A DNA stretch of 64,000 bases. Origin: an uncultured Pseudomonadota bacterium (lineage in GTDB: Bacteria > Pseudomonadota > Gammaproteobacteria > Steroidobacterales > Steroidobacteraceae). Location: the NCBI GenBank assembly GCA_903927005.1, contig CAIYLH010000026.1, positions 1 to 64,000 on the forward strand. Reading direction: 5' to 3'. The translations under genes were made by a program, and so were the position numbers. How positions within the stretch are numbered: the first letter of the stretch is position 1; each line of letters begins with the position of its first letter. This document shows positions 1 to 64,000 of this stretch, piece after piece. The notes beneath the pieces were generated by a model. That model was not told where the DNA came from. It did no database searches and saw nothing but the letters and a program-made list of their open reading frames with translations.

Positions 1-261
1 GGCAGAAGTGTCAGAGTCGTCAGCGAGCGCAACACCAGTCGCACCTGTTCAGCGTGCGGGGCCCTCACGGGCCCCGCCGGTGTCAATGGGCTGCGTGTAA
101 GGCAGTGGATGTGTAGTGAGTGCCGGTGTGCTCACGACCGCGACGGCAACGTCGCGAAAGCCATCCTTAGCCGCGAGGGGGTGTCCCTCGTCCGTGCACG
201 GGAACGAGTCATCGCCACGGCACGCGCGGGCAAGCCGGACATCTCGTCCGCGCAAGGCTAA
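1..261 (+). CDS. IS200/IS605-family OrfB (TnpB), C-terminal fragment
   Basis: Frame 1 is open from the window edge to TAA at 259-261, giving 86 residues with no start inside the window. Two CxxC pairs (C16/C19 and C38/C41) are followed by H45-D46-R47-D48-x-N50. This is the zinc ribbon plus final RuvC aspartate motif of the IS605 OrfB/TnpB family, RNA-guided nucleases encoded by insertion sequences. No tnpA is visible; the element extends leftward out of view. The stop lies 9 bases before a truncated protease gene, so the element's right end probably sits at about 262-300. Whether the upstream part is intact cannot be judged here. Confidence 0.82.
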   Translation, partial: GRSVRVVSERNTSRTCSACGALTGPAGVNGLRVRQWMCSECRCAHDRDGNVAKAILSREGVSLVRARERVIATARAGKPDISSAQG

Positions 262-265
262 GGAT
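163..265. repeat. 10-bp inverted repeat at the tnpB 3' end
   Basis: ATCCTTAGCC at 163-172 is exactly complementary to GGCTAAGGAT at 256-265, with 83 bases between. The right arm spans the tnpB stop codon. The 3' ends of IS605 elements carry imperfect hairpins and, for TnpB, the guide (omega/re) RNA, so a structured RNA or transposon end is possible. Chance is not excluded. Confidence 0.45.
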
Positions 266-270
266 AGCGC

Positions 271-1152
271 GTGTTGGGGCGGCGGCATGAGCACCAGAAA
301 TACCTGATCCTGTTGTCTAACATCGTAGATGCGATGGAGACGAGCCCGAACGGCGCGCGCTTCTACATCGGCCACGAACTCGGCCACGTCATGCGCCATG
401 ACAACCCGGCGCAGGCCGTACTGCGCTGGCCAGCGCTGCGCCTGCCGCTACTCGGGGCCGCCTTCTCGCGTGCCCGCGAAAGCACCTGTGACCTGCACGG
501 CCTCGCCTGCAGCACGTCCCGTGAAGATGCAGCCCGTTCGCTGAGCGCGCGATCAGCCGGCGCCCGCCGCTGGGCCGACCTCTCGCTCGAGGGCTATCGG
601 CGCCAAGTGATGGCGGGCAGCGGCTTCTGGATGTCGTTCCACGAACTGGTGTCGAGCTACCCGTGGACCATGAAGCGCGCTATCCGCGTGCTCGATGAGT
701 CGCCACAGCTCCCGGCCCGCAATCCATTCGCCTACGTGCTCGCCGTCTTCGTCCCGTACGCAGGACGCATGGGCGCCGGTGTGGGCGTGCTGTTGTACGT
801 GTATTTTGTCGGCATCCTTGCCGCAATCGCCCTCCCCGCATATCAGGACTATACGATCCGGGCGAACGTCGCCGCCGCCGTCAGTGCATCACAGGCCGCC
901 CGCGACGCGCTCGCCGACCGCTACCAACAGACTCATCAGGTGCCAGCCACCCTGGCCGCCATCGGCCTGGATGAAAAACTGCCCGACGGCGTGGAACTGA
1001 GCCTCGACAGCAAGAACATGGTGCTGACGGTGAAAGCAAAGCTCGGCGCACTGATCTTTGTCCCATCCGCTGACGCGCACGGGATGGTGAGCTGGGCATG
1101 CCATTCGGAGCGTGGCCTGAAACCATCACAGCTTCCTGCAGGCTGCCGGTAA
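271..1152 (+). CDS. 5'-truncated M48 metalloprotease with C-terminal type IV pilin-like domain
   Basis: Numbering from the GTG at 271, HELGH (residues 35-39) with a downstream E70-S-T-C-D gives the zinc site of an M48 peptidase. A hydrophobic stretch at about 165-190 runs into GILAAIALPAYQDYT (181-195), the signature of the N-terminal helix of type IV major pilins. A pilin-like globular part follows, with two late cysteines as in a pilin disulfide loop. M48 proteins normally have a longer segment before HELGH. Here only 34 residues precede it, and a stop (TAG, 265-267) and the tnpB fragment lie immediately upstream. I infer that insertion of the IS removed the 5' end, so the gene is probably inactive. 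The start is nominal. Confidence 0.7.
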   Translation: MLGRRHEHQKYLILLSNIVDAMETSPNGARFYIGHELGHVMRHDNPAQAVLRWPALRLPLLGAAFSRARESTCDLHGLACSTSREDAARSLSARSAGARRWADLSLEGYRRQVMAGSGFWMSFHELVSSYPWTMKRAIRVLDESPQLPARNPFAYVLAVFVPYAGRMGAGVGVLLYVYFVGILAAIALPAYQDYTIRANVAAAVSASQAARDALADRYQQTHQVPATLAAIGLDEKLPDGVELSLDSKNMVLTVKAKLGALIFVPSADAHGMVSWACHSERGLKPSQLPAGCR

Positions 1153-1282
1153 GCACGCGGCTCCGAGCCGGTGGCATAGGGCCGCGATTCCGGCCCACCG
1201 GCACGTCTTTTTGCCTAGAATCGCGGGCAATGCCGTCAGGCCGGATGCAGGATCCGGCCGTCACTTCCCGAGGCCTCAGGCA

Positions 1283-2398
1283 ATGATGCGTTCCGCAAGC
1301 TCCGTCCAAGCGCTCCGCAGGCTCCGTTCGCGCCCGTCCCGGCGCCTGCTCGCGGGCATTGTCGTCTCGTGCACGGCGCTGCTGGCGGTCGGCCGTGCGG
1401 GGGCGGAGCCGGCTCCGGCCCGCACGGCGATGGCGCCGCCCGCCATGACCCGCCCGGCGGCGCTGGAGCACCTCGCCACCGTCCAGTGCGCCTCGTTCGC
1501 GCAACTGGAAAGCAGCTACGGCAAGCAGTTCGCTACCCGGATGCGCGACTGGAGCCTGGCGCAGATGCCGGACCTGCAGGGCCGACCGGTGCTGTACCTG
1601 TTCTCGGGGCCGGACATCGTCACGACCATGGCGCTATTCCCGAGCGCCGGCCATCTCACGCTGGTGGCAGACCAGAAGCCCGAATACGACCTGCTAACGC
1701 AGGCCGACGCCGACTCGCCCGAGCAGACCGAGCGCGAGTGCCGGATGCTGTCGTTCTTCTCACGTCTGGGCTACTACCGGACGGACGACCTCAACGGCAA
1801 GGTCGGTACCCGCCCGCGGTTCATCAAGCTGCTCGCCTACTCGATCGCCTTCGGCGGCGGCACGGTGACGAGCGCTGACCTGCTCGCGGTCGCCGCCAAC
1901 GGCGAGCTGCAGGTGTTCGCCCCAGGCGCCGCCGGCAAGCCACAGGGCGTACGCTTCGGCGTGCGGCGTCGCGACGGCAGCGTGCTCACGGTCGACTATC
2001 TGATGATCGACCTGTCGAACCACGGCCTGAAGGGTGATGCCGGGGCGCTGGCGTTCCTGCAACACGCTGCAAGCGACGTGCTGTTCCTGAAGTCGGCCTC
2101 GCACCTCCTGCAGAGCCCGCACTTTTCCGTGCTGGCAGACCTGCTGGTGACGCCGCCGGCGCCCTTCGTGGTGCAGGACGAGACCGGCCTGGGCATTGAC
2201 CGACTGAACAAGGCATACCAGCTGACCCTGTACGGCAAGTTCACGAACCCACAGGCGCTTTGGGCGCACAACACGGCCGCTCATGCGTTCGCGGACGAAT
2301 ACGCGACGCACGAGGTCAAGGCCATGCTGCCGTTCACGATCGGCTACGAGAAGAAGGCCGGCTCCGCGCTGCTAATCGGTCGCCGCACGACGCGTTGA
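1283..2398 (+). CDS. Exported protein of unknown function
   Basis: ATG-ATG at 1283 gives 371 residues beginning with an arginine-rich n-region, a hydrophobic core and AGA-E, a convincing signal peptide of about 40 residues. An upstream GTG at 1211 would add 24 non-hydrophobic residues and is less likely. The mature part has no motif I recognise. Readable pieces include LYLFSGPDI near the start and a segment beginning DLSNHGLKG in the middle, where short hydrophobic strands alternate. It ends 4 bases before the convergent peptidase gene. Probably periplasmic. No function is proposed. Confidence 0.75.
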   Translation: MMRSASSVQALRRLRSRPSRRLLAGIVVSCTALLAVGRAGAEPAPARTAMAPPAMTRPAALEHLATVQCASFAQLESSYGKQFATRMRDWSLAQMPDLQGRPVLYLFSGPDIVTTMALFPSAGHLTLVADQKPEYDLLTQADADSPEQTERECRMLSFFSRLGYYRTDDLNGKVGTRPRFIKLLAYSIAFGGGTVTSADLLAVAANGELQVFAPGAAGKPQGVRFGVRRRDGSVLTVDYLMIDLSNHGLKGDAGALAFLQHAASDVLFLKSASHLLQSPHFSVLADLLVTPPAPFVVQDETGLGIDRLNKAYQLTLYGKFTNPQALWAHNTAAHAFADEYATHEVKAMLPFTIGYEKKAGSALLIGRRTTR

Positions 2399-2402
2399 AG
2401 CG

Positions 2403-3914
2403 TTAGCGGCTGCCAGCGAACGCGTGATCCGCGAGCGGCACCGCGTCTGCCGCCGGACGTAGCTGCACATCCGAGATAACCTGGTCCAGCAACAGCATGC
2501 CGCCGCCAGCCTCAGCCAAGCTGTCAGAGGCACCAGTCAACAGCGTCTGGCGCAGCATCTGCAGGTAGTCCACCGGCCGCATTGACCAAAGCCCGAACGC
2601 GAGCCGCTCATCAAGCGGATCGAGGTAGGTGCCGTCGCGCCGGATCTCAAAGTGCAGATGCGGCCCGGTCGAGAACCCAGTCGAGCCCACGAAGCCAATC
2701 TCCGAGCCGCGGCGCACCTCAGCGCCGACCTCCAGATCCGGCGCGAAGGCGCTCAGGTGCGCGTAGCGAGTCGTATAACCGCCACCGTGCTCGATGACGA
2801 TCAGGTTGCCGTAGCCACCGCGCATGCCCATGTCCACGACATGGCCATCCGCGACGCTCACCACCGGCGCCCCAACGGGCGCAGCGAAGTCGACGCCGAC
2901 GTGCGTGCCGCGTCGCGTAGACCGGGCCATCACGATGCGCGTCTTGTGGCCGGAACGACGCATGACAGGGCGGCGGATCGTGGTACGGAAGTTGCCTATG
3001 CCGCGTGAGATGCGCGTAAAGCTCACCGGCGACGTCCACAGCGCGCGCTCGAAGGAGGTTCCGTCCGGCGAGAAGTAACCGCCGGGCAGACCGACGCGCT
3101 CAACCCACAGCGCCTCGCGTACCACGTCCCCGCTGTCGCGCTCGAGAATCTCGACACTCAGCAGGCGCGACGCGTCCACACCCTCACCCACGCCGTACGC
3201 GGCGCGCACGAGATAACGCTCCTCGGCCTCGTCCGCCGTTGGCACGTGCAGCATCGGCACGAGCGCAGTCAAGCCGTGCAGCACCTCCGGCGGCACCGCC
3301 GCCTGCAGCCCGGCGGCATGCATCGCCACTTCCTGCAGTGTAGTAGTGACCGTCGCAACGTTGCGAATGGTCGCTGCCACCTCCTCACTGCGCATCTGCA
3401 CGTCTTCATCGCCCGCGGCGCGTGAGAAGAGATACAGCCGCTCGCCCACCTGATCGTGCGCCCCCAGCCGCAGGCCTAGCGCGCGAACCGCACCGCTGCG
3501 GGTCACGGTCAGGGCGTACGGAACGCAGCCGCTGCCACCACCCAAGGCATCCGGCGCATCGCGCCGGAACCTCTGCAGCAGCATCGGATCGTAGACCCCG
3601 AGGGTCGCGAGCAGTTCGTCATGACTGGCGCTGGCCGGCGCACAGCCGCGGCGCGTACCGCCGCCGGCAAGGTCCGCGTCAGGTACGACGTCGGACTTGG
3701 CGCCGGGACGCAGCTTCGCCACCGCCTTCACGACCGAGTGGGCAGCGCGGTGCTTGGCGTGCGGATGATGGATGGCAGGACCCGCCACACCAGCAGAGTG
3801 CTTCGCGACTGGCGCGGCAGTGCGGGCCATCGCCACACAGGGCAGCAGCAGCGCGCCGGCCACGGTCACCAGCAAGCGCGCCACCACGGCCCGCAAGGTG
3901 CGGGTACGGTTCAA
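2403..3914 (-). CDS. Exported M23-family (LytM) peptidoglycan endopeptidase
   Basis: The 503-residue protein has an N-terminal signal peptide ending near VAMA, a long linker and accessory region, and a C-terminal LytM domain. GxHxGVDFAAP supplies the first zinc ligands and HLHFE the last, as in MepM-type enzymes that cut cross-links in the cell wall. The start codon is TTG at 3914: it lies 7 bases after GAGG and overlaps the TGA of the upstream hydrolase as TTGA. A GTG a few codons later would shorten the n-region. The overlap suggests translational coupling to the hydrolase. Confidence 0.9.
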   Translation of the reverse strand: MNRTRTLRAVVARLLVTVAGALLLPCVAMARTAAPVAKHSAGVAGPAIHHPHAKHRAAHSVVKAVAKLRPGAKSDVVPDADLAGGGTRRGCAPASASHDELLATLGVYDPMLLQRFRRDAPDALGGGSGCVPYALTVTRSGAVRALGLRLGAHDQVGERLYLFSRAAGDEDVQMRSEEVAATIRNVATVTTTLQEVAMHAAGLQAAVPPEVLHGLTALVPMLHVPTADEAEERYLVRAAYGVGEGVDASRLLSVEILERDSGDVVREALWVERVGLPGGYFSPDGTSFERALWTSPVSFTRISRGIGNFRTTIRRPVMRRSGHKTRIVMARSTRRGTHVGVDFAAPVGAPVVSVADGHVVDMGMRGGYGNLIVIEHGGGYTTRYAHLSAFAPDLEVGAEVRRGSEIGFVGSTGFSTGPHLHFEIRRDGTYLDPLDERLAFGLWSMRPVDYLQMLRQTLLTGASDSLAEAGGGMLLLDQVISDVQLRPAADAVPLADHAFAGSR

Positions 3915-4822
3915 TACACCGCCTCAAGGAACCGCAGCAAATCAGCGTCAAACTGGGTGGCGGCATCGACAAACAGGGCATGCCCCGCGGTGGGATAGAC
4001 CGTCATGCGCGCACTGGGCAGGTGCGTCAGGAGAGCAGAACCCTGCTCCTTGAAGCGCGGCGTGATGGCGTACCACACGGGCACATTCTCCTGATAAATG
4101 GAGTTTTTATAGTATTCGCGCGGATACGGCTTCGCCAGCAGTTCCTGCCCCACCTCGACCGGTGGTCGCTGCACGGATCGATCGATCCGCTCAAGGAACG
4201 CCGGCGCCTGAACTGTCCTGAACATTCCCCGGACAAAATCCTTCAAGTGCTGGATGCGCATCGAGCTCGTCATCGGTTTGGACGCCCGCTTGTGAGCTGC
4301 GACTGCAGGGGGCGTGGCCTCACCGATCGAGTTGTCGATCAGTACCATCGCCCGCAGCCCACCGGGGTGGTAGCGATGCACGTAGTCGAGGCCCTCCATC
4401 ACCCCCAGCGACCAGCCCACCAGCACGAAGTCCGGCGCGTCGAGGGACGCAACGAACTCGTCGATGTCTCTGGCGCGCAGCTCCGGCGAATGGCGGCCCG
4501 CATACAAATCCGACCCGCCCTGCGAACGGGGGCTCAGGGCGACGACTCGGTATTGGCCGGAAAGCTGCGCCAGCTGGGTGTCGAAGATCTCCGCCGGCAT
4601 CAGCCAACCGGGGATGAACACCAGCGTCTTGGGACCGCTGCCCGCCTGCCGGTAGTGCAGTCGGATGCCGTCGGAAGTGCGAAAATAGCCGTCGCGGATC
4701 TCCATCGCCGGGGCGGCTGCCGCGAACAAGCACAGCGCAAGCGCCGCCGCGCAGGCGAGCCCGCGCAACCGCGAGGCTGCCCGGAACGCTTCCCAGGACT
4801 TCAGGATTCCAGATGTCGGCAT
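3911..4822 (-). CDS. Exported alpha/beta-fold hydrolase
   Basis: About 303 residues. A hydrophobic alanine/leucine-rich signal segment precedes a classic alpha/beta hydrolase: the HYRQAGSG-type strand, the FIPGW oxyanion region, nucleophile elbow GWSLG, and a C-terminal GHALF histidine. The substrate is unknown; such proteins are esterases, haloperoxidases or lactonases. ATG at 4822 lies inside the 5' end of the divergent permease gene (ATG at 4813), so the two coding regions overlap head to head. A TTG at 4768, just before the hydrophobic core, would avoid this. Its stop overlaps the start of the M23 gene. Confidence 0.85.
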   Translation of the reverse strand: MPTSGILKSWEAFRAASRLRGLACAAALALCLFAAAAPAMEIRDGYFRTSDGIRLHYRQAGSGPKTLVFIPGWLMPAEIFDTQLAQLSGQYRVVALSPRSQGGSDLYAGRHSPELRARDIDEFVASLDAPDFVLVGWSLGVMEGLDYVHRYHPGGLRAMVLIDNSIGEATPPAVAAHKRASKPMTSSMRIQHLKDFVRGMFRTVQAPAFLERIDRSVQRPPVEVGQELLAKPYPREYYKNSIYQENVPVWYAITPRFKEQGSALLTHLPSARMTVYPTAGHALFVDAATQFDADLLRFLEAVY

Positions 4823-6150
4823 CGCAGCCAAAGCCCCTTCTCCGCACGTTCGATATCATATCGCTGATCGTCGGTACTGTAGTCGGTGCCGGCATCTTCA
4901 AGGCCCCCGCCCTTGTCGCATCGCAGATACACACCGATACGGGCCTGCTCGTCCTGTGGGCCTTCGGCGGCTGCGTGTCGCTGCTAGGTGCGCTGTGCTA
5001 CGCCGAACTTGCCACGACCTTCCCGAACGTCGGCGGGGAATACCATTTCCTGCGCGAGGCCTACGGCCGGGAGGTCGGGTTCCTTTACGCCTGGGCGCGC
5101 TCCACGGTAATAGTCACCGGCTCGATCGCCATGCTGGCGATCACGCTCGGCGACTACATGACGCCGATCCTGCAGTTGGGCCCCTACTCCAGCAGCTGCT
5201 GGGCCGTGATCGTCACGCTGCTGCTGAGCCTGCTGAACGCGCTGGGCATCCGCGAGGCAAAGACGGCTCAGAACCTGTTCATGGCGGTTGAGCTCGTGGC
5301 GATCCTCGGCATCGTTGCTGCCGGCGTATTCGCACACGGCGCGCCGGCACCAGTCGCGGCCGCCGCGACGATCACCCATGAGGCGCCATTCAGCGGTCGA
5401 CTCGGGCTTGCGATGGTGTTCGTGCTGCTGACCTATGGCGGCTGGAACGAGGCGGCCTATGTCTCTGCCGAGGCCCGTGACACGCGTCGCGGTGTCGTGC
5501 GCGGCCTGCTGCTGGGCCTGGGCGCCGTCACCGTCATCTACCTGCTGGTAAACGCAGCCTATCTCTACGGTCTGGGCCACGCCGGCGTTGCCGCCTCAGC
5601 CACCCCTGCGGCCGACCTGTTCAAGCTCGCCTTCGGCGCGAACTCGGGCAACCTGCTCAGCGCGATGGTGGCGTTCTCCTGCATGAAGTCCATCAACGCC
5701 ACGATGTTTTTCGGCTCGCGCAGCACCTTCGCGCTCGGCCGTGACTGGCGGGTGTTCAGCTGGCTGGGCCACTGGCATCCGTCCGGCGCCGCACGGCGCG
5801 CAATCGCGGCGCAGGCGGCGATTGCGCTGGCGCTGATCGGCCTCGCTGTGCTGACGCGCAACGGCTTCGCGTCAATCGTCGAGTTCACGGCGCCGGTTTT
5901 CTGGTTCTTCATCCTGCTGGTGTCACTGTCGCTATTCGTACTGCGGCACAAGCACCCGCACCGCGTGCGAGCGTTCCGGGTGCCGCTATATCCCGTGGTA
6001 CCGGCGCTGTTCTCACTGACCGCGCTGTGGCTGCTATGGTCCAGCCTGTCGTATACGGGCTACGGCGCACTGGTCGGCATCGCCTTCCTGGCAGCCGGCG
6101 CCATTCCGTTGCTGATCGAGCGGCGCCTGGCCGCGACCCGTCCCGCCTAG
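4813..6150 (+). CDS. APC-superfamily amino acid/polyamine permease
   Basis: 445 residues with about 12 hydrophobic segments. Near the N-terminus is IVGTVVGAGIFKAP, the glycine-rich TM1 motif of the amino acid-polyamine-organocation family. A soluble loop of basic residues and the TYGGWNEAAY segment in the TM6 region also fit. It is an inner-membrane transporter; the substrate cannot be read from sequence. Its start overlaps that of the divergent hydrolase, so their promoters must lie inside each other's coding ends or further out. Confidence 0.9.
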   Translation: MSASQPKPLLRTFDIISLIVGTVVGAGIFKAPALVASQIHTDTGLLVLWAFGGCVSLLGALCYAELATTFPNVGGEYHFLREAYGREVGFLYAWARSTVIVTGSIAMLAITLGDYMTPILQLGPYSSSCWAVIVTLLLSLLNALGIREAKTAQNLFMAVELVAILGIVAAGVFAHGAPAPVAAAATITHEAPFSGRLGLAMVFVLLTYGGWNEAAYVSAEARDTRRGVVRGLLLGLGAVTVIYLLVNAAYLYGLGHAGVAASATPAADLFKLAFGANSGNLLSAMVAFSCMKSINATMFFGSRSTFALGRDWRVFSWLGHWHPSGAARRAIAAQAAIALALIGLAVLTRNGFASIVEFTAPVFWFFILLVSLSLFVLRHKHPHRVRAFRVPLYPVVPALFSLTALWLLWSSLSYTGYGALVGIAFLAAGAIPLLIERRLAATRPA

Positions 6151-6210
6151 AGCGCCAGGGTCCGCCAAGACGTGGCGCGCGGCTCAGCCCGCACGCCACG
6201 CGATACGGCG

Positions 6211-8241
6211 CTAGTGGGCAGCTTTATAGACCCGCTTCCCCATGAACCAGGTGCTGCGCACGCGCGTGCCGGCGATGTCATCCGCATGGCCGCTCTCGGC
6301 GAGGCGCAACAGATCGCGATCGAGCACCACAAAGTCCGCCGACTTGCCGACCTCAAGTGAGCCGGCCTCGCGGTCGATCCCCTGCCAGCGGGCGCCATTG
6401 ATCGTGTAGGCCCGCAGCACGTCGTTGATGCCGATCGTCTGCTCGGCATTCATCGCCGGCTGACCCGGGTGATGACGGGTCAGCGCAACCGACATGTTCA
6501 CGAACGGCCGCGGATCGCGCGTCTCGACCGGCGCGTCGGAGCCGGCGGCGAGGATCGCACCGGCATCCCGGGTCGCCCGCACCGGATAGGAGTTTGACTC
6601 GTAGTAGCCACCCTGCGGGTGCAGCTGCTCATAGCCATTACCACTGACCTTCTGCAGGAAGGGCAGCACCGTCATGTCGTAGTCGACATCGACGTTCGCC
6701 CAGGCGTAGGTGTAGGCGATGTACAGGTGGTCGCGTCCAATGCGCGCGATGTCATCCGGGTGGGCGAGCTGGACGTGGGCCAGCCCGTCGCGGGTAGAGC
6801 TGACGCCGTCCGCCGCACGCGCCGCCTCGATCGCATCCACCGCCGTGCGTACGGCGCGATCACCGATCACATGGATATGCAGGTTGAATCCCGCCAGATG
6901 GAAGCGTCTGGCGAACTCGAGGATCACGTTGCGCTCGTGCTGCAGCTGACCATTCGACACGGCGCACTGCGCCGGATGAAAGCCGTGCGCCTTGGAGAAC
7001 GCGACAACCTCGGCATCTTGCGCGTAACGCGCGCTGTCGGAGCGCACCGATGCGCACAGCTCGGAGCCTGTATCCACATAGCCGGTCACCGTCGCATGAC
7101 CGTCCTTGTCGGTCGCGAACATCGGCTGCAGCAACGGCGCGAGCACCGCCCCATTGGGCAGCGTCGGCGGCACGGCGAACGGATTGCCCTCCAGTACGCC
7201 GTCCGCGAAGATCTTGACCATGTCGGCGCGGATCAACGGGTTGCCCTGGTACTTCGCGCGTACCACCTCGGCACGACGGACCATCTCGTCGTAATCAACC
7301 GCCCCGTCCGCCCGATGAAACTGCGCCGGGTCGTAGAACTGCGCCAGCGTAGTGCGCACCGTGAGCTGACCGCTCTTCTGCAACGAATCCCAGACTGCGT
7401 AGCCGGCCGGATCGGCCATCGCGTCGGTCATCGCCGTGATGCCGATGCTGTTCATGCGGCGGGTGATCGCGCTGGGCGCCTTCAGCACCAGTTCCAGCTC
7501 CTGCAGCATCATGCTGCGCGGGTTGATCGTATAGCGGGCATCCTCGTTGACCGCCCCGTTCGGCACGCCGGTCGCATCCACGCCAATGAGCGTGGCGTAG
7601 GCAGCAAAGTCGCTTCGCAGCGTATCCCTGGAGATACCCACGATCGCGCCCTTGGCATTGCGGGCGCTGGCCAGTGCGAGACTATTGAAAGCGCCATGGT
7701 GAGCGTCGTTACCGAGCAACTGCAGCTGGCGCGTCGTCGAGGCCTTATCGAGCGCGACCCGCAGCGTCGGATAGTCGGGATCAGGCTGATTGCCGGTCGT
7801 GTAGTTCCATTGATGCACGAGCAGGCGCTTGCCCGGCGCGACCGGATACTTGCGCAGGCAGATTTTGACGAAGGCCGACAGCTGGCGGAGCGAGACCACC
7901 TTGCTGTCCAGGTCACAGACCTGCAAGTCCACCGTGTCAATCGGATGCAAATGGGCGTCGACCAGACCTGGCACCACGAAGGCCCCGTGCAGCGCCTCGA
8001 CGCGGGTCTGCGGGCCGACGAAGTCGCGCGCCCCCACCTCCGTGCCTACATAGAGGATCCGCCCGGCGCTGACCGCCAGCGCCTCGGCCAGGCCACCGTC
8101 CGCGGCGGTATAGATGCGCCCACCGGTGACCACGAGGTCAGCCTTCACCACGGGCACCACGGCCCCGGCAGCGGCCACCGCGGCAGTCACGGCAAGCCCG
8201 CAGGCCGCCACCCCAAGCCTCGTCCAGAACGCTCCGCGCAT
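6211..8241 (-). CDS. Exported amidohydrolase of the YtcJ type
   Basis: Starting at ATG 8241, preceded by AGAGGAG at a good distance, the product has 676 residues with a clear signal peptide. An upstream in-frame extension to 8541 is low-complexity and unlikely. The metal-binding motif VDAHLHP follows the first beta domain, and HIHVIGDRAV and a late GSDAPVE aspartate complete the amidohydrolase site. Together with the length this matches the YtcJ/N-substituted-formamide deformylase group of metal-dependent hydrolases. It sits between an APC permease and a TonB-dependent receptor, suggesting hydrolysis of an imported compound in the periplasm. Confidence 0.9.
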   Translation of the reverse strand: MRGAFWTRLGVAACGLAVTAAVAAAGAVVPVVKADLVVTGGRIYTAADGGLAEALAVSAGRILYVGTEVGARDFVGPQTRVEALHGAFVVPGLVDAHLHPIDTVDLQVCDLDSKVVSLRQLSAFVKICLRKYPVAPGKRLLVHQWNYTTGNQPDPDYPTLRVALDKASTTRQLQLLGNDAHHGAFNSLALASARNAKGAIVGISRDTLRSDFAAYATLIGVDATGVPNGAVNEDARYTINPRSMMLQELELVLKAPSAITRRMNSIGITAMTDAMADPAGYAVWDSLQKSGQLTVRTTLAQFYDPAQFHRADGAVDYDEMVRRAEVVRAKYQGNPLIRADMVKIFADGVLEGNPFAVPPTLPNGAVLAPLLQPMFATDKDGHATVTGYVDTGSELCASVRSDSARYAQDAEVVAFSKAHGFHPAQCAVSNGQLQHERNVILEFARRFHLAGFNLHIHVIGDRAVRTAVDAIEAARAADGVSSTRDGLAHVQLAHPDDIARIGRDHLYIAYTYAWANVDVDYDMTVLPFLQKVSGNGYEQLHPQGGYYESNSYPVRATRDAGAILAAGSDAPVETRDPRPFVNMSVALTRHHPGQPAMNAEQTIGINDVLRAYTINGARWQGIDREAGSLEVGKSADFVVLDRDLLRLAESGHADDIAGTRVRSTWFMGKRVYKAAH

Positions 8242-8561
8242 GCCGCACTCCTCTAAGCCACAGGGAAGCCCCTCGCCGGGGGCGGAGCCGCTCGGAAACG
8301 CGATGCGGCGACCGCCCGATCTTCGCAGTTGCGGCGCTGCCACGCAAAGTGCGGCATGCGGCTCGCGCCCCTGTCCACAAGCAACAAAGTACGGTACCGT
8401 TGGCATGTCACAGATGATTCGGTGTGGCGAAAAAACAAATACATGCGAACCCAACGGGTTCCCGGTGCCGACACAAAATGGGGGTTCGGCGCTCACTACC
8501 GGCGTGTCGCGACGAAGCGGCCGCCAATAGCACGTCTTCATCCAAATACGGGGATTGCAGC
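8242..8561. other. Divergent intergenic region, 320 bases
   Basis: This lies between the amidohydrolase start and the receptor start and should hold both promoters. It is less GC-rich around 8380-8480 (including a GAAAAAACAAATACAT stretch). The only sharp element is the palindrome at 8391-8400. No convincing small gene or RNA was seen. Confidence 0.6.
8391..8400. promoter_or_regulatory. Palindrome ACGGTACCGT, possible operator
   Basis: A perfect 10-base palindrome in the lower-GC part of the divergent spacer. It is too short to assign to a regulator family. Position, not similarity, is the main argument. Confidence 0.3.
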
Positions 8562-11021
8562 ATGACCGTGGTTCACCTTCGAGTCGCCGTTGCCAGCGTC
8601 ATGCTGGCCGCGACCCTCGCCGGCGGCGCCCAGGCGCAGACGGCGGACAAGAGCATCGCCGCAGGCGGCCTGGACGAGATCGTCGTCACCGCGACACGCC
8701 GCGAGGAGCGCCTGCAGGACGTTCCCATCAGCATCAGCGCGTTCAGCCAGGAAAAGCTGGACTCGCAGGGCCTGAAGAACATCGACGATGTGACCCGCCT
8801 GTCGCCGGGCGTCAACTTCTCCCGCAACGGCACCGGCTCGTCGGCCAACTACAACGACGAAGGCTCGGACATCAACATCCGCGGCATCGATTCGCAGGCC
8901 GGCACCTCGACGACCGGCATCTATATTGACGACACACCGGTGCAGAGCCGCCACATCGGCTTCGGCTCGGTCAACGCCTTCCCGGCGCTGTTCGACCTGG
9001 ACCGAGTCGAAGTGCTGCGCGGCCCGCAGGGCACGCTGTTCGGCGCCGGCGCTGAAGGTGGCGCGGTCCGCTTCATCACCCCGCAACCGAGCCTGCACGA
9101 GCAGAATGGCTACATGCGCGCCGGCCTGTCCACGACCCGCCACGGCGACCCGAGCTACGAGGCAGGCGCTGCGTTCGGCGGTCCGATCATCGAGGACAAG
9201 CTGGGCTTTCGCGTCTCGGCCTCGATGCGCCGCGATGGCGGCTGGGTGGACCGCGTCGGCTACACGCTGGACGATCCGCTCGCTCCCAACCCAAACCCGA
9301 CCTACGCCAACGACGTCGAACGCCGTGCCAACTGGCAGCAGACGTTCACGCTACGCGCAGCGCTAACCTGGAAGGTCAGTGACAACTTCAAGGTCACGCC
9401 GTCCATCTACTACCAGCGTCTGCAGCTGAACGACACGTCCGTGTACTGGGATTCGCTGTCGAACCCGTCGGCCGGCGTGTTCCGCAACGGCAACGCACTC
9501 GCCAACAGCTCGACCGATCCGTTCAGCCTCGCCGCCATCAAGGCAGAGTGGGACCTAGGCTTTGCGCAGTTGACCTCGAACACCTCGTACCTGACCCGCG
9601 ACCAGCACTCGGTGTCGGACTACTCGCAGTACCTGCGCGCGACGTGGAACTACTTCGGCCTGCTGCCGAACACCTATCCACAGAACGGTGCCAACGGCTA
9701 CGCGCCGTTCCAGGACACGCAGCGGAATTTCTACGAGGAAATCAAGCTCGCCTCGACCGATCCCAACGCGCGCCTGAAGTGGACTGCCGGCCTGTTCTTC
9801 TCGCACCTCAACGAGAACATTCCGGAAGACATCTACGACGCGACGCTGAACCAGGAAACGATCAACTACAGCGAAGGCAGCTACTCGCTATGCTCGGAAG
9901 CGTTGCCCTGCCCGAACGGCCTGATCTACACCGGCCATGAAGCACGCATGGTCGACAAGCAGATCGCCGGCTTCGGTGAGGTCGAGTACAAGCTGACCAA
10001 TACCGTCAAGGCAACGGTCGGCCTGCGCGTCTCGAAGGTGGACTACACCGGCACCTACCAGGGCACCGGCCCGTTCCTCGGCGAGACCGCCAACTCAGCC
10101 TTCAGCGCCTCCGAAAACGCCGTCACCCCGAAGGCGGTACTGTCGTGGTCGCCTGACCGCGAGAACATGTACTACGCCAGCGCCTCGAAGGGCTTCCGCC
10201 CGGGCGGCGTCAACACCGGCGTCGGTGGCATCTGCGACGGTGACCTGACCACGCTGGGACTGCCGATCGTTGACGGCCGCCCGAAGCCGCCCAATCAGTA
10301 CGATTCGGACAGCCTGTGGAGCTACGAGATCGGCGGCAAGAACACCATGCTCGATCACCGCCTGCAGGTGAACACCAGCATCTTCTTCATCAACTGGAAG
10401 AACATCCAGCAGAACGTCTACCTGCCGAGCTGCGGCGAACAGTTCACCGCGAACCTCGGCCAGGCCGAGAGCAAGGGCGGCGACCTGAACGTCGTCTACC
10501 GCCCGGTGGACGAGCTCACGCTGGACTTCATGGTTGCCTACACCGACGCGAAGCTCACCAAGACCTCGTGCGCCGGTGCGCTCGTGTTCGACGGCGCGGC
10601 CTGCTCGGGACCTGAGGTGGCGGTCGCGCCAATCGCGAGCAAAGGTGATGCACTGATCGGCTCGCCCTGGTCGATTACGGCGTCCGCCGAGTACCACTTC
10701 GCGAAGTGGCGCGACCGGATGCCGTATGCCCGAGTGGACTTCCAGCACTCATCGGCGCAGAGCAAGCTACTGCCGACACAGAATGATCACAACGCGCTCT
10801 ACGACACGACGATCCCGGGCCTGCCGGTGACCAACAACATCGACCTGCGCGCCGGTCTGCGTTTCAACGGCGTCGACGTATCGATGTTCGTCAGCAACCT
10901 CACCGATGCACACCCGCTGATGTTCAAGTCGCGTGACATCGCCTGGACGAGCGATACGCTGTACTTCGACCGTGGCGTGCGTCCGCGGACGATCGGCGTG
11001 ACCGCCACCTACCGCTACTGA
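8562..11021 (+). CDS. TonB-dependent outer-membrane receptor
   Basis: The ATG at 8562 with GGGGAT upstream gives 819 residues and a signal peptide ending AQAQ. DEIVVTATRR at 38-47 is the TonB-box region. The plug domain follows, with the conserved VEVLRGPQGTLFG motif, then a 22-strand-type barrel ending in an aromatic residue (TATYRY). It transports an unknown ligand through the outer membrane using TonB energy. The divergent amidohydrolase and downstream deacetylase suggest an organic rather than siderophore ligand. In-frame sequence upstream to 8424 lacks a signal peptide and is not part of the gene. A strong terminator follows. Confidence 0.95.
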   Translation: MTVVHLRVAVASVMLAATLAGGAQAQTADKSIAAGGLDEIVVTATRREERLQDVPISISAFSQEKLDSQGLKNIDDVTRLSPGVNFSRNGTGSSANYNDEGSDINIRGIDSQAGTSTTGIYIDDTPVQSRHIGFGSVNAFPALFDLDRVEVLRGPQGTLFGAGAEGGAVRFITPQPSLHEQNGYMRAGLSTTRHGDPSYEAGAAFGGPIIEDKLGFRVSASMRRDGGWVDRVGYTLDDPLAPNPNPTYANDVERRANWQQTFTLRAALTWKVSDNFKVTPSIYYQRLQLNDTSVYWDSLSNPSAGVFRNGNALANSSTDPFSLAAIKAEWDLGFAQLTSNTSYLTRDQHSVSDYSQYLRATWNYFGLLPNTYPQNGANGYAPFQDTQRNFYEEIKLASTDPNARLKWTAGLFFSHLNENIPEDIYDATLNQETINYSEGSYSLCSEALPCPNGLIYTGHEARMVDKQIAGFGEVEYKLTNTVKATVGLRVSKVDYTGTYQGTGPFLGETANSAFSASENAVTPKAVLSWSPDRENMYYASASKGFRPGGVNTGVGGICDGDLTTLGLPIVDGRPKPPNQYDSDSLWSYEIGGKNTMLDHRLQVNTSIFFINWKNIQQNVYLPSCGEQFTANLGQAESKGGDLNVVYRPVDELTLDFMVAYTDAKLTKTSCAGALVFDGAACSGPEVAVAPIASKGDALIGSPWSITASAEYHFAKWRDRMPYARVDFQHSSAQSKLLPTQNDHNALYDTTIPGLPVTNNIDLRAGLRFNGVDVSMFVSNLTDAHPLMFKSRDIAWTSDTLYFDRGVRPRTIGVTATYRY

Positions 11022-11036
11022 GCCGGTAGACTTCAA

Positions 11037-11069
11037 GGGGCGGCGACCGCTCGGTCGCCGCCCCTTTTT
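11037..11069 (+). terminator. Rho-independent terminator of the receptor gene
   Basis: A perfect 12-bp GC-rich stem (11037-11048 with 11053-11064), a 4-base GCTC loop and five T residues, starting 15 bases after the receptor stop. Confidence 0.92.
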
Positions 11070-11085
11070 CATTGCTGGAGTGCCG

Positions 11086-12201
11086 ATGTCGAAGCCGACC
11101 GGTCTTGTAGCTCATGAGCGTTACTTCTGGCACGACGCCGGCTCCGGCGCCGGGTTCTCCAGCGTCAACCCGTACGCGCAGCCCGACCGCCATCCCGAAT
11201 CCCCGGACTCCAAGCGTCGTCTGCTGGCACTGCTGGAAGTCAGCGGCCTCGCCGACCGGCTGGTACGGATCGCGCCGCGGCTGGCGGAACGGCACGAGCT
11301 GGAATACTTCCACACGCCGCGCTACATCGAACTGGTCGAGCGCCTGTCGGCGGGCGCAGGCGGCGCCGTTGGCGACAGCGCGACAATCGGCCCAGGCAGC
11401 TACGACATCGCACGACTGTCGACTGGCGGCTGCCTGGCGGCGGTCGATGCGCTCGTGAGCGGCCATGTGGCCAACGCCTACGCACTGGTGCGCCCGCCCG
11501 GCCACCATGCTGAGCCCGACCAGGGTCGCGGCTACTGCGTATTCGGCAACGCCGTGATTGCGATCCGGCACGCACAGCGCGTGCACGGCGTCGGCCGCAT
11601 CGCCGTCGTCGACTGGGACGTACACCATGGCAACGGCACGGAACTCGCGTTCCTCGAAGATCCGTCGGTGCTGACGATCTCCGTGCATCAGGACCGCTGC
11701 TACCCGCTAGATGCCGGCGGCATGGACCAGACCGGCCGCGGCGCAGGCGCTCGCACCAACCTCAATGTCCCGCTGCCCGCCGGCAGCGGCCATGGCGCCT
11801 ACGTCAGCGCGTTCGAGCGGGCCGTGATCCCGGCGCTGCTGCGCTTCGCGCCCGACATGATCGTGATTACCTCAGGTCTGGACGCAAGCGCAATGGATCC
11901 GCTGGGACGCATGATGTGCACCAGCGCAACCTACCGAGCGCTGACTCGGCAGGTACTCGCCGCGGCCGACATCTCCGCAGCCGGTCGGGTACTCGCCACC
12001 CACGAGGGCGGCTATTCAAACGCCTATGTGCCGTTCTGCGGACTGGCGGTCATCGAGACGCTGGCGGGACTCACCACTGAGGCGGCAGACCCCTACCTCG
12101 ACGAACTGATGCAGATGGCAGGCCAGGACCTGCTGCCGCACCAGGCGGCGGTGATCGACGCCGCCGCCGCCCTCGCCAGCCGCGTGCCAACGCCGGCCTG
12201 A
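11086..12201 (+). CDS. Histone-deacetylase-superfamily (class II-like) deacetylase
   Basis: ATG at 11086, 5 bases after GGAG; the GTG at 11080 is two codons longer and less well placed. The product of 371 residues has the family landmarks in order: RPPGHHAEPD (active-site histidines), DWDVHHGNGT (zinc-binding Asp and His), SGLDASAMDPLG (third zinc Asp) and HEGGY near the end. Bacterial members remove acetyl groups from acetylpolyamines, acetoin-related or other small amides. It is cytoplasmic. APC permeases and an amidase nearby would fit an acylated amine substrate, but that is inference. Confidence 0.92.
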   Translation: MSKPTGLVAHERYFWHDAGSGAGFSSVNPYAQPDRHPESPDSKRRLLALLEVSGLADRLVRIAPRLAERHELEYFHTPRYIELVERLSAGAGGAVGDSATIGPGSYDIARLSTGGCLAAVDALVSGHVANAYALVRPPGHHAEPDQGRGYCVFGNAVIAIRHAQRVHGVGRIAVVDWDVHHGNGTELAFLEDPSVLTISVHQDRCYPLDAGGMDQTGRGAGARTNLNVPLPAGSGHGAYVSAFERAVIPALLRFAPDMIVITSGLDASAMDPLGRMMCTSATYRALTRQVLAAADISAAGRVLATHEGGYSNAYVPFCGLAVIETLAGLTTEAADPYLDELMQMAGQDLLPHQAAVIDAAAALASRVPTPA

Positions 12202-12208
12202 GGTCGCT

Positions 12209-13552
12209 CTAGAGAGCAATGCTGAGCTCGTCGCGATGCTTGAAATGCAGCACGAGGCCGTACACGACGCCGACCGCGAGCCATGACAGGCCAAGCTTCG
12301 TCGCAAGCCCGCTCATGCCCGAGAACACAGCCAGCACGACGATGATGCCGAGTATCGGGCTCGCCCAATGAGCGAACCAACGCGGCGACTTGAGCTTTAC
12401 ACCGAAGTGCACCAGCACCGACACGTGCAGCAGCAGGAAGCCCGACAGGGCGCCGAAGTTCACGATGGTCGCCAGTTCGTCGAGCATGTTGCGCATCGCC
12501 ACCGCGACAATAAGCGATACCACCGCCGTCACGATCATTCCGACGTAGGGCGTGTGGTACTTAGGATGGATCTTGGCAAGCACGACTGGCAGCTGCCGGT
12601 CACGGCCCATCGCGTACAGGATCCTGGCGACGCCAACCTGCATGGGAAGCGCGTTGGACAGACCAATCAGGGTCGCGTAGCCCCAGGCGAGCACGACCGC
12701 CGCCCACGGACCGATAGACGTGCTGGCAAGCTCGTAGGCGGCCGCGGATGGGTCGTGGATCACCAGCCCCGACATCAGGTTGCCCAGGATCCAGCTGACC
12801 AGCACGAAGAATGCCGCCGAGATCATCAGTACCGCGATGATCGCGCGACCGACCACGCGCTTGTCGCCGCCCTCGACCTCCTCGGACAGCGTCGAGATCG
12901 CATCGAAGCCAAGAAAGGAGTTGATGCAGATCGAGGTCGCCGCAAAGACCGCGACGAGCTTGAAGCGACTGGCCTCGTAGAACGGCTGCAGCGTTAAATG
13001 CCCGCTACCCTTGCCATGCAGCAACGCCCAGACTCCCAGTGCCAACAGGCCGAGCAGCAGCAGCACCTGGAAACCGACCGCGACGAAATTCACCCGCGTG
13101 GTCACCGTGACACCAAACCAGTTGACGCCGAGCGTGAACGCCACCATCAGTACGATCCACACCGAACGGTCCACGCCCGGCACCAGCGTACTCAGCGCCA
13201 CGGCGATCAGCACGTAGACCAGCGCCGGGATCAACAGGTAGTCGAGCAGTATCATCCAGCCGGCGATGAAGCCCGGGAAGACCCCGAGCGAGTAACGCGC
13301 GAAGCCATACACCGAACCTGCCGTCGGCAGCGATTCGCTCATCAGCGCGTAGCTCTTGGCGGTGAAGTACATGCAGATGCCGCCGAGCACGTAGGCGAGC
13401 GCTATCAGTCCGTTGGACGCATCCCAGACGAAGCCCAGCGTCGACAGTGGCGCGATCGGCGCAATGTAGGCCAGGCCATACACAATCAGGTCCCAGAAGC
13501 GCAGCGAGCGCTTGAGCGTGGGAGCGGCAGCCGCCGGTGGAATTTCGGTCAT
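12209..13552 (-). CDS. APC-superfamily permease
   Basis: Start ATG 13552 is 5 bases after GAGG and gives 447 residues. An ATG at 13567, overlapping the upstream stop codon, is the alternative. About 12 membrane spans are visible, with YGLAYIAPIAPLSTLG as the TM1 unwound region and a conserved GFDAISTLSEE segment. The family transports amino acids, polyamines or similar cations. It follows the amidase gene by 7 bases, so the two are almost certainly co-transcribed, and the permease probably imports the amidase substrate or exports a product. Confidence 0.92.
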   Translation of the reverse strand: MTEIPPAAAAPTLKRSLRFWDLIVYGLAYIAPIAPLSTLGFVWDASNGLIALAYVLGGICMYFTAKSYALMSESLPTAGSVYGFARYSLGVFPGFIAGWMILLDYLLIPALVYVLIAVALSTLVPGVDRSVWIVLMVAFTLGVNWFGVTVTTRVNFVAVGFQVLLLLGLLALGVWALLHGKGSGHLTLQPFYEASRFKLVAVFAATSICINSFLGFDAISTLSEEVEGGDKRVVGRAIIAVLMISAAFFVLVSWILGNLMSGLVIHDPSAAAYELASTSIGPWAAVVLAWGYATLIGLSNALPMQVGVARILYAMGRDRQLPVVLAKIHPKYHTPYVGMIVTAVVSLIVAVAMRNMLDELATIVNFGALSGFLLLHVSVLVHFGVKLKSPRWFAHWASPILGIIVVLAVFSGMSGLATKLGLSWLAVGVVYGLVLHFKHRDELSIAL

Positions 13553-13559
13553 CTTGGCC

Positions 13560-14987
13560 TCATGCATTCGGCAGGTCGGGGAATCTACTCCGGTACAGGT
13601 CTGAGCCTGCCGCCAGCGAGTGATGATAGGCAACGGCGAATACCGTCTCGTCCGCAAATGGCGGCGCAACGATCTGCATGCTGGTAGGCACGCCATTCGC
13701 TGCCATGCCGGTTGGCACGGCCAGCGCCGGGTAGCGGCTCAACAGGTTGAATGGCGTGGTCCAGACCCACCCCAGGTAGCTATCAACCATCGTGCCGTCG
13801 ATATCCAGCGAACGAATCTCCGTCAGATCAAGATCAGCCGGCATGGTGGTGGTCAGAACGGTCGGGCAGAGCAATGCCCGGACGCCCCGACTCCATAGCT
13901 TCGCGTCGAGCTCCCGATGCATCTGCGAGGCGAGCGCCGCGGCACGCATGATCGAGTTGCGCCGCCCGCGGAACCGGCCGATCAGCCAGTTCAGGTACGG
14001 CGTCCCCCGCGCCAGTGCCTCGGGCCCGTAGCCCTCCAGGTACTCATCGAAGAACAGACCGAAGATCGCCTCGATCAGCACATCGCCAGTCTCACCAAGG
14101 TTCCAGTCCAGCTCGACGGACTCCACCTGTGCGCCACGGCTGCGCAGCAGCTCGCACGCCAGCTGCAGGTTGCGGCGGGTATCGGCGCAGATCCCCGCTG
14201 CCGGGATCGCGCAAGCGATCCGCATGCCATCCAGCTCCGGGTAGGTGGCTGGCAGCGGCTCGCCCGGCATGCCGCAGTAGCTCGCAGGATGTGGACCGCG
14301 GATCACGTTTTGCATCAGCACCAGATCGTCGTAGCTGCGCGCGAGCGGCCCTTCGACCGCGAACGAGAAAAGCTCCTCCCCCGGCGTACTCGCCAGCCGG
14401 CCGAATGGCGGCTTGTAGCCATACAGACCGTTCATCGCGGCGGGGATTCGGGTCGAGCCACCCATGTCGCTACCGGTCGCGAGCGGCGCAAGGCCCGCCG
14501 CGAGGGCGGCACCAGAGCCGCCGCTGGAGCCCCCCGGCGTGATCGACGGATTCCAGGGGTTACGCGTGACACCATAACGGCTCGACCAGGTCTGGCCGAT
14601 CAAACAAAACTCCGGCACCGTCGTCTGCAGGTGCGGAATTGCACCTGCCTGGAGCAACTTGTCGACGATCGGATGGTTCTCCGCTGCCACTTCGTCGTGC
14701 AGCCAGGAACCTATCGTGCGCGACCAGCCAGCGACCGAGGTTTCCTCCTTGATCGCAACCGGCACGCCTTCCAGCGGCCGCTGCGTGCCTGCCCGGTAGC
14801 GCGCCTCGGCCAGGCGCGCTTGTGCCAGCGCCGCCTCCGCGTGGATGGCTGTGGTGGCGTTGATCGACCCGCAAAGCCGCTCGGCGCGTGCCAGCAGCGC
14901 CTGCATCAGCTCCACCGGCGACAGCTGCCGGGAGGCGAACAGGTCCACCGCCTCGCGGGCGGTCAGGTACTCCAGCGGCACGCTCAA
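13560..14987 (-). CDS. Amidase-signature family hydrolase
   Basis: 475 residues carrying the Ser-cisSer-Lys triad: the lysine in PVAIKEE and the glycine/serine stretch GGSSGGSGAALAAG followed by GSDMGGSTR. The enzyme hydrolyses carboxamides; the acyl-amide specificity is not readable. GatA is unlikely because no gatB or gatC is adjacent. The start is TTG at 14987, overlapping the TGA of the upstream flavoprotein as TTGA, or GTG two codons later. It is the second gene of a three-gene unit with the flavoprotein and permease. Confidence 0.9.
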   Translation of the reverse strand: MSVPLEYLTAREAVDLFASRQLSPVELMQALLARAERLCGSINATTAIHAEAALAQARLAEARYRAGTQRPLEGVPVAIKEETSVAGWSRTIGSWLHDEVAAENHPIVDKLLQAGAIPHLQTTVPEFCLIGQTWSSRYGVTRNPWNPSITPGGSSGGSGAALAAGLAPLATGSDMGGSTRIPAAMNGLYGYKPPFGRLASTPGEELFSFAVEGPLARSYDDLVLMQNVIRGPHPASYCGMPGEPLPATYPELDGMRIACAIPAAGICADTRRNLQLACELLRSRGAQVESVELDWNLGETGDVLIEAIFGLFFDEYLEGYGPEALARGTPYLNWLIGRFRGRRNSIMRAAALASQMHRELDAKLWSRGVRALLCPTVLTTTMPADLDLTEIRSLDIDGTMVDSYLGWVWTTPFNLLSRYPALAVPTGMAANGVPTSMQIVAPPFADETVFAVAYHHSLAAGSDLYRSRFPDLPNA

Positions 14988-15706
14988 CGACGCTTGCCGG
15001 GCTGGCGGGCAGCGCGCGGGACCGGCCCGCCTGGAGGCCGCACCTTCGGGCGGGCGAGTCCCGGCTTTAAGCCCGGCTCAGGCAGCGGCACGCCCAGGCT
15101 GGTGCGGATCGGCACCACCCCCGCCCAGGCCGGGAAAGCCACATCGCGCGCCGGATCGTCCGCACCGCCAGTACGAACCTTGGCCGACGCCTCGGTGAGC
15201 GGCAGGGACAGCACGAGCGTCGCGCCAAGCTCCTTGCGGGTCATCGGCCGCAGGGTGGGCCAGCGTCCCGGGAACCAGTGATCGGTGAATGCCTGCAGCA
15301 GCCGGCCCTTCTCCGCAGGGTCCTCGACGACTTCAGGTCGACCAAAGCACAGGACCGAGCGATAGTTGGCGGTATGGTTGAACGCCGAACGCGCCAGTAC
15401 CCACCCGTCCATCAGGGTGACCGTCAGACAAACCTCGCCGCCGGCGGCGTTGGCCTTGAGCATCCGGCTGGCGACGCTGCCGTGCCAGTAGACGCGGTCG
15501 CCGACCCGCCAGTGGAAGGTGGGGGTCGCGATCGGCCGCCCGTCGACGACATGAGCAACGTGGCAGAGCATGCCGGCGTCGAGGATCGAATCGATGACCT
15601 CGCGCTCGTAGACGCCGCGATCGGCGAGACGGCGAACCCGGGTGAAGCTGCTGGGGGCGCCTTTGCGGGCCTTGGGCCGGCTCGCAGACCGCGTCGTGCT
15701 CGTCAT
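14984..15706 (-). CDS. FMN-binding split-barrel protein (pyridoxamine-phosphate-oxidase-like)
   Basis: ATG at 15706 gives 240 residues. The pattern of a beta-barrel with GMLCHVAHVVDGRPIATPTFHWR and SRMLKANAAGGEVCLTV resembles NimA/PNPOx-like flavin split-barrel proteins (FMN or heme binding), not classical PdxH. The C-terminal 40 residues are proline- and arginine-rich and look disordered. It leads a minus-strand unit with the amidase and permease. Role unknown. Confidence 0.85.
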   Translation of the reverse strand: MTSTTRSASRPKARKGAPSSFTRVRRLADRGVYEREVIDSILDAGMLCHVAHVVDGRPIATPTFHWRVGDRVYWHGSVASRMLKANAAGGEVCLTVTLMDGWVLARSAFNHTANYRSVLCFGRPEVVEDPAEKGRLLQAFTDHWFPGRWPTLRPMTRKELGATLVLSLPLTEASAKVRTGGADDPARDVAFPAWAGVVPIRTSLGVPLPEPGLKPGLARPKVRPPGGPVPRAARQPGKRR

Positions 15707-15742
15707 GATGCGGGGGATCCTGAAAAAGGGGCTGACGGCCCA

Positions 15743-16489
15743 GTATGCCGCGATCCGCCTCTGGAAATCCTCCATGCCGACCCCTGGCTCGTCGCCATCG
15801 GCAAGCCCTCGGGCCTGTTCGTACACCGGACGCGGCTCGATCCTGGCGCAACGAGCTATGCCATGCAGCGCCTGCGCGACCAGCTCGGCATGGCCGTCTA
15901 TCCGGCCCATCGACTCGATCGGGCGACCTCGGGCGCTCTGCTGTTCGCGCTGGACACCGCCACCCACCGCCAGCTGAGCATGGCGTTCGAGTACGGCGGG
16001 GTCACTAAGCGCTATCTGGCCATCGTCCGCGGCTGGCCGCCGGATACGCTGCACATCGACCATCCATTGCGCCGAATGACCGACGACGGCGTCATCCTGC
16101 CCGATGAAGGCAACGCGCAGCCTTCGACCACCCACCTGCGTACGCTGGCGCGGGTAGAAATCCCGATCCCGGTCGACCGGTACCCAGCCGCCCGCTACTC
16201 ATTGGTTGAACTGCGACCGACAACGGGACGCCGCCACCAACTGCGCCGACATCTCAAACACGTCAGTCATCCGATCATCGGCGACACCACCTACGGCAAG
16301 GGCACCCACAACCGGATGTTCCGCGAGCATTTCGGCTCGGACCGGCTGCTGCTGCACGCAGTCGAGCTGGTGCTTGCGCACCCAGCCGACGGCGCGACAC
16401 TGCGCGTGCTCGCCCCACCCCCGGCAAACTTCGCGACGATCGCGACGACACTCGGACTCGGCGCTGCCCTCGCCGCGGCGGTCACATGA
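15743..16489 (+). CDS. RluA-family pseudouridine synthase (TruC-like), start problematic
   Basis: From about 15758 the protein reads as a complete RluA-type synthase: KPSGLFVHR, the catalytic HRLDRATSG with its aspartate, and RRHQLRRHLKH near the C-terminus. Length from there is about 245 residues, typical of TruC-like enzymes that modify tRNA or rRNA uridines. No ATG, GTG or TTG lies in frame near the expected N-terminus. The nearest are ATG 15551 and GTG 15560, deep in the divergent flavoprotein gene; CTG at 15761 is in frame. ATG 15745 is one base out of frame, and removing one base near 15753 would join it. The start given is a boundary, not a proven codon. Confidence 0.8.
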   Translation, partial: VCRDPPLEILHADPWLVAIGKPSGLFVHRTRLDPGATSYAMQRLRDQLGMAVYPAHRLDRATSGALLFALDTATHRQLSMAFEYGGVTKRYLAIVRGWPPDTLHIDHPLRRMTDDGVILPDEGNAQPSTTHLRTLARVEIPIPVDRYPAARYSLVELRPTTGRRHQLRRHLKHVSHPIIGDTTYGKGTHNRMFREHFGSDRLLLHAVELVLAHPADGATLRVLAPPPANFATIATTLGLGAALAAAVT

Positions 16490-17385
16490 GCCCTCACTGG
16501 CTTGCGATCCTGAACCCGGCTGCCGGCCGGGGCCGCGCAGCCCGGCTCTGGCCACGCTACGCCGCAGCCCTTGCCGCCCGCGGCATTAACATCGAGCTGC
16601 AGACGACCAGCGGCCCCGGCGAGGCGACCTGCCTTGCGCGCGAGGCGATCGCCGCGGGGCAGTCGAGGATTCTTGCTATAGGTGGCGATGGCACGCTGCA
16701 CGAGGTGCTTAACGGCCTGATCGGCGCCCCGACCCGAGCAACGCTCGCGCTCGCCCCTTGCGGCACCGGCAACGACTGGGCACGCGGCCGGGCGATTCCA
16801 CGCCGCCCAGCGGCTTTTGCCGCGATGCTGGCCGCGGGACGCACGCTCGCCCACGACGTCGGCGCCATCGAGTACGTGGCCGACAACGGCCTCCAGACCC
16901 GCTACTTCATCAACCTCGCCGGTGTCGGCTACGATGCCTACGTGCTTGAGCAGCTGCCGCGTCGCGGGCCCCGCGCACTGGCGTATCTCACCGCCGTAGC
17001 CGCAGGCCTCATACGCTATCGCCCGCCGCTGACACAGATCGCCGCCGCCGGCGAGCGGCTCTCCGGACGCTACTTCGCAACGTTCGCGGCCCTGGGGCGC
17101 TACGCCGGTGGTGGCATGCAGTTTGCCCCGCGCGCACGACCAGACGACGGCCTCTTGGACCTCGTGACCATCGATCACCTCGGGGTACTGGCCACGCTCC
17201 GGCGCCTGCCGTCGATCTACAGCGGCCGACTGCTGCAGGATCCGGCCGTCCACTGGCGGCAGGTCGCAGCGCTGTCGATTAACACCGATCCGCCGGCCCG
17301 CATCGAGGCCGATGGCCAGTTGCTCGGCAATACGCCGGCGACAATCCACGTGCTGCGTGGCGCCATCGACACCGTCGTGCCGTAG
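16486..17385 (+). CDS. Diacylglycerol kinase/YegS-like lipid kinase
   Basis: 299 residues. N-terminal LNPAAGRG and GGDGTLHEVLNGL (66-78) define the nucleotide-binding DAGK catalytic fold, and CGTGNDWAR is the following conserved turn. Members phosphorylate diacylglycerol or related lipids at the inner membrane. The ATG overlaps the TGA of the pseudouridine synthase (ATGA), so the two are probably translated from one message. Confidence 0.93.
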   Translation: MSPHWLAILNPAAGRGRAARLWPRYAAALAARGINIELQTTSGPGEATCLAREAIAAGQSRILAIGGDGTLHEVLNGLIGAPTRATLALAPCGTGNDWARGRAIPRRPAAFAAMLAAGRTLAHDVGAIEYVADNGLQTRYFINLAGVGYDAYVLEQLPRRGPRALAYLTAVAAGLIRYRPPLTQIAAAGERLSGRYFATFAALGRYAGGGMQFAPRARPDDGLLDLVTIDHLGVLATLRRLPSIYSGRLLQDPAVHWRQVAALSINTDPPARIEADGQLLGNTPATIHVLRGAIDTVVP

Positions 17386-17550
17386 CGGCGTGCTGACGAC
17401 GCGTGGTAGCGTCCACCGGCCGGGCCGCGCACGACGCGTGCGCAGCGGTGGGTCGCAACCGACAACTGCGAATCTTCCTTGAAGCCTCCGCGAGTCGCCC
17501 AGCCGGTCATGCACCACGCCCGTCGCCTTCAGTAGCTGCTGCTGCTGCTA

Positions 17551-19692
17551 TTGCTGCTTCCGCCAGTCGCGCGCGCGGCACCCGCCGCTGCGGCCACCCA
17601 CCCCAAGACCTGCCTGGTACTCTCCGGCGGTGGCGCGCGCGGCATCGCCCACATCGGCGTTCTCAAGGTGCTCGAGGAACTGCGCGTGCCGGTCGACTGT
17701 ATCGTCGGCACGAGTGCTGGCGCCATCATCGGCGGCGTCTATGCCTCCGGCGCCGCCCCGGCCGAGATCGAAACGGCGATTAGAGGCGCCAACTGGGATC
17801 TGCTGCTGACCGACCGGCCAGCGCGCCCGGACCGCTCCGTCTACGCGCGCGAACTCGACCGTGCCCACGTCGGCATCACCGAGGTAGGCGCAGGGGGACA
17901 GCGCCTGCTGCTGCCGCAAGCGGTCGTCGCCGGTGAGCACCTGCAGTACTTCCTGCAATCACTCGTCTCGCCATCCGGACGGGCATCGTTCGACCAGCTG
18001 CCGATCCAGTACCGCGCACTCGCCACCGACTTCGAAAACGGCCATCTGGTCGTGCTGGACGGTGGCGATCTGGCTACGGCAATCCGCGCCAGCATGTCCG
18101 TCCCCGGCGCCTTCGCGCCGGTGGAACTCAACGGCCGTGTGCTGGTCGACGGCGGCCTGGTGCGCAACATCGGCATCGATATCGCCCAGGCACTGGGGGC
18201 GGTAAGGATCATCGCGGTAAACACCGGCACGCCTTTGCTCAAGCGCAATGAGATCGACTCAATTCTCACCGCCGCAACGCAGATGCTCAACATCCTCGCC
18301 GAGCAGAACGTGAGCGCGTCACTGGCACAGCTCGGTCCGGCGGACGTACTGATCGAGCCGGAACTTGGGACTTTCAGCGCGACCGATTTCGCGCACGGCG
18401 CCGACCACATCATCGATGCCGAACTGGCGACGCGCCGCCGCACGCTGGCGCTCGCGCCGTTCTCGGTCAGCGAAGACGACTACCGTGTGTGGCGGGAGGG
18501 ACAGCGGGTGGCACGCACACCGCCCCGCTACGACCAGATCGTCGTCGACACCTCCACGCTTCGGCGCGTACCGCCGGCCGCGATCGAGCGGCTCGTGAAC
18601 CTGCATCCGAAGGATGCGCAAGACACAGTCAATCGCCTACTCGCGACCGATGACTTCGAAACCGTCAACGCGAGTCTCGAGCCACGCGACAGCGGCACGG
18701 CACTCGTATTGCGGCCGCGCGAAAAGCCCTGGGGCCCCAACTACCTGCGTGGCAGCGTGATGCTGGCGACGGACTTTGCCGGCAACAGCGATTTCACGCT
18801 ACTCGCCGACCATCGCATGACCTGGCTGACGGACTCGGGCCTCGAATGGCGCAACCGGGCCAGCTTCGGCCACCGAAATTCTCTGACCAGCGAGCTACGC
18901 CAGCCACTGGAGCCGACACGTCGTTACTTCGTCGCGCCCCGCATCGACCTCAGTGAGCGGATCCGGAGCCTGTACGTCGATGGCTCGGCACTGGCAAGCT
19001 ACCGACTGCGCGACCTGCGCGGCGGCATCGACCTGGGCGCGCGGCTCGGCCAGACCGGCGAACTGCGCGTAGGTCTCGAGGCAGGCCGCACCGATGCCAC
19101 ACGCTCGATCGGCTCGCCGTTGCTGCCCAACCTGCACGAACGACTGACCGCCTGGCGCGCCAGCCTGGTCATCGACAGCCTCGACAACCTGGACTTCCCG
19201 CGGCAGGGCTTCCTGTTCAGTGCTGACGCGCATCTCGCTCGCGAGGTGCTGGGCGGCACGCAGCACTACGATCGGGTGACGGTGGATCTGGAGCGGGCCT
19301 TCGGCACGGAGCGCTCCAGCCTGCTGCTCGCCGCGCGTATCCAGACCTCGTTCGGCAGTGATCTGCCACCGAACGAGGCCTTCTCGCTGGGTGGCTTCCA
19401 GAACATGTCGGGCTACCGCGAGGATCAACTGCTGGTGACGCGCGCAGTCTTCGTGCGCGCCGTCTATAGGCGCCAGATCGCGAGCTTCTCGGCACTGGTG
19501 CCTGCGCTCTACGCAGGCTTTTCCCTCGAGGCCGCCGACGCGACCCACCCGCTGGACACGACCCGCGGCGATCACCTGTACGGCGGCTCGCTATTTCTTT
19601 CGGCCGACTCCGCGCTCGGCCCGCTGTACCTGGGCACCGGCGTTGCCGGGGGCGGCTTCGTCTCGGTCTACCTCTATCTCGGGCGCCCCTGA
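17551..19692 (+). CDS. Patatin-like phospholipase with BamA-type barrel (PlpD-like), amber codon in signal peptide
   Basis: Residues 23-57 hold GGGARG (oxyanion hole) and GTSAG (nucleophile S55), and D200 in VDGG completes the Ser-Asp dyad. A POTRA-like segment and a 16-strand-type surface-antigen barrel follow, the PlpD/type Vd autotransporter architecture, so the lipase would be secreted or surface-exposed. The open frame begins with TTG at 17551, giving a leader too short and uncharged for export. In the same frame ATG 17509 encodes MHHARRLQ, then TAG (17533-17535), then eight leucines and PPVARAAPA: a textbook signal peptide with one stop. Either the gene is a fresh pseudogene, the stop is an assembly error, or it is suppressed. 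Confidence 0.9.
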   Translation: MLLPPVARAAPAAAATHPKTCLVLSGGGARGIAHIGVLKVLEELRVPVDCIVGTSAGAIIGGVYASGAAPAEIETAIRGANWDLLLTDRPARPDRSVYARELDRAHVGITEVGAGGQRLLLPQAVVAGEHLQYFLQSLVSPSGRASFDQLPIQYRALATDFENGHLVVLDGGDLATAIRASMSVPGAFAPVELNGRVLVDGGLVRNIGIDIAQALGAVRIIAVNTGTPLLKRNEIDSILTAATQMLNILAEQNVSASLAQLGPADVLIEPELGTFSATDFAHGADHIIDAELATRRRTLALAPFSVSEDDYRVWREGQRVARTPPRYDQIVVDTSTLRRVPPAAIERLVNLHPKDAQDTVNRLLATDDFETVNASLEPRDSGTALVLRPREKPWGPNYLRGSVMLATDFAGNSDFTLLADHRMTWLTDSGLEWRNRASFGHRNSLTSELRQPLEPTRRYFVAPRIDLSERIRSLYVDGSALASYRLRDLRGGIDLGARLGQTGELRVGLEAGRTDATRSIGSPLLPNLHERLTAWRASLVIDSLDNLDFPRQGFLFSADAHLAREVLGGTQHYDRVTVDLERAFGTERSSLLLAARIQTSFGSDLPPNEAFSLGGFQNMSGYREDQLLVTRAVFVRAVYRRQIASFSALVPALYAGFSLEAADATHPLDTTRGDHLYGGSLFLSADSALGPLYLGTGVAGGGFVSVYLYLGRP

Positions 19693-19728
19693 CGCGTGTG
19701 TCGCCACCGGCAGGCGCTCTAGGCGCCG

Positions 19729-20871
19729 TTAGGGCCGCCGGGCCGGCACCACTCGTACGGTCGGAGCCGACATCAGCTCGATAAACTGACGCGTGAAACG
19801 CGGCAGGTCCACCTCCAGCTGGGCGTGCACCTGCTGCAGATCGAGTTCAGGACGCACGTCGCGACTCCAGGTCAAGGTATTGCCGTAGGAAGGGCCGTGA
19901 CTGATATCGACGTCCATATAGAGCAGCCGCTCCTTGGTGACGATCTTGGGGTTAAGCCAGGCACACGCGGCAAGTTCATCCCAGAGGTAGTAGCGCTCCT
20001 GGGAATACTCGGCGATATAGCGTGCCGCCGGATGCGGCGAATTCGCGATCGCGGCGAGCATCGCCTCGGTGAACATCGCCTGAATTGAAATATCAACCGT
20101 GGTCACGTCGATACGCGGCCAGTGCGCGCGCAAGACGATGTGCGCGGCCTCCGGATCGAACCAGAAATTGAACTCATGCCGCGGGCTGGTGGAGAACTCC
20201 GGATCGTCCGTGTGCGGGTTCAGGCTGCCGCCCATCAGCACGATCCCCTGCGCGAGCTCGGCGAAATGCGGGTCGATCGAGATCGCGAGCGCCACATTGG
20301 TCAGCGGACCTGCGGCATAGATCGTCACCTGGTGAGGATAGGCATGGACCTGCCGAATCATGAAGTGAGCAGCGTCCTCGGCAATTGGCTGCAGGCGCGT
20401 CTCACCTTCGCGCAGCGGTGGGGTCTCCCACGGCCCCGGCATCACCGCCGGCTTCGGCGGCTCGACCAGACCAGCGGCCGAGGTGGTGATTGAGGCCGGC
20501 TTGTGGCCCCAGGCTCCGAGCCAACCCACCTGGCCAACAAGCGCCGTAGCGATGCGCGTCTCTTCCTGAGTGCGCACCAGCGGGAATACCGCGCCGAGCG
20601 CCACCGGCACGTCGCTACGGCCGATCAGCTCGAGCATGCGCAGCGTGTGCCGCGCCTCGTCATCGCGCCAGGCATTGCCAGTGACGATCGTGATGCCAAG
20701 CACTTCGACGTCGGCCGACTGCAGCAACGCCATCGTCGACATCTGGTTGGAGCCGCCCGGACCCGAGCCGTCCTGATCGATGACGACCCGGCGCGCCGAC
20801 GCGGATGCCGGCGACATCGCCAGCAGCGCAAGCGCCGCCAGCAAGAGCGTGCTGAGGATTCTTTTCATCAT
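19729..20871 (-). CDS. Exported nucleoside hydrolase, variant metal-site motif
   Basis: ATG-ATG at 20871 after AAGGAG; 380 residues with a 26-residue signal peptide, so the enzyme acts in the periplasm. The fold of inosine-uridine nucleoside N-ribohydrolases is evident from VLGITIVTGN, AAGPLTNVALA, VLMGGS and the late aspartate in LWDELAA. The usual N-terminal calcium motif DTDxGxDD is replaced by D32-Q-D34-G-S-G-P-G-G-S-N, which lacks the paired aspartates. It ends the ABC transporter unit (45 bases after the ATPase gene), so it probably cleaves the nucleoside that supplies the imported pentose. Confidence 0.88.
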   Translation of the reverse strand: MMKRILSTLLLAALALLAMSPASASARRVVIDQDGSGPGGSNQMSTMALLQSADVEVLGITIVTGNAWRDDEARHTLRMLELIGRSDVPVALGAVFPLVRTQEETRIATALVGQVGWLGAWGHKPASITTSAAGLVEPPKPAVMPGPWETPPLREGETRLQPIAEDAAHFMIRQVHAYPHQVTIYAAGPLTNVALAISIDPHFAELAQGIVLMGGSLNPHTDDPEFSTSPRHEFNFWFDPEAAHIVLRAHWPRIDVTTVDISIQAMFTEAMLAAIANSPHPAARYIAEYSQERYYLWDELAACAWLNPKIVTKERLLYMDVDISHGPSYGNTLTWSRDVRPELDLQQVHAQLEVDLPRFTRQFIELMSAPTVRVVPARRP

Positions 20872-20915
20872 CGATCATCTCCTTCCAGAGCCCGGTTGCG
20901 AGCCCGCTATCGATT

Positions 20916-22439
20916 CTATGCGGCATCCGTGTGGACGACGGCCGTGCCCAGCGCTGCCTTCATCAGCACTTCCGGGGTCGCCTGCTCACGCGAGAAAGTG
21001 CCGGTAACGCGCCCATCATGCAGCATCAGGATCCGGTCGCTGACGCCGATCAGCTCCGGCAATTCACTCGACACCAGCAGTACCGCACACCCGGATTCCG
21101 TCAGCGTGTTGATCAGCGCGTAGATTTCCATTTTCGCGCCCACGTCGATGCCACGAGTCGGCTCATCGAGCATCACGACCTTCGGGGCGGTCATCAATGC
21201 CTTGCCGAGCACGACTTTCTGCTGATTGCCGCCGGAAAGCCGACCGACCACAGCGTCGAGCCCGGTCGCATGGACGCCAAGCTTCGAAAACCATTCGTCG
21301 TTGCGCAGCGCCTCCGAACGCCGTGACACGACACCGCAGCGCGAGACCTGCGCCAGCGACGAGAGCGACAGGTTGAAGCCGATCGATTGCTCGATGCAGA
21401 GCCCATAGCGACGGCGATCCTCAGTGACCAGCGCAAGCCCTGCGCGCAGGCTCGAGTCCGGCCCACCCGCATCGAGGCGATGCCCGTCGAGGGTCACCCG
21501 ACCCGCGGACCGACGACCCCAGGCGCCGTAGAGATGGGACAGCAGCTCCGTACGTCCCGCCCCCATCAGTCCACCGATCCCAAGTACCTCGCCCGCATGC
21601 AGGTCGAACGAAACTCCCTCGATCCGAATCCCACTGCCTGCTGCGGCGACCGAAAGATCCCGCACCTGCAGCAGCGGCGGCCCGCGACGCGCCGTCCGCG
21701 TCGGATAGAGCTCAGCAACGTCCCTGCCGACCATGTGCCTTACCAGCGTGGCGGGATCCGCCGCCGCGATCGGCATCGACGCCACCGTCGCGCCGTCACG
21801 TAGCACCGTCACGCGGTCCGCGATCTTCGCGAGCTCCTCGAGCCGGTGGGAAATATAGATCAGGCCAATACCACTGGCGCGCAGGTCCCGCAGGATCGCC
21901 AGCAGCACCTCGACCTCGTGCTCCGCGAGCGCTGCCGTCGGCTCATCCAGGATCAGGATCCGCGACTCGCGCAGCAGCGCCTTGATGATCTCCACGAGCT
22001 GCTTCTGGCCGATGCCAAGCGACCGCATCGGCGCCGCCGGGTCGAGGCTCACGCCAAAGCGCGCGAGTGCCGCAGCAGCGCGGCGCTCGGCCGCACCCCG
22101 GTCGATGAATACCCCGTACCGCGTGGTCGGTCGACCCAGGAAGAGGTTTTCAGCGACGCTCATTTCATCGATGCAGGATAGCTCCTGATAGATCACGGCT
22201 ATGCCCGCCGCCTGCGCATCGCGGATCGATGCGAAATTCGCCTCCCGTCCATCGAGCTCAAAGCGACCCTGGTAACTGCCATGCGGGTGAACGCCCGACA
22301 GCAGCTTGATCAGCGTGCTCTTGCCCGCACCATTCTCGCCGCACAGCGCATGGATCTCGCCGGCCCGCAGATCGAAACTCACATCAGCCAGCGCAGTGAC
22401 GCTGCCGAAGCGCTTGGTGAGGTGCTCGGCGCGCAGCAT
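20916..22439 (-). CDS. Ribose-type ABC importer, duplicated ATPase subunit
   Basis: 507 residues with two ABC domains. The first has Walker A GENGAGKST and the downstream DEPTAAL Walker B. The second has a degenerate A-loop (LMGAGRTEL), LSGGNQQK signature and DEPTRGID. This asymmetric pair is characteristic of RbsA/XylG-type pentose importers. It overlaps the permease stop (TGATG), showing operon structure with the permease, binding protein and nucleoside hydrolase. Substrate inferred from context: ribose or a nucleoside. Confidence 0.95.
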   Translation of the reverse strand: MLRAEHLTKRFGSVTALADVSFDLRAGEIHALCGENGAGKSTLIKLLSGVHPHGSYQGRFELDGREANFASIRDAQAAGIAVIYQELSCIDEMSVAENLFLGRPTTRYGVFIDRGAAERRAAAALARFGVSLDPAAPMRSLGIGQKQLVEIIKALLRESRILILDEPTAALAEHEVEVLLAILRDLRASGIGLIYISHRLEELAKIADRVTVLRDGATVASMPIAAADPATLVRHMVGRDVAELYPTRTARRGPPLLQVRDLSVAAAGSGIRIEGVSFDLHAGEVLGIGGLMGAGRTELLSHLYGAWGRRSAGRVTLDGHRLDAGGPDSSLRAGLALVTEDRRRYGLCIEQSIGFNLSLSSLAQVSRCGVVSRRSEALRNDEWFSKLGVHATGLDAVVGRLSGGNQQKVVLGKALMTAPKVVMLDEPTRGIDVGAKMEIYALINTLTESGCAVLLVSSELPELIGVSDRILMLHDGRVTGTFSREQATPEVLMKAALGTAVVHTDAA

Positions 22440-23380
22440 CAGTCGCGTCGCCGCCAGGTGTCGGCAAGCACCGCGACCACGATTACCACGCCGGTCACGA
22501 CCCGCTTGAGCGGCTCAGACGCGCCGGCCTGGACCAGCCCAGCCTCGAGCGTCGCCACGATCAGCACGCCAAGAAAACTCTTCGCGACCGAACCCCGGCC
22601 GCCTAACAAGCTGGTCCCACCAACGACAACCGCAGCGATGACCGACAGCTCGAAGCCGACGCCGGCGTTCGGATCGGCTGATCCCAGCCTCGAGCAGTTG
22701 AAGACAGCCGCGACACCGGTCAGCGCACCCAACAGGGCGTGCGCCGCGATACGCGGGCGATCAACGGCGATGCCGGAGATGCGCGCCGCCTCAATGTTGG
22801 CGCCCACGGCAACCAACTGCCGGCCGAGCACGGTATACGAGAGCAGGGCCTGACCGAGCGCCACCGCCAGCAGTGCGCAAAGGAATGCCGGCGACACGAC
22901 CAATCCCGCAATCGGCGTGCCGAGACTCTCGATCGTGTCGCCGATGTACTTGGTGCGGGAATGCGCAGCAAGGAACGCAAGCCCGCGCGCGACCTCGAGC
23001 ATGCCAAGGGTAACGATGAACGACGGCAACCTGAGCTTGACGCTAACCAGACCGCTCACGCTGCCAAGCAGCAGGCCGACCGCGATGCTGCATGCGACCG
23101 CAGCAGGCAACGTCCAGCCCCAGTCGACCATGACGACACCGACCACCGTGCCGCAGAATCCCACCAGCGATCCCACCGACAGGTCTATGCCACCGGTCAC
23201 CATCAGCAACGTCATCCCGGTCGCGACCAGCAGTAGCGCCGGTATCCGGTTCGCCACCGAGCCGAGGGTCGCGGGACTGAGGAAGCCAGCACTCAGCTGC
23301 CCAAACAGCAGCAGCAAACCGGCCCAGACCGCGAGCAGCACGAGCAGGTCGGCAGCCGATCCCCGCTTCAGCCCGAACAT
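22439..23380 (-). CDS. Ribose-type ABC importer, permease subunit
   Basis: 313 residues, about ten hydrophobic spans. The segments TGGIDLSVGSLVG and NIEAARISGI are signatures of the BPD_transp_2/RbsC family. ATG 23380 follows a GGGTGGG ribosome-binding stretch; GTG 23386 is two codons longer. It is the middle gene of the binding protein-permease-ATPase-nucleoside hydrolase unit. Confidence 0.94.
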   Translation of the reverse strand: MFGLKRGSAADLLVLLAVWAGLLLLFGQLSAGFLSPATLGSVANRIPALLLVATGMTLLMVTGGIDLSVGSLVGFCGTVVGVVMVDWGWTLPAAVACSIAVGLLLGSVSGLVSVKLRLPSFIVTLGMLEVARGLAFLAAHSRTKYIGDTIESLGTPIAGLVVSPAFLCALLAVALGQALLSYTVLGRQLVAVGANIEAARISGIAVDRPRIAAHALLGALTGVAAVFNCSRLGSADPNAGVGFELSVIAAVVVGGTSLLGGRGSVAKSFLGVLIVATLEAGLVQAGASEPLKRVVTGVVIVVAVLADTWRRRD

Positions 23381-23396
23381 GCCCACCCTGCCGCGC

Positions 23397-24347
23397 CTAG
23401 CGCGTCACGACATCAACCGGCGTCGCGCGATCCGCGCCCGGCTGACCGGACTTGAGCGACGCGAGCGCAAGCTCGATGCCCTCGACCGCCAGGCGGTCGG
23501 CGTGCTGGTCAGCCGATGCGACCAGTCGGCCATCGGCAAGCAACGACTTGATTGCGGCTATGTTGTCAAAGCCCACGACCATGACGCCTTTGGACTTGCC
23601 GGCAGCGGCCACCGCGGCGGCGGCGCCTAACGCCATGTTGTCGTTAGCGCAAAGCAGCGCGCGCAGCTTCGGGTGCGACGACAGCAGGTTCGCCGCAACG
23701 CTGTTCGCCTTGTCCATTTCCCATTCGCCGCTCTGAATCGCGACGATGCTCGCACCCGCCGCCTTCATCGCATCCTCAAAGCCGGCACGACGCTGCTGAC
23801 CATTGAAGGTAGTCGTGACACCCTCAATGATGGCGACCTCGTCGCCGGCCTTCAGTTGGGCGGCAAGCGCTTCACCAACGCGGCGTGCACCGTCGCGGTT
23901 GTCAGGACCCACGAAGGCCGCCTGCAGGCCGGCCTGGCGCACGACGTCGGCGTCGAGGCGGTTGTCGATGTTCACGATAAGCACACCCTGCGACTGCGCG
24001 CGCCGCAGCGCCGGCACCAGCGCCTTCGAGTCAGCTGGCGCGACGATGATCGCGCGCGCGCCCTGCGCGACGGCCTGCTCCACGAGGTTGACCTGTTCGC
24101 CGATGTCGGTCTCGTTCTTGATGCCAGACACCAGCAACTCGTAATCGGCCGCGTGAGTTGCCTGATGCTGCTGGGCACCCTCCGCCATCGTGGCAAAGAA
24201 ATCGTTAGCCAGCGATTTCATGATCAGCGCGACCTTGGGGCGCGCGTCAGCAGCCGGTCCTGAAGGGGCGGCGGGCTTGCAGCCAACCAGCGTGAGCAGC
24301 ATTCCGAAGGTCACCCCGACGACAATCGCACGCATGCCAGTCCCCAT
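23397..24347 (-). CDS. Ribose-type ABC importer, substrate-binding lipoprotein
   Basis: 316 residues. The leader ends in LTLVGC, a lipobox, so the protein is a lipid-anchored periplasmic binding protein. KVALIMKSLANDFF and the later CANDNMALGA and GFDN segments are typical of RbsB-type (periplasmic-binding-protein type 1) proteins. ATG 24347 is chosen; ATG 24335 after GGGGA is possible. The gene opens the operon and lies under a promoter whose -10 box is covered by a palindromic operator. Confidence 0.94.
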   Translation of the reverse strand: MGTGMRAIVVGVTFGMLLTLVGCKPAAPSGPAADARPKVALIMKSLANDFFATMAEGAQQHQATHAADYELLVSGIKNETDIGEQVNLVEQAVAQGARAIIVAPADSKALVPALRRAQSQGVLIVNIDNRLDADVVRQAGLQAAFVGPDNRDGARRVGEALAAQLKAGDEVAIIEGVTTTFNGQQRRAGFEDAMKAAGASIVAIQSGEWEMDKANSVAANLLSSHPKLRALLCANDNMALGAAAAVAAAGKSKGVMVVGFDNIAAIKSLLADGRLVASADQHADRLAVEGIELALASLKSGQPGADRATPVDVVTR

Positions 24348-24367
24348 TTTTAGATCTCGTTCTTGAA

Positions 24368-24387
24368 TTGCGCAAACGATTGTGCAA
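24368..24387. promoter_or_regulatory. LacI-type operator
   Basis: TTGCGCAAACGATTGTGCAA is a 20-base palindrome with a CpG centre; 8 of 10 base pairs match. The AAACG-AT core is typical of LacI/GalR operators. It lies between the divergent binding-protein and LacI genes and overlaps the -10 box of the former, so the adjacent LacI protein is the obvious ligand. Confidence 0.8.
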
Positions 24388-24407
24388 CGCTCGTAAAGGA
24401 GCGTCAA
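24379..24407 (-). promoter_or_regulatory. Sigma-70-like promoter of the ABC/nucleoside hydrolase operon
   Basis: Read on the minus strand: -35 TTGACG (24407-24402), exactly 17 bases, then -10 CACAAT (24384-24379). It sits 32 bases before the ATG at 24347. The -10 lies inside the operator, the arrangement expected for direct repression. Confidence 0.7.
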
Positions 24408-24441
24408 GCGTCCGCCCGGACACCGCCACGGTCTCGCCCCC

Positions 24442-25554
24442 ATGCCGCAATCGCCCGCGTCGCCCTCACTAAAGACCCTCGCCGCCGCGCTTGGCGTCTC
24501 GGTCGCGACAGTGTCACGCGTGCTGAGCGGCCAGGCCGAGCGCTACCGCATCAGCGTCGCCACGCGCAACCGTGTACTCGAGGCTGCCAGCGCTTCAGGC
24601 ATCGTGGTGGACCAGCTGGCGCGGAGTCTGCGGCTACGCCGCACACTGTCCATCGGACTGGTGATCCCCGACATCTCCAACCCATTTTTTGCGCAACTCG
24701 CACGGCAGATCGAGCGCCATGCCAGACGCCACGGCTACTCGGTATTGATTGCAGACAGCGAGGAGGACGCCGAAGTCGAGGCCCAAGCGATCAGGCTGAT
24801 GCTCAGCCGCCGGGTCGACGGACTCATTCTCGCGCCGGTCGGCACCCCGGCGACCAGCGCGCCGCTGCGCTCGCTCGGCGCGCGTCCCTGCGTACTGGTC
24901 GACCGACTGCTGGATGATCCGCCGTTGCCTGCCGTCACCAGCGATCATCGTCGCGGTGCCGAGATCGCCACACTGCATCTGATCGAGCGCGGCCACCGAC
25001 GCATCGCCTGCGTACAGGGCAGTCCAGGCACCTTCGCTAACGACGAGCGGATAGCAGGCTGGCGCACAGCGATGGCAGCTTCTGGCCTCCCCTGTGGCCC
25101 CGAGCGAGTGGCTGGCACCGGCTATTCGATCGATGCTGCACTCGCCGCGGCGCACGCGCTGCTGATGCGTGGCGAGCGCCCGACGGGGATCCTCGCCCTC
25201 GGCAATGTCCTCGCACTGGGAGTGCTGCAGGCGGCACGCGATGCGCGAATTTCGATTCCCGACGATTTGTCGCTCGTGGCATTCGACGACCAGCTCTGGG
25301 CCGCCGTCACCAGCCCGCCGCTGACGATCATTGAGCAGCCGATCGAGGCCCTCGGGCGCGAGGTGCTGGAGCTGCTGTTGGCGCGGATCGCGTCACCCAC
25401 CGGCGGACCACCGACCCGCAACATTCTGCCGGTGCGGCTGATTGAACGCGGCTCCGTTCGCGACCTGCGCCCCAAAATCCCGGCGCTCGTGCCGATTTCG
25501 CATCGTGCCGCCGATCCTTCCGATAACGCGACACGTCGCGTTGCTGCACCCTGA
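24442..25554 (+). CDS. LacI-family transcriptional regulator
   Basis: 370 residues. The N-terminal helix-turn-helix KTLAAALGVSVATVSRVLSG is followed by the hinge and a periplasmic-binding-like effector domain (LVIPDISNPFF, VAFDDQLWA). It is divergent from the ABC operon and followed by the phosphoribosyltransferase, GH127 and adenine deaminase genes on the same strand. I infer repression of the ABC operon through the operator at 24368-24387, relieved by a nucleoside, base or pentose. Confidence 0.95.
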   Translation: MPQSPASPSLKTLAAALGVSVATVSRVLSGQAERYRISVATRNRVLEAASASGIVVDQLARSLRLRRTLSIGLVIPDISNPFFAQLARQIERHARRHGYSVLIADSEEDAEVEAQAIRLMLSRRVDGLILAPVGTPATSAPLRSLGARPCVLVDRLLDDPPLPAVTSDHRRGAEIATLHLIERGHRRIACVQGSPGTFANDERIAGWRTAMAASGLPCGPERVAGTGYSIDAALAAAHALLMRGERPTGILALGNVLALGVLQAARDARISIPDDLSLVAFDDQLWAAVTSPPLTIIEQPIEALGREVLELLLARIASPTGGPPTRNILPVRLIERGSVRDLRPKIPALVPISHRAADPSDNATRRVAAP

Positions 25555-25574
25555 ACTCACTGCCCGAGGATCCC

Positions 25575-26168
25575 ATGCCTGACGCAAATGCGACCGAGCG
25601 TCTCTACATCAGCGCCGATGAGCTCCTCGCTGACTCGTTCCGGCTGGCCCTCAAGATTCTCGATAGCGGGTTCCGCCCGACCCATATCGCGGGTATCTGG
25701 CGCGGCGGCACACCGGTCGGCATCGCGGTGCAGGAGCTGCTCGACTTTTGCGGCGTAAAGACCGACCACATCGCGATCCGCACCTCGCTCTACACCGGCA
25801 TCGGCACTACCGCCGCGCGCGTCCAGGTGCACGGCCTGAACTACCTGGTTCACAGCCTCAACGCCGAGGACTCCCTGCTGATCGTCGACGACGTCTACGA
25901 TTCCGGGCGCAGCATCCGGCAGGTCATCGACGATCTGCGTCATGAATGCCGGCGCAACACACCGCAGATCCGCATTGCAACGATCTACTGCAAGCCCGCG
26001 AACTGTGTACCGCCGGGCGTGCCGCACTACTACCTGCACGAAACCGACCGCTGGCTCGTGTTCCCCCATGAACTCGCCGGCCTGTCAGTCGATGAGATCC
26101 TCGCCCACAAACCCGGCATTGAACCGATCCGCGATCGGCTGCGCGCCTTGCGTGATGGCAATCGCTGA
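25575..26168 (+). CDS. Purine (hypoxanthine-type) phosphoribosyltransferase
   Basis: 197 residues. LLIVDDVYDSGRS at 101-113 is the PRPP-binding loop of type I phosphoribosyltransferases, and GIWRGGTPVG supplies the PPi loop. It most resembles the hypoxanthine/xanthine group that converts a free base and PRPP to the nucleotide. The ATG follows GAGGATCCC, 20 bases after the LacI stop. In this locus it would salvage hypoxanthine made by adenine deaminase. Confidence 0.85.
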   Translation: MPDANATERLYISADELLADSFRLALKILDSGFRPTHIAGIWRGGTPVGIAVQELLDFCGVKTDHIAIRTSLYTGIGTTAARVQVHGLNYLVHSLNAEDSLLIVDDVYDSGRSIRQVIDDLRHECRRNTPQIRIATIYCKPANCVPPGVPHYYLHETDRWLVFPHELAGLSVDEILAHKPGIEPIRDRLRALRDGNR

Positions 26169-26231
26169 GGCCCAGCCCTTGACGCATGAACGGCGAGCGG
26201 CGTGGTGAAGCAACTTCCGGGAGAGGCGCCT

Positions 26232-28646
26232 ATGAATACGCTCTCGAGGCGACGAGCACTGCAGTGGCTGGCAGCCGTATCGGCGGTGCCTGCCTTGCTC
26301 AGCCGTGCCACGGCGTCAGCCACGCCGTCGCCCCTCGCTGCAGCACCAGCACGGCTTGTGCCGCTAGCGGCGATGAGCCGAAGGATCCATGGACGACTGG
26401 GCCAACGGCTGCGCGTCAACGTGCAACGGCGCCTCCTGCAGATCGACGAGCAGGCCTTCATCGCCTGCTTCGTCAATCGTGAGGCCACCGACGGGATGAA
26501 CCAGGCGTGGGCCGGCGAGCACGCTGGCAAGTTCCTGGATGCGGCCTGCATGGCGCTGGCCGAAGAGGCGCACCCGGAACTACGCCTGCTGGTGGACCGA
26601 GTCGTGGCCCAGCTAATCGCCGCCCAAGGCGCGGATGGATACCTTGGCACCTACCCCCTCGATCGACGCTGGAGCGGCTGGGACGTCTGGGTTCACAAGT
26701 ACAACCTGATCGGACTGCTGGCCTACCACGAGCTGACTGGCGACCCCGCGGCGCTGGCATGCTGCCAGCGGATGTTCGAGCTGCTCGAGCGCACGTTTGG
26801 CGACGCTCCCGGCCAACGGAACATCATCGCGGCGGGAGAGCACATGGGCATGGCCGCGACCAGCGTGCTCGAGCCGATCTGTGCGCTATACACGCGTACC
26901 GGTGAGCCGCGCGTACTTGGCTTCGCCGACTACATCGTGCGCGCCTCCGAGCAGGCGGGTGGCCCCCGCATCGTCAGCGCACTGCTGGAACATGGCCGCG
27001 TGCACCGGACGGCTAATGGCAAAGCCTACGAGATGCTCTCCAACCTCATCGGACTGGTGGATTACTACCGCATCTCCGGCAAGTCCGACATCCTGCGCGC
27101 AGTCAAGGCAGCCTGGCAGGACATCGTTCAGCACCAGCGCTACCCGACCGGCAGCGTCAGCGCCGGCGAACACTTTCAGCGCCCCCCGCGCCTGCTGTCG
27201 CTGGCCGCATCCAACGTCGGCGAGACCTGCGCGACCGTCAGCTGGCTGCAACTGAACGCACGCCTGCTACAGCTGACCGGCGAGGCGCGATACGCAGCGG
27301 AAATCGAACGCGCCGCCTACAACCACCTGCTGGCGGCACAGGACGACAGCACCGGCGATTTCAGCTACTACACCTCCTTCGTGGGCCTGAAGGAGCACTC
27401 CCACCAGATGGTCTGTTGCGTCTCTAGCGGGCCGCGCGGCCTTGCCCTGCTGCCGTCGCTGGCCTGGGGCCTGCAGGAGGGGGCGCTGGTCGTGAACCTG
27501 TACGCGCCCGGCCAGGCGACCTGCACGCTGCAGGGGGTAGCGGTGACATTGACGAGCCGGACGCGATTCCCCGACGACGGCAACGTCACGTTGGCCATTG
27601 AGCCGGCGGGCAGCGTTCGCTTCACGCTGCGCATGCGGGTGCCGGACTGGACGAGCCACTTCGAGGCACACGTCGGCGCACAGCGAGTTGTCGCCCAAGC
27701 CGGCGAGTACGCACAGATCACGCGCAGCTGGCACGCAGGCGACGTGGTTCGCATCCAGATGGAGCTGCCGACCCGCATGCTGCCGGGCGCGCCAACCTAT
27801 CCGGACGCGACGGCTCTGCAGTACGGGCCGCAGGTGCTCGCGCTGGAACGGAGCCGTAACGTCGACGTGCCCTACCTGCATCGCACAACGATCAACGCCG
27901 CCCGCGTCACGCCCGGCGACGCGGGCGGGCTGCCCACCTACCGCGCCCCCGGACAACGCGGCATACCCGACGGCGCTGGCGGCCTGCGGTACGAGCCGGC
28001 GGAATTGGTGCTCATACCGTTCGCAGATGCACGCACTTACAGCGTCTGGATGCAACGTCGCGGCGCAGTGCGCCATGACGTCCCGGCCGCCACCGCCTAC
28101 GCTCGCGCAGTACTGTCGACCGCACTGTGGCTCGCCGGCCCCGAGGCGCAGCGACCGGACACCGACATCGCCGAGGCGATGACCGACGAAAATCCAGCCA
28201 CCTACTGCACGATCTACCCACGCGATCCCGGGCCCTGGGAAATCAATCAGGGCGCCCGCGGTAGCCGCGGCGGCCCGGTCTGGTTCACGGTCGTGCTCGA
28301 CGCACCACGACCGCTCGCGCGGATCGTCTTCCGGCATGGGCCGATCGGCCCGCAGGGCGGCTGGTTCGACAGCTCACGCGGGCCGCCGCGCGTGGAGGTC
28401 GTGCGCGAGCCGATACCGACCTGGAAGGATGCGCCGTACCCTAGCGCCCATCGCGCCAACTGGCAGCTGGCGGCAACACTCGCCAGCTACCCACCGAGCA
28501 GCGCAACGACCGCGCCAGCGCTCGCAGCGCCGGCCACCCTGACGGCAGTACTCGCCGCCGGCGCGCCGATCTACGCCATCCGTGTAGTCGGCTATGCCGG
28601 CGGCGACCATGTCAGTTGCTGCGAACTCAGTGGCTACGATGCGTGA
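26232..28646 (+). CDS. Tat-exported GH127-family (DUF1680) glycoside hydrolase-like protein
   Basis: ATG 26232 follows GGGAGAGG. The leader has S-R-R-R-A-L and a hydrophobic run, a twin-arginine signal. Of 804 residues, about 60-560 form the (alpha/alpha)6 barrel of GH127, whose known members are beta-L-arabinofuranosidases. The zinc-thiolate site of that family is conserved: E331 and C333 in GETC, and C395-C396 in VCCVSSG. The C-terminal 250 residues look like beta-sandwich and discoidin-like carbohydrate-binding domains. It sits between a purine phosphoribosyltransferase and adenine deaminase and overlaps the latter by 8 bases, an unusual setting for this family. Confidence 0.9.
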   Translation: MNTLSRRRALQWLAAVSAVPALLSRATASATPSPLAAAPARLVPLAAMSRRIHGRLGQRLRVNVQRRLLQIDEQAFIACFVNREATDGMNQAWAGEHAGKFLDAACMALAEEAHPELRLLVDRVVAQLIAAQGADGYLGTYPLDRRWSGWDVWVHKYNLIGLLAYHELTGDPAALACCQRMFELLERTFGDAPGQRNIIAAGEHMGMAATSVLEPICALYTRTGEPRVLGFADYIVRASEQAGGPRIVSALLEHGRVHRTANGKAYEMLSNLIGLVDYYRISGKSDILRAVKAAWQDIVQHQRYPTGSVSAGEHFQRPPRLLSLAASNVGETCATVSWLQLNARLLQLTGEARYAAEIERAAYNHLLAAQDDSTGDFSYYTSFVGLKEHSHQMVCCVSSGPRGLALLPSLAWGLQEGALVVNLYAPGQATCTLQGVAVTLTSRTRFPDDGNVTLAIEPAGSVRFTLRMRVPDWTSHFEAHVGAQRVVAQAGEYAQITRSWHAGDVVRIQMELPTRMLPGAPTYPDATALQYGPQVLALERSRNVDVPYLHRTTINAARVTPGDAGGLPTYRAPGQRGIPDGAGGLRYEPAELVLIPFADARTYSVWMQRRGAVRHDVPAATAYARAVLSTALWLAGPEAQRPDTDIAEAMTDENPATYCTIYPRDPGPWEINQGARGSRGGPVWFTVVLDAPRPLARIVFRHGPIGPQGGWFDSSRGPPRVEVVREPIPTWKDAPYPSAHRANWQLAATLASYPPSSATTAPALAAPATLTAVLAAGAPIYAIRVVGYAGGDHVSCCELSGYDA

Positions 28647-30381
28647 GCCGCGCAGTCATGGCAGCCCGGTGAGGGCAACGGACCTGGCGCGCCGCATCGA
28701 TCAGGCGCGTGGGCTTACGCGTGCAGACCTGGTCATCAAAGGCGCCCGCGTCTTCAATCTGGTCACCGGTGAACTGAACCGCTCCGACATCGCCGTCTGC
28801 GGCGACACCATCGTCGGCACGGACGAAGAGGGCTACCGCGGCGTCGTCGAAATCGACGGGCGCGGGCTCGTCGCCGTGCCCGGGTTCATCGATACCCATC
28901 TGCATCCTGAGTCCACGCTGGTGCTGCCAGGAGAGTTCGAGCGGCTGCTGCTCGCGCGCGGCACCACCACCGCGATTGCCGATCCGCACGAAATAGCCAA
29001 CGTCGAGGGCCGCGCCGGACTCGAGTACTACCTTGATAGCGCGGCAGCGCTAACGCTCGACCTGCGCATAAACCTCTCCTCCTGCGTCCCGGCCAGCGCG
29101 CTGGAGACCAGCGGCGCGACCCTGTCGGCAAACGATCTGGTGTCGCTGCGCGACCATCCGCAGGTTCTGGGACTCGCCGAGATGATGAACATCGGCGGCG
29201 TGCTGGCGAAAGATCCCGACGTTCTGGCGAAACTCGCCGCATTCCAGGAGCTGGGCATCGACGGCCATGCCCCATTGCTGCGCGGCCGGGATCTCAACGC
29301 CTACCTCGCCTGCGGCATCCGCAACTGCCACGAGTCCACCTCGCTTGAAGAGGCGTTCGAGAAACTGTCCAAGGGCATGCGCGTACTGATCCGGGATGGC
29401 AGCGTGACACGCGACGTGGTGGCCCTGGCGCCGCTCATCGACGTGGCTCATTCGCCGTTCCTGGCCTTCTGCACCGACGACCGCACGCCGCTGCATATCG
29501 CCGAAGACGGCCACATTGACCACCTGATTCGAACCGCGATCGCAGCGGGGCGGCCGCCGCTGGCCGTCTACCGGGCAGCCAGTTGGGCCGCAGCGGCGGG
29601 CTTTGGTCTTCGCGACCGGGGGCTGATCGCACCGGGCCAGCGCGCCGACATCGTTCTGCTGCGCGACCTGCAGCGCTGTGACGTCGCACGCGTGATCCAG
29701 GCGGGTCGGATCGCGGACCTTGAAACACTGCCCCATCCGACACTGCCCGCCCCGGTCGGCTACGGCTCGATCCGTCGCGCTCCGGTCACCGCCGAAATAT
29801 TCCGCGCGCGCTGCGCGGGCCCCTCCGGACCTGTCATCGGGCTACGTCGCAACCAGATACTGACCGACGCACTGCGCCTCGAGCTGCCCTACCGGGACGG
29901 CGCACGCCACGCAGACACCACCTTGGATGTCGCCAAGGTCGCGGTACTGGAGCGCCACGGCCGAAACGGCAACGTTGGAGTGGGGTTCGTGCGCGGATTC
30001 GGGCTACGCGGTGGCGCGTTGGCCTCCTCGGTTGGCCACGACGCGCACAACATCATCGTGGTCGGACACGACGACGCCGACATGGCGCTGGCGGTCAATC
30101 GACTGATTGACCTGCAAGGAGGCTTCGTCGCCGCTCAGGCCGGACAGCTGCGCGGCGAGCTGCCGCTACCGGTGGCCGGCCTCATCAGCGACCGCAGCGC
30201 CGCGGCCGTCGAACACGACCTGCGGGCCCTGCGCCTCGTCGTCAATGAGATGGGCTGCACGCTCGACGAGCCGTTCGTGCAGATGGCATTCCTGCCGCTA
30301 TCGGTTGTGCCGCACCTGAAGATCACCGACCACGGCCTGGTGGACGTGGACCGCGGTCGGGTGATCGGCCTGGACGACTGA
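28639..30381 (+). CDS. ade: Adenine deaminase
   Basis: From ATG 28639, 580 residues (ATG 28609 or 28594 inside the GH127 end are alternatives). FIDTHLHPES is the first metal site of the adenine deaminase (Ade/YicP) subgroup of amidohydrolases. DPHEIANV, a central CHEST and FCTDDR, and the C-terminal GGxxAS...H and EMGCTLDEPF segments all match the family. It converts adenine to hypoxanthine and ammonia in the cytoplasm. It completes a plus-strand unit with LacI, the phosphoribosyltransferase and GH127, giving adenine to hypoxanthine to IMP. Confidence 0.95.
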   Translation: MREPRSHGSPVRATDLARRIDQARGLTRADLVIKGARVFNLVTGELNRSDIAVCGDTIVGTDEEGYRGVVEIDGRGLVAVPGFIDTHLHPESTLVLPGEFERLLLARGTTTAIADPHEIANVEGRAGLEYYLDSAAALTLDLRINLSSCVPASALETSGATLSANDLVSLRDHPQVLGLAEMMNIGGVLAKDPDVLAKLAAFQELGIDGHAPLLRGRDLNAYLACGIRNCHESTSLEEAFEKLSKGMRVLIRDGSVTRDVVALAPLIDVAHSPFLAFCTDDRTPLHIAEDGHIDHLIRTAIAAGRPPLAVYRAASWAAAAGFGLRDRGLIAPGQRADIVLLRDLQRCDVARVIQAGRIADLETLPHPTLPAPVGYGSIRRAPVTAEIFRARCAGPSGPVIGLRRNQILTDALRLELPYRDGARHADTTLDVAKVAVLERHGRNGNVGVGFVRGFGLRGGALASSVGHDAHNIIVVGHDDADMALAVNRLIDLQGGFVAAQAGQLRGELPLPVAGLISDRSAAAVEHDLRALRLVVNEMGCTLDEPFVQMAFLPLSVVPHLKITDHGLVDVDRGRVIGLDD

Positions 30382-30389
30382 GCTGGCGC

Positions 30390-31928
30390 TCAGCGCGCGG
30401 CGTTGGAAAATCGCTCGGCGAGGTCGAGCTGCGAACGCCGAAACCCCGCCCCCGAGCGAATCGGCTCGCCGAACTCGATGTACGGATCAGTCTTCGCGTC
30501 GTAGGCAGGCCAGTGTGGCAAACCCGCGCCATTCGGGTCGCCATGCATGGCCAATCGCGCCCAGTAACGACGCATCGCGCGCGACAGGATGTGATCGCCC
30601 GCGTCGGCGGCAGGACGGAATGGCACGAATCCGGGCGAGTCGAGCGTGCCGAACACGTAGCGCATCTCCTCGGAGTGCCACGGCGCCGGCGGGACGTTCG
30701 CCAGCGGCTTGGTGAACAGGTACGCGTAGGTCACCAGGCCCGCCTTGGCGGCGCTGCGCGCCATCATGCGGGACGGCTCGTTGAACACCACATCGCCCAG
30801 CACCGCCGACATCGCAGCAGCAGCGCGGGCGTCGTCGGCTGCCGGGCTGAGCCGCAGCACCTCGGCGGCAAACGGGCCAAATCCGTTCGCAACCCAAGCC
30901 TCGTAAGAGGCCTTGGTGTGCGGGTGATCGGACGGCGTGAACATAGCGCCCTCGTCGGCGTTGTAGCCAATCACGATAAACGCGGGATTGATCGCTCCGC
31001 GGGCAAATGCGTCCCTGGGCTGCTCGACCAGAACGTCGCCGTCGATGGTCGGATCGGGAAACGCGCCTTGCATCAGGTCCGAACTGGAATGAGGGAAAAA
31101 ATCAAAATTGTGTTTCAGCAGTTCCTCCGCAGGAACCCGGCGCAGCGCCGCAATGTCGGCGCCCAGACGCGCGCCGGCCGCCTCCGAGTCGGCCTGTGTG
31201 TTCAGCCGCGGCAAGCCACCACTCTGCAGGATTGCGCCACGAAACAAGCCCTTCGCCTTCGGCGCCACGAGCAGGGCCGCGGCCGAGAACGCGCCCGCCG
31301 ACTCGCCAAAAATCGTCACGCGTTGCGGGTCGCCACCGAATGCGGCGATGTTGTCGTGGACCCATTGCAGCGCGGCGATCTGGTCCTGCAGGCCGTAATT
31401 GCCCGACGCATGCCGCGGCGACTCCGCCGCAAGACCAGGATGCGCGAGAAAGCCAAGGACGCCTCACCGGTAGTTGAAGCTGACAACGACGACACCCTCG
31501 CGGGCGAGCGGGGCGCCATCGTAGAGGGCGTAGGCGCCACTGCCGCCGATGAAGCCACCGCCGTAGATGAACACCAGTACCGCCCGCCGCTCGCCGACTC
31601 CGTGGGCCGGAGTCCAGACATTGACGCTCAGGCAGTCCTCACTGAACGGCACCCCAGAGAGCACCATCCACGGCGCCTGCATGCAATCGTTGCCGAAGCG
31701 CGTCGCGTCACGTATGCCAGCCCAGGGCTTGGGCGGCAGCGGCGGCCGCCAACGCAGCCGTCCCACCGGCGGCGTCGCGTAGGGAATGCCGCGGAACACC
31801 TCGGGATATCCAGACGAACCGCGGACGGCGCCGGCACGGGTGGCGACTACCGGACCGGCGGTCGCTGCCATCGAGGACAGCGAGACCAGCGAAAGGCAGA
31901 TCGAGACCGCAACCGTCGCCAGCTTCAA
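30390..31928 (-). pseudogene. Exported carboxylesterase type B, interrupted by one in-frame TGA
   Basis: From TTG 31928 (7 bases after AGGAG) a signal peptide leads into a type B carboxylesterase: EDCLSVNVW, the IYGGGF oxyanion motif and VSFNYR, then TGA at 31464-31466. The same frame continues [10 protein letters not shown] without any shift through GESAG (nucleophile serine), YNADEG (acid) and PWHSEE (histidine) to the end. All catalytic residues and the full length of about 512 residues are present apart from the single stop. The canonical residue there is usually leucine or similar. The start overlaps the TGA of the nucleoside hydrolase gene. The stop implies a recent pseudogene or a sequence error. 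Confidence 0.88.
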
Positions 31929-32911
31929 GGCGTACTCCTGCGCAGCCCAGGGGCAAGGTCATCCATCATCAGGTTCAAGGTCGCGCTCTCGTCTATCGCA
32001 AGACAGACCTCGACGTTGGCAGCTCCCGGAATGGGACGCGTGAAGCCCCGCGCGTCGACCTCGATGCGCATCGACTCGAGCTTGCACAACGACGGCTGCA
32101 GCAACCAGGCCAGCGGCACCGCATCAAACAGCGTCGGCGTCAGCTGGCCCCAGCCGTTGAGCAGGCGCCACTGGTGATAAAGCAGCGCGAGTGCATCTGA
32201 CGCACCCGACCCATAGGCGAACAGCCGGTCGCGGCGAACTTCATCGAACTTGATCTGGGTCGAATCCAGCGGAAACATCCGGACTCGCCCGCCGGCAGCC
32301 AGCAGCGTCGCAAGCCCCAAGGGGGCCGAGGCGACGTTGTACTCGGCATGCGGCGTCGCCTGCGGGATCGCGCCGCCGAGGTTGTAGCCGCGGTAGATCG
32401 AGCCGGCCATCAGCACCACCGCAGCGAACCGTCTGAGCGCCTCCGGATCGCGCGCGTGCAGCGCTTCGATGTTGGTGAGCGGCGCGAGCGCCACGAGCGT
32501 GATCTGACCTGGGCGCTGCAGCGTGACGGTGCGCAGGAACTCGATGGCATCGGGCGCAGGTCCCTGCTCGCGGCCGCCAAGCGCCCACTGCTTCTGGGTG
32601 AATGGCGTCGTGTTCGCGGTCGCCGGACCCTCGGCAACCGGCACATCCTCCCGGCCGGCCGCAGCAAGCAGGCGCCGGACCAGCAACGTACGCGTGTGCG
32701 TATCACCCCATGCGGTAGTAATGCCTACCACCTCGAAGCGCGGGTCATTGAGCGCGACCACGAGCGCGAAGGCGTCATCGATGTCGTCGCCGATGTCCGT
32801 ATCGATGATGATCGGTAGGCGGGGCGCGCTGGCAGGAGCGGCGCCTGCCAAACCCCACCCGCCGAGCATGAGCGCGGCGAACCAGAGCGCAACCTGAACG
32901 TGCTTGCCCAT
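31925..32911 (-). CDS. Exported nucleoside hydrolase
   Basis: ATG 32911 gives 328 residues with a signal peptide ending near AGAAPA. The canonical calcium/ribose motif DTDIGDDIDDAFAL (37-50) is intact, as are ALAPLTNIEAL, VLMAGS and the late FDAVPLAW aspartate of inosine-uridine N-ribohydrolases. The enzyme would release ribose and a nucleobase in the periplasm. It follows the NCS2 permease and precedes the esterase (TTGA overlap). An 11-base G run lies directly before the start where a ribosome-binding site should be, so expression may be unusual. An upstream in-frame extension overlaps the permease and is rejected. Confidence 0.93.
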   Translation of the reverse strand: MGKHVQVALWFAALMLGGWGLAGAAPASAPRLPIIIDTDIGDDIDDAFALVVALNDPRFEVVGITTAWGDTHTRTLLVRRLLAAAGREDVPVAEGPATANTTPFTQKQWALGGREQGPAPDAIEFLRTVTLQRPGQITLVALAPLTNIEALHARDPEALRRFAAVVLMAGSIYRGYNLGGAIPQATPHAEYNVASAPLGLATLLAAGGRVRMFPLDSTQIKFDEVRRDRLFAYGSGASDALALLYHQWRLLNGWGQLTPTLFDAVPLAWLLQPSLCKLESMRIEVDARGFTRPIPGAANVEVCLAIDESATLNLMMDDLAPGLRRSTP

Positions 32912-32913
32912 TT

Positions 32914-32924
32914 CCCCCCCCCCC
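32914..32924. repeat. Homopolymer C11/G11 tract before nucleoside hydrolase start
   Basis: Eleven consecutive C on the plus strand (G on the coding strand) end 3 bases before the ATG at 32911. It is the longest homopolymer I noticed. It occupies the ribosome-binding region and could vary in length. Confidence 0.9.
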
Positions 32925-32942
32925 AAGTCGCCGCAGACCGGC

Positions 32943-34253
32943 CTAGGCGACGTAGATAAACCTGACGACGAACAGCGCGGCAAGCAGGTAGACGAGCCAG
33001 TCGCTGCGGCGGGCTTCACCCTTGACCAGCTTCAACACCGCATAGGTGGTGATGCCGAATGCCAAGCCGTTGGCGATCGAATAGCTGAGCGGAATCATGA
33101 TGACCGTGACGAAGGCCGGGATCGCGGCGGACGGATCGCTCCAATCCACTTCCGTCAGCGCACCTAACATCATCGCCCCAACGAGGATCAGCGCAGGGGC
33201 TGTCGCCGCCGCCGGAATCGCCTGCACCAGCGGCGCGAAGAACAGCGTTATCAGGAACAGCACACCGACGACGACGGCCGTCAGTCCGGTGCGACCGCCG
33301 GCGGCGACGCCGGAGGCGCTTTCGATGTAGCTGGTGACCGGACTGGTGCCCGCAACTGCGCCGACCGCCATCGCCACCGAATCGACGATCAGGATGCGGT
33401 TGAGGCGTGGAACGGAGCCGTCCGGCGCCACAAGGCCGGCATTGCGGGTCACCGCGACCAGAGTACCGACGTTGTCGAACAGGTCAACGAACAGGAAGAC
33501 GAACACGATCTCCAGCAGCGACATCCCAATGCCGCCCTTCAGGTTCAGGGCCGCACGCAGGTCCAGCTTGCCGGCGGTCGCCGCAAGATCCGCAAGCGAA
33601 TAACTCGCCGCGGTGAAGTGGCCAAGGCCGACCGCCCAGCCGAGCGCCGCGGTCAGCAGGATGCCCAGCAGCATGGCGCCTTTCACGCGACGGACCTGCA
33701 GCGCCGCTATCAGCACGATGCCGAACAAAGATACCGCGGCCCCCGGCGTGGTCAGGCTGCCCAAACCCACCATGGTGCCGGGCTTGGCGACGATGATGCC
33801 GGCATCCGCCAGGCCGATGAAGGCGATGAACAGCCCCACGCCGCCGCCTACCGCCGCGAATAGCCACCGCGGCAAGGCGGCAATGATCAACTGGCGCACA
33901 CCGACCAGCGTGAGCAGCAGGAATGCGATGCCTGAGATGAACACGCAACCGAGCGCGGTTTCCCAGGGAACGCCCATGCCCTTGACGACGGTGAAGGTGA
34001 AGTAGGCGTTGAGACCCATCCCCGGCGCCATCGCCAATGGGTAGTTCGCGACCAGACCCATCAGGATGCAGCCGAACCCGGCCGCCAGACAGGTCGCTGC
34101 CGCCACCGCGGCAATGGGCATGCCGGCGGCGCCCAGAATCGTCGGATTGACGACGACGATGTACGCCATCGTCAGGAACGTCGTCACGCCCGCGATGATT
34201 TCAGTGCGGATGGACGTGCCGCGTCCTTGGAGGTCAAAGAAGCGCTGCAACAT
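32943..34253 (-). CDS. NCS2-family purine base permease (AzgA-like)
   Basis: 436 residues, about 12-14 membrane spans. TFLTMAYIVVVNP near the N-terminus, GMGLNAYFTFTVV and a later FLFVDLFDNVGTLV are hallmarks of the AzgA-like guanine/hypoxanthine branch of NCS2 transporters, which import purine bases by proton symport. Placed between the receptor and the exported nucleoside hydrolase, it would take in the base released in the periplasm. Confidence 0.95.
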   Translation of the reverse strand: MLQRFFDLQGRGTSIRTEIIAGVTTFLTMAYIVVVNPTILGAAGMPIAAVAAATCLAAGFGCILMGLVANYPLAMAPGMGLNAYFTFTVVKGMGVPWETALGCVFISGIAFLLLTLVGVRQLIIAALPRWLFAAVGGGVGLFIAFIGLADAGIIVAKPGTMVGLGSLTTPGAAVSLFGIVLIAALQVRRVKGAMLLGILLTAALGWAVGLGHFTAASYSLADLAATAGKLDLRAALNLKGGIGMSLLEIVFVFLFVDLFDNVGTLVAVTRNAGLVAPDGSVPRLNRILIVDSVAMAVGAVAGTSPVTSYIESASGVAAGGRTGLTAVVVGVLFLITLFFAPLVQAIPAAATAPALILVGAMMLGALTEVDWSDPSAAIPAFVTVIMIPLSYSIANGLAFGITTYAVLKLVKGEARRSDWLVYLLAALFVVRFIYVA

Positions 34254-34355
34254 GCCGTTATCTCCGCTATCCCGCGTTCAAGGGGAGCTATTGAAGCCGA
34301 TCGGAGGCCCCTTGGCTACCAGCGAACCGGCGAGGTGACGGAGGACCCTCCCGGA

Positions 34356-34383
34356 CCGGCGCGTCGCCCTGGCGACACGCCGG
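34356..34383 (-). terminator. Intercistronic hairpin between receptor and NCS2 permease
   Basis: CCGGCGCGTCGCC (34356-34368) pairs with GGCGACACGCCGG (34371-34383) with one mismatch. No U tract follows on either strand. It could cap the receptor message, attenuate read-through into the permease, or stabilise RNA. Termination is not proven. Confidence 0.4.
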
Positions 34384-34398
34384 CCGGTAGCGAGGATG

Positions 34399-36777
34399 TT
34401 AGAACTTCGCGCTGAACTGCGCGCCAACGATCCGTGGGTCGTTGATCATGCCCGTCGCGTTCTCGAAGTCGATGGCGCCCACCGCGCGGATCTCGTTCGT
34501 GCAGTTACGGCAAAACACGGCGGCGTCGTACTTCTTGTTCGCCCAGCTGTAGCCGACCCGTGCACCGCCCTGCACCATCGCAGGACCGGTAAACTCCTTC
34601 GACTCGTACAGGAAGAAGTTGATCTTGCTGCGGTAGGACCAGTCGGTATACGCGTAGAACTCGCCGCTAGCGCCAAACGGGATGGCGTAGCGCAGCGAGA
34701 CGTCGGCGATGTACTTGGCGGCCTGCGGCAGCGGATTGCCATCGATCAACACGTACTGGTTGAAGTTGGCATCCGGCGCCGTCAACGGGTTGGTGATGTT
34801 GCAGTGTGCGTCACTCGGCACACCCGGCACCCACGCCCAGTTAAAGCACTGGCCGACAGCAAGGTTCTTGTCCTTGATCTTGGTGTCGTTGAGGCTGCCG
34901 CTGATGTTCAAGGACAGGGTCGGCGTCAGCTGCGCGGAGAACTCGACCTCTGCGCCCTGGCCGATCGTATGCGCGGCATTGATCAGCGAGGTCTGGTTGC
35001 TGGTGCCACCGACGGCCGTCAACTGCTGGTGACTGACGTCGTAGTAGAAGACGTCAAACGCGATGCGCGCGCGACGATCGAACAGGTCCGCCTTGATACC
35101 GACCTCGTACGAGATGTTGTCTTCCGAGCGAGCGACCTGAATCGCCTGCGTACCGGTCGGCGCACCAAAGCTCGGCGCCCGGAAACCCGTCGCGACGCGC
35201 CCGTACAGGTTCGCGTCCGGTGTCAGCTGGTAGGTGGCACTGAGATCCCAGCTGAAGTTGGTCGCACTGACCGCCTTGTGCAGGGGCCCGGTCAACGGCA
35301 GCGGCTCGCCCGCGGCGGTCTCGGCGACCGGCACGTCGAAGGTCTTGTGGTCAGCGGTGTAACGCGCGCCGCCGCGCAGCTTGAACTTGGAGGTCATGGC
35401 GTATTCAAGCGAACCGAACACAGCCTGCGCGTCATTCTTCTGGCGGGAATTGGTCGTATCAACGATGGTCAGGCCGACCATGCTGTAGTTGTGCGAGCTG
35501 TCCTCGACGTCCTCGTCGAACAGGAACACGCCGGCCTGCGCGGTCAGCGCGCTCGACAGGTTCCACAACGCGCGAACTTCCTGGGTGATCTGGCGGTGGT
35601 TCTTGATGCCACCACCAGACTCCACCGGGAACGGAATCACGCCCGGGCCCGACGCGTCCGCACCGGTGCAGCCGCCTTCATTGAAGTTGCAGAACACATT
35701 GCCGGAGCCGAAGCCACCGTCGATATCGCCGATCGTGTTGTAGTGCAGGATCGACTCGTAACCGGTGATCGACTGGATCGTCACCGACGGCAGCACCCAG
35801 TTCAGGTGCACGCTGCCGCCGGCCATGCTGTAGGACTGGCCGTTGTAGCCATCGGCGTAGAACTTCGACGGATCGAATCCGGGAACGAGGTTGTTGGTGC
35901 CTAGATCGATGATGTTGGCGCGGAACAGGCGCGCCGAGCCATTGAGTGCGCGCCCGTGCACGTTGAGCAGTGCGTTGAACGAGTCGCTCGGCTTGTAGAG
36001 CAGCTGTACGCGCGCCGCCCAGTCGTCGTAGCCCTCGAGCTTGGTGCTGTTGACCGGATCATCAACCCAGTTGTCACGGTGCTGGCCCTGCGTCGAGAAG
36101 CGCATCGCGATCGTGTCACTGACCGGCAGGTTCACGACGCCCTCGAGGACAGCGGTGTTGTACGTGCCGTCCGACAGGCTGCCGTAACCCGAAAACTCAC
36201 CAAGCACCGGCTTGGCCGACTCCAGCTTCACGACACCAGCGGGCGAGTTGCGGCCGAACAGCGTGCCCTGTGGGCCGCGCAGGACTTCGACGTCCGCCTG
36301 GTCGAAGATCGGGAATCCCTTCAGCGACGGGTTCTCCTGTACGACGTCGTCGTACACGAGCGAGACCGGCTGCGAAGCAAACGAGTTGAAGTCGGTGTTG
36401 CCGTAGCCGCGGATATAAAAGCGCGGGAAGGTGCGGCCGTTGGACGACTCGATGTTCAGGCTGGGGACCTTGAAGGCCAGCTGGCGGATGTCATCGCCAG
36501 AGCTGCCGAGCGCGGCGAGCGGCTCGCCGCTCAGCACCGAGGCGGACACCGGCACGTCGATCAGCTTCTCCGCATGGCGCGTCGCGGTGACGACGATCTC
36601 GGCCAACGAGGCGCCACTATCGCCGCCAGCCGCGTCAGCGGCGTAGGCGGCGCCCGGCAGCAGCAGCGCTGCGGCCGACATACCCGCCGCTACCGACACG
36701 AAGCGCGCGGCGCGCAGCTGTGCGACGACCGCGTTGCGCAGGGCCGAAGACGACCACGAGTGAATGCTGTCCATCAT
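34399..36777 (-). CDS. TonB-dependent outer-membrane receptor, nucleoside-locus member
   Basis: ATG-ATG at 36777/36774 follows GGAGAGG; 792 residues. The signal peptide ends near AYA-A (about 46), and LAEIVVTATR is the TonB-box region. The plug has VEVLRGPQGTLFGRNSPAG, and the barrel ends with a terminal phenylalanine (AQFSAKF). It opens a minus-strand unit with an NCS2 base permease, nucleoside hydrolase and esterase, so a nucleoside or nucleoside conjugate is the likely ligand. Its promoter has a perfect -35 and an operator at the -10. Confidence 0.95.
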   Translation of the reverse strand: MMDSIHSWSSSALRNAVVAQLRAARFVSVAAGMSAAALLLPGAAYAADAAGGDSGASLAEIVVTATRHAEKLIDVPVSASVLSGEPLAALGSSGDDIRQLAFKVPSLNIESSNGRTFPRFYIRGYGNTDFNSFASQPVSLVYDDVVQENPSLKGFPIFDQADVEVLRGPQGTLFGRNSPAGVVKLESAKPVLGEFSGYGSLSDGTYNTAVLEGVVNLPVSDTIAMRFSTQGQHRDNWVDDPVNSTKLEGYDDWAARVQLLYKPSDSFNALLNVHGRALNGSARLFRANIIDLGTNNLVPGFDPSKFYADGYNGQSYSMAGGSVHLNWVLPSVTIQSITGYESILHYNTIGDIDGGFGSGNVFCNFNEGGCTGADASGPGVIPFPVESGGGIKNHRQITQEVRALWNLSSALTAQAGVFLFDEDVEDSSHNYSMVGLTIVDTTNSRQKNDAQAVFGSLEYAMTSKFKLRGGARYTADHKTFDVPVAETAAGEPLPLTGPLHKAVSATNFSWDLSATYQLTPDANLYGRVATGFRAPSFGAPTGTQAIQVARSEDNISYEVGIKADLFDRRARIAFDVFYYDVSHQQLTAVGGTSNQTSLINAAHTIGQGAEVEFSAQLTPTLSLNISGSLNDTKIKDKNLAVGQCFNWAWVPGVPSDAHCNITNPLTAPDANFNQYVLIDGNPLPQAAKYIADVSLRYAIPFGASGEFYAYTDWSYRSKINFFLYESKEFTGPAMVQGGARVGYSWANKKYDAAVFCRNCTNEIRAVGAIDFENATGMINDPRIVGAQFSAKF

Positions 36778-36966
36778 TAACCTCTCCACTGTTGCTTGTG
36801 CGACACAGGCGGCGCCGCACAGCAGGTTGTTTGAGCCTGATCCCCAGATCCCATGGTGGCGCCTCGCGGGACGCAGGTCGAAGCCAGCTCATCGCAGGGC
36901 CGGACACGCTGTGGTGCCTGCCTAAACGATCTCTGGCGCCTGCGCGCACACACGTTGCTTCCGCCA

Positions 36967-36982
36967 AGTGAAACGTTACACT
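36967..36982. promoter_or_regulatory. LacI-type operator at the receptor promoter
   Basis: AGTGAAACGTTACACT is a 16-base palindrome with a CpG centre and 7 of 8 pairs matched. The core AAACGTT is shared in style with the operator at 24368-24387, but the flanks differ, which fits recognition by the second LacI protein at 38212. It overlaps the -10 box. Confidence 0.78.
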
Positions 36983-37006
36983 ACACAGCGTTTCCGGCCC
37001 TGTCAA
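36978..37006 (-). promoter_or_regulatory. Sigma-70-like promoter of the receptor operon
   Basis: On the minus strand: perfect -35 TTGACA (37006-37001), 17 bases, -10 TAGTGT (36983-36978). The -10 is weak and buried in the operator. Confidence 0.65.
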
Positions 37007-37252
37007 AAAGCCAAAAAGGCGAGCAAGGGCGCGTTCTGACTAGCTATATCGGCTACCCTCGGGCCTGAGAAAAACGACTTTTTGAGGGACTGAATTTGCG
37101 CACGTCGCAGCAGCTCACCGACGCTGACCCTTGCCGGGGCACGATCGCATCTTGTGCGTTGCGCATAGACAACAGTGACTTTCAGCCGCTGTCGATCCCG
37201 TATAGCGGGAGCCAGATCAGCAGCTTACGCGGTGCACTTAGGGTGATCTGCA

Positions 37253-38203
37253 ATGAGCATTGACCGCCCCCGTCCGGTGCTGGTGATCGGCAGTGCAAAT
37301 GTAGACGTCGCCGTGGCGACCGCCACCCTGCCCCGCCCTGGCGAGACCGTGTTTGGCGACAGCTCCGCCATTAGTGTCGGCGGCAAGGGCGCCAACCAAG
37401 CCGTCGCCGCCGCGGCGAGCGGCGCCGAGACGCGATTTATCGCCCGCACCGGCAGCGACGCGTTCGGAGACATGGTCCGCGACGAACTTGCACGACGGGG
37501 GCTGCCCACCGCGCAGGTGCTGGCGGTTACCGAGGCAGGCACCGGGCTTGCCGCGATCTACGTCGAACACTCCGGCCAGAACTGCATCGTGGTCGTACCG
37601 GGCGCAAACGGTCTGCTGACACCTACCGACATTGAAGACGCGCAGGGCTCGATTGCGGCGGCGGCGATACTGGTACTGCAGTGCGAGATTCCGCATCAAA
37701 GCCTCTATCGCGCCATCGATCTGGCCAAAGAGTGCGGAACGCCGGTACTGCTCAATCCCGCTCCCTGCCAGGGGCTCGACCTCAGCCGGGTCGCCTCGAG
37801 CGTTACCTACCTCATACCCAACGAGAGCGAGGCGGCGCAGTTATTAGCGCGACCGGTCGAGTCCCTTGCCGACGCTCATGACGCCGCGCTGCGCCTGCAC
37901 CGGCTCGGCGTGACCTGCGCCATCGTGACGTTAGGCGCACGCGGTTGCGTAGGCGCCTGGGAAGGCACGACGCAGCACTTTGCCGCGATGCCAGTCAATG
38001 CAATCGACACCACTGGCGCGGGCGATGCATTTGTCGGCTGCTTTGCTGCGTCCATTGCTGCGGGCCTGACGCCATCCGCTGCGATCCGCCGCGCCATCGT
38101 CTACGCCGCCCTGTCCACCACCCGACGCGGCGCACAGGTGTCGTATCCGGAGCGTGCCGAATTCGAGGCGGCTCTGGCCCTGCAGCCTGCGGTCGACGGC
38201 TAG
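37253..38203 (+). CDS. rbsK: Ribokinase
   Basis: 316 residues of the PfkB family. IGSANVDVAV at the N-terminus, GGKGANQAVAAA (substrate-binding signature 1) and DTTGAGDAFVG (catalytic aspartate and anion hole) are all present; the spacing and GGKGANQA favour ribokinase over fructokinases. It phosphorylates ribose to ribose-5-phosphate. It starts the plus-strand unit ribokinase-LacI-thymidine kinase, opposite the receptor unit, and would consume the ribose brought in by the ABC importer at 20.9-24.3 kb. Confidence 0.93.
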   Translation: MSIDRPRPVLVIGSANVDVAVATATLPRPGETVFGDSSAISVGGKGANQAVAAAASGAETRFIARTGSDAFGDMVRDELARRGLPTAQVLAVTEAGTGLAAIYVEHSGQNCIVVVPGANGLLTPTDIEDAQGSIAAAAILVLQCEIPHQSLYRAIDLAKECGTPVLLNPAPCQGLDLSRVASSVTYLIPNESEAAQLLARPVESLADAHDAALRLHRLGVTCAIVTLGARGCVGAWEGTTQHFAAMPVNAIDTTGAGDAFVGCFAASIAAGLTPSAAIRRAIVYAALSTTRRGAQVSYPERAEFEAALALQPAVDG

Positions 38204-38211
38204 CCACGCAA

Positions 38212-39195
38212 ATGGCCACGCTGCGCGACCTCGCGGCCGCCGTCGGAGTCTCGGTCACGACGGTCTCCAACGTCCTCAACGGCCGCCCCAACGTCGGCAG
38301 CGATATCCGCAAACGCGTACTGCGCGCGGCCAAGAAGCTCGGCTATCGACCGAACCTTGCCGCCCAGGCAATGCGGACAGGCCGCACCCGCGCGATCGGC
38401 CTGGTGCTGCCTGATCTCACCAATCCATTCTTCCCCGAGCTCGCACAGGCGGTGGAAAACACGGCCCGCAGCGCCGGCCTGCTGGTCTGCCTGATCGACA
38501 GTCAGGGCAAGACCGAGGGCGAGGCAGATGGATTCTCACTCCTGATGCAGCACGCCGTCGACGGCGTGATCTGGTGCCCACTCGGCCCCACCGCACCTGC
38601 GACGCTGAAGAACTTCTCGAAGCCTGTCGTCCTGATCGACCGCCCACGGCAGGGCTACGACGTGGTCCAGTCCGACTACGCGATGGGCGGTCGCCTACTC
38701 GCCGAATACGCAGTGCGCATGGGCCACACCAGCGTCGGACTGCTGTCAGGGCCCGAACGCATTGAGAGCGCGCGCCAGCGCCGCGACGGCTTCATCGGCG
38801 CTCGCCCGCGCGAACTGAAAGTCGCCTGGGAAGTAGGCGTCGGCTTCGACGGCATGCTCACCCGCGAAGCAGTCGCGGCACTGACCCGACGTCGTTCGGC
38901 GACACTGATCATCTGCGGCAACGACCTGATCGCGATCAGCGCCATACGCTGCCTTTCAGAACACGGTATCCGCGTTCCGGAGGATGTCTCGATCACCGGC
39001 TTCGACAACATCCGCTGGACAGAGCTGGTAACCCCCCGCCTGACCACCATCGCCCAGCCCATTGCCGCGATCGGCGCAAAGGCCGTCGAACTGATGCGCG
39101 AGCGAATGAGCGGCGAGCCGCTGGTGAGCCGCCGCACGATCTTCGACGTCGCCCTCGTCGAGCGCGATTCGGTCCGTCGCCTACCGCCCCGCTAG
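38212..39195 (+). CDS. LacI-family transcriptional regulator
   Basis: ATG 38212, 8 bases after the ribokinase stop; 327 residues. The helix-turn-helix is ATLRDLAAAVGVSVTTVSNVLNG, followed by a hinge (YRPNLAAQAMRTG) and a sugar-binding-type effector domain with LVLPDLTNPFFPEL and ITGFDNIRW. It is the likely ligand of the operator at 36967-36982 controlling the receptor unit. The effector is probably ribose or a purine-related metabolite, by context only. Confidence 0.95.
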   Translation: MATLRDLAAAVGVSVTTVSNVLNGRPNVGSDIRKRVLRAAKKLGYRPNLAAQAMRTGRTRAIGLVLPDLTNPFFPELAQAVENTARSAGLLVCLIDSQGKTEGEADGFSLLMQHAVDGVIWCPLGPTAPATLKNFSKPVVLIDRPRQGYDVVQSDYAMGGRLLAEYAVRMGHTSVGLLSGPERIESARQRRDGFIGARPRELKVAWEVGVGFDGMLTREAVAALTRRRSATLIICGNDLIAISAIRCLSEHGIRVPEDVSITGFDNIRWTELVTPRLTTIAQPIAAIGAKAVELMRERMSGEPLVSRRTIFDVALVERDSVRRLPPR

Positions 39196-39237
39196 GCGCG
39201 AGCGCGCAGCCGCTGGCGGTGTGGCATCCTTGCCGCC

Positions 39238-39822
39238 GTGGCCAAGCTCTACTTTTATTATTCGACCATGAACGCCGGCAAGTCGGCAGCATTGCTGCAG
39301 GCGAACCACAACTATCGCGAGCGCGGCATGGACACACTCGTCTACACCGCCGCCGTCGACGTTCGTGGTGGCGGCCGCGTCCATTCGCGGATCGGCCTCA
39401 GCGCCGCGGCGCAAGCCTACGACGCCGCCACCGACTTCCTGGCCGATGCACGCACGCTCAGGCAGGCGCCAACCCCTGGCTGCGTGCTGATCGACGAAGC
39501 ACAATTTCTCACCGAGGCACAGGTGCGCACGCTCGGCCGCGTCGCCGACGAACTTGATCTGCCAGTGCTGTGCTACGGCCTGCGCACTGACTTCCGCGGC
39601 CGGCTGTTCGGCGGCAGTGCGGCACTGCTGGGCTGGGCGGACAGCCTGGTAGAAATCCGTACGATCTGTCACTGCGGCCGCAAGGCAACGATGGTCGTGC
39701 GCGTCGACGCGCAGGGCAGGGTCGAGCCGGACGGCGCACAGGTCGAGATCGGCGGCAACGAACGCTACGTTTCGCTGTGCCGTCGCCACTTCGAAAGCGC
39801 CCACGCAAGCGGCAGGCTCTGA
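39238..39822 (+). CDS. tdk: Thymidine kinase (TK1 type)
   Basis: GTG 39238; 194 residues. The P-loop STMNAGKSA, the DEAQFLT Walker-B-like segment, the YGLRTDFRG lasso region and the zinc-binding CHCG...LC cysteine pairs match the TK1 family exactly. It phosphorylates thymidine and deoxyuridine. It is on the same strand 42 bases after the LacI gene, extending the nucleoside theme to deoxynucleoside salvage, although tdk is also a common stand-alone gene. Confidence 0.95.
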
Positions 39823-39832
39823 GCGCAGCTCG

Positions 39833-40678
39833 ATGCTCGCCACCGCGTCCCGTCGCCGCATCGCCCGCCTCGCACTCACGCTGCTCGTGCTCGCGCACCT
39901 GGCGGCATTCGGCGCGTACGTGCTCCGCGAACGGCAGTCACAACTACTGAGTGTCTACCTCGATGCGCGCGACCAGTGGCGCGATGGACACCTCGAGGTC
40001 GCGGCACGTGAGTACCGCACGTTTGTAGCCTCGCGCCCCTCAGTGGCGTGGCCGATAGTGCTGTTCCGAAATTTCCCCGACGCTGCCAGCGGCTGGTACA
40101 TGCTCGGTCGGGTTGAGGCGGAGCGAGGCGGCGTCGACGCCGCGCTCGAGGCATTCGGGCAATCAATGCGGCTGGTACCGGGGCGAGGTCGGCGCGAGTA
40201 TCGCGACCTGCTGCTACGCAGCGGCCGTGGCGCGCTGCTGGTGAGCTTTGCGACCGAGGAAGCCCGCGCTGATCCCGACTCGCCGGTCGCGGCAAAGGAT
40301 CTTGGCGCCGGCCTGCTCGCCACCGATCAGCCGGCCGCGGCAGCGATCGCGTACCAACATGCCCTGGAGCTGCTGCCGCAGTGGCGACGGCGGACCGATC
40401 CAGGTGCGCCGGCCGGTCTGTCCAGCGAGGAAGCGGACCTGTTGAACCTGCTGTCGGTCGCGCAGCGCATGGCGGGGCAACCGGAGCGAGCAGACACGAC
40501 CTGCGCGAGAATCGCGGCGGCCACCCAGCGCGGTGCGCCGCTGGACCGGCTGTGCCGCGGCTATCGCGCGGCTGCCGCCGGCGACCGGCCGGCGGTGTTG
40601 CGCGCCATTACCGGTTACGCGCCACCAGCGCCGGAGCACGAAGCGCTGCTGCGCGCGCTGCAGCCCCCTGCAGACTGA
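39833..40678 (+). CDS. Membrane-anchored TPR-like protein
   Basis: 281 residues. A single hydrophobic segment at about 13-30 follows a basic N-terminus, so the bulk is periplasmic. The rest consists of short helical repeats with TPR-like spacing (WYMLGRVEAERGGVDAALEAF and ATDQPAAAAIAYQHALELLP). It begins 10 bases after tdk. Role unknown. Confidence 0.75.
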   Translation: MLATASRRRIARLALTLLVLAHLAAFGAYVLRERQSQLLSVYLDARDQWRDGHLEVAAREYRTFVASRPSVAWPIVLFRNFPDAASGWYMLGRVEAERGGVDAALEAFGQSMRLVPGRGRREYRDLLLRSGRGALLVSFATEEARADPDSPVAAKDLGAGLLATDQPAAAAIAYQHALELLPQWRRRTDPGAPAGLSSEEADLLNLLSVAQRMAGQPERADTTCARIAAATQRGAPLDRLCRGYRAAAAGDRPAVLRAITGYAPPAPEHEALLRALQPPAD

Positions 40679-40690
40679 AACAATAGAGCG

Positions 40691-41647
40691 TCAGCGGCGA
40701 GCGGCGCTCGCCTCGACCAGCGCCGCAATACGAATCGCGGTCTCCAGTGCCGCCAGGCCCTCGGCGCCGCCCACCATGGGCGGCGTACCCGTGCGGATCG
40801 ACTCCGCGAACGCCTCTATCTCTGCCTTGAGCGCATCCCCCTGCTCATACGTGCGCTCGTCGATCGCTACCTGCGGCAAATCGCCGACCGCCGGCTGCTC
40901 GCCCTTGCGGATCACCGTGAGGATTTTCTGCTGCAGGTCGATCGACAGGTAGGCTTCGTCCTCGAAGATGCGCATCTTGCGCTCCGCGCGCAGGCTGACG
41001 CGACTTGCCGTGACATTCGCCACGCACCCGGAGGCGAAGCGGATACGCGCGTTGGCGATATCCAGGTCGTCGGAGAACACGGAGCTGCCGATGGCGTCGA
41101 TCGACTCTATCGGCGAGCGAACGATGCTCTGGATCAGGTCGATGTCATGGATCATCAGATCCAGCACCACCGACACGTCGGTGCCACGCTGCTTGAAAGG
41201 CGCCAGTCGCGCAGACTCAATGAAGCGCGGCGACTTGACCACGCCCTCGATCGCCCGCACCGCCTCGTTGAACCGCTCCAGGTGCCCGACCTGCAGCACG
41301 CGACCGTACTTGCTGGCGACCTCGATGAGGTCGGCAGCTTCAGCCACGGTCGTGGTGATGGGCTTTTCGACGAGCACGTGAATGCCGGCCTCCAGACACG
41401 CACGCGCGATCGCATGGTGCTGCGGCGTCGGTGTCACGATCGAGACGGCGTCGAGCTGACCGAGCAGTTCACGCCAGTCAGCCACCGCGGCAACGCCAAG
41501 TTCGCGACCGACCGCCTCGCGCGCCGCCGGCGAAGGATCCGCCACCGCCACCAGGCGACAACCAGGCAAGGCCGCCCACTTCTGCGCGTGGAAACGCCCG
41601 AGGTAGCCGGCGCCGATCACCGCCGCCCGAAGATCTCCGTCACTCAT
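40691..41647 (-). CDS. Gfo/Idh/MocA-family NAD(P)-dependent oxidoreductase
   Basis: 318 residues. The Rossmann motif AVIGAGYLGRFHAQ opens the protein, EKPIT is the family's catalytic lysine motif and the LMIHDIDL segment carries the catalytic histidine. Members oxidise sugars or nucleotide sugars; the MIHDIDL form resembles UDP-GlcNAc 3-dehydrogenases (GnnA-like) but no aminotransferase partner is adjacent. It converges on the TPR gene. Confidence 0.9.
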   Translation of the reverse strand: MSDGDLRAAVIGAGYLGRFHAQKWAALPGCRLVAVADPSPAAREAVGRELGVAAVADWRELLGQLDAVSIVTPTPQHHAIARACLEAGIHVLVEKPITTTVAEAADLIEVASKYGRVLQVGHLERFNEAVRAIEGVVKSPRFIESARLAPFKQRGTDVSVVLDLMIHDIDLIQSIVRSPIESIDAIGSSVFSDDLDIANARIRFASGCVANVTASRVSLRAERKMRIFEDEAYLSIDLQQKILTVIRKGEQPAVGDLPQVAIDERTYEQGDALKAEIEAFAESIRTGTPPMVGGAEGLAALETAIRIAALVEASAARR

Positions 41648-41749
41648 GAACGCTCCCCTGTAGCCGGTCCCGCCGCCCGGCGGTCGGTGTGTTGTGATGC
41701 CGCGACCGGCCGGCCATTATAGGCCGTAGCCTGCAAGGACTGACCTACG

Positions 41750-42058
41750 ATGCGCCCGCCCGCCCGAGTTCGCCGTGCCGATGCCGATCCAGAGGTTTCC
41801 TCCGGCGCGATGCGCCGCGAACTGCGTTACGCACTACTCGGCCTGGGCGGCGGCATCATCCTGTTGCCGGCTCTGGTCTACCTCGCGGGCTCCACGACTC
41901 TGGGCCCCTACGAGGGCGGCATCCTGCCCTTCCTGACCAAGCTGTATAGCGATCTTGCGCAGCTCTCACCAGCAGCGCTCGCGCTGGTGTGCGGACCCTA
42001 CCTGCTGCTGCAGATATTGCGCGTTGCCTCACGGCCGTTACGACGCCCGCGCCGCTGA
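41750..42058 (+). CDS. Small membrane protein of unknown function
   Basis: 102 residues; ATG after AAGGA. Two hydrophobic spans (about 27-48 and 75-92) sit between basic ends, predicting an inner-membrane hairpin. No motif recognised. It diverges from the oxidoreductase with a 102-base spacer. Confidence 0.6.
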   Translation: MRPPARVRRADADPEVSSGAMRRELRYALLGLGGGIILLPALVYLAGSTTLGPYEGGILPFLTKLYSDLAQLSPAALALVCGPYLLLQILRVASRPLRRPRR

Positions 42059-42213
42059 GGCCTGACACGCCGAAAACTGTCTCCAGCCGCCGACAAACGC
42101 CTGTTTTTTAGTCTCGGGCCGCTCATCATCATGAGCAACTGTGCGACAGGTCACGCCCACCGCGACAGCATCGCGAGCACGCTGGCTGCAAGCTCTCTGC
42201 AGGCCACCGTCCG

Positions 42214-42654
42214 ATGCTCCCTTGCCGCCACACCCATCCGCTGATCGTCGTGAGCGTCACGATGCTCGCACTGGCGAGCGCGACAACGCGCGCCGCTAGT
42301 CCGCCGGGCGAGGACGCAGCGATTGCCGCCGAAGTCGCGCAGATCCTGCCGCACGTAGCGACGCAAGCCGGCAACCCAAGCTCACCGCAGCATCAGGCAA
42401 TGCTGGCGCGCTTCGTCGATCACCTGGACCTCGCGCGACGACTGCAGTCACTGCACAGCCTGAAGCTGCTGCCGCTGTGGGACAGCGGACGGTTCTCGGT
42501 ATTTTTAGGGGTCGACCGGCATGGCATGGCGGGCCTGCACATCCAGCAGCAGGACCCGGCGGTCACGGCCCAACTGCTCGCCCGCGATACGCTGCCCGAC
42601 ACGCTGCCAGACAACCTGCCGCCGCTGCGCGCAGTACCCCTGTCGTCCCCTTAG
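42214..42654 (+). CDS. Small exported protein of unknown function
   Basis: 146 residues with a signal peptide ending near TRAAS, so probably periplasmic. The mature part is mostly helical with a central segment FSVFLGVDRHGMAGLHI and a proline-rich end. The spacer before it (42059-42213) contains a T6 tract and a GCTCAT-CATC-ATGAGC hairpin (42121-42136). No family recognised. Confidence 0.6.
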   Translation: MLPCRHTHPLIVVSVTMLALASATTRAASPPGEDAAIAAEVAQILPHVATQAGNPSSPQHQAMLARFVDHLDLARRLQSLHSLKLLPLWDSGRFSVFLGVDRHGMAGLHIQQQDPAVTAQLLARDTLPDTLPDNLPPLRAVPLSSP

Positions 42655-42709
42655 AGTCGCCGCGCGGCGCCACGCACGCGGCGGCGGCGGCCAGGGGCGA
42701 TGACGCCCT

Positions 42710-44368
42710 TTAGGGCGTTGCCTTCAGGCTGCTCTCGCGTGCCGCGCGGAACTCGCTGTCGGCATACCACGTCGGCCAATGGCGATCGTCGGCCGCACGG
42801 CGGCCGACCGCATACATCAGCCGCAAGTCCTCGAGTGATCCGGACACGTCCCAGCCGGCGTCGTACTCGTCACTCGGCTTGTGGTAGCGATTGGCCACGT
42901 AGTCACGCGACCAGGCCTCGACCCAGCCGGCAGGATGATCGCGCGACTCAATGCCCGCCTTGATGTACAACGCCGGGACGCCGGCCTTGGCGAAGTTAAA
43001 ATGGTCGGAGCGGAAGAAGTAGCCTTTCTCGGGCTGGCTATCGGGGCGTAACACGCGTCCCTCCAACGCCGCCGCCGCCTTCAGGTAATCCTCAAGTTCC
43101 GAGGCACCGTAGCCGAGAACCTCAATGTCACGCGTACGACCGACCGGATCGAGCGCGTCGAGGTTGATGACCGCGGCCGTCCGCGCCAGCGGGAAGACCG
43201 GATTCTGGGCGTAGTACGCCGAACCGAGTAGGCCCTGCTCTTCGGCAGTGACCGCGAGAAACACGACCGAGCGATCTGGGCGGTGACCGGCCTTGAAGGC
43301 CTTGGCAATCTCAAGGATGCCGGCGATGCCGGTCGCGTTGTCGACAGCGCCATTGTAGATCGCATCGTTCTGCGCGCCGACCGCCAGCGACTTGCCGAAG
43401 TGATCCCAGTGCGCCATGTAGACGACGTACTCATCGGGATGACGCGCACCCGGCAGCACACCGATGACGTTTGCGGACGCGGCCCGCCGTACGGCGTTGC
43501 GCACCGCAACGCTTGCGCTCACACCCAACGGCATGGCGCGAAAGCCCTTCTGCGTGGCCGCCTTCTCCATCTCCTCGAAATCCTTGCCGGCCATCTTGAA
43601 GATCCGCCGCGCGGTCTCAAGTTGCATCCAGCCCTCGATGGCCACCCGACCGGCATGTCCGTCCGCGGCATCAGGCTCGATCAGCGAACCGGTGTTGCTG
43701 TTACGCACGACATCCCAGCCATAGGCCGCCGGCCCCGTCTGGTGGACGATCAGCGCACCATCGGCGCCCTGCCGCATCGCCTCCTCGTACTTGTACGTCC
43801 AACGGCCGTAATAGGTCATCTTGCGACCCTTGAACAGGGTCGCGTCGCGGTAGCCGGGATCATTGACGAGGATCACGGCCGTCTTGCCGTGCATGTCGAT
43901 GCCGGCATAGTCGTTCCAGCCGAACTCGGGGGCATTGATACCGTGCCCTACAAACACCAGCGGGCTGTCCTGGATAGCCGCCTGTGGCTGCACCCGTCGG
44001 GTCCAAACCACCATGTCCTCGGCGTAGGCGAAGCTCGCCTCGCCATCCGCGCTGCGCACTTTCAGTTCAGCAGTCGGCAGGGCGGTGATCTCCACCAGCG
44101 GCACGGCCTGCCGGTAGCCCCCCGGGCCTGCACGCAGGCCGACCTGCCGAAACTGGGCCTCGATCCAGTCGAGCGTCTTCGGCTCGCCAGGCTGGCCGGG
44201 CTTGCGCCCTTCGAACGCGTCCGAGGCGAGCGTCGCGATCGAGGCGCGGTAGCCCTTATCGGTAATCGCGGCAGCGCCGGGGGCCGCCTGCGAGACGGCC
44301 GCGTAGCCGCTCGCGCACAGGGCCAGAGTCGCAAACACGCTCGGCCAGTATCGGGAAATCAGGTGCAT
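42710..44368 (-). CDS. Exported M28-family zinc aminopeptidase with PA domain
   Basis: 552 residues with a signal peptide. A protease-associated domain occupies the middle of the N-terminal half. The M28 core shows the dizinc ligands in order: AHWDHFG (His), DNATG (Asp), EEQG (catalytic Glu and ligand), NLDALD (Asp) and FRSDHFNF (His). It would release N-terminal amino acids in the periplasm. A small membrane protein gene lies 18 bases upstream on the same strand. Confidence 0.93.
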   Translation of the reverse strand: MHLISRYWPSVFATLALCASGYAAVSQAAPGAAAITDKGYRASIATLASDAFEGRKPGQPGEPKTLDWIEAQFRQVGLRAGPGGYRQAVPLVEITALPTAELKVRSADGEASFAYAEDMVVWTRRVQPQAAIQDSPLVFVGHGINAPEFGWNDYAGIDMHGKTAVILVNDPGYRDATLFKGRKMTYYGRWTYKYEEAMRQGADGALIVHQTGPAAYGWDVVRNSNTGSLIEPDAADGHAGRVAIEGWMQLETARRIFKMAGKDFEEMEKAATQKGFRAMPLGVSASVAVRNAVRRAASANVIGVLPGARHPDEYVVYMAHWDHFGKSLAVGAQNDAIYNGAVDNATGIAGILEIAKAFKAGHRPDRSVVFLAVTAEEQGLLGSAYYAQNPVFPLARTAAVINLDALDPVGRTRDIEVLGYGASELEDYLKAAAALEGRVLRPDSQPEKGYFFRSDHFNFAKAGVPALYIKAGIESRDHPAGWVEAWSRDYVANRYHKPSDEYDAGWDVSGSLEDLRLMYAVGRRAADDRHWPTWYADSEFRAARESSLKATP

Positions 44369-44386
44369 CGGAACTCCAGGGCAGCC

Positions 44387-44674
44387 CTATTTGGGCCAGT
44401 AATGAGTCGTCAGGACGCCGATCGCAAGCCAGGTTGCCGCCTGCGCGTACCAGCGCCAGGAGGTCTGCCGCAGGACGCCCAGAAAGGCGTAGGACGAAAT
44501 AAAGGCCAGGCTCAGGAACAGCCCAAAACTGGTCAGAAGCGAGCCGTATTCGCGTGCCAGGGCCGGATAGTCGCCCGCCATGATCAGGAACACGGCCAGT
44601 ACCATCGCAAGTCCGATGGAAATCGTCACCGCCGACCCCATAATGATCCCCGTCAGGACCGCCAACGGGGTCAT
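44387..44674 (-). CDS. Small three-span membrane protein
   Basis: 95 residues with three hydrophobic segments (about 5-32, 46-66 and 77-92). It precedes the M28 peptidase on the same strand by 18 bases and is probably co-transcribed. No motif identifies a function. Confidence 0.7.
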   Translation of the reverse strand: MTPLAVLTGIIMGSAVTISIGLAMVLAVFLIMAGDYPALAREYGSLLTSFGLFLSLAFISSYAFLGVLRQTSWRWYAQAATWLAIGVLTTHYWPK

Positions 44675-44801
44675 GACCGGTTTCCCCGGCTAGCCGACTT
44701 GATCCCGATCCATCCGCTCACTACGCTCGACCTCATGAAATACCTCGAAAACGCGACGCAAGACGCGCCGCTGGCGCCCTGCCGGCCGCTAGTCTAACCC
44801 T

Positions 44802-46970
44802 ATGAACGACACCCCGAATTCCCCGTCGCACGCGCGGGCCGGCCTCGGCCTGCGGCTGGCCCTGCTGCTGCCCACGCTGGCCGTACTCGGCTTCCTGTTT
44901 ACCGGCTCTTCGGGCAACCGCCCGGCCGCCGTGCCTGCCACCCATGCGACGGCCGGCGCGGCGCTGGCGCCGACCGACCGGCACCGCAAGGTCGCCCGCC
45001 TGGTTGGCGAGGTCATCGAGCGCTCCCACTACCGCCAGACCGTACTGGACGACAAGATGTCGTCACAGATGTTCGACCGCTACGTTGAATCGCTCGACGG
45101 TGGCCGCAGCTACTTCCTGGCCGGCGACATCACCGAACTGGAGCAGTACCGCTACAAGCTCGGCGAAGCGATCCGCACCGGCAATGTCGATCCCGCCTTC
45201 GCGATCTTCGCCCGCTTCCAGCAGCGCAACCGCGCCGAAATCGGCAGGGCCATCGCTGAACTCGAACATGAACCGGACTTCAGTCTGGACGAGATCCTCG
45301 CCTACGATCGCGCCAAGGCGCCGTGGATCGAGACGCAGGCAGAACTCGACGACCTATGGCGCAAGCGCGTTAAGAACGACGCCCTGTCGCTGATGCTCGC
45401 CAACAAGACATGGGCCGAGGCGCGCGACGTCCTGAAGAAGCGCTACGAGCGCGTCCTCAAGCGCATCGAGCAGGTATCGAACGACGACGTGTTCGAGAAC
45501 TTCATGAACGCGTATGCGCATGTCTACGACCCGCACTCGAACTACTTCTCGCCGCGCGCCAGCGAGGAATACAACATTGCGATGAAGCTGTCGTACGTCG
45601 GCATCGGTGCGACGCTGCAGCTCATCGATGATCACGTCACGATCATGAACGTGATCGCAGGAGGCCCGGCGGCGGTCAGCGGTAAGGTCAAGGCCAACGA
45701 CCGCATCACCAGCGTTGCGCAGGGCAAAAACGGCGAGTTCGTCGACGTCGTCGGCTGGCGCCTGGACGACGTGGTGCAACTGATCCGCGGCCCGGCGGGC
45801 ACCCTCGTGCGCCTGCAGATGCTGCCGGCGGGCGCAACGCCAGGCTCCAAGGAGCCGATACTCGAGTTCACGCGCAACAAGGTCACGCTCGAGGCGCAGG
45901 CGGCGCAGAAGAAGCTGCGCACGGTCACCCGTGGCGAGCGCACCTTCAAGATCGGCGTCATCGACGTGCCGAGCTTCTACCAGGACTACGAGGCCAAGGT
46001 TGGCGGCGAAAAGGACTACCGCAGCACAACCCGCGACGTGGCCCGCCTGATCGGCGAACTCAAGGCCGAGAAAATCGACGGCCTGATCATGGATCTGCGC
46101 GGCAATGGTGGCGGTCACCTGTCGGAGGCCACTGGCCTGGTCGGACTGTTCATCCACAAAGGTCCGGTCGTGCAACTGCGCGAAGCCAGCGGTCGCATCG
46201 AGGTACTGGACGACCCGGAGCCTGCGCAGGTCTGGGACGGTCCGCTGGTCGTACTGGTGGACCGCTCAAGCGCGTCGGCCTCAGAAATCTTCTCCGCTGC
46301 TATTCAGGACTACGGCCGCGGTCTGATCGTCGGCCAGCAGACCTACGGCAAGGGCACCGTCCAGAACATGTATCCGCTGGACCGCTGGGCGCTCGGCGCC
46401 AACGCCGGCTACGGCCAGCTGACCGTGACGATGGGCAAGTACTACCGCGTCACCGGCGACAGCGTCCAGAACCGCGGTGTGATGCCTGAAATCGCGCTGC
46501 CCTCGCTGATCAGCCCCACCGAAGTTGGCGAATCCAATCGCGACAGCGCGTTGCCGTGGGATCAGATACACGGGGTCGACTTCACGACCGAACAGGCGCT
46601 GCGCCCGGCGCTTGATCCGGTCAGCCGTCTGCACGCCGAACGCATGCAGACGGATCCGGACCTTAAGGCGCTCAGCGGCGATGCTGAGGCCATCGAAACG
46701 ATGCGTCTGACCAAGACCGTGTCGCTGAACCTCGTGGTGCGCAAGGCGGAGCGCGAGCGGCTCGACGCCGAGCGCCTGGCGCGCATCAACACGCGCCGCG
46801 CCGCACACGCCGAGTCACCCCTGAAGTCGCTTGAGGAGCTCAAGGCTGACGAAGAGCCGGACGCAAATCTGGAGGAGACGGCACAGATCGTCACCGATCT
46901 GGAGCAAGTGCTGCAGCCGCCCGCAAGCCGGGTGTCTCAGGCCACCGGCAAGGGCCGCGGAAGGCGCTAG
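44802..46970 (+). CDS. prc: Carboxy-terminal processing (tail-specific) protease
   Basis: 722 residues with an N-terminal membrane or signal segment. A helical N-terminal region precedes a PDZ domain and the S41 catalytic domain. The dyad is S492 in SSASASE and K517 in YGKGTVQ, spaced 25 residues as in E. coli Prc (S452/K477). The C-terminal DUF3340-like region completes the Prc layout. It degrades or trims periplasmic proteins from their C-terminus. Confidence 0.95.
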   Translation: MNDTPNSPSHARAGLGLRLALLLPTLAVLGFLFTGSSGNRPAAVPATHATAGAALAPTDRHRKVARLVGEVIERSHYRQTVLDDKMSSQMFDRYVESLDGGRSYFLAGDITELEQYRYKLGEAIRTGNVDPAFAIFARFQQRNRAEIGRAIAELEHEPDFSLDEILAYDRAKAPWIETQAELDDLWRKRVKNDALSLMLANKTWAEARDVLKKRYERVLKRIEQVSNDDVFENFMNAYAHVYDPHSNYFSPRASEEYNIAMKLSYVGIGATLQLIDDHVTIMNVIAGGPAAVSGKVKANDRITSVAQGKNGEFVDVVGWRLDDVVQLIRGPAGTLVRLQMLPAGATPGSKEPILEFTRNKVTLEAQAAQKKLRTVTRGERTFKIGVIDVPSFYQDYEAKVGGEKDYRSTTRDVARLIGELKAEKIDGLIMDLRGNGGGHLSEATGLVGLFIHKGPVVQLREASGRIEVLDDPEPAQVWDGPLVVLVDRSSASASEIFSAAIQDYGRGLIVGQQTYGKGTVQNMYPLDRWALGANAGYGQLTVTMGKYYRVTGDSVQNRGVMPEIALPSLISPTEVGESNRDSALPWDQIHGVDFTTEQALRPALDPVSRLHAERMQTDPDLKALSGDAEAIETMRLTKTVSLNLVVRKAERERLDAERLARINTRRAAHAESPLKSLEELKADEEPDANLEETAQIVTDLEQVLQPPASRVSQATGKGRGRR

Positions 46971-46977
46971 CGACGCG

Positions 46978-47002
46978 TGACCCCGGCAGCCGCCGGGGGT
47001 CA
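46978..47002. terminator. GC hairpin between convergent genes
   Basis: TGACCCCGGC pairs with GCCGGGGGTCA around an AGCC loop, with one bulge. It lies between the convergent prc and coiled-coil genes and overlaps the stop of the latter. No U tract, so a bidirectional terminator is only possible. Confidence 0.4.
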
Positions 47003-48046
47003 GCCCAGCAGTAGTTGCTGCAGGTCCCAGTAGTCTTCTGCGAGCACGTTCGCCTCGCGCACCGGCACGGCACGGCCGCCAAACGCATACGCCGACGGCA
47101 GCGAACGGTCCTGCGGAATCGAGTCGGCCGAGCGGCGGTAGGTCACCGCGGCACGCAGCAGCTCGGTGCGCGCCTTCAGCTCCTCGCCGATGTCGCGACG
47201 CGCCTTCACCATCGCAAGGGCCGCGGCGATTTCTGCCATCAGCGCGTCGCACTCGGCGCGCGAGCCGTACTGCGTGTTCTGGACCGTTCCGAGGCGCGCA
47301 ACGCGCGCGCGTTGCGCGAGGCCCAGATCCGCGAGCTGCACATACAACAGCTGCGCGTAGCCAAGCACGGCGTTGTTGATCGCCCGCTGCCCTTCCAGCG
47401 ACAGACCGACGAACTCCGGCCACGGCTCCTTCTCAATGGTCCGCTTGGCGCGTACCAAATCATCGAGGGCCTGCTGCGCGCCAGCCAGCTGCGGCGCCTG
47501 CCGTGCCACTTCCTCCTGCAAGGCGCGGCGCCGGAAGTAATGCCAGACGCCACGCGACGCGGCCAGCCGCCCCTTCAGGGCCGCCGCCGCCTGCAGCTGC
47601 GCTTCCAGTGCCTGGTTCGCCTCCACCAAGCGCCTTGCCGCCAGTACGACGCGCACCTGGCGCTCCTCGTGGAACTGCACCAGCTCCTGCTTGCGCTCGC
47701 GATCCTCCTGCTGGCGTCGCAGCTCGGTGACGAACTGCGCCAGTTGCAGGTGGCAGGCCCGCCACAGGCCACGCAACTGGTAGTGGGCAAGCACGGCGTG
47801 GCCGAGTTCCGGGTTGCCGAGCAGCGTCTCCAGCGATTCGAATTCGTCGCGTACCCGTTGGGTTGCAGCAGCCTGCTGCTTGAGCTTGTCGCCGAGCTGA
47901 TAAACCTCGTCGTCGAGGTCGGCCAGCTCCTTTTTCAGTCCGACGCGGTTCCAGTAGAGCTTGAGCAGGCGCTCCTGCTCGTCGGACGGCCCGCGGCTGC
48001 CCAGCAACGGCTGGGCCAGGGTGGAAATTCTTTCGCCTAGAGTCAC
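47000..48046 (-). CDS. Coiled-coil protein of unknown function
   Basis: 348 residues without signal or membrane segment. Long charged helices with heptad-like patterns occupy about 20-290 (e.g. KKELADLDDEVYQLGDKLKQ). Single conserved-looking motifs are EPWPEFVGLSLEGQ and the C-terminal AEDYWDLQQLLLG. I recognise no domain. The gene follows the DUF1249 gene on the same strand by 34 bases. Confidence 0.78.
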   Translation of the reverse strand: MTLGERISTLAQPLLGSRGPSDEQERLLKLYWNRVGLKKELADLDDEVYQLGDKLKQQAAATQRVRDEFESLETLLGNPELGHAVLAHYQLRGLWRACHLQLAQFVTELRRQQEDRERKQELVQFHEERQVRVVLAARRLVEANQALEAQLQAAAALKGRLAASRGVWHYFRRRALQEEVARQAPQLAGAQQALDDLVRAKRTIEKEPWPEFVGLSLEGQRAINNAVLGYAQLLYVQLADLGLAQRARVARLGTVQNTQYGSRAECDALMAEIAAALAMVKARRDIGEELKARTELLRAAVTYRRSADSIPQDRSLPSAYAFGGRAVPVREANVLAEDYWDLQQLLLG

Positions 48047-48080
48047 GCTGGCAGTACCTTGAGGCAGGCGAGCGGCGGGC

Positions 48081-48533
48081 TCAACGCCCGGCGGCGCCCA
48101 GGCAATGGCCGCGATCGGCCAGGTATTCGAGCCACTTGTTCAGCATGACGTTGCGCGCCCAACGCGCCTCCAGACCGTCGCCGTCGACCCGCCGGCTGGT
48201 CGCGTGGCCCGGCGTCGTGCCCACGCCATGCGCCTCCGCCACCCGGGCGTCGTGATAGATCCGCACCGCCAGGTCCGGCGCATCCGGAAACTCATCGCCG
48301 CCGCCAAACGCGTACGTCAACTGCAGCATCGTCGTGTAGGGGCCACGCTCGAGAACGTCCAGACGCAGCTCGCAGTCGGCGGCGGGGTGCGAACGGCGCG
48401 TGCCGGCGAGATCGCGTACGTCGCCGACCAGCCCGCCGAGCCGGATGTAGTTGCTCTCGTAGAGCGTCATGAGGTCTACAAAGCTGCCATGACGGGCGCG
48501 CCAGGAGACTACGCAGAGTTGATCACTGAGCAT
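48081..48533 (-). CDS. DUF1249 (YqiB-like) protein
   Basis: 150 residues. MTLYESNYIRL near the N-terminus, the VRIYHDARVAE strand and the end pattern LNKWLEYLADRGH match the DUF1249/YqiB family, cytoplasmic proteins of unknown role common in gammaproteobacteria. ATG 48533 is the only strong candidate start and has no clear ribosome-binding site. Confidence 0.85.
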   Translation of the reverse strand: MLSDQLCVVSWRARHGSFVDLMTLYESNYIRLGGLVGDVRDLAGTRRSHPAADCELRLDVLERGPYTTMLQLTYAFGGGDEFPDAPDLAVRIYHDARVAEAHGVGTTPGHATSRRVDGDGLEARWARNVMLNKWLEYLADRGHCLGAAGR

Positions 48534-48637
48534 TGAGGGAATATATCACAGCGTTTTGGGCGCCCAGCCGCAGCGTCCGCGAATGCGAACGCGCGCACAT
48601 TCCTAAGCGCCGGCGAAGGTCGCCATTTACAGCCAAT

Positions 48638-49462
48638 TCAGGACTGCAGGCGGCGGCGAATCCCGGCGGAGTGCACGATACGGCTACCGATCTCCTCGAC
48701 CGAGCAGTGGGTCGTGTCGAGAAACGGGATGGACAGGCGCTGGAACAGCGCCTCGGCCTGGCGTACCTCAAAGGCGACCTGCTGGGCCGACGAATAGCGA
48801 CTGTCGGGGCGGCGTTCGTGGCGAATCTGCTGCAAGCGCTCCGGCTCGATCGTCAGCCCGAACAACTTCTGCCGATACTGCGCGAGCGCCGGCGGCAGCC
48901 GCACGGACTCAAAATCGTCCTCGGTCAGCGGATAGTTGGCGGCGTGAACGCCGTACTGGAGCGCCATGTACAGGCAGGTTGGTGTCTTGCCAGAGCGCGA
49001 CACGCCCACCAGGATCACATCCGCGCGGTCATAGTCACGGGTATGGCCGCCGTCGTCGTTGGCAAGCGCAAAATTGGTTGCGTTGATGCGAGCGGCATAG
49101 ACCTCCGCGTTCGCCATGCCATGCGCGCGACCGGCCGCGTGCGAGCTCTGCACGCCCAGGGCGGCCTCGAGCGTCCCCAGGAAGGCGTCGAAGAAGTCGA
49201 GAAACACGGCCGTCGACGCCTTCACCTCATCACGCAGATCCTCCTGGATGAGGGTACTGAAGACGATCGCCGGCAGCCCGTCCGCCGCCGTGGCGGCGTT
49301 GATCTGGGTGCGAGCCTCCACCGCACGGGCCACGCAGGAGATGAACGGCAGCGTAATCGTGCGAAAACTCAGGCCCTCAAATTGGGTCAGCAGGCTGTGA
49401 CCCATGGTCTCGGCGGTGACGCCGGTCTGGTCCGACACGAAAAAGACGGTGCGTTGGGACAC
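48638..49462 (-). CDS. ppsR: PEP synthase regulatory kinase/phosphorylase PpsR
   Basis: GTG 49462 gives 274 residues. FVSDQTGVTAETMGHSLLTQF at the start and the P-loop GVSRSGKTPT are diagnostic of the DUF299 family. The enzyme inactivates PEP synthase by ADP-dependent threonine phosphorylation and reactivates it by Pi-dependent dephosphorylation. It is transcribed divergently from ppsA, the classic arrangement; the 143-base spacer holds both promoters. Confidence 0.96.
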   Translation of the reverse strand: MSQRTVFFVSDQTGVTAETMGHSLLTQFEGLSFRTITLPFISCVARAVEARTQINAATAADGLPAIVFSTLIQEDLRDEVKASTAVFLDFFDAFLGTLEAALGVQSSHAAGRAHGMANAEVYAARINATNFALANDDGGHTRDYDRADVILVGVSRSGKTPTCLYMALQYGVHAANYPLTEDDFESVRLPPALAQYRQKLFGLTIEPERLQQIRHERRPDSRYSSAQQVAFEVRQAEALFQRLSIPFLDTTHCSVEEIGSRIVHSAGIRRRLQS

Positions 49463-49605
49463 AATTTCGCCTGGGACAGCCTGCGGGCCCCTAGTGTAGC
49501 GCCGCGCAGCGCCGCCGCCTGTCCGCGACGACCGCAAAACGGTCAGCACTGACGGGAACCTCGGGATCCGGCACAATTCGCTCCGCCCAACCCGAGGATG
49601 CGCGC

Positions 49606-51971
<2,366 letters not shown>

Positions 51972-51975
<4 letters not shown>

Positions 51976-52382
51976 CGCGCCGTCGGCTCTTCGACGGCGT
52001 GCAGCGCCGCGCGTGCCGCTTCCCAGTTGGCGCCGTCGAAGGGGCGCAGATCGAGCCCGGCCACCGTACCTGGCAGCAGGCAGCGCGCATGCACGCTGAC
52101 CGAGTCCGGGTGCGAGCGCGGCACATAGAACGACTTGATGCCGCAGTGGCGACAAAAGTAGTGGCGCGCGGCGCCGGTATTGAACCGGTACTCGGCTAAC
52201 TCCCCCTCGCCCTGCAGCAACCGAAACCGCTCGCGCGGCACAATCAGGTGCAGGTAACCGGTCATCCTGCAGATCGAGCAATTGCACTCAAGCACCGTCG
52301 GGTGCGCAGGCGCGTCGACCTCGAAGGCGATCCGGCCGCAATGGCAGCCGCCGCGGTGAACTACGTGGCTCGGCTCGTTCAT
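51972..52382 (-). CDS. GFA-family (glutathione-dependent formaldehyde-activating-like) protein
   Basis: ATG 52382 after GAGGG; 136 residues. GCHCG, CNCSICR and CRHCG provide the paired zinc cysteines of the GFA (CENP-V-like) fold. Most members are not proven formaldehyde enzymes, so the name denotes fold only. The stop codon overlaps that of ppsA on the other strand. Confidence 0.9.
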
Positions 52383-52455
52383 CATGCCCTCGACGATTCG
52401 CCCGCAAGGGGCAATGCGAGAGCGAGGATAGCCAATCGCATCACGCGCCGTCGCC

Positions 52456-54204
52456 TCAGCGGCAGAGGGTGCCGGCGAGGGGCGCGGCATCCGCGGCCGC
52501 CAGCAACAGGTACGCCCGCCCGCCCGCCCGCTCGATGACGCACTCGACGCGTGCCGGACCGATACCGGCAGGCAGGGGCGGATTCAACGCCACCCCCACT
52601 GCAGGACGATAGCCGAGAAAAGCCAGCCACTGGGCCGCCTTCCATCGCCTGCGATCAGGCACCAGCCAGAGAATCCGCGCGCCCTGCGACAGCGCCGCCT
52701 GCGCGGTGGCGGCCGCATCGACGGTGCCGCCCAGCGTGGCGTCGGCGACGCGGGCACCGGGCAGGTACAGACCCGCCAGCGCAACGGTCGTCTCGTCCGG
52801 GGCGAGCAGCAGCAGTGGCGCGTGGCCGCTCGCCGCGCGCACCCGCACAGCGGTCGCCTCAAGGCTCAGCCAATCGTTCAGGCGCAGGTACAAGGGGCCC
52901 AGCACCAGTGTGAGGATCAACGCCGTAGCCAGCGCCTGACGCGGCAGAGCCGTGCTTGCCACCCCGCGCGTTCGTATTGCCAGCAAGGCGGCCGCACCAG
53001 CCGCCGCCAGTGCAATGGCGCCGCCGGCGACTTCGACGGCGCCTCGGCCCGTCGGCGCCCAGCAGACAGCGGCAGCGAGCAGGCCCAGAACACTGGCGAG
53101 CAGCGCTATCGTGACGGCGGTCAGTCGGAAGGCGAGCAGATCCCAGCGATCCGGCGCACTGCGCTCCAGCTCGGCGACATACAGCCCTACCAGCAGCGCG
53201 AAGCCGAGCAACGGCGGCGTGTAGTAGACGCCGCGAGCGGTCGCCGCGAACGAGAGCAGCACCGTGGCCGGCACGATCGCACCCACGGCGAGGCGCCAGG
53301 CGATGGCATCGGGCGCGCGTACGCGCGCCCATGCTCGGCGCACGGCCGCCAGCGCGATGAACGTCCACGGCAGCAAGTACATCGGCAGTTCGAGCAGGTA
53401 CTTCGCCGGCGAATTCGCATGCCCGGTCGCATACGAATACGCCTGCGGCGCGTCGATGGCGACCGCGCGGCCGACGAGGTTGTACCAGAACAGCACCCGC
53501 AGGGCCTCAGGCCCTTCCGGTCGGCGCGACACGGCCCAGACCCACGCGCCTATCGCCAGCATCAGCAGCGGCAGGCCGGCCCACAGCGCCGGTCGGATAA
53601 TCTCGCGCCAGCGGCGCTCGGCCGCGATCACGCTGAGCATCGCCAGCACCGGCACCATCCAACCGGCGAAGCCCTTGGCAAAGAAGGCGATGGCAAGCCC
53701 GGCGTACAACGCCAGATAGCCCCGCAGGCGATCGCTGTCATGCTGCGCCACGAGACCGCGGTGCATGCCGTACAACGCAAGCGCCACGCCGCCGATTAGC
53801 GGCGCATCGGTCGCAAGCCAGATCAGGCCCTGGTACAGCTGCAGCGTCGTGACCAGCGCGATACCTGCCGCATAGCCGGCAGTGCGTCCCGCAGCGCGCG
53901 TCGCCAGCGCCACGATCGAGCCCAACGCGAGCAGCGCGTAGAGCAGGTTCGGCAGACGCGCGACACCCGGCTCAGCACCCAGCACCGCCACCGCGCCGCC
54001 GCCCAGCCAATACAGCAGCGGCGGCTTCTCGGCGAAGGGCCGGCCCGCGAGCTCCGGCAGCGACTTGTCGGCTTGGGACGCCATCGCGACCACGAGGCTC
54101 GCCTCGCGCGGCTCGTCCGGGGTGTAGTAAACGCGGGCAAAAAGCCCGACGCAAAGCACCGGCAGCAACAGCCATAGCAGCCGCGCCAACGGCTGCGACT
54201 TCAC
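52456..54204 (-). CDS. ArnT-like GT-C glycosyltransferase (GT39/GT83 type)
   Basis: 582 residues, about 12 membrane spans. The first periplasmic loop has YTPDEPREA with the catalytic-type acidic residues at 30-31, then [11 protein letters not shown], the standard ArnT/PMT-family motifs. These enzymes move a sugar from undecaprenyl-phosphate onto lipid A or proteins. No arn operon is nearby, so the acceptor is unknown. GTG 54204 overlaps the orn stop as GTGA. Confidence 0.88.
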
Positions 54205-54752
54205 GGCGCGGGACGCAGGAACGTGGCGCGGTAGTGCTGCAACTCGCGGATCGAGTCGCGCACATCATCCAGCGCCTGGTGGCTGTCGCCCTTGGTGACG
54301 CCGGCGAGCACCGCCGGCGCCCAGCGCCGGGCCAACTCCTTGACCGTGCTGACATCCAGGTTGCGATAGTGGAAGTGCCGCTCGAGCGCAGGCATCCAGC
54401 GGGCGAGAAAGCGCCGGTCCTGGCAGATGCTGTTGCCACACATCGGCGAGACGCCCTTGGCGACCCACTCTTCCAGGAACGCGACCGTGCGGCGCTCAGC
54501 CTCGGCGTCCTCGGTGACGCTGGCGCGGACCCGCTCGGTCAGTCCGCTCGCCCCATGCGTGCGTACATTCCACGCATCCATCCGGGCGAGGGCTTCGTCG
54601 CTCTGGTGAACGGCGATCACCGGCCCTTCGGCCAGCAGGTTGAGGTCGCGATCGGTCACGATCGTCGCGATCTCGATGATGCGATCCGAGTCCGGACTCA
54701 GGCCGGTCATCTCGAGGTCGATCCAGACGAGGTTGTCGTTGTGCTGGGGCAT
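54201..54752 (-). CDS. orn: Oligoribonuclease
   Basis: 183 residues, the usual size. [20 protein letters not shown] supplies the first D and E of the DEDDh exonuclease; the later [12 protein letters not shown] supplies the histidine and final aspartate. It degrades very short RNAs and pGpG, the product of cyclic-di-GMP breakdown. It diverges from the M48 protease gene with a 59-base spacer. Confidence 0.97.
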
Positions 54753-54811
54753 GGTTGTTGCTGGGCATTCTAGCAGAGGCTAGAGTGCGGCCTGCTTTGC
54801 AGAAGGACCGG

Positions 54812-56053
54812 ATGCCTACACTCACCTTCAGTTTCCTGGTCGCGCTCGCCGCCATGGTGGCCGTGCGCTGGTGGCTGGCGACCCGCCAGCTGGGCGCCCT
54901 CGCCCGCCACCGCGGCGAGGTCCCGAGCGCCTTTGCCGCAACGATCTCCGCTGAAGACCACGCCCGGGCGGCGGACTACACCGCTGAAAAACTGCGCCTG
55001 TCCCGGCTGGAACTGCTGCTGGATGCCGCCGTGCTGTGGGCGGTGACGCTGGGCGGTGGCTTTGCCTGGCTGGACAGCACCGTTGGCCGGCTCGGCCTGG
55101 GCGCGGTATGGACGGGGGTGCTGACCCTTGTCCTACTGATGCTGCTGAGCGCCGCGATCAGCCTGCCGCTGGAGCTGTACTCGACGTTCAGCATCGAGGC
55201 ACGGCACGGTTTCAACCGCACCACCCCCGCGCTGTATCTGGCGGATCTGTTGCGCTCGCTCGCGCTCGGGCTCGTGCTCGGCGTGCCGCTGATCGCACTG
55301 TTGCTGGTGCTGATGCGCGCCGCCGGCGGCCTGTGGTGGCTGTATGGGTGGGGCGCCTGGGTCGTGTTCGGCCTGGGCCTGAGCTTCCTGTGGCCGCGCT
55401 TCATCGCGCCGCTGTTCAACACCTTCCGGCCGCTCGATCCCGGCCCACTGCTGGAGGCGGTGGAGCGGGTGATGACGCGCTGCGGCTACTCCAGCGAGGG
55501 GGTCTCGGTGATGGACGGCTCGCGCCGCTCCAGCCACGGCAACGCGTACTTCACCGGCTTCGGCCGGCACAAGCGCATCGTGCTGTTCGACACGCTGGTG
55601 GAGCGCCTGGAGCCCGCCGAGGTCGAGGCCGTGCTCGCGCACGAGCTGGGACACTACCGCCTGCACCACATCCGCCAGCGCCTCGCACTGAGCTTCCTGG
55701 CGGCACTGGTCGGCTTCGCCGTGCTGGGCCTCGCGACGGCCCGGCCGGAGTTCTACCTCGCCTTCGGTGTGCCGACGCCGTCCGCACACGCAGCCCTCGC
55801 ACTGTTCGCGCTGGTCGTGCCGGTCTATACCGTCTGGCTGTCGCCCCTGGGCAGCTGGTGGTCGCGCCGCCATGAATACCAGGCCGATGGCTTCGCGCGC
55901 GCCCACGCCAGCGGCGCGTCGCTGGCAAGCGCACTGGTCAAGCTGTACCGCGACAACGCCTCGACGCTGACGCCGGACCGGCTGTACTCGGCCTGGCACG
56001 ACTCGCATCCCCCGGCGCTGGCGCGTATCGCCGCGCTTGAGCGGAGTACCTGA
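54812..56053 (+). CDS. M48 (Ste24-type) membrane metalloprotease
   Basis: ATG 54812 after AAGGA gives 413 residues. Several membrane spans surround the zinc motif HELGHYRLHH, and a late EYQADGFA gives the third ligand, as in CAAX prenyl protease/Ste24 relatives. In bacteria these act in membrane protein quality control. It abuts rsgA directly (stop then GTG), indicating one message. Confidence 0.93.
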   Translation: MPTLTFSFLVALAAMVAVRWWLATRQLGALARHRGEVPSAFAATISAEDHARAADYTAEKLRLSRLELLLDAAVLWAVTLGGGFAWLDSTVGRLGLGAVWTGVLTLVLLMLLSAAISLPLELYSTFSIEARHGFNRTTPALYLADLLRSLALGLVLGVPLIALLLVLMRAAGGLWWLYGWGAWVVFGLGLSFLWPRFIAPLFNTFRPLDPGPLLEAVERVMTRCGYSSEGVSVMDGSRRSSHGNAYFTGFGRHKRIVLFDTLVERLEPAEVEAVLAHELGHYRLHHIRQRLALSFLAALVGFAVLGLATARPEFYLAFGVPTPSAHAALALFALVVPVYTVWLSPLGSWWSRRHEYQADGFARAHASGASLASALVKLYRDNASTLTPDRLYSAWHDSHPPALARIAALERST

Positions 56054-57028
56054 GTGGGCCGGCCGCGCGAAACGCGTGAGTCGCGCGAGGCGATCCCGCC
56101 ACTGACTGCCGGTCGCGTGGTCGCGAACCACGGCCGTGAGGTAAAGGTCGCCGGCGCCGACGGCGTGCGCCTCGCCTGCCGGCTGCACGGCCGCAAACTC
56201 GAAGCAGTCTGCGGCGACGAGGTCCGCTACGGCCACGCCAGCAGCGGCGACGTCACCGGCACCGTCTACGAAATCCTGCCGCGGCGTCGGTCGCTGAGTC
56301 GCCTCACCGGCCTTGGCCGCAGCGAAGCGATCGTGGCCAACCTCACCCAGTTGGTGGCCGTCGCGGCAACGGTGCCCTCCCCCGACTGGAACGTCATCGA
56401 CCGTTACCTCGCCGGTGCCGAATGGGCCGGCATCAAGGCCGTCGTTATTTTCAACAAGTGCGAGCTGGGCATCAGCGACACCGCCGCGGCGGAGTTGGCC
56501 AGCTACGCCGCTCTCGGCTACCCGGTCGTGCACTGCTCGACCCGCGCCGCACCGGGGATCGAGGGGCTCGTGCGCCATCTGGCGGGCGAAGTCAGCGTGC
56601 TGGTCGGTCAGTCAGGCACCGGCAAGTCGAGCCTGCTCAACGCGCTGGCCCCGGAGGCGCACGCGATCACGCAGGAAATCTCGGCCGCCACCGAGGAAGG
56701 CCGCCACACCACCACCCACGCGGCGCTGCATGTGCTGTCGAGCGGCGGCGACCTGATCGACTCACCGGGTGTGCGCGACTACGCGCCACCGCTACCGCAG
56801 GTTCGCGACATCAGCTCGGGTTTCATCGAGATCGCCGCGGCCGCGCTCGGCTGCAAGTTCCAGGACTGCATGCACGACACGGAGCCGGGCTGCCAGGTGC
56901 GACGCGAGGTCGAGGCCGGGGTCATCCGGCGCCGGCGCTTCGACAGCTATAGGCACCTGGTCACGATGGGCCGCGAATTCGATGCTCGCTTCCCGGAACG
57001 GCGCCGCCCGCCGGCGCGCGTCAGATAA
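56054..57028 (+). CDS. rsgA: Ribosome small-subunit-dependent GTPase RsgA
   Basis: 324 residues. An N-terminal OB-fold precedes a circularly permuted GTPase with the motif order FNKCE (G4), GQSGTGKSS (G1) and DSPGVRD (G3). A C-terminal zinc finger C-x4-C-x-H-x5-C follows ([15 protein letters not shown]). It assists late 30S subunit maturation. The G4 motif ends in Glu rather than the usual Asp. GTG 56054 directly follows the protease stop. The end overlaps convergent recR by 8 bases. Confidence 0.96.
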
Positions 57029-57620
57029 GGATCTGACGACCCGCCAGCGCGTGCGCAAGCGTGCCGCCGTCTACATACTCCAGCTCACCGCCCACCGGCA
57101 CGCCGTGGGCGATACGGCTGGCGCGAATGCCGCGACGATTGGCGATTTCACCGAGGAAGTGTGCGGTCGCGTCCCCCTCAACAGTGGGGTTGGTGGCGAG
57201 GATCAGTTCGCGCACCGTGCCGTCGGCAAGCAGCGCCTCCAGTTGGCTGACGCCGAGCTCCTCGGGACCTATGCCATCCAGCGGCGAGAGGTGCCCCATC
57301 AGCACGAAGTAGCGGCCGCGGAAGCCACCTGACTGCTCCACCGCCACAACGTCGGCCGGCGACTCCACCACGCACACCAGGGCGGGGTCACGCTGCGGAC
57401 TGGCACAGATCGGGCAGACCTCGACATCGGACAGCATCCGGCAGCGACTGCAGTGACCGATGGACGTGACGGCCACGGTCAGCGCGTGGCTGATCTCGCG
57501 CGCACCCTCGCGGTCACGCTCGAGCAGGTGGAACGCCATCCGCTGTGCGGTCTTAGGTCCTACGCCGGGCAACCGGCGCAGCGCTGAGATCAGCTGCGCA
57601 AGGGCCGGTGAGTAGTTCAT
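57021..57620 (-). CDS. recR: Recombination mediator RecR
   Basis: 199 residues, standard length. Helix-hairpin-helix [19 protein letters not shown], a four-cysteine zinc finger (CSRC...CPIC) and the Toprim segment [12 protein letters not shown] are all present. With RecF and RecO it loads RecA at gaps. It follows ybaB by 3 bases and ends the dnaX-ybaB-recR operon. Confidence 0.97.
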
Positions 57621-57623
57621 GCC

Positions 57624-57947
57624 TCAGAACGGCATCTTCAGTCCGGGCGGCAGCTGCATGCCGCCCATCAGCCCGGACAGCCGCGCCTGCGAGGTCGACT
57701 CGACCTTGCGCACGGCATCATTGAACGCGGCGGTGCACAGGTCCTCCAGCATCTCCCGATCGTCGCCGGCGACCGACGGGTCTATCGCAACGCGACTGAC
57801 CTCGTGCTTGCCGTTCATGACGATCTTCACCATGCCACCGCCGGCTTCGCCGGTGACTTCCATGCGAGCGAGCTCTTCCTGTGCCTTGGCGAGGTTGGCC
57901 TGCATCTGCTGGGCCTGCCGCATCAGGTTGCCGATTCCACCTTTCAT
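57624..57947 (-). CDS. YbaB/EbfC-family nucleoid-associated protein
   Basis: 107 residues, starting [26 protein letters not shown] and including [15 protein letters not shown], exactly the YbaB/EbfC pattern. A small dimeric DNA-binding protein. It lies between dnaX and recR as in most gammaproteobacteria. Confidence 0.96.
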
Positions 57948-57963
57948 CTACCGCTCCTCGGGT

Positions 57964-59610
57964 TCAACGGTTGGGCTTGATGGTGTCGGCGGCGACGCTC
58001 GCGCCAAAGCGCTCGCGCAGCGCGCGTACCGTGGGGTCCGACTCGAGCGCCACGCGGGCACTGGCGAGCTCCGCCTCGGCGGCACGCGCCTCGCGCCGAG
58101 CCGGCGTATCGGCGACTTCAGCCGCAGCTTCGGCCGGCGCCTCGTCACGCTCGAGAATGACGCGAGTTGGCACGCCACGCTGGCGACTCAGCGCCTGCGC
58201 GATGCGCTCCTCGACCTGCGGCGTGCGCATCTGCTCGCTGCGCCTGTCCAGGCGCAGCCGGATCACGCCGTTCTCCTCGCCCAGCCAGAGGCAGTTGGCC
58301 GCTAGCTGACGGGCAGCACCACTGAGCTCTAGCTGCTGCAGCAGTGTCGGCCAGTCGGACGCCACCACCGCTGCCGTTGCGGCCGGTTGCGGCGAAGCGG
58401 CGGGAGCCGACGCGACAGGAGTTGCGAGCGGTGCGCGCGCCGCGGGCACGGTTGCAGAACGTGCGCTCACGGCCGCTCGCGCAGCGCCTGCCGACGGCGG
58501 CGCGGCTGCCGCAGGCGCAGGGGCCGGGCCCGCCGGCCGGAATGCCAGCATGCGCAGCAGCGTCATCTCAAAGCCAATGCGCGACTCAGGCGCAAGCTCA
58601 AGGTCGCGGCGCCCGACCAGTGCGATCTGGTAGTACAACTGCAGTTCGTCGGCGCCAAGGCTAGCCGCCTGCGCGGCAAGCCAGGCCGGGTCATACAGCT
58701 CGCCGGCACTGCCCGGCACAACCTGCTCCAGCGCCAGACGCTGGAATACGGTGGCCAGCTCCACCAGCACCTGGTCGTAGTCCGGCGCCTGTTCGTCGAG
58801 CGCGGAGAGAATGGCGACGACGCCAGGCGCATCGCCTGCAGCGAGGCACTCGACCAGCCGCAACACATGCGTGCGATCGATGGTGCCGAGCATCGCGCGC
58901 ACGTCGGCTTCGCCGACGCGCCCACCGCCGAAGGCAAGCGCCTGGTCGAGCAGCGACAACGCGTCCCGCAGCGAGCCGTCGGCAGCACGTGCGATCAGCG
59001 GCAGTGCCGACGCCTCCGTCTCGACCTGCTCGGCTGTGAGGATGGTCGCCAGCCGGTCGACAATCAGCGCAGGCGGCAGGCGCTTGAGGTGAAACTGCAG
59101 GCAACGCGATATGACGGTGATCGGCAGCTTCTGCGGATCGGTTGTCGCGAGCAGGAACTTGACGTGCGGCGGCGGCTCCTCGAGCGTCTTCAAGAACGCG
59201 TTGAAGGAATGCCCCGAGAGCATGTGCACCTCGTCGATGAGGTACACCTTGTAGCGCCCACGAGCGGGCGCGTACTGAACGTTCTCGAGCAGGTCGCGGG
59301 TGTCCTCGACCTTGGAGCGCGACGCGGCGTCGACCTCGATCAGGTCGACAAAGCGTCCCTCGTCGATCTCTCGGCAGGCATCACACTTGCCGCAAGGCGA
59401 GGAAGTCGGCCCGCTCTCGCAGTTGAGCGCCTTCGCCAGCAGCCGGGCGATAGTCGTCTTGCCGACGCCGCGCGTACCGGTAAACAGGAATGCGTGATGG
59501 ACGCGGCCGGCGTCGAGTGCGTTTGCCAACGCACGCACCGCGTGCTCCTGCCCGACCAGCTCGGTGAAGGTACGCGGACGCCACTTGCGAGCGAGGACGA
59601 GGTAACTCAC
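57964..59610 (-). CDS. dnaX: DNA polymerase III subunits gamma/tau
   Basis: GTG 59610; 548 residues. RKWRP at the N-terminus, P-loop GTRGVGKTT, the zinc cysteines in CESGPTSSPCGKCDAC, DEVHMLSGHSFNAFLK (Walker B) and the sensor-1 region LLATTDPQKLP define the AAA+ clamp loader. An alanine/proline-rich linker (about 365-415) precedes the polymerase-binding tail. No A6G slippery site was seen, so a separate gamma product is not predicted. Confidence 0.97.
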   Translation of the reverse strand: MSYLVLARKWRPRTFTELVGQEHAVRALANALDAGRVHHAFLFTGTRGVGKTTIARLLAKALNCESGPTSSPCGKCDACREIDEGRFVDLIEVDAASRSKVEDTRDLLENVQYAPARGRYKVYLIDEVHMLSGHSFNAFLKTLEEPPPHVKFLLATTDPQKLPITVISRCLQFHLKRLPPALIVDRLATILTAEQVETEASALPLIARAADGSLRDALSLLDQALAFGGGRVGEADVRAMLGTIDRTHVLRLVECLAAGDAPGVVAILSALDEQAPDYDQVLVELATVFQRLALEQVVPGSAGELYDPAWLAAQAASLGADELQLYYQIALVGRRDLELAPESRIGFEMTLLRMLAFRPAGPAPAPAAAAPPSAGAARAAVSARSATVPAARAPLATPVASAPAASPQPAATAAVVASDWPTLLQQLELSGAARQLAANCLWLGEENGVIRLRLDRRSEQMRTPQVEERIAQALSRQRGVPTRVILERDEAPAEAAAEVADTPARREARAAEAELASARVALESDPTVRALRERFGASVAADTIKPNR

Positions 59611-59638
59611 GTGGTTGTTGCCAGCCGCCGTTAGGAAA

Positions 59639-59754
59639 GGGTGGCGGCCCGCGCCAGCGACCCTCCGGCACCCGATCGCACCGCTGCCGCTGCTCCCTTC
59701 CGGGCCTGACGGGGTTTACGGCTGATCGTCGCGGAGGAACTGACGCGGGCCACC
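59639..59754 (-). ncRNA. ffs: Signal recognition particle RNA (4.5S, bacterial small type)
   Basis: On the minus strand the transcript begins GGTGGCCCGCG and ends CGCGGGCCGCCACC, closing a long helix. Inside is GTCAGGCCCGGAAGGGAGCAGC, the invariant domain IV apical region bound by Ffh (E. coli GTCAGGTCCGGAAGGAAGCAGC). Length of about 115 bases equals the E. coli RNA. It lies just upstream of dnaX on the same strand, as in other gammaproteobacteria. A short CCCTTTCC follows. Confidence 0.93.
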
Positions 59755-59854
59755 ATTGAACAGTCTGCCACTTCCAGGCCCGCAACCGTCACCGGTCGGG
59801 CCCGGCCGGGGGTTTGCCGGGGCCGCGGCAAGGTACACGGGGGCCTGACTAGCG

Positions 59855-61087
59855 TCAATTCGGCAGCGCGCCCGCCTCAAGATGGAACCGGTAGCGCAGC
59901 GCCAGCTGCAGCTGGTTATCCGAGGAGCGCGGCTCCACGCCGCGGTCCTCCCGCGGCTCGAACAGGCTGCGAACATGCAGGTACTCGGCCACCAGCTGCC
60001 ATCTTTCGCCCAGCCGCTCCGCCCAGGCGACGGTCAGTGCGTGACCGGCGTCGTCGTAGGCGTACTCGTCAAAAAAGCCCCGATCCTGCCGGGTCATGAA
60101 GTGGTCGTACCGCACCGACAGGCGGTGCGAGCCGCGCTCGTAGCTGGCCAGCCCGAACCAGGACGCCAGCCGCATCTCGAACTGCAGGGGCCCCGCGGCG
60201 TCCGGGCCAACATAGGTCTTGCCTTCCATGTGCTGGGCCAGCAGGGTCAGATGCTCGGTCGGCTCGTAGCGTACGCCGATGCTCGTGAAACGAGTCTCCC
60301 AGGCAAAATCCTGGTCCTTGTTGAACGCGCCGGGATCGGCGCGGTTGTCGTAGTGCAGCGCGCGAACCTCGAGGGTCTCGCCGTGGCGCCAGCTGAGCCC
60401 GGCGTAGTAGCCCGGGCGATGGTCGATTTCGTAGTAAAGGTCCTGCCGCGGGCGGCCCAGACCGCTAAACAGCAGCGACGGCCGGTCGGTCAGCGCCCAA
60501 CCCCGATCCGCGATGACGGCACCGGCGGGATCGTTCCAGCCATAGACGCCGCCGACGAGGGCGACATCGCCCGCGTAGCCCTGCGAGGCCCCAAGCCAAC
60601 GGGCCTCAACCTCGGTGCCGACGACCCGGAACTCCTCGCCGATCCAGGTATTCACGGCCGACGCGCTGAGCGTGTACGGGCTGGTCCAGCCTGCTTGGCG
60701 GTGCTCCATCGACACCGGCGGATAAAACGCACCGGCACGGGCGCGAAACCGCACCGGATGGGTCGGAAACGGCCGCCAATCCAGATAGGCCTGCGACAAG
60801 CCCACGGCATTCTTGTCGCCGTCGCCGTAGGCCTCGGCAACCGCATTGGCGGTGAGCGTGTCGGTCAGGCGATAGCGCACGGCGGCCATCAGGCGGCCGA
60901 GCCGCAGGCCGTCGTGTTCGCCGTCGAAGCGAGTACGACCCAGGCCGCCATACAGGTAGGCAGGGGTCGTGTCGGCATAGACGGCCCGCAGGTCCAGCAG
61001 GCCGGTCAGTTCCAGACGATCACCGCCGAATGCCGGCAGACAGACCAGAGCCAGTAGGCCCAGCGTTGCAAGGCGTGAGCTGTGCAT
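59855..61087 (-). CDS. Outer-membrane beta-barrel protein (porin-like)
   Basis: 410 residues with a signal peptide ending AFGG. The mature part alternates aromatic-rich amphipathic strands (VRFRARAGAFYPPV, TLEVRALHYDNRAD) and ends LALRYRFHL, like an OprP/DcaP-type or uncharacterised porin. Its ATG overlaps the TGA of the upstream cupredoxin-like gene (TGATG), so the two form a unit. Solute unknown. Confidence 0.82.
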   Translation of the reverse strand: MHSSRLATLGLLALVCLPAFGGDRLELTGLLDLRAVYADTTPAYLYGGLGRTRFDGEHDGLRLGRLMAAVRYRLTDTLTANAVAEAYGDGDKNAVGLSQAYLDWRPFPTHPVRFRARAGAFYPPVSMEHRQAGWTSPYTLSASAVNTWIGEEFRVVGTEVEARWLGASQGYAGDVALVGGVYGWNDPAGAVIADRGWALTDRPSLLFSGLGRPRQDLYYEIDHRPGYYAGLSWRHGETLEVRALHYDNRADPGAFNKDQDFAWETRFTSIGVRYEPTEHLTLLAQHMEGKTYVGPDAAGPLQFEMRLASWFGLASYERGSHRLSVRYDHFMTRQDRGFFDEYAYDDAGHALTVAWAERLGERWQLVAEYLHVRSLFEPREDRGVEPRSSDNQLQLALRYRFHLEAGALPN

Positions 61088-61782
61088 CAGTAGCCGTCCC
61101 AGTCGACGCGGCCGGGCCGCGGTGAGGGGTTGCGACGCAGAGGCTCGTGCAACCGCAGGGTGAGGCTCTGTGGGGCGTCCCCGGACACCGCCAGCGTCGC
61201 AGCCAGGGTTCCGCCGCCGTCGTTAATGCGAGGCCCCCACGCGCTCACGCGGTAGGTACCGGCCGTCACAGCCGAAATGTGTGCCGTGCCGCTAGCGTCG
61301 GTCGCGCCGTGGAATGGCGAGTCGGTCACCAGGATATAGCCGACCATCTCGTCGTGGATGTTGCAGCCGAGCACGACCAGGCCGGGCTGGCCGAATGTCA
61401 CCGGGCCGCGCGTCACGCCCTTGTACAGCGGCAGCTGGAAGCGCCGCGGACTGGAAAACGAGTAGACCTGGTGGCTGACGCTGTCGGAGTTCGGGAACTC
61501 GACGCTGGTGCCGCTCTCGACCACCAGCACTTCCGGGATAAAGCGGCGGTTCTGCTGGTCCATCCGCGCGGTGTGATGAACGCTGCCATGCGCCATGCCT
61601 GCGGGCATCTCGAGCACGATCGCAACGCCGCTCACCGGCGCGCCATCGCGTCCGATCACCTCGACGCGAACGTCGCCGGCGAGTGCGCAGGTCGAAGATA
61701 GCAGGCCTGCGAGGCAGGTCAGTCCGAGGAGCACTCCATGCAGGCAGCGCCAGCTCGTAAGCGGCGAGACAGTCCTTGTCAT
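61087..61782 (-). CDS. Exported cupredoxin-like protein ('methylamine utilization' type)
   Basis: 231 residues with a signal peptide ending ALAG. A histidine in SDSVSHQVYSF and C-N-I-H-D-E-M in VLGCNIHDEMVGY give the type-1 copper ligand set of plastocyanin-like folds, followed by a carboxypeptidase-regulatory-like beta domain (TDASGTAHISAV). Databases often call such proteins methylamine utilization proteins, but no mau genes are nearby. It probably carries copper or electrons in the periplasm and is paired with the barrel protein. Confidence 0.82.
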   Translation of the reverse strand: MTRTVSPLTSWRCLHGVLLGLTCLAGLLSSTCALAGDVRVEVIGRDGAPVSGVAIVLEMPAGMAHGSVHHTARMDQQNRRFIPEVLVVESGTSVEFPNSDSVSHQVYSFSSPRRFQLPLYKGVTRGPVTFGQPGLVVLGCNIHDEMVGYILVTDSPFHGATDASGTAHISAVTAGTYRVSAWGPRINDGGGTLAATLAVSGDAPQSLTLRLHEPLRRNPSPRPGRVDWDGY

Positions 61783-61905
61783 GGCCGAAGTATAGGGTGC
61801 CCGGCAGCTTATGCCCGCGCCGGGAATGTGTAGCGGATCACGAATTCAAAAGGTTTTTCGCGCCGCGCTGTCCGCGACCTGACTTGAGCAGAACCGACTT
61901 CGACC

Positions 61906-61930
61906 GGTCCCGGGACATCGTCCCGGGACC
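61906..61930. terminator. Perfect 11-bp hairpin after the halogenase-family gene
   Basis: GGTCCCGGGAC (61906-61916), ATC loop, GTCCCGGGACC (61920-61930). It starts 11 bases past the minus-strand stop at 61942. There is no U tract, so termination would be non-canonical. Confidence 0.5.
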
Positions 61931-61941
61931 CATGGGCCGCG

Positions 61942-63450
61942 TTACGCAGGCATGGCGCAATGATGGGCAACGAACTGCTCGTGCGTTGGCATGACGTTGA
62001 CGCACTTGCCTACCACGTTCTTCACGTCATCCAGATACGTCGCAAGCTCCGCCTCGGTAAGCGTATCCGCCAGCGGGTGGTAGCTCGTCGGCACGATCCC
62101 TTGGCCGAGCATCACCTGGATCCAGCTGACCTCACCAAAGAGCTCCGCGCCTTCGCGGAACACTCGACCGCTGCTCCTGAACAGGTCGATCTTGTGCTGC
62201 AGCGTCTCCGGTATCGCCAAGTTCCGGCAATGATCCCAGAACGGCGAATCCGTCCGGCTGGTGGCCTTGTAGTGCAGCACGATGAAGTCGCGGATTCGCT
62301 CGTACTCGAACTGCGTCTGCCGGTTGTACTCAGCGATGTCCGCCGCATTGAAGCCGAGCGTCGGGAACAGCGTGATGATCCGGTGCACGGCCGTGTGAAT
62401 CAGGTGGATGTTCGTCGACTCAATGGGCTCGAAGAACCCACTCGACAAGCCGATCGCAACGCAGTTCTTGACCCAGGTCTTGCGCCGCCGCCCCGGCACG
62501 AACGGGATCGTGCGCGGCTCTGCGAGCGGCTCGCCATCCAGATTCTGTAGCAGGATCGAGGTCGCTTCGTCCTCGCTCATGAACTCGCTGGAGAACACAT
62601 GGCCGTTGCCAATCCGGTGCTGCAGCGGAATCCGCCACTGCCAGCCCGCCGTGTGCGCCGTGGCGCGCGTATACGGCAGCAGCGGGCCTGCCGACTCGCA
62701 TGGCACGGCGATCGCGCGGTTGCACGGCAGCCAGTGCGACCAGTCCTCGTACGGCTCCTTGAGCGTCTGCCCGATCAAGAGCGCGCGAATACCCGTGCAG
62801 TCGATAAAAAAATCAGCCTCAACCTGCTCGCCGCTGGCGAGCACCACCGCAGTGATGAAGCCGTCATCGGAGCGCAGCTTTACATCGACGACCTTGCCCT
62901 CGGTACGCACGACGCCACGACCTTCAGCGAACTTGCGCAGGTACTGGGCATAGAGGCTGGCATCGAAGTGGAACGCATTGGCGATCGAGCCTAGCGGCGA
63001 ATCCCCCATGTCGGCGCGCTTGCGCATGAACTTGTTCTGGCGGCAGGCCGCGGTATTGATCGAGTAGTCGCACAGGTCGGTCGTACGCCCGGAGAGCTGC
63101 TGGCGCAGCCAGTACTGGAAGCAGCTAAGGGCTCCCAGATCCTTGCCGATCGTGCCAAAACCATGGATGTAGCGTTCGCCAAGGCCGCCCCAGTTGACGA
63201 ACTCAATGCCGAGCTTGAACGTACCCTTGGTCGCTCGCAGGAAGTCATCCTCGTCGAGCTTGAGCGCCTGATTGAACTCCTTGATCGGTGGGATCGTCGC
63301 CTCGCCGACGCCGATCGTGGCGATTTCATCCGACTCGACCAGCCGGATTCGCCAGGACTTGGGCGCAAGCCGGGCCAGCGCCGCGGCGGTCATCCACCCA
63401 CCCGTGCCACCGCCGACAATCACAATGCTGCGTGCTTGTGCCTCGCTCAT
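61942..63450 (-). CDS. Tryptophan-halogenase-family FAD-dependent protein
   Basis: ATG 63450 after GGAGGG; 502 residues. IVGGGTGGWMTAA is the FAD-binding GxGxxG, FKLGIEF carries the family lysine, GWQWRIPLQ holds the WxWxIP motif, and FFEPIESTNIHL carries the active-site glutamate. The motifs for flavin halogenation are therefore intact. In TonB-receptor-rich proteobacteria such genes sit beside receptors, and their substrate is usually unknown. Here it follows a receptor gene on the same strand across a terminator. Confidence 0.93.
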   Translation of the reverse strand: MSEAQARSIVIVGGGTGGWMTAAALARLAPKSWRIRLVESDEIATIGVGEATIPPIKEFNQALKLDEDDFLRATKGTFKLGIEFVNWGGLGERYIHGFGTIGKDLGALSCFQYWLRQQLSGRTTDLCDYSINTAACRQNKFMRKRADMGDSPLGSIANAFHFDASLYAQYLRKFAEGRGVVRTEGKVVDVKLRSDDGFITAVVLASGEQVEADFFIDCTGIRALLIGQTLKEPYEDWSHWLPCNRAIAVPCESAGPLLPYTRATAHTAGWQWRIPLQHRIGNGHVFSSEFMSEDEATSILLQNLDGEPLAEPRTIPFVPGRRRKTWVKNCVAIGLSSGFFEPIESTNIHLIHTAVHRIITLFPTLGFNAADIAEYNRQTQFEYERIRDFIVLHYKATSRTDSPFWDHCRNLAIPETLQHKIDLFRSSGRVFREGAELFGEVSWIQVMLGQGIVPTSYHPLADTLTEAELATYLDDVKNVVGKCVNVMPTHEQFVAHHCAMPA

Positions 63451-63485
63451 ACGCCCTCCAGAACCGCCTGCCAGCGGGTTCCCCA

Positions 63486-63522
63486 AATAAAAACGCCCTG
63501 CCGGATTGTCTCCGGCAGGGCG
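63486..63522 (-). terminator. Rho-independent terminator of the downstream receptor
   Basis: Read on the minus strand: a perfect 12-bp stem (63522-63511 with 63505-63494), a 5-base loop, then GTTTTTATTT-type T-rich tail ending near 63486. It separates the receptor from the halogenase-family gene. Confidence 0.92.
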
Positions 63523-63544
63523 CAGTTTACCGCCGTCGGCCGTC

Positions 63545-64000
63545 TCAGAACTTGAAGTTGAAACCGGCGAGGTATTCCCGGCCGTACTTCCTGTAGCCCT
63601 CAGGCACCATCTGGTACTGGCCGTCGTGGGTATACGACCAACCGTCGTTGTTGCTCTCGGTCCGGTACGGCGTGTCGTTCAGGTTGTTGACCTGCAGCAG
63701 CAGGGACAGGCCCTTCATCGACCCCGACTCGAAGTTATACGCAACCTGCGCATCGGTAATGCGCTCGGACTGGATCGCGGACATCGAGTTCGTGATCCAG
63801 ACGCCACGGACGGACGCCATGAAGTCCGACCGGTAGCGCTGCGCGATACGCGCCTCGAAGCCGTTCTTCTCGTAGAACAGCACCGTGCTCCAGACCCGGC
63901 CCGACATGCCCTCCAGCGGCCGCTTCCAGTCGGGCGAGCCCGACGTATCGGCGATCGCGGGACCCGCCACGTTGCTCTCGGCGCGTGACCAGCTCAGCTG
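63545..64000 (-). CDS. TonB-dependent receptor, C-terminal part (cut by window edge)
   Basis: The frame is open through the right window edge and encodes the last 151 residues. It shows beta-barrel strands of a TonB-dependent receptor (YRSDFMASVRGVWI, LQVNNLNDTPY), ending in a terminal phenylalanine (LAGFNFKF). NLNDTPY is typical of the last strands of these receptors. The N-terminal plug lies outside the window. Its position upstream of the halogenase-family gene suggests a functional link. Confidence 0.92.
   Translation of the reverse strand, partial: QLSWSRAESNVAGPAIADTSGSPDWKRPLEGMSGRVWSTVLFYEKNGFEARIAQRYRSDFMASVRGVWITNSMSAIQSERITDAQVAYNFESGSMKGLSLLLQVNNLNDTPYRTESNNDGWSYTHDGQYQMVPEGYRKYGREYLAGFNFKF

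Follow-up and report, generated by a model that had tools for sequence, protein, structure and literature searches.

The window, that is, the whole 64,000-nucleotide stretch of Steroidobacteraceae DNA analyzed here, carries between positions 19,729 and 39,822 a cluster with genes for two members of the nucleoside hydrolase family (NH1 and NH2), a sugar ABC importer, a nucleobase permease, a TonB-dependent receptor, a ribokinase and two LacI regulators (Table 1). Every gene family named in a preliminary description of this DNA is present according to Pfam and NCBIfam profile matches. Our analysis also identified two exported enzymes that this description had overlooked, a GH127 protein and a carboxylesterase.

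Table 1. Genes and predicted sites of the locus (positions in the window)
Feature	Position	Strand	Basis
NH1 (nucleoside-hydrolase fold, exported, altered active site)	19729..20871	-	PF01156 194 bits, fold model
RbsA-type ATPase of CUT2 sugar ABC importer	20916..22439	-	Pfam/NCBIfam; sugar inferred
RbsC-type permease	22439..23386	-	Pfam/NCBIfam
RbsB-type binding protein, lipobox LTLVGC	23397..24347	-	Pfam/NCBIfam
Putative LacI1 operator TTGCGCAAACGATTGTGCAA	24368..24387		
LacI1 regulator	24442..25554	+	Pfam/NCBIfam
Purine-type phosphoribosyltransferase (PRT)	25575..26168	+	Best NCBIfam model xanthine PRT, below cut-off
GH127 furanosidase, Tat-like leader	26232..28646	+	PF07944 180 bits
Adenine deaminase, accessory	28594..30381	+	TIGR01178 563 bits, cut-off 472.5
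Carboxylesterase, exported, in-frame stop 31464-31466	30390..31928	-	
NH2 nucleoside hydrolase, exported, complete DTDIGDDIDD motif	31925..32911	-	PF01156 140 bits
NCS2 nucleobase permease	32943..34253	-	PF00860 156 bits
TonB-dependent receptor, not SusC type	34399..36774	-	PF00593 + PF07715
Putative LacI2 operator AAGTGAAACGTTACACTA, between divergent receptor / ribokinase transcripts	36966..36983		
Ribokinase	37253..38203	+	TIGR02152 316.9 bits, cut-off 299.65
LacI2 regulator	38212..39195	+	Pfam/NCBIfam
Thymidine kinase, accessory	39238..39822	+	NF003300 above cut-off

Transporters, regulators and accessory enzymes

The receptor scored 34.6 bits against the SusC model (cut-off 368), and no SusD family member was found among the window ORFs scanned. 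Since none of the importer genes reaches its NCBIfam sugar equivalog cut-off (RbsA 492.8 of 745 bits, RbsC 157.8 of 398, and RbsB 125.9 of 337), the importer is assigned at the family level and its sugar is a presumed one. The lack of a NupC/NupG-type permease, pointed out in the preliminary description, agrees with our search: the genome has no NupC-family (PF07662) match, and its sole match to the NupG-type profile PF03825, located outside the locus, is weak (35.5 bits) and belongs to a protein that fits MFS_1_like far better (238.7 vs. 36.5 bits). We thus rejected a NupG-type transporter encoded outside the locus as the main route.

Regarding the salvage enzymes, the PRT scored 32.7 bits against the NCBIfam xanthine PRT model (cut-off 138). 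A PNP-family protein is encoded elsewhere in the same genome, so intracellular phosphorolysis is possible as well. Adenine deaminase and thymidine kinase, previously listed as parts of the locus, fall outside the conserved core and were rejected as core genes, as the relatives' stretches contain only 32% matches to the former, and the latter was found among them in L003 only.

The GH127 protein matches the PF07944 profile and retains both the Glu-x-Cys motif (GETCA in five of seven sequences, with GETCV and GEMCV in one each) and the Cys-Cys motif (CC in all seven), which we take to be the functional residues of this family; most of its solved sequence relatives are named beta-L-arabinofuranosidases. 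In this assembly the carboxylesterase gene contains an internal stop, and none interrupts it in any of the eight relatives' stretches checked.

Both LacI proteins scored below the cut-offs of the NCBIfam RbsR and UriR models. The putative LacI1 operator TTGCGCAAACGATTGTGCAA is found with at most two mismatches in four related stretches (L003, L004, L009, and L018), and its only exact match in its own genome is the site in the locus; when up to three mismatches are allowed genome-wide, it has two matches vs. three for the reversed control pattern. The LacI-type palindrome AAGTGAAACGTTACACTA lies between the receptor and the LacI2 unit in the window and in 10 of 10 comparable relatives. Among 11 LacI2 loci without this receptor clade (L032 not counted), it was detected with up to four mismatches in L035 only. 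Genome-wide counts of the predicted operators (up to three mismatches) show no excess over the reversed-pattern control.

Nucleoside hydrolase-family proteins and their leaders

NH1 and NH2 are the only PF01156 matches in the genome, which is 97.4% complete, and both score above the cut-off of 34.2 bits. The fold model of NH1 (pLDDT 78.4, pTM 0.80) retrieved nucleoside or riboside hydrolases in all 50 Foldseek matches listed. NH1 has DQDGSGPGGSN where DxDPGxDD is usual, and it lacks the DxDxxxDD motif together with His241, numbered by the Crithidia enzyme, from which we assume the roles of the catalytic residues. The equivalent of Asp14 is S, T or P in 18 of 18 sequences of one alignment (A1) and S or T in 29 of 29 of another (A3), and in both alignments that of Asp15 is N or D and that of His241 is invariably W. 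The substrate of NH1 is uncertain, as the usual equivalents of Asp14 and His241 are absent. NH2 retains DxDxxxDD and Asp242 in all nine sequences of its alignment (A2), three of them distant, with F in place of His241 in seven. The earlier identification of two nucleoside hydrolases holds at the family level, but not as a claim of like function, given that NH1 is without residues normal for catalysis.

The signal peptides previously assigned to both hydrolases are supported by a crude measure of hydrophobicity (the 10-residue Kyte-Doolittle mean in the segment just before the catalytic motif), which gave 3.0 for NH1 and 2.48 for NH2. Leaders of at least 2.25 precede NH1 in 33 of 38 places, the window included (of the other five, four were unmatched by the motif pattern and one was cut by a contig end), and NH2 has a leader of at least 2.34 in all 11 NH2 stretches. 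Five of six cytoplasm-type control proteins scored 0.69-1.69, but the sixth, LacI1, reached 2.2, which exceeds the values of the receptor (1.93) and GH127 (2.08).

Partner genes accompany NH1 in its stretch in 24 of 38 places when window-derived partners are counted, and in 33 of 38 when any partner is. A survey with 21 window-derived queries around the best 80 of 240 NH1 relatives (flanks of up to 10 kb, many contigs being shorter) yielded 73 mostly acidobacterial loci where, weak or generic fragments aside, the other window genes are absent nearby. NH1 was thus discarded as a universal marker of nucleoside loci. Clustering of the neighbors in these loci revealed recurrent unknown genes. NH2-type loci were not found beyond two genera of one family, and on plasmids the best NH2 match has 35% identity (12 of 80 records listed).

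Conservation of the locus in related genomes

The preliminary description proposed a search for the same gene neighborhood in related genomes, which showed that the receptor, an exported hydrolase, the base permease, a sugar importer, ribokinase and LacI are conserved together. The core, receptor–NCS2–NH2–esterase–GH127 beside a divergent ribokinase–LacI pair, also occurs in a second genus of this family, and its gene order is common to both genera. NH2 at 67% identity or above occurs in 11 genomes, counting that of the window. In nine of these it shares its contig with the receptor, in nine the divergent RbsK–LacI2 pair adjoins the receptor, and NCS2, GH127 and the esterase were seen in nine, nine and ten, respectively. 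NCS2 is not between the receptor and NH2 in G062 and G108, and in G001 the importer, PRT, NCS2, ribokinase and NH1 are present, with the receptor and NH2 absent near them.

A survey of 217 genomes of the family (E<=1e-120) identified 24 receptor homologues. The 15 that share 53% identity or more, the window's own receptor among them, are all neighbored by nucleoside or pentose genes, whereas this applies to none of the nine more distant ones; some partner queries of this count were taken from the same loci. In Niveispirillum and Novosphingobium, the surroundings of receptor relatives (38-42%) contain no homologues of window genes. Plasmid relatives of NCS2 (61-64%) occur without the receptor clade or a nucleoside hydrolase; in Sphingobium their neighbors are a PNP-family gene and one for a molybdopterin dehydrogenase, and in Granulicella a gene with the annotation purine nucleoside permease.

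The sugar route is swapped around the receptor and the kinase: it consists of RbsABC, of a RhaT/ureide-type permease with DeoC and an aldehyde dehydrogenase (ALDH), or of another ABC system together with NUP, guanine deaminase and a xanthine-dehydrogenase-type flavoprotein. The RhaT/ureide-type permease adjoins ribokinase in the second-genus loci (PF07168, 49.8 bits; the RhaT model is far below its cut-off).

It is conceivable, though very improbable, that a ribose operon (LacI1, RbsABC, and NH1) merely adjoins an unrelated receptor–purine permease operon by chance, as two LacI regulators, whose predicted operators differ, split the locus, and NH1 and the receptor are on different contigs in G106 and G108. 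This is countered by the linkage of receptor, NH2, kinase and LacI2, which persists in two genera even though the sugar importer within the cluster differs, and by G207, where the receptor immediately precedes RbsA/C-type genes, DeoC, ALDH and ribokinase. Judging from conservation in relatives, the gene grouping is not a chance neighborhood, an explanation that we rejected.

The presence of GH127 and the exported carboxylesterase in the conserved core, together with the names of the solved GH127 relatives, would fit a locus directed at other furanosides (e.g., plant L-arabinofuranosides or ribosylated compounds), with these two enzymes as the main activities and the hydrolases acting on related N- or O-pentofuranosides. 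We regard this as improbable, since NCS2 and PRT point to nucleosides, as do the adenosine and guanine deaminases, DeoB, DeoC, NCS1, NUP and xanthine-dehydrogenase-type flavoprotein of the relatives, and since G008 lacks GH127 yet keeps the rest of the locus. TonB-dependent receptors usually serve scarce, bulky ligands, which, like the unusual active site of NH1, would suit uptake of a cofactor-like or modified nucleoside (queuosine-type or NAD-derived) for salvage rather than as a carbon source; the ribokinase, the sugar importer, and the DeoC and aldehyde dehydrogenase of the relatives imply that the sugar serves as carbon, leaving this proposal with little probability.

Proposed nucleoside scavenging and known systems

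Taken together, our analysis suggests that the locus is probably a nucleoside (riboside) scavenging system under LacI control. The conserved linkage points to a receptor that carries nucleosides and would concentrate them across the outer membrane; against this role speaks the small size of nucleosides, which lets free ones cross porins. In the periplasm, exported NH2, joined by NH1 in many relatives, would cleave the N-glycosidic bond. The base would then enter through NCS2 for salvage by PRT and, in the window, also by adenine deaminase, and the pentose would be imported by the CUT2 ABC system and phosphorylated by ribokinase. From the predicted operators, LacI2 may repress the divergent receptor–NCS2–NH2–esterase and ribokinase–LacI2 transcripts, and LacI1 the divergent importer–NH1 and PRT–GH127–deaminase transcripts. 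GH127 and the carboxylesterase may trim decorated or larger ribofuranosides.

A more specific version, which we consider speculative and rather unlikely, is that the locus serves ribofuranoside utilization, with larger or decorated nucleosides as substrate instead of free ones. Here, exported GH127 would be a D-ribofuranosidase, the exported esterase would remove acyl groups, and NH1 (Ser for Asp14, Trp for His241) would represent a new class of exported nucleosidases with changed sugar specificity (e.g., 2'-deoxy), behind a nucleoside-specific clade of TonB receptors.

If nucleoside scavenging is the function of the locus, nucleoside capture organized like a polysaccharide utilization locus (PUL) would extend beyond Bacteroidota, a family of Pseudomonadota having its own version, which is relevant to how the building blocks of DNA and RNA are turned over. 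The receptor would be a testable candidate for a nucleoside-dedicated TonB receptor, its recognizable clade could serve as a marker, and sugar importers would be interchangeable. NH1 would belong to an exported nucleosidase-like clade with an unexplored active site, frequent in Acidobacteriota among the matches listed.

The RihA/B/C nucleoside hydrolases of Escherichia coli are cytoplasmic. They belong to the family of NH1 and NH2 and share the fold modelled for NH1; the present proteins differ in having export leaders and a receptor and separate importers in their locus, and all Rih cut-offs were missed. Among the papers listed in a literature search, no description of this locus was found. 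LacI-family regulators, namely UriR, AdeR and HpxR, govern nucleoside regulons, resembling the LacI control proposed here, and neither "TonB" nor "outer membrane" appears in the available main text on these regulons (PMC4052901). In Xanthomonas albilineans, a TonB receptor operon (XALc_0643/0646) contains a putative nucleoside hydrolase and has an unknown substrate according to the accessible part of the report; we liken it to the present locus by gene content alone (PMC3542200).

The closest known system, likened by description and not by protein sequence, is Rus (BT2803-2809) of Bacteroides thetaiotaomicron, which the available portions of the literature present as a PUL-like ribose/nucleoside locus, a regulated gene cluster that encodes a TonB-dependent receptor, a nucleoside hydrolase, a DMT-type permease and a ribokinase (PMC12596196, PMC11699363, PMC10434189). 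The self-contained nucleoside scheme put forward earlier as a novelty is conserved as a grouping and PUL-like, but, given Rus and the X. albilineans operon, not new in kind. As far as these portions describe Rus, both loci unite a receptor, a nucleoside hydrolase, a ribokinase and a permease in one cluster, whereas the present one yielded no SusC/SusD pair, has LacI regulators whose putative operators are palindromic, includes a separate NCS2 base permease, an ABC sugar importer and GH127, and lies in a member of Pseudomonadota. On this description, the locus is a SusD-less, LacI-linked counterpart of Rus in Pseudomonadota.

Organization of the locus

Contig 26, which provides the window, belongs to a 4.0 Mb genome assembled in 139 contigs. 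Based on strand and spacing, we assigned the genes between 19.7 and 39.8 kb to four transcript groups, arranged as two divergent pairs (Table). The gene list of a preliminary description of this DNA was correct, as the family assignments agree; a GH127 furanosidase and a carboxylesterase were absent from that list. Our analysis indicates that the locus is real, conserved, and well grouped, and that the mechanism proposed in that description, a self-contained scheme in which nucleosides are cleaved in the periplasm, is quite plausible.

Table. Coordinates of features in the window and in loci of relatives
Feature	Sequence	Position	Strand	Arrangement
NH1 and RbsABC-type genes	window	19729-24347	minus	divergent from LacI1 group
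LacI1-PRT-GH127-adenine deaminase	window	24442-30381	plus	divergent from NH1/RbsABC group
Carboxylesterase-NH2-NCS2-TonB receptor	window	30390-36774	minus	divergent from ribokinase group
Ribokinase-LacI2-thymidine kinase-TPR	window	37253-40678	plus	divergent from receptor group
GH127 furanosidase	window	26232-28646
In-frame stop in carboxylesterase	window	31464-31466
Palindrome TTGCGCAAACGATTGTGCAA	window	24368-24387		between RbsB and LacI1
Palindrome AAGTGAAACGTTACACTA	window	36966-36983		inside receptor-ribokinase intergenic region
Patatin-Omp85-type barrel fusion	window	17551-19692
Amidohydrolase and another TonB-dependent receptor	window	6211-11021		divergent from each other
Tryptophan halogenase	window	61942-63486
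Purine nucleoside cluster	L021	3804-18423
TBDR10 receptor locus	L035	3127-5532		adjoins LacI2

The exported carboxylesterase forms a continuous reading frame except for one in-frame stop. Since all eight relatives' stretches checked (G063 was outside the check) are free of internal stops, the gene in the window is either newly broken or carries a sequence error. The window also encodes a tryptophan halogenase (643 bits) and another TonB-dependent receptor.

In this genome, rated 97.4% complete, the nucleoside hydrolase family PF01156 has two matches, NH1 and NH2, both inside the locus, and the NupC family has none; given this completeness, absences from the genome are not absolute. A single PF03825 match elsewhere (35.5 bits) belongs to a protein that better fits MFS_1_like, and one strong PNP-family protein is also encoded outside the locus.

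Conservation of the hydrolases and the receptor

NH1 homologues (E ≤ 1e-20) were identified in 36 of the 217 family genomes, at 38 places including the window. NH1 shares its stretch with ribokinase in 21 of these places and with at least one member of a window-derived set of six partners (NH2, NCS2, ribokinase, LacI2, RbsC, and PRT, the phosphoribosyltransferase) in 24. Adding permease, DeoC, ADA, guanine deaminase, NUP, NCS1, and DeoB queries from the relatives' own loci raised this count to 33/38, which is partly circular because the wider queries were drawn from the same loci. The places without any partner were L012, L019, L028, L045, and L047, with L012 and L045 being short contigs. The fusion of a patatin domain with an Omp85-type barrel (Table) also adjoins NH1 in L004 and L008.

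NH2 with at least 67% identity is carried by 11 genomes of the 217 in the family, from two genera, and three more have it at 36-39%; outside the family, none was found at E ≤ 1e-30 among the 396 order genomes and 369 class genomes sampled (these samples overlap the family). Of the 23 NH1-bearing genomes of the second genus, g19, 18 showed no NH2 at the thresholds used. Among the 11 NH2 genomes, the esterase is found in ten and the exported GH127 furanosidase, which is unexpected for a nucleoside locus, in nine. NCS2 is found in nine, and in G062 and G108 it lies elsewhere than between the receptor and NH2. The receptor shares the NH2 contig in nine, the other two genomes being G012 (receptor and NH2 contigs both break inside NCS2) and G063 (a 3.4 kb contig), and a divergent ribokinase-LacI2 pair adjoins the receptor in nine.

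A search scoring the best four candidates per genome detected receptor homologues (E ≤ 1e-120) in 24/217 family genomes. All 15 receptors of at least 53% identity, window included, adjoin nucleoside/pentose-type locus genes, and none of the nine at 43-52%, three of them on short stretches of 8.6-14 kb, has any of 17 listed partners (32% identity, 30% coverage); weak partial matches, to an ABC ATPase (27-31%) and an amidohydrolase (28%), occur in seven of the nine stretches. In G207 genes of RbsA type (44%) and RbsC type (39%) come after the receptor, together with a weak RbsB match (22%), DeoC, ALDH, and ribokinase. G159 has the order NUP-ABC-guanine deaminase-NH1-receptor, with a xanthine-dehydrogenase-type flavoprotein, and in G119 the receptor occurs with NUP and an ABC importer, the sole window-derived partner being a 33% ABC ATPase. 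Other second-genus loci (L035, and also L033, L037, L038, L040, and L041) carry a different receptor, TBDR10, next to LacI2. Across these neighbourhoods, the loci therefore regularly include an outer-membrane receptor, while the sugar importer changes; the exception is G001, with no receptor near its locus genes. The purine nucleoside cluster in L021 combines an ABC importer and two TonB receptors with NH1, guanine deaminase, NUP (PF06516), and a flavoprotein of xanthine-dehydrogenase type.

Predicted export and active site of the hydrolases

The leaders of NH1 (MMKRILSTLLLAALALLAMSPASASA) and NH2 (MGKHVQVALWFAALMLGGWGLAGAAPASA, read from the ATG at 32911) both show a hydrophobic stretch and A-x-A-type sites ahead of the catalytic motif. 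A hydrophobic stretch is also present in the esterase, an RR-type leader in GH127, and a lipobox in RbsB. Ahead of the motif, 10-residue hydropathy reached at least 2.25 in 33 of the 38 NH1 places, window included (of the other five, four gave no match to the motif pattern and one reached the end of its contig), and at least 2.34 in 11/11 NH2 stretches. Control values were 0.69-1.69 for adenine deaminase, PRT, RbsA, ribokinase, and thymidine kinase and 2.2 for LacI1, the measure being crude, as LacI1 scores above the receptor (1.93) and GH127 (2.08). Both hydrolases are thus predicted to be exported, either to the periplasm or beyond the outer membrane.

The structure model of NH1 has a nucleoside hydrolase fold. 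With residue roles taken from the Crithidia enzyme, the equivalents of Asp8, Asp10, Asn168, and Asp242 are retained and that of His241 is W. The aspartates after DxD are replaced in all members of two NH1 sequence sets (A1, n = 18; A3, n = 29), with S, T, or P at Asp14 and N or D at Asp15. In G001, NH1 is the sole hydrolase found by the NH2 query and adjoins an importer, PRT, NCS2, and ribokinase, which argues that it may work as a nucleosidase. If Asp14 contacts the 2'-hydroxyl in nucleoside hydrolases, the changed position in NH1 could, as a guess, favor deoxynucleosides, which would fit DeoC and ALDH in relatives.

Among the best 80 of 240 NH1 relatives in named genomes, 73 come from loci that are not those of the window's close kin and are, judged by title, mostly acidobacterial (57-73% identity); no other window genes were found near NH1 in these, generic fragments aside (ABC ATPase, DAGK, GFO). 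As these mostly acidobacterial homologues (L062-L136), which have other neighbours, are closer than those of own-family genera such as g19 (about 41-48%), they may reflect horizontal transfer.

Putative operators and related systems

We identified a palindrome, AAGTGAAACGTTACACTA, between the receptor and ribokinase. Sites with up to three mismatches to TAGTGWAACGTTWCACTA occur in 10/10 other loci in which LacI2 shares a stretch with a receptor of this clade (L003, L004, L005, L007, L020, L027, L029, L139, L140, and L153), and twice in L032, which has another receptor at that place. Counting against such an operator, of the 11 additional loci where LacI2 occurs but this receptor does not (L033-L038, L040-L042, L044, and L049), only L035 has a site with up to four mismatches, and several of the site-less loci show only a degenerate AACGTT-centred core. 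At this threshold, 65 family stretches contain 16 LacI2-type sites vs 2.3 in mononucleotide shuffles, with the pattern drawn from the same loci in which it was counted. Genome-wide, with up to three mismatches, the pattern matches once, at the window site, as does a reversed control, so that the evidence lies in position and conservation, not in count. The second palindrome, TTGCGCAAACGATTGTGCAA, recurs with up to two mismatches in L003, L004, L009, and L018, and has two genome-wide sites (up to three mismatches) vs three for its control. The simplest reading is that each divergent promoter would have one dedicated LacI, with these palindromes as putative operators.

Rus of Bacteroides thetaiotaomicron, described as needed for ribose use and controlled by RusR (PMC12596196), does the same job as that proposed for the locus described here. 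Such clusters make nucleotides and nucleosides usable as carbon sources (PMC11699363), and a table row in another source groups ribokinase, TonB receptor, SusD, nucleoside hydrolase, and DMT permease (PMC10434189). A LacI survey counts UriR, AdeR, and HpxR among the regulators of nucleoside use (PMC4052901), and a paper on Xanthomonas mentions an operon of TonB receptor and putative nucleoside hydrolase (PMC3542200). Because of these precedents, this kind of system is already known, and what is new, as far as our literature searches show, is a form that lacks SusD, is linked to LacI regulators, and combines split import with GH127 and the esterase.
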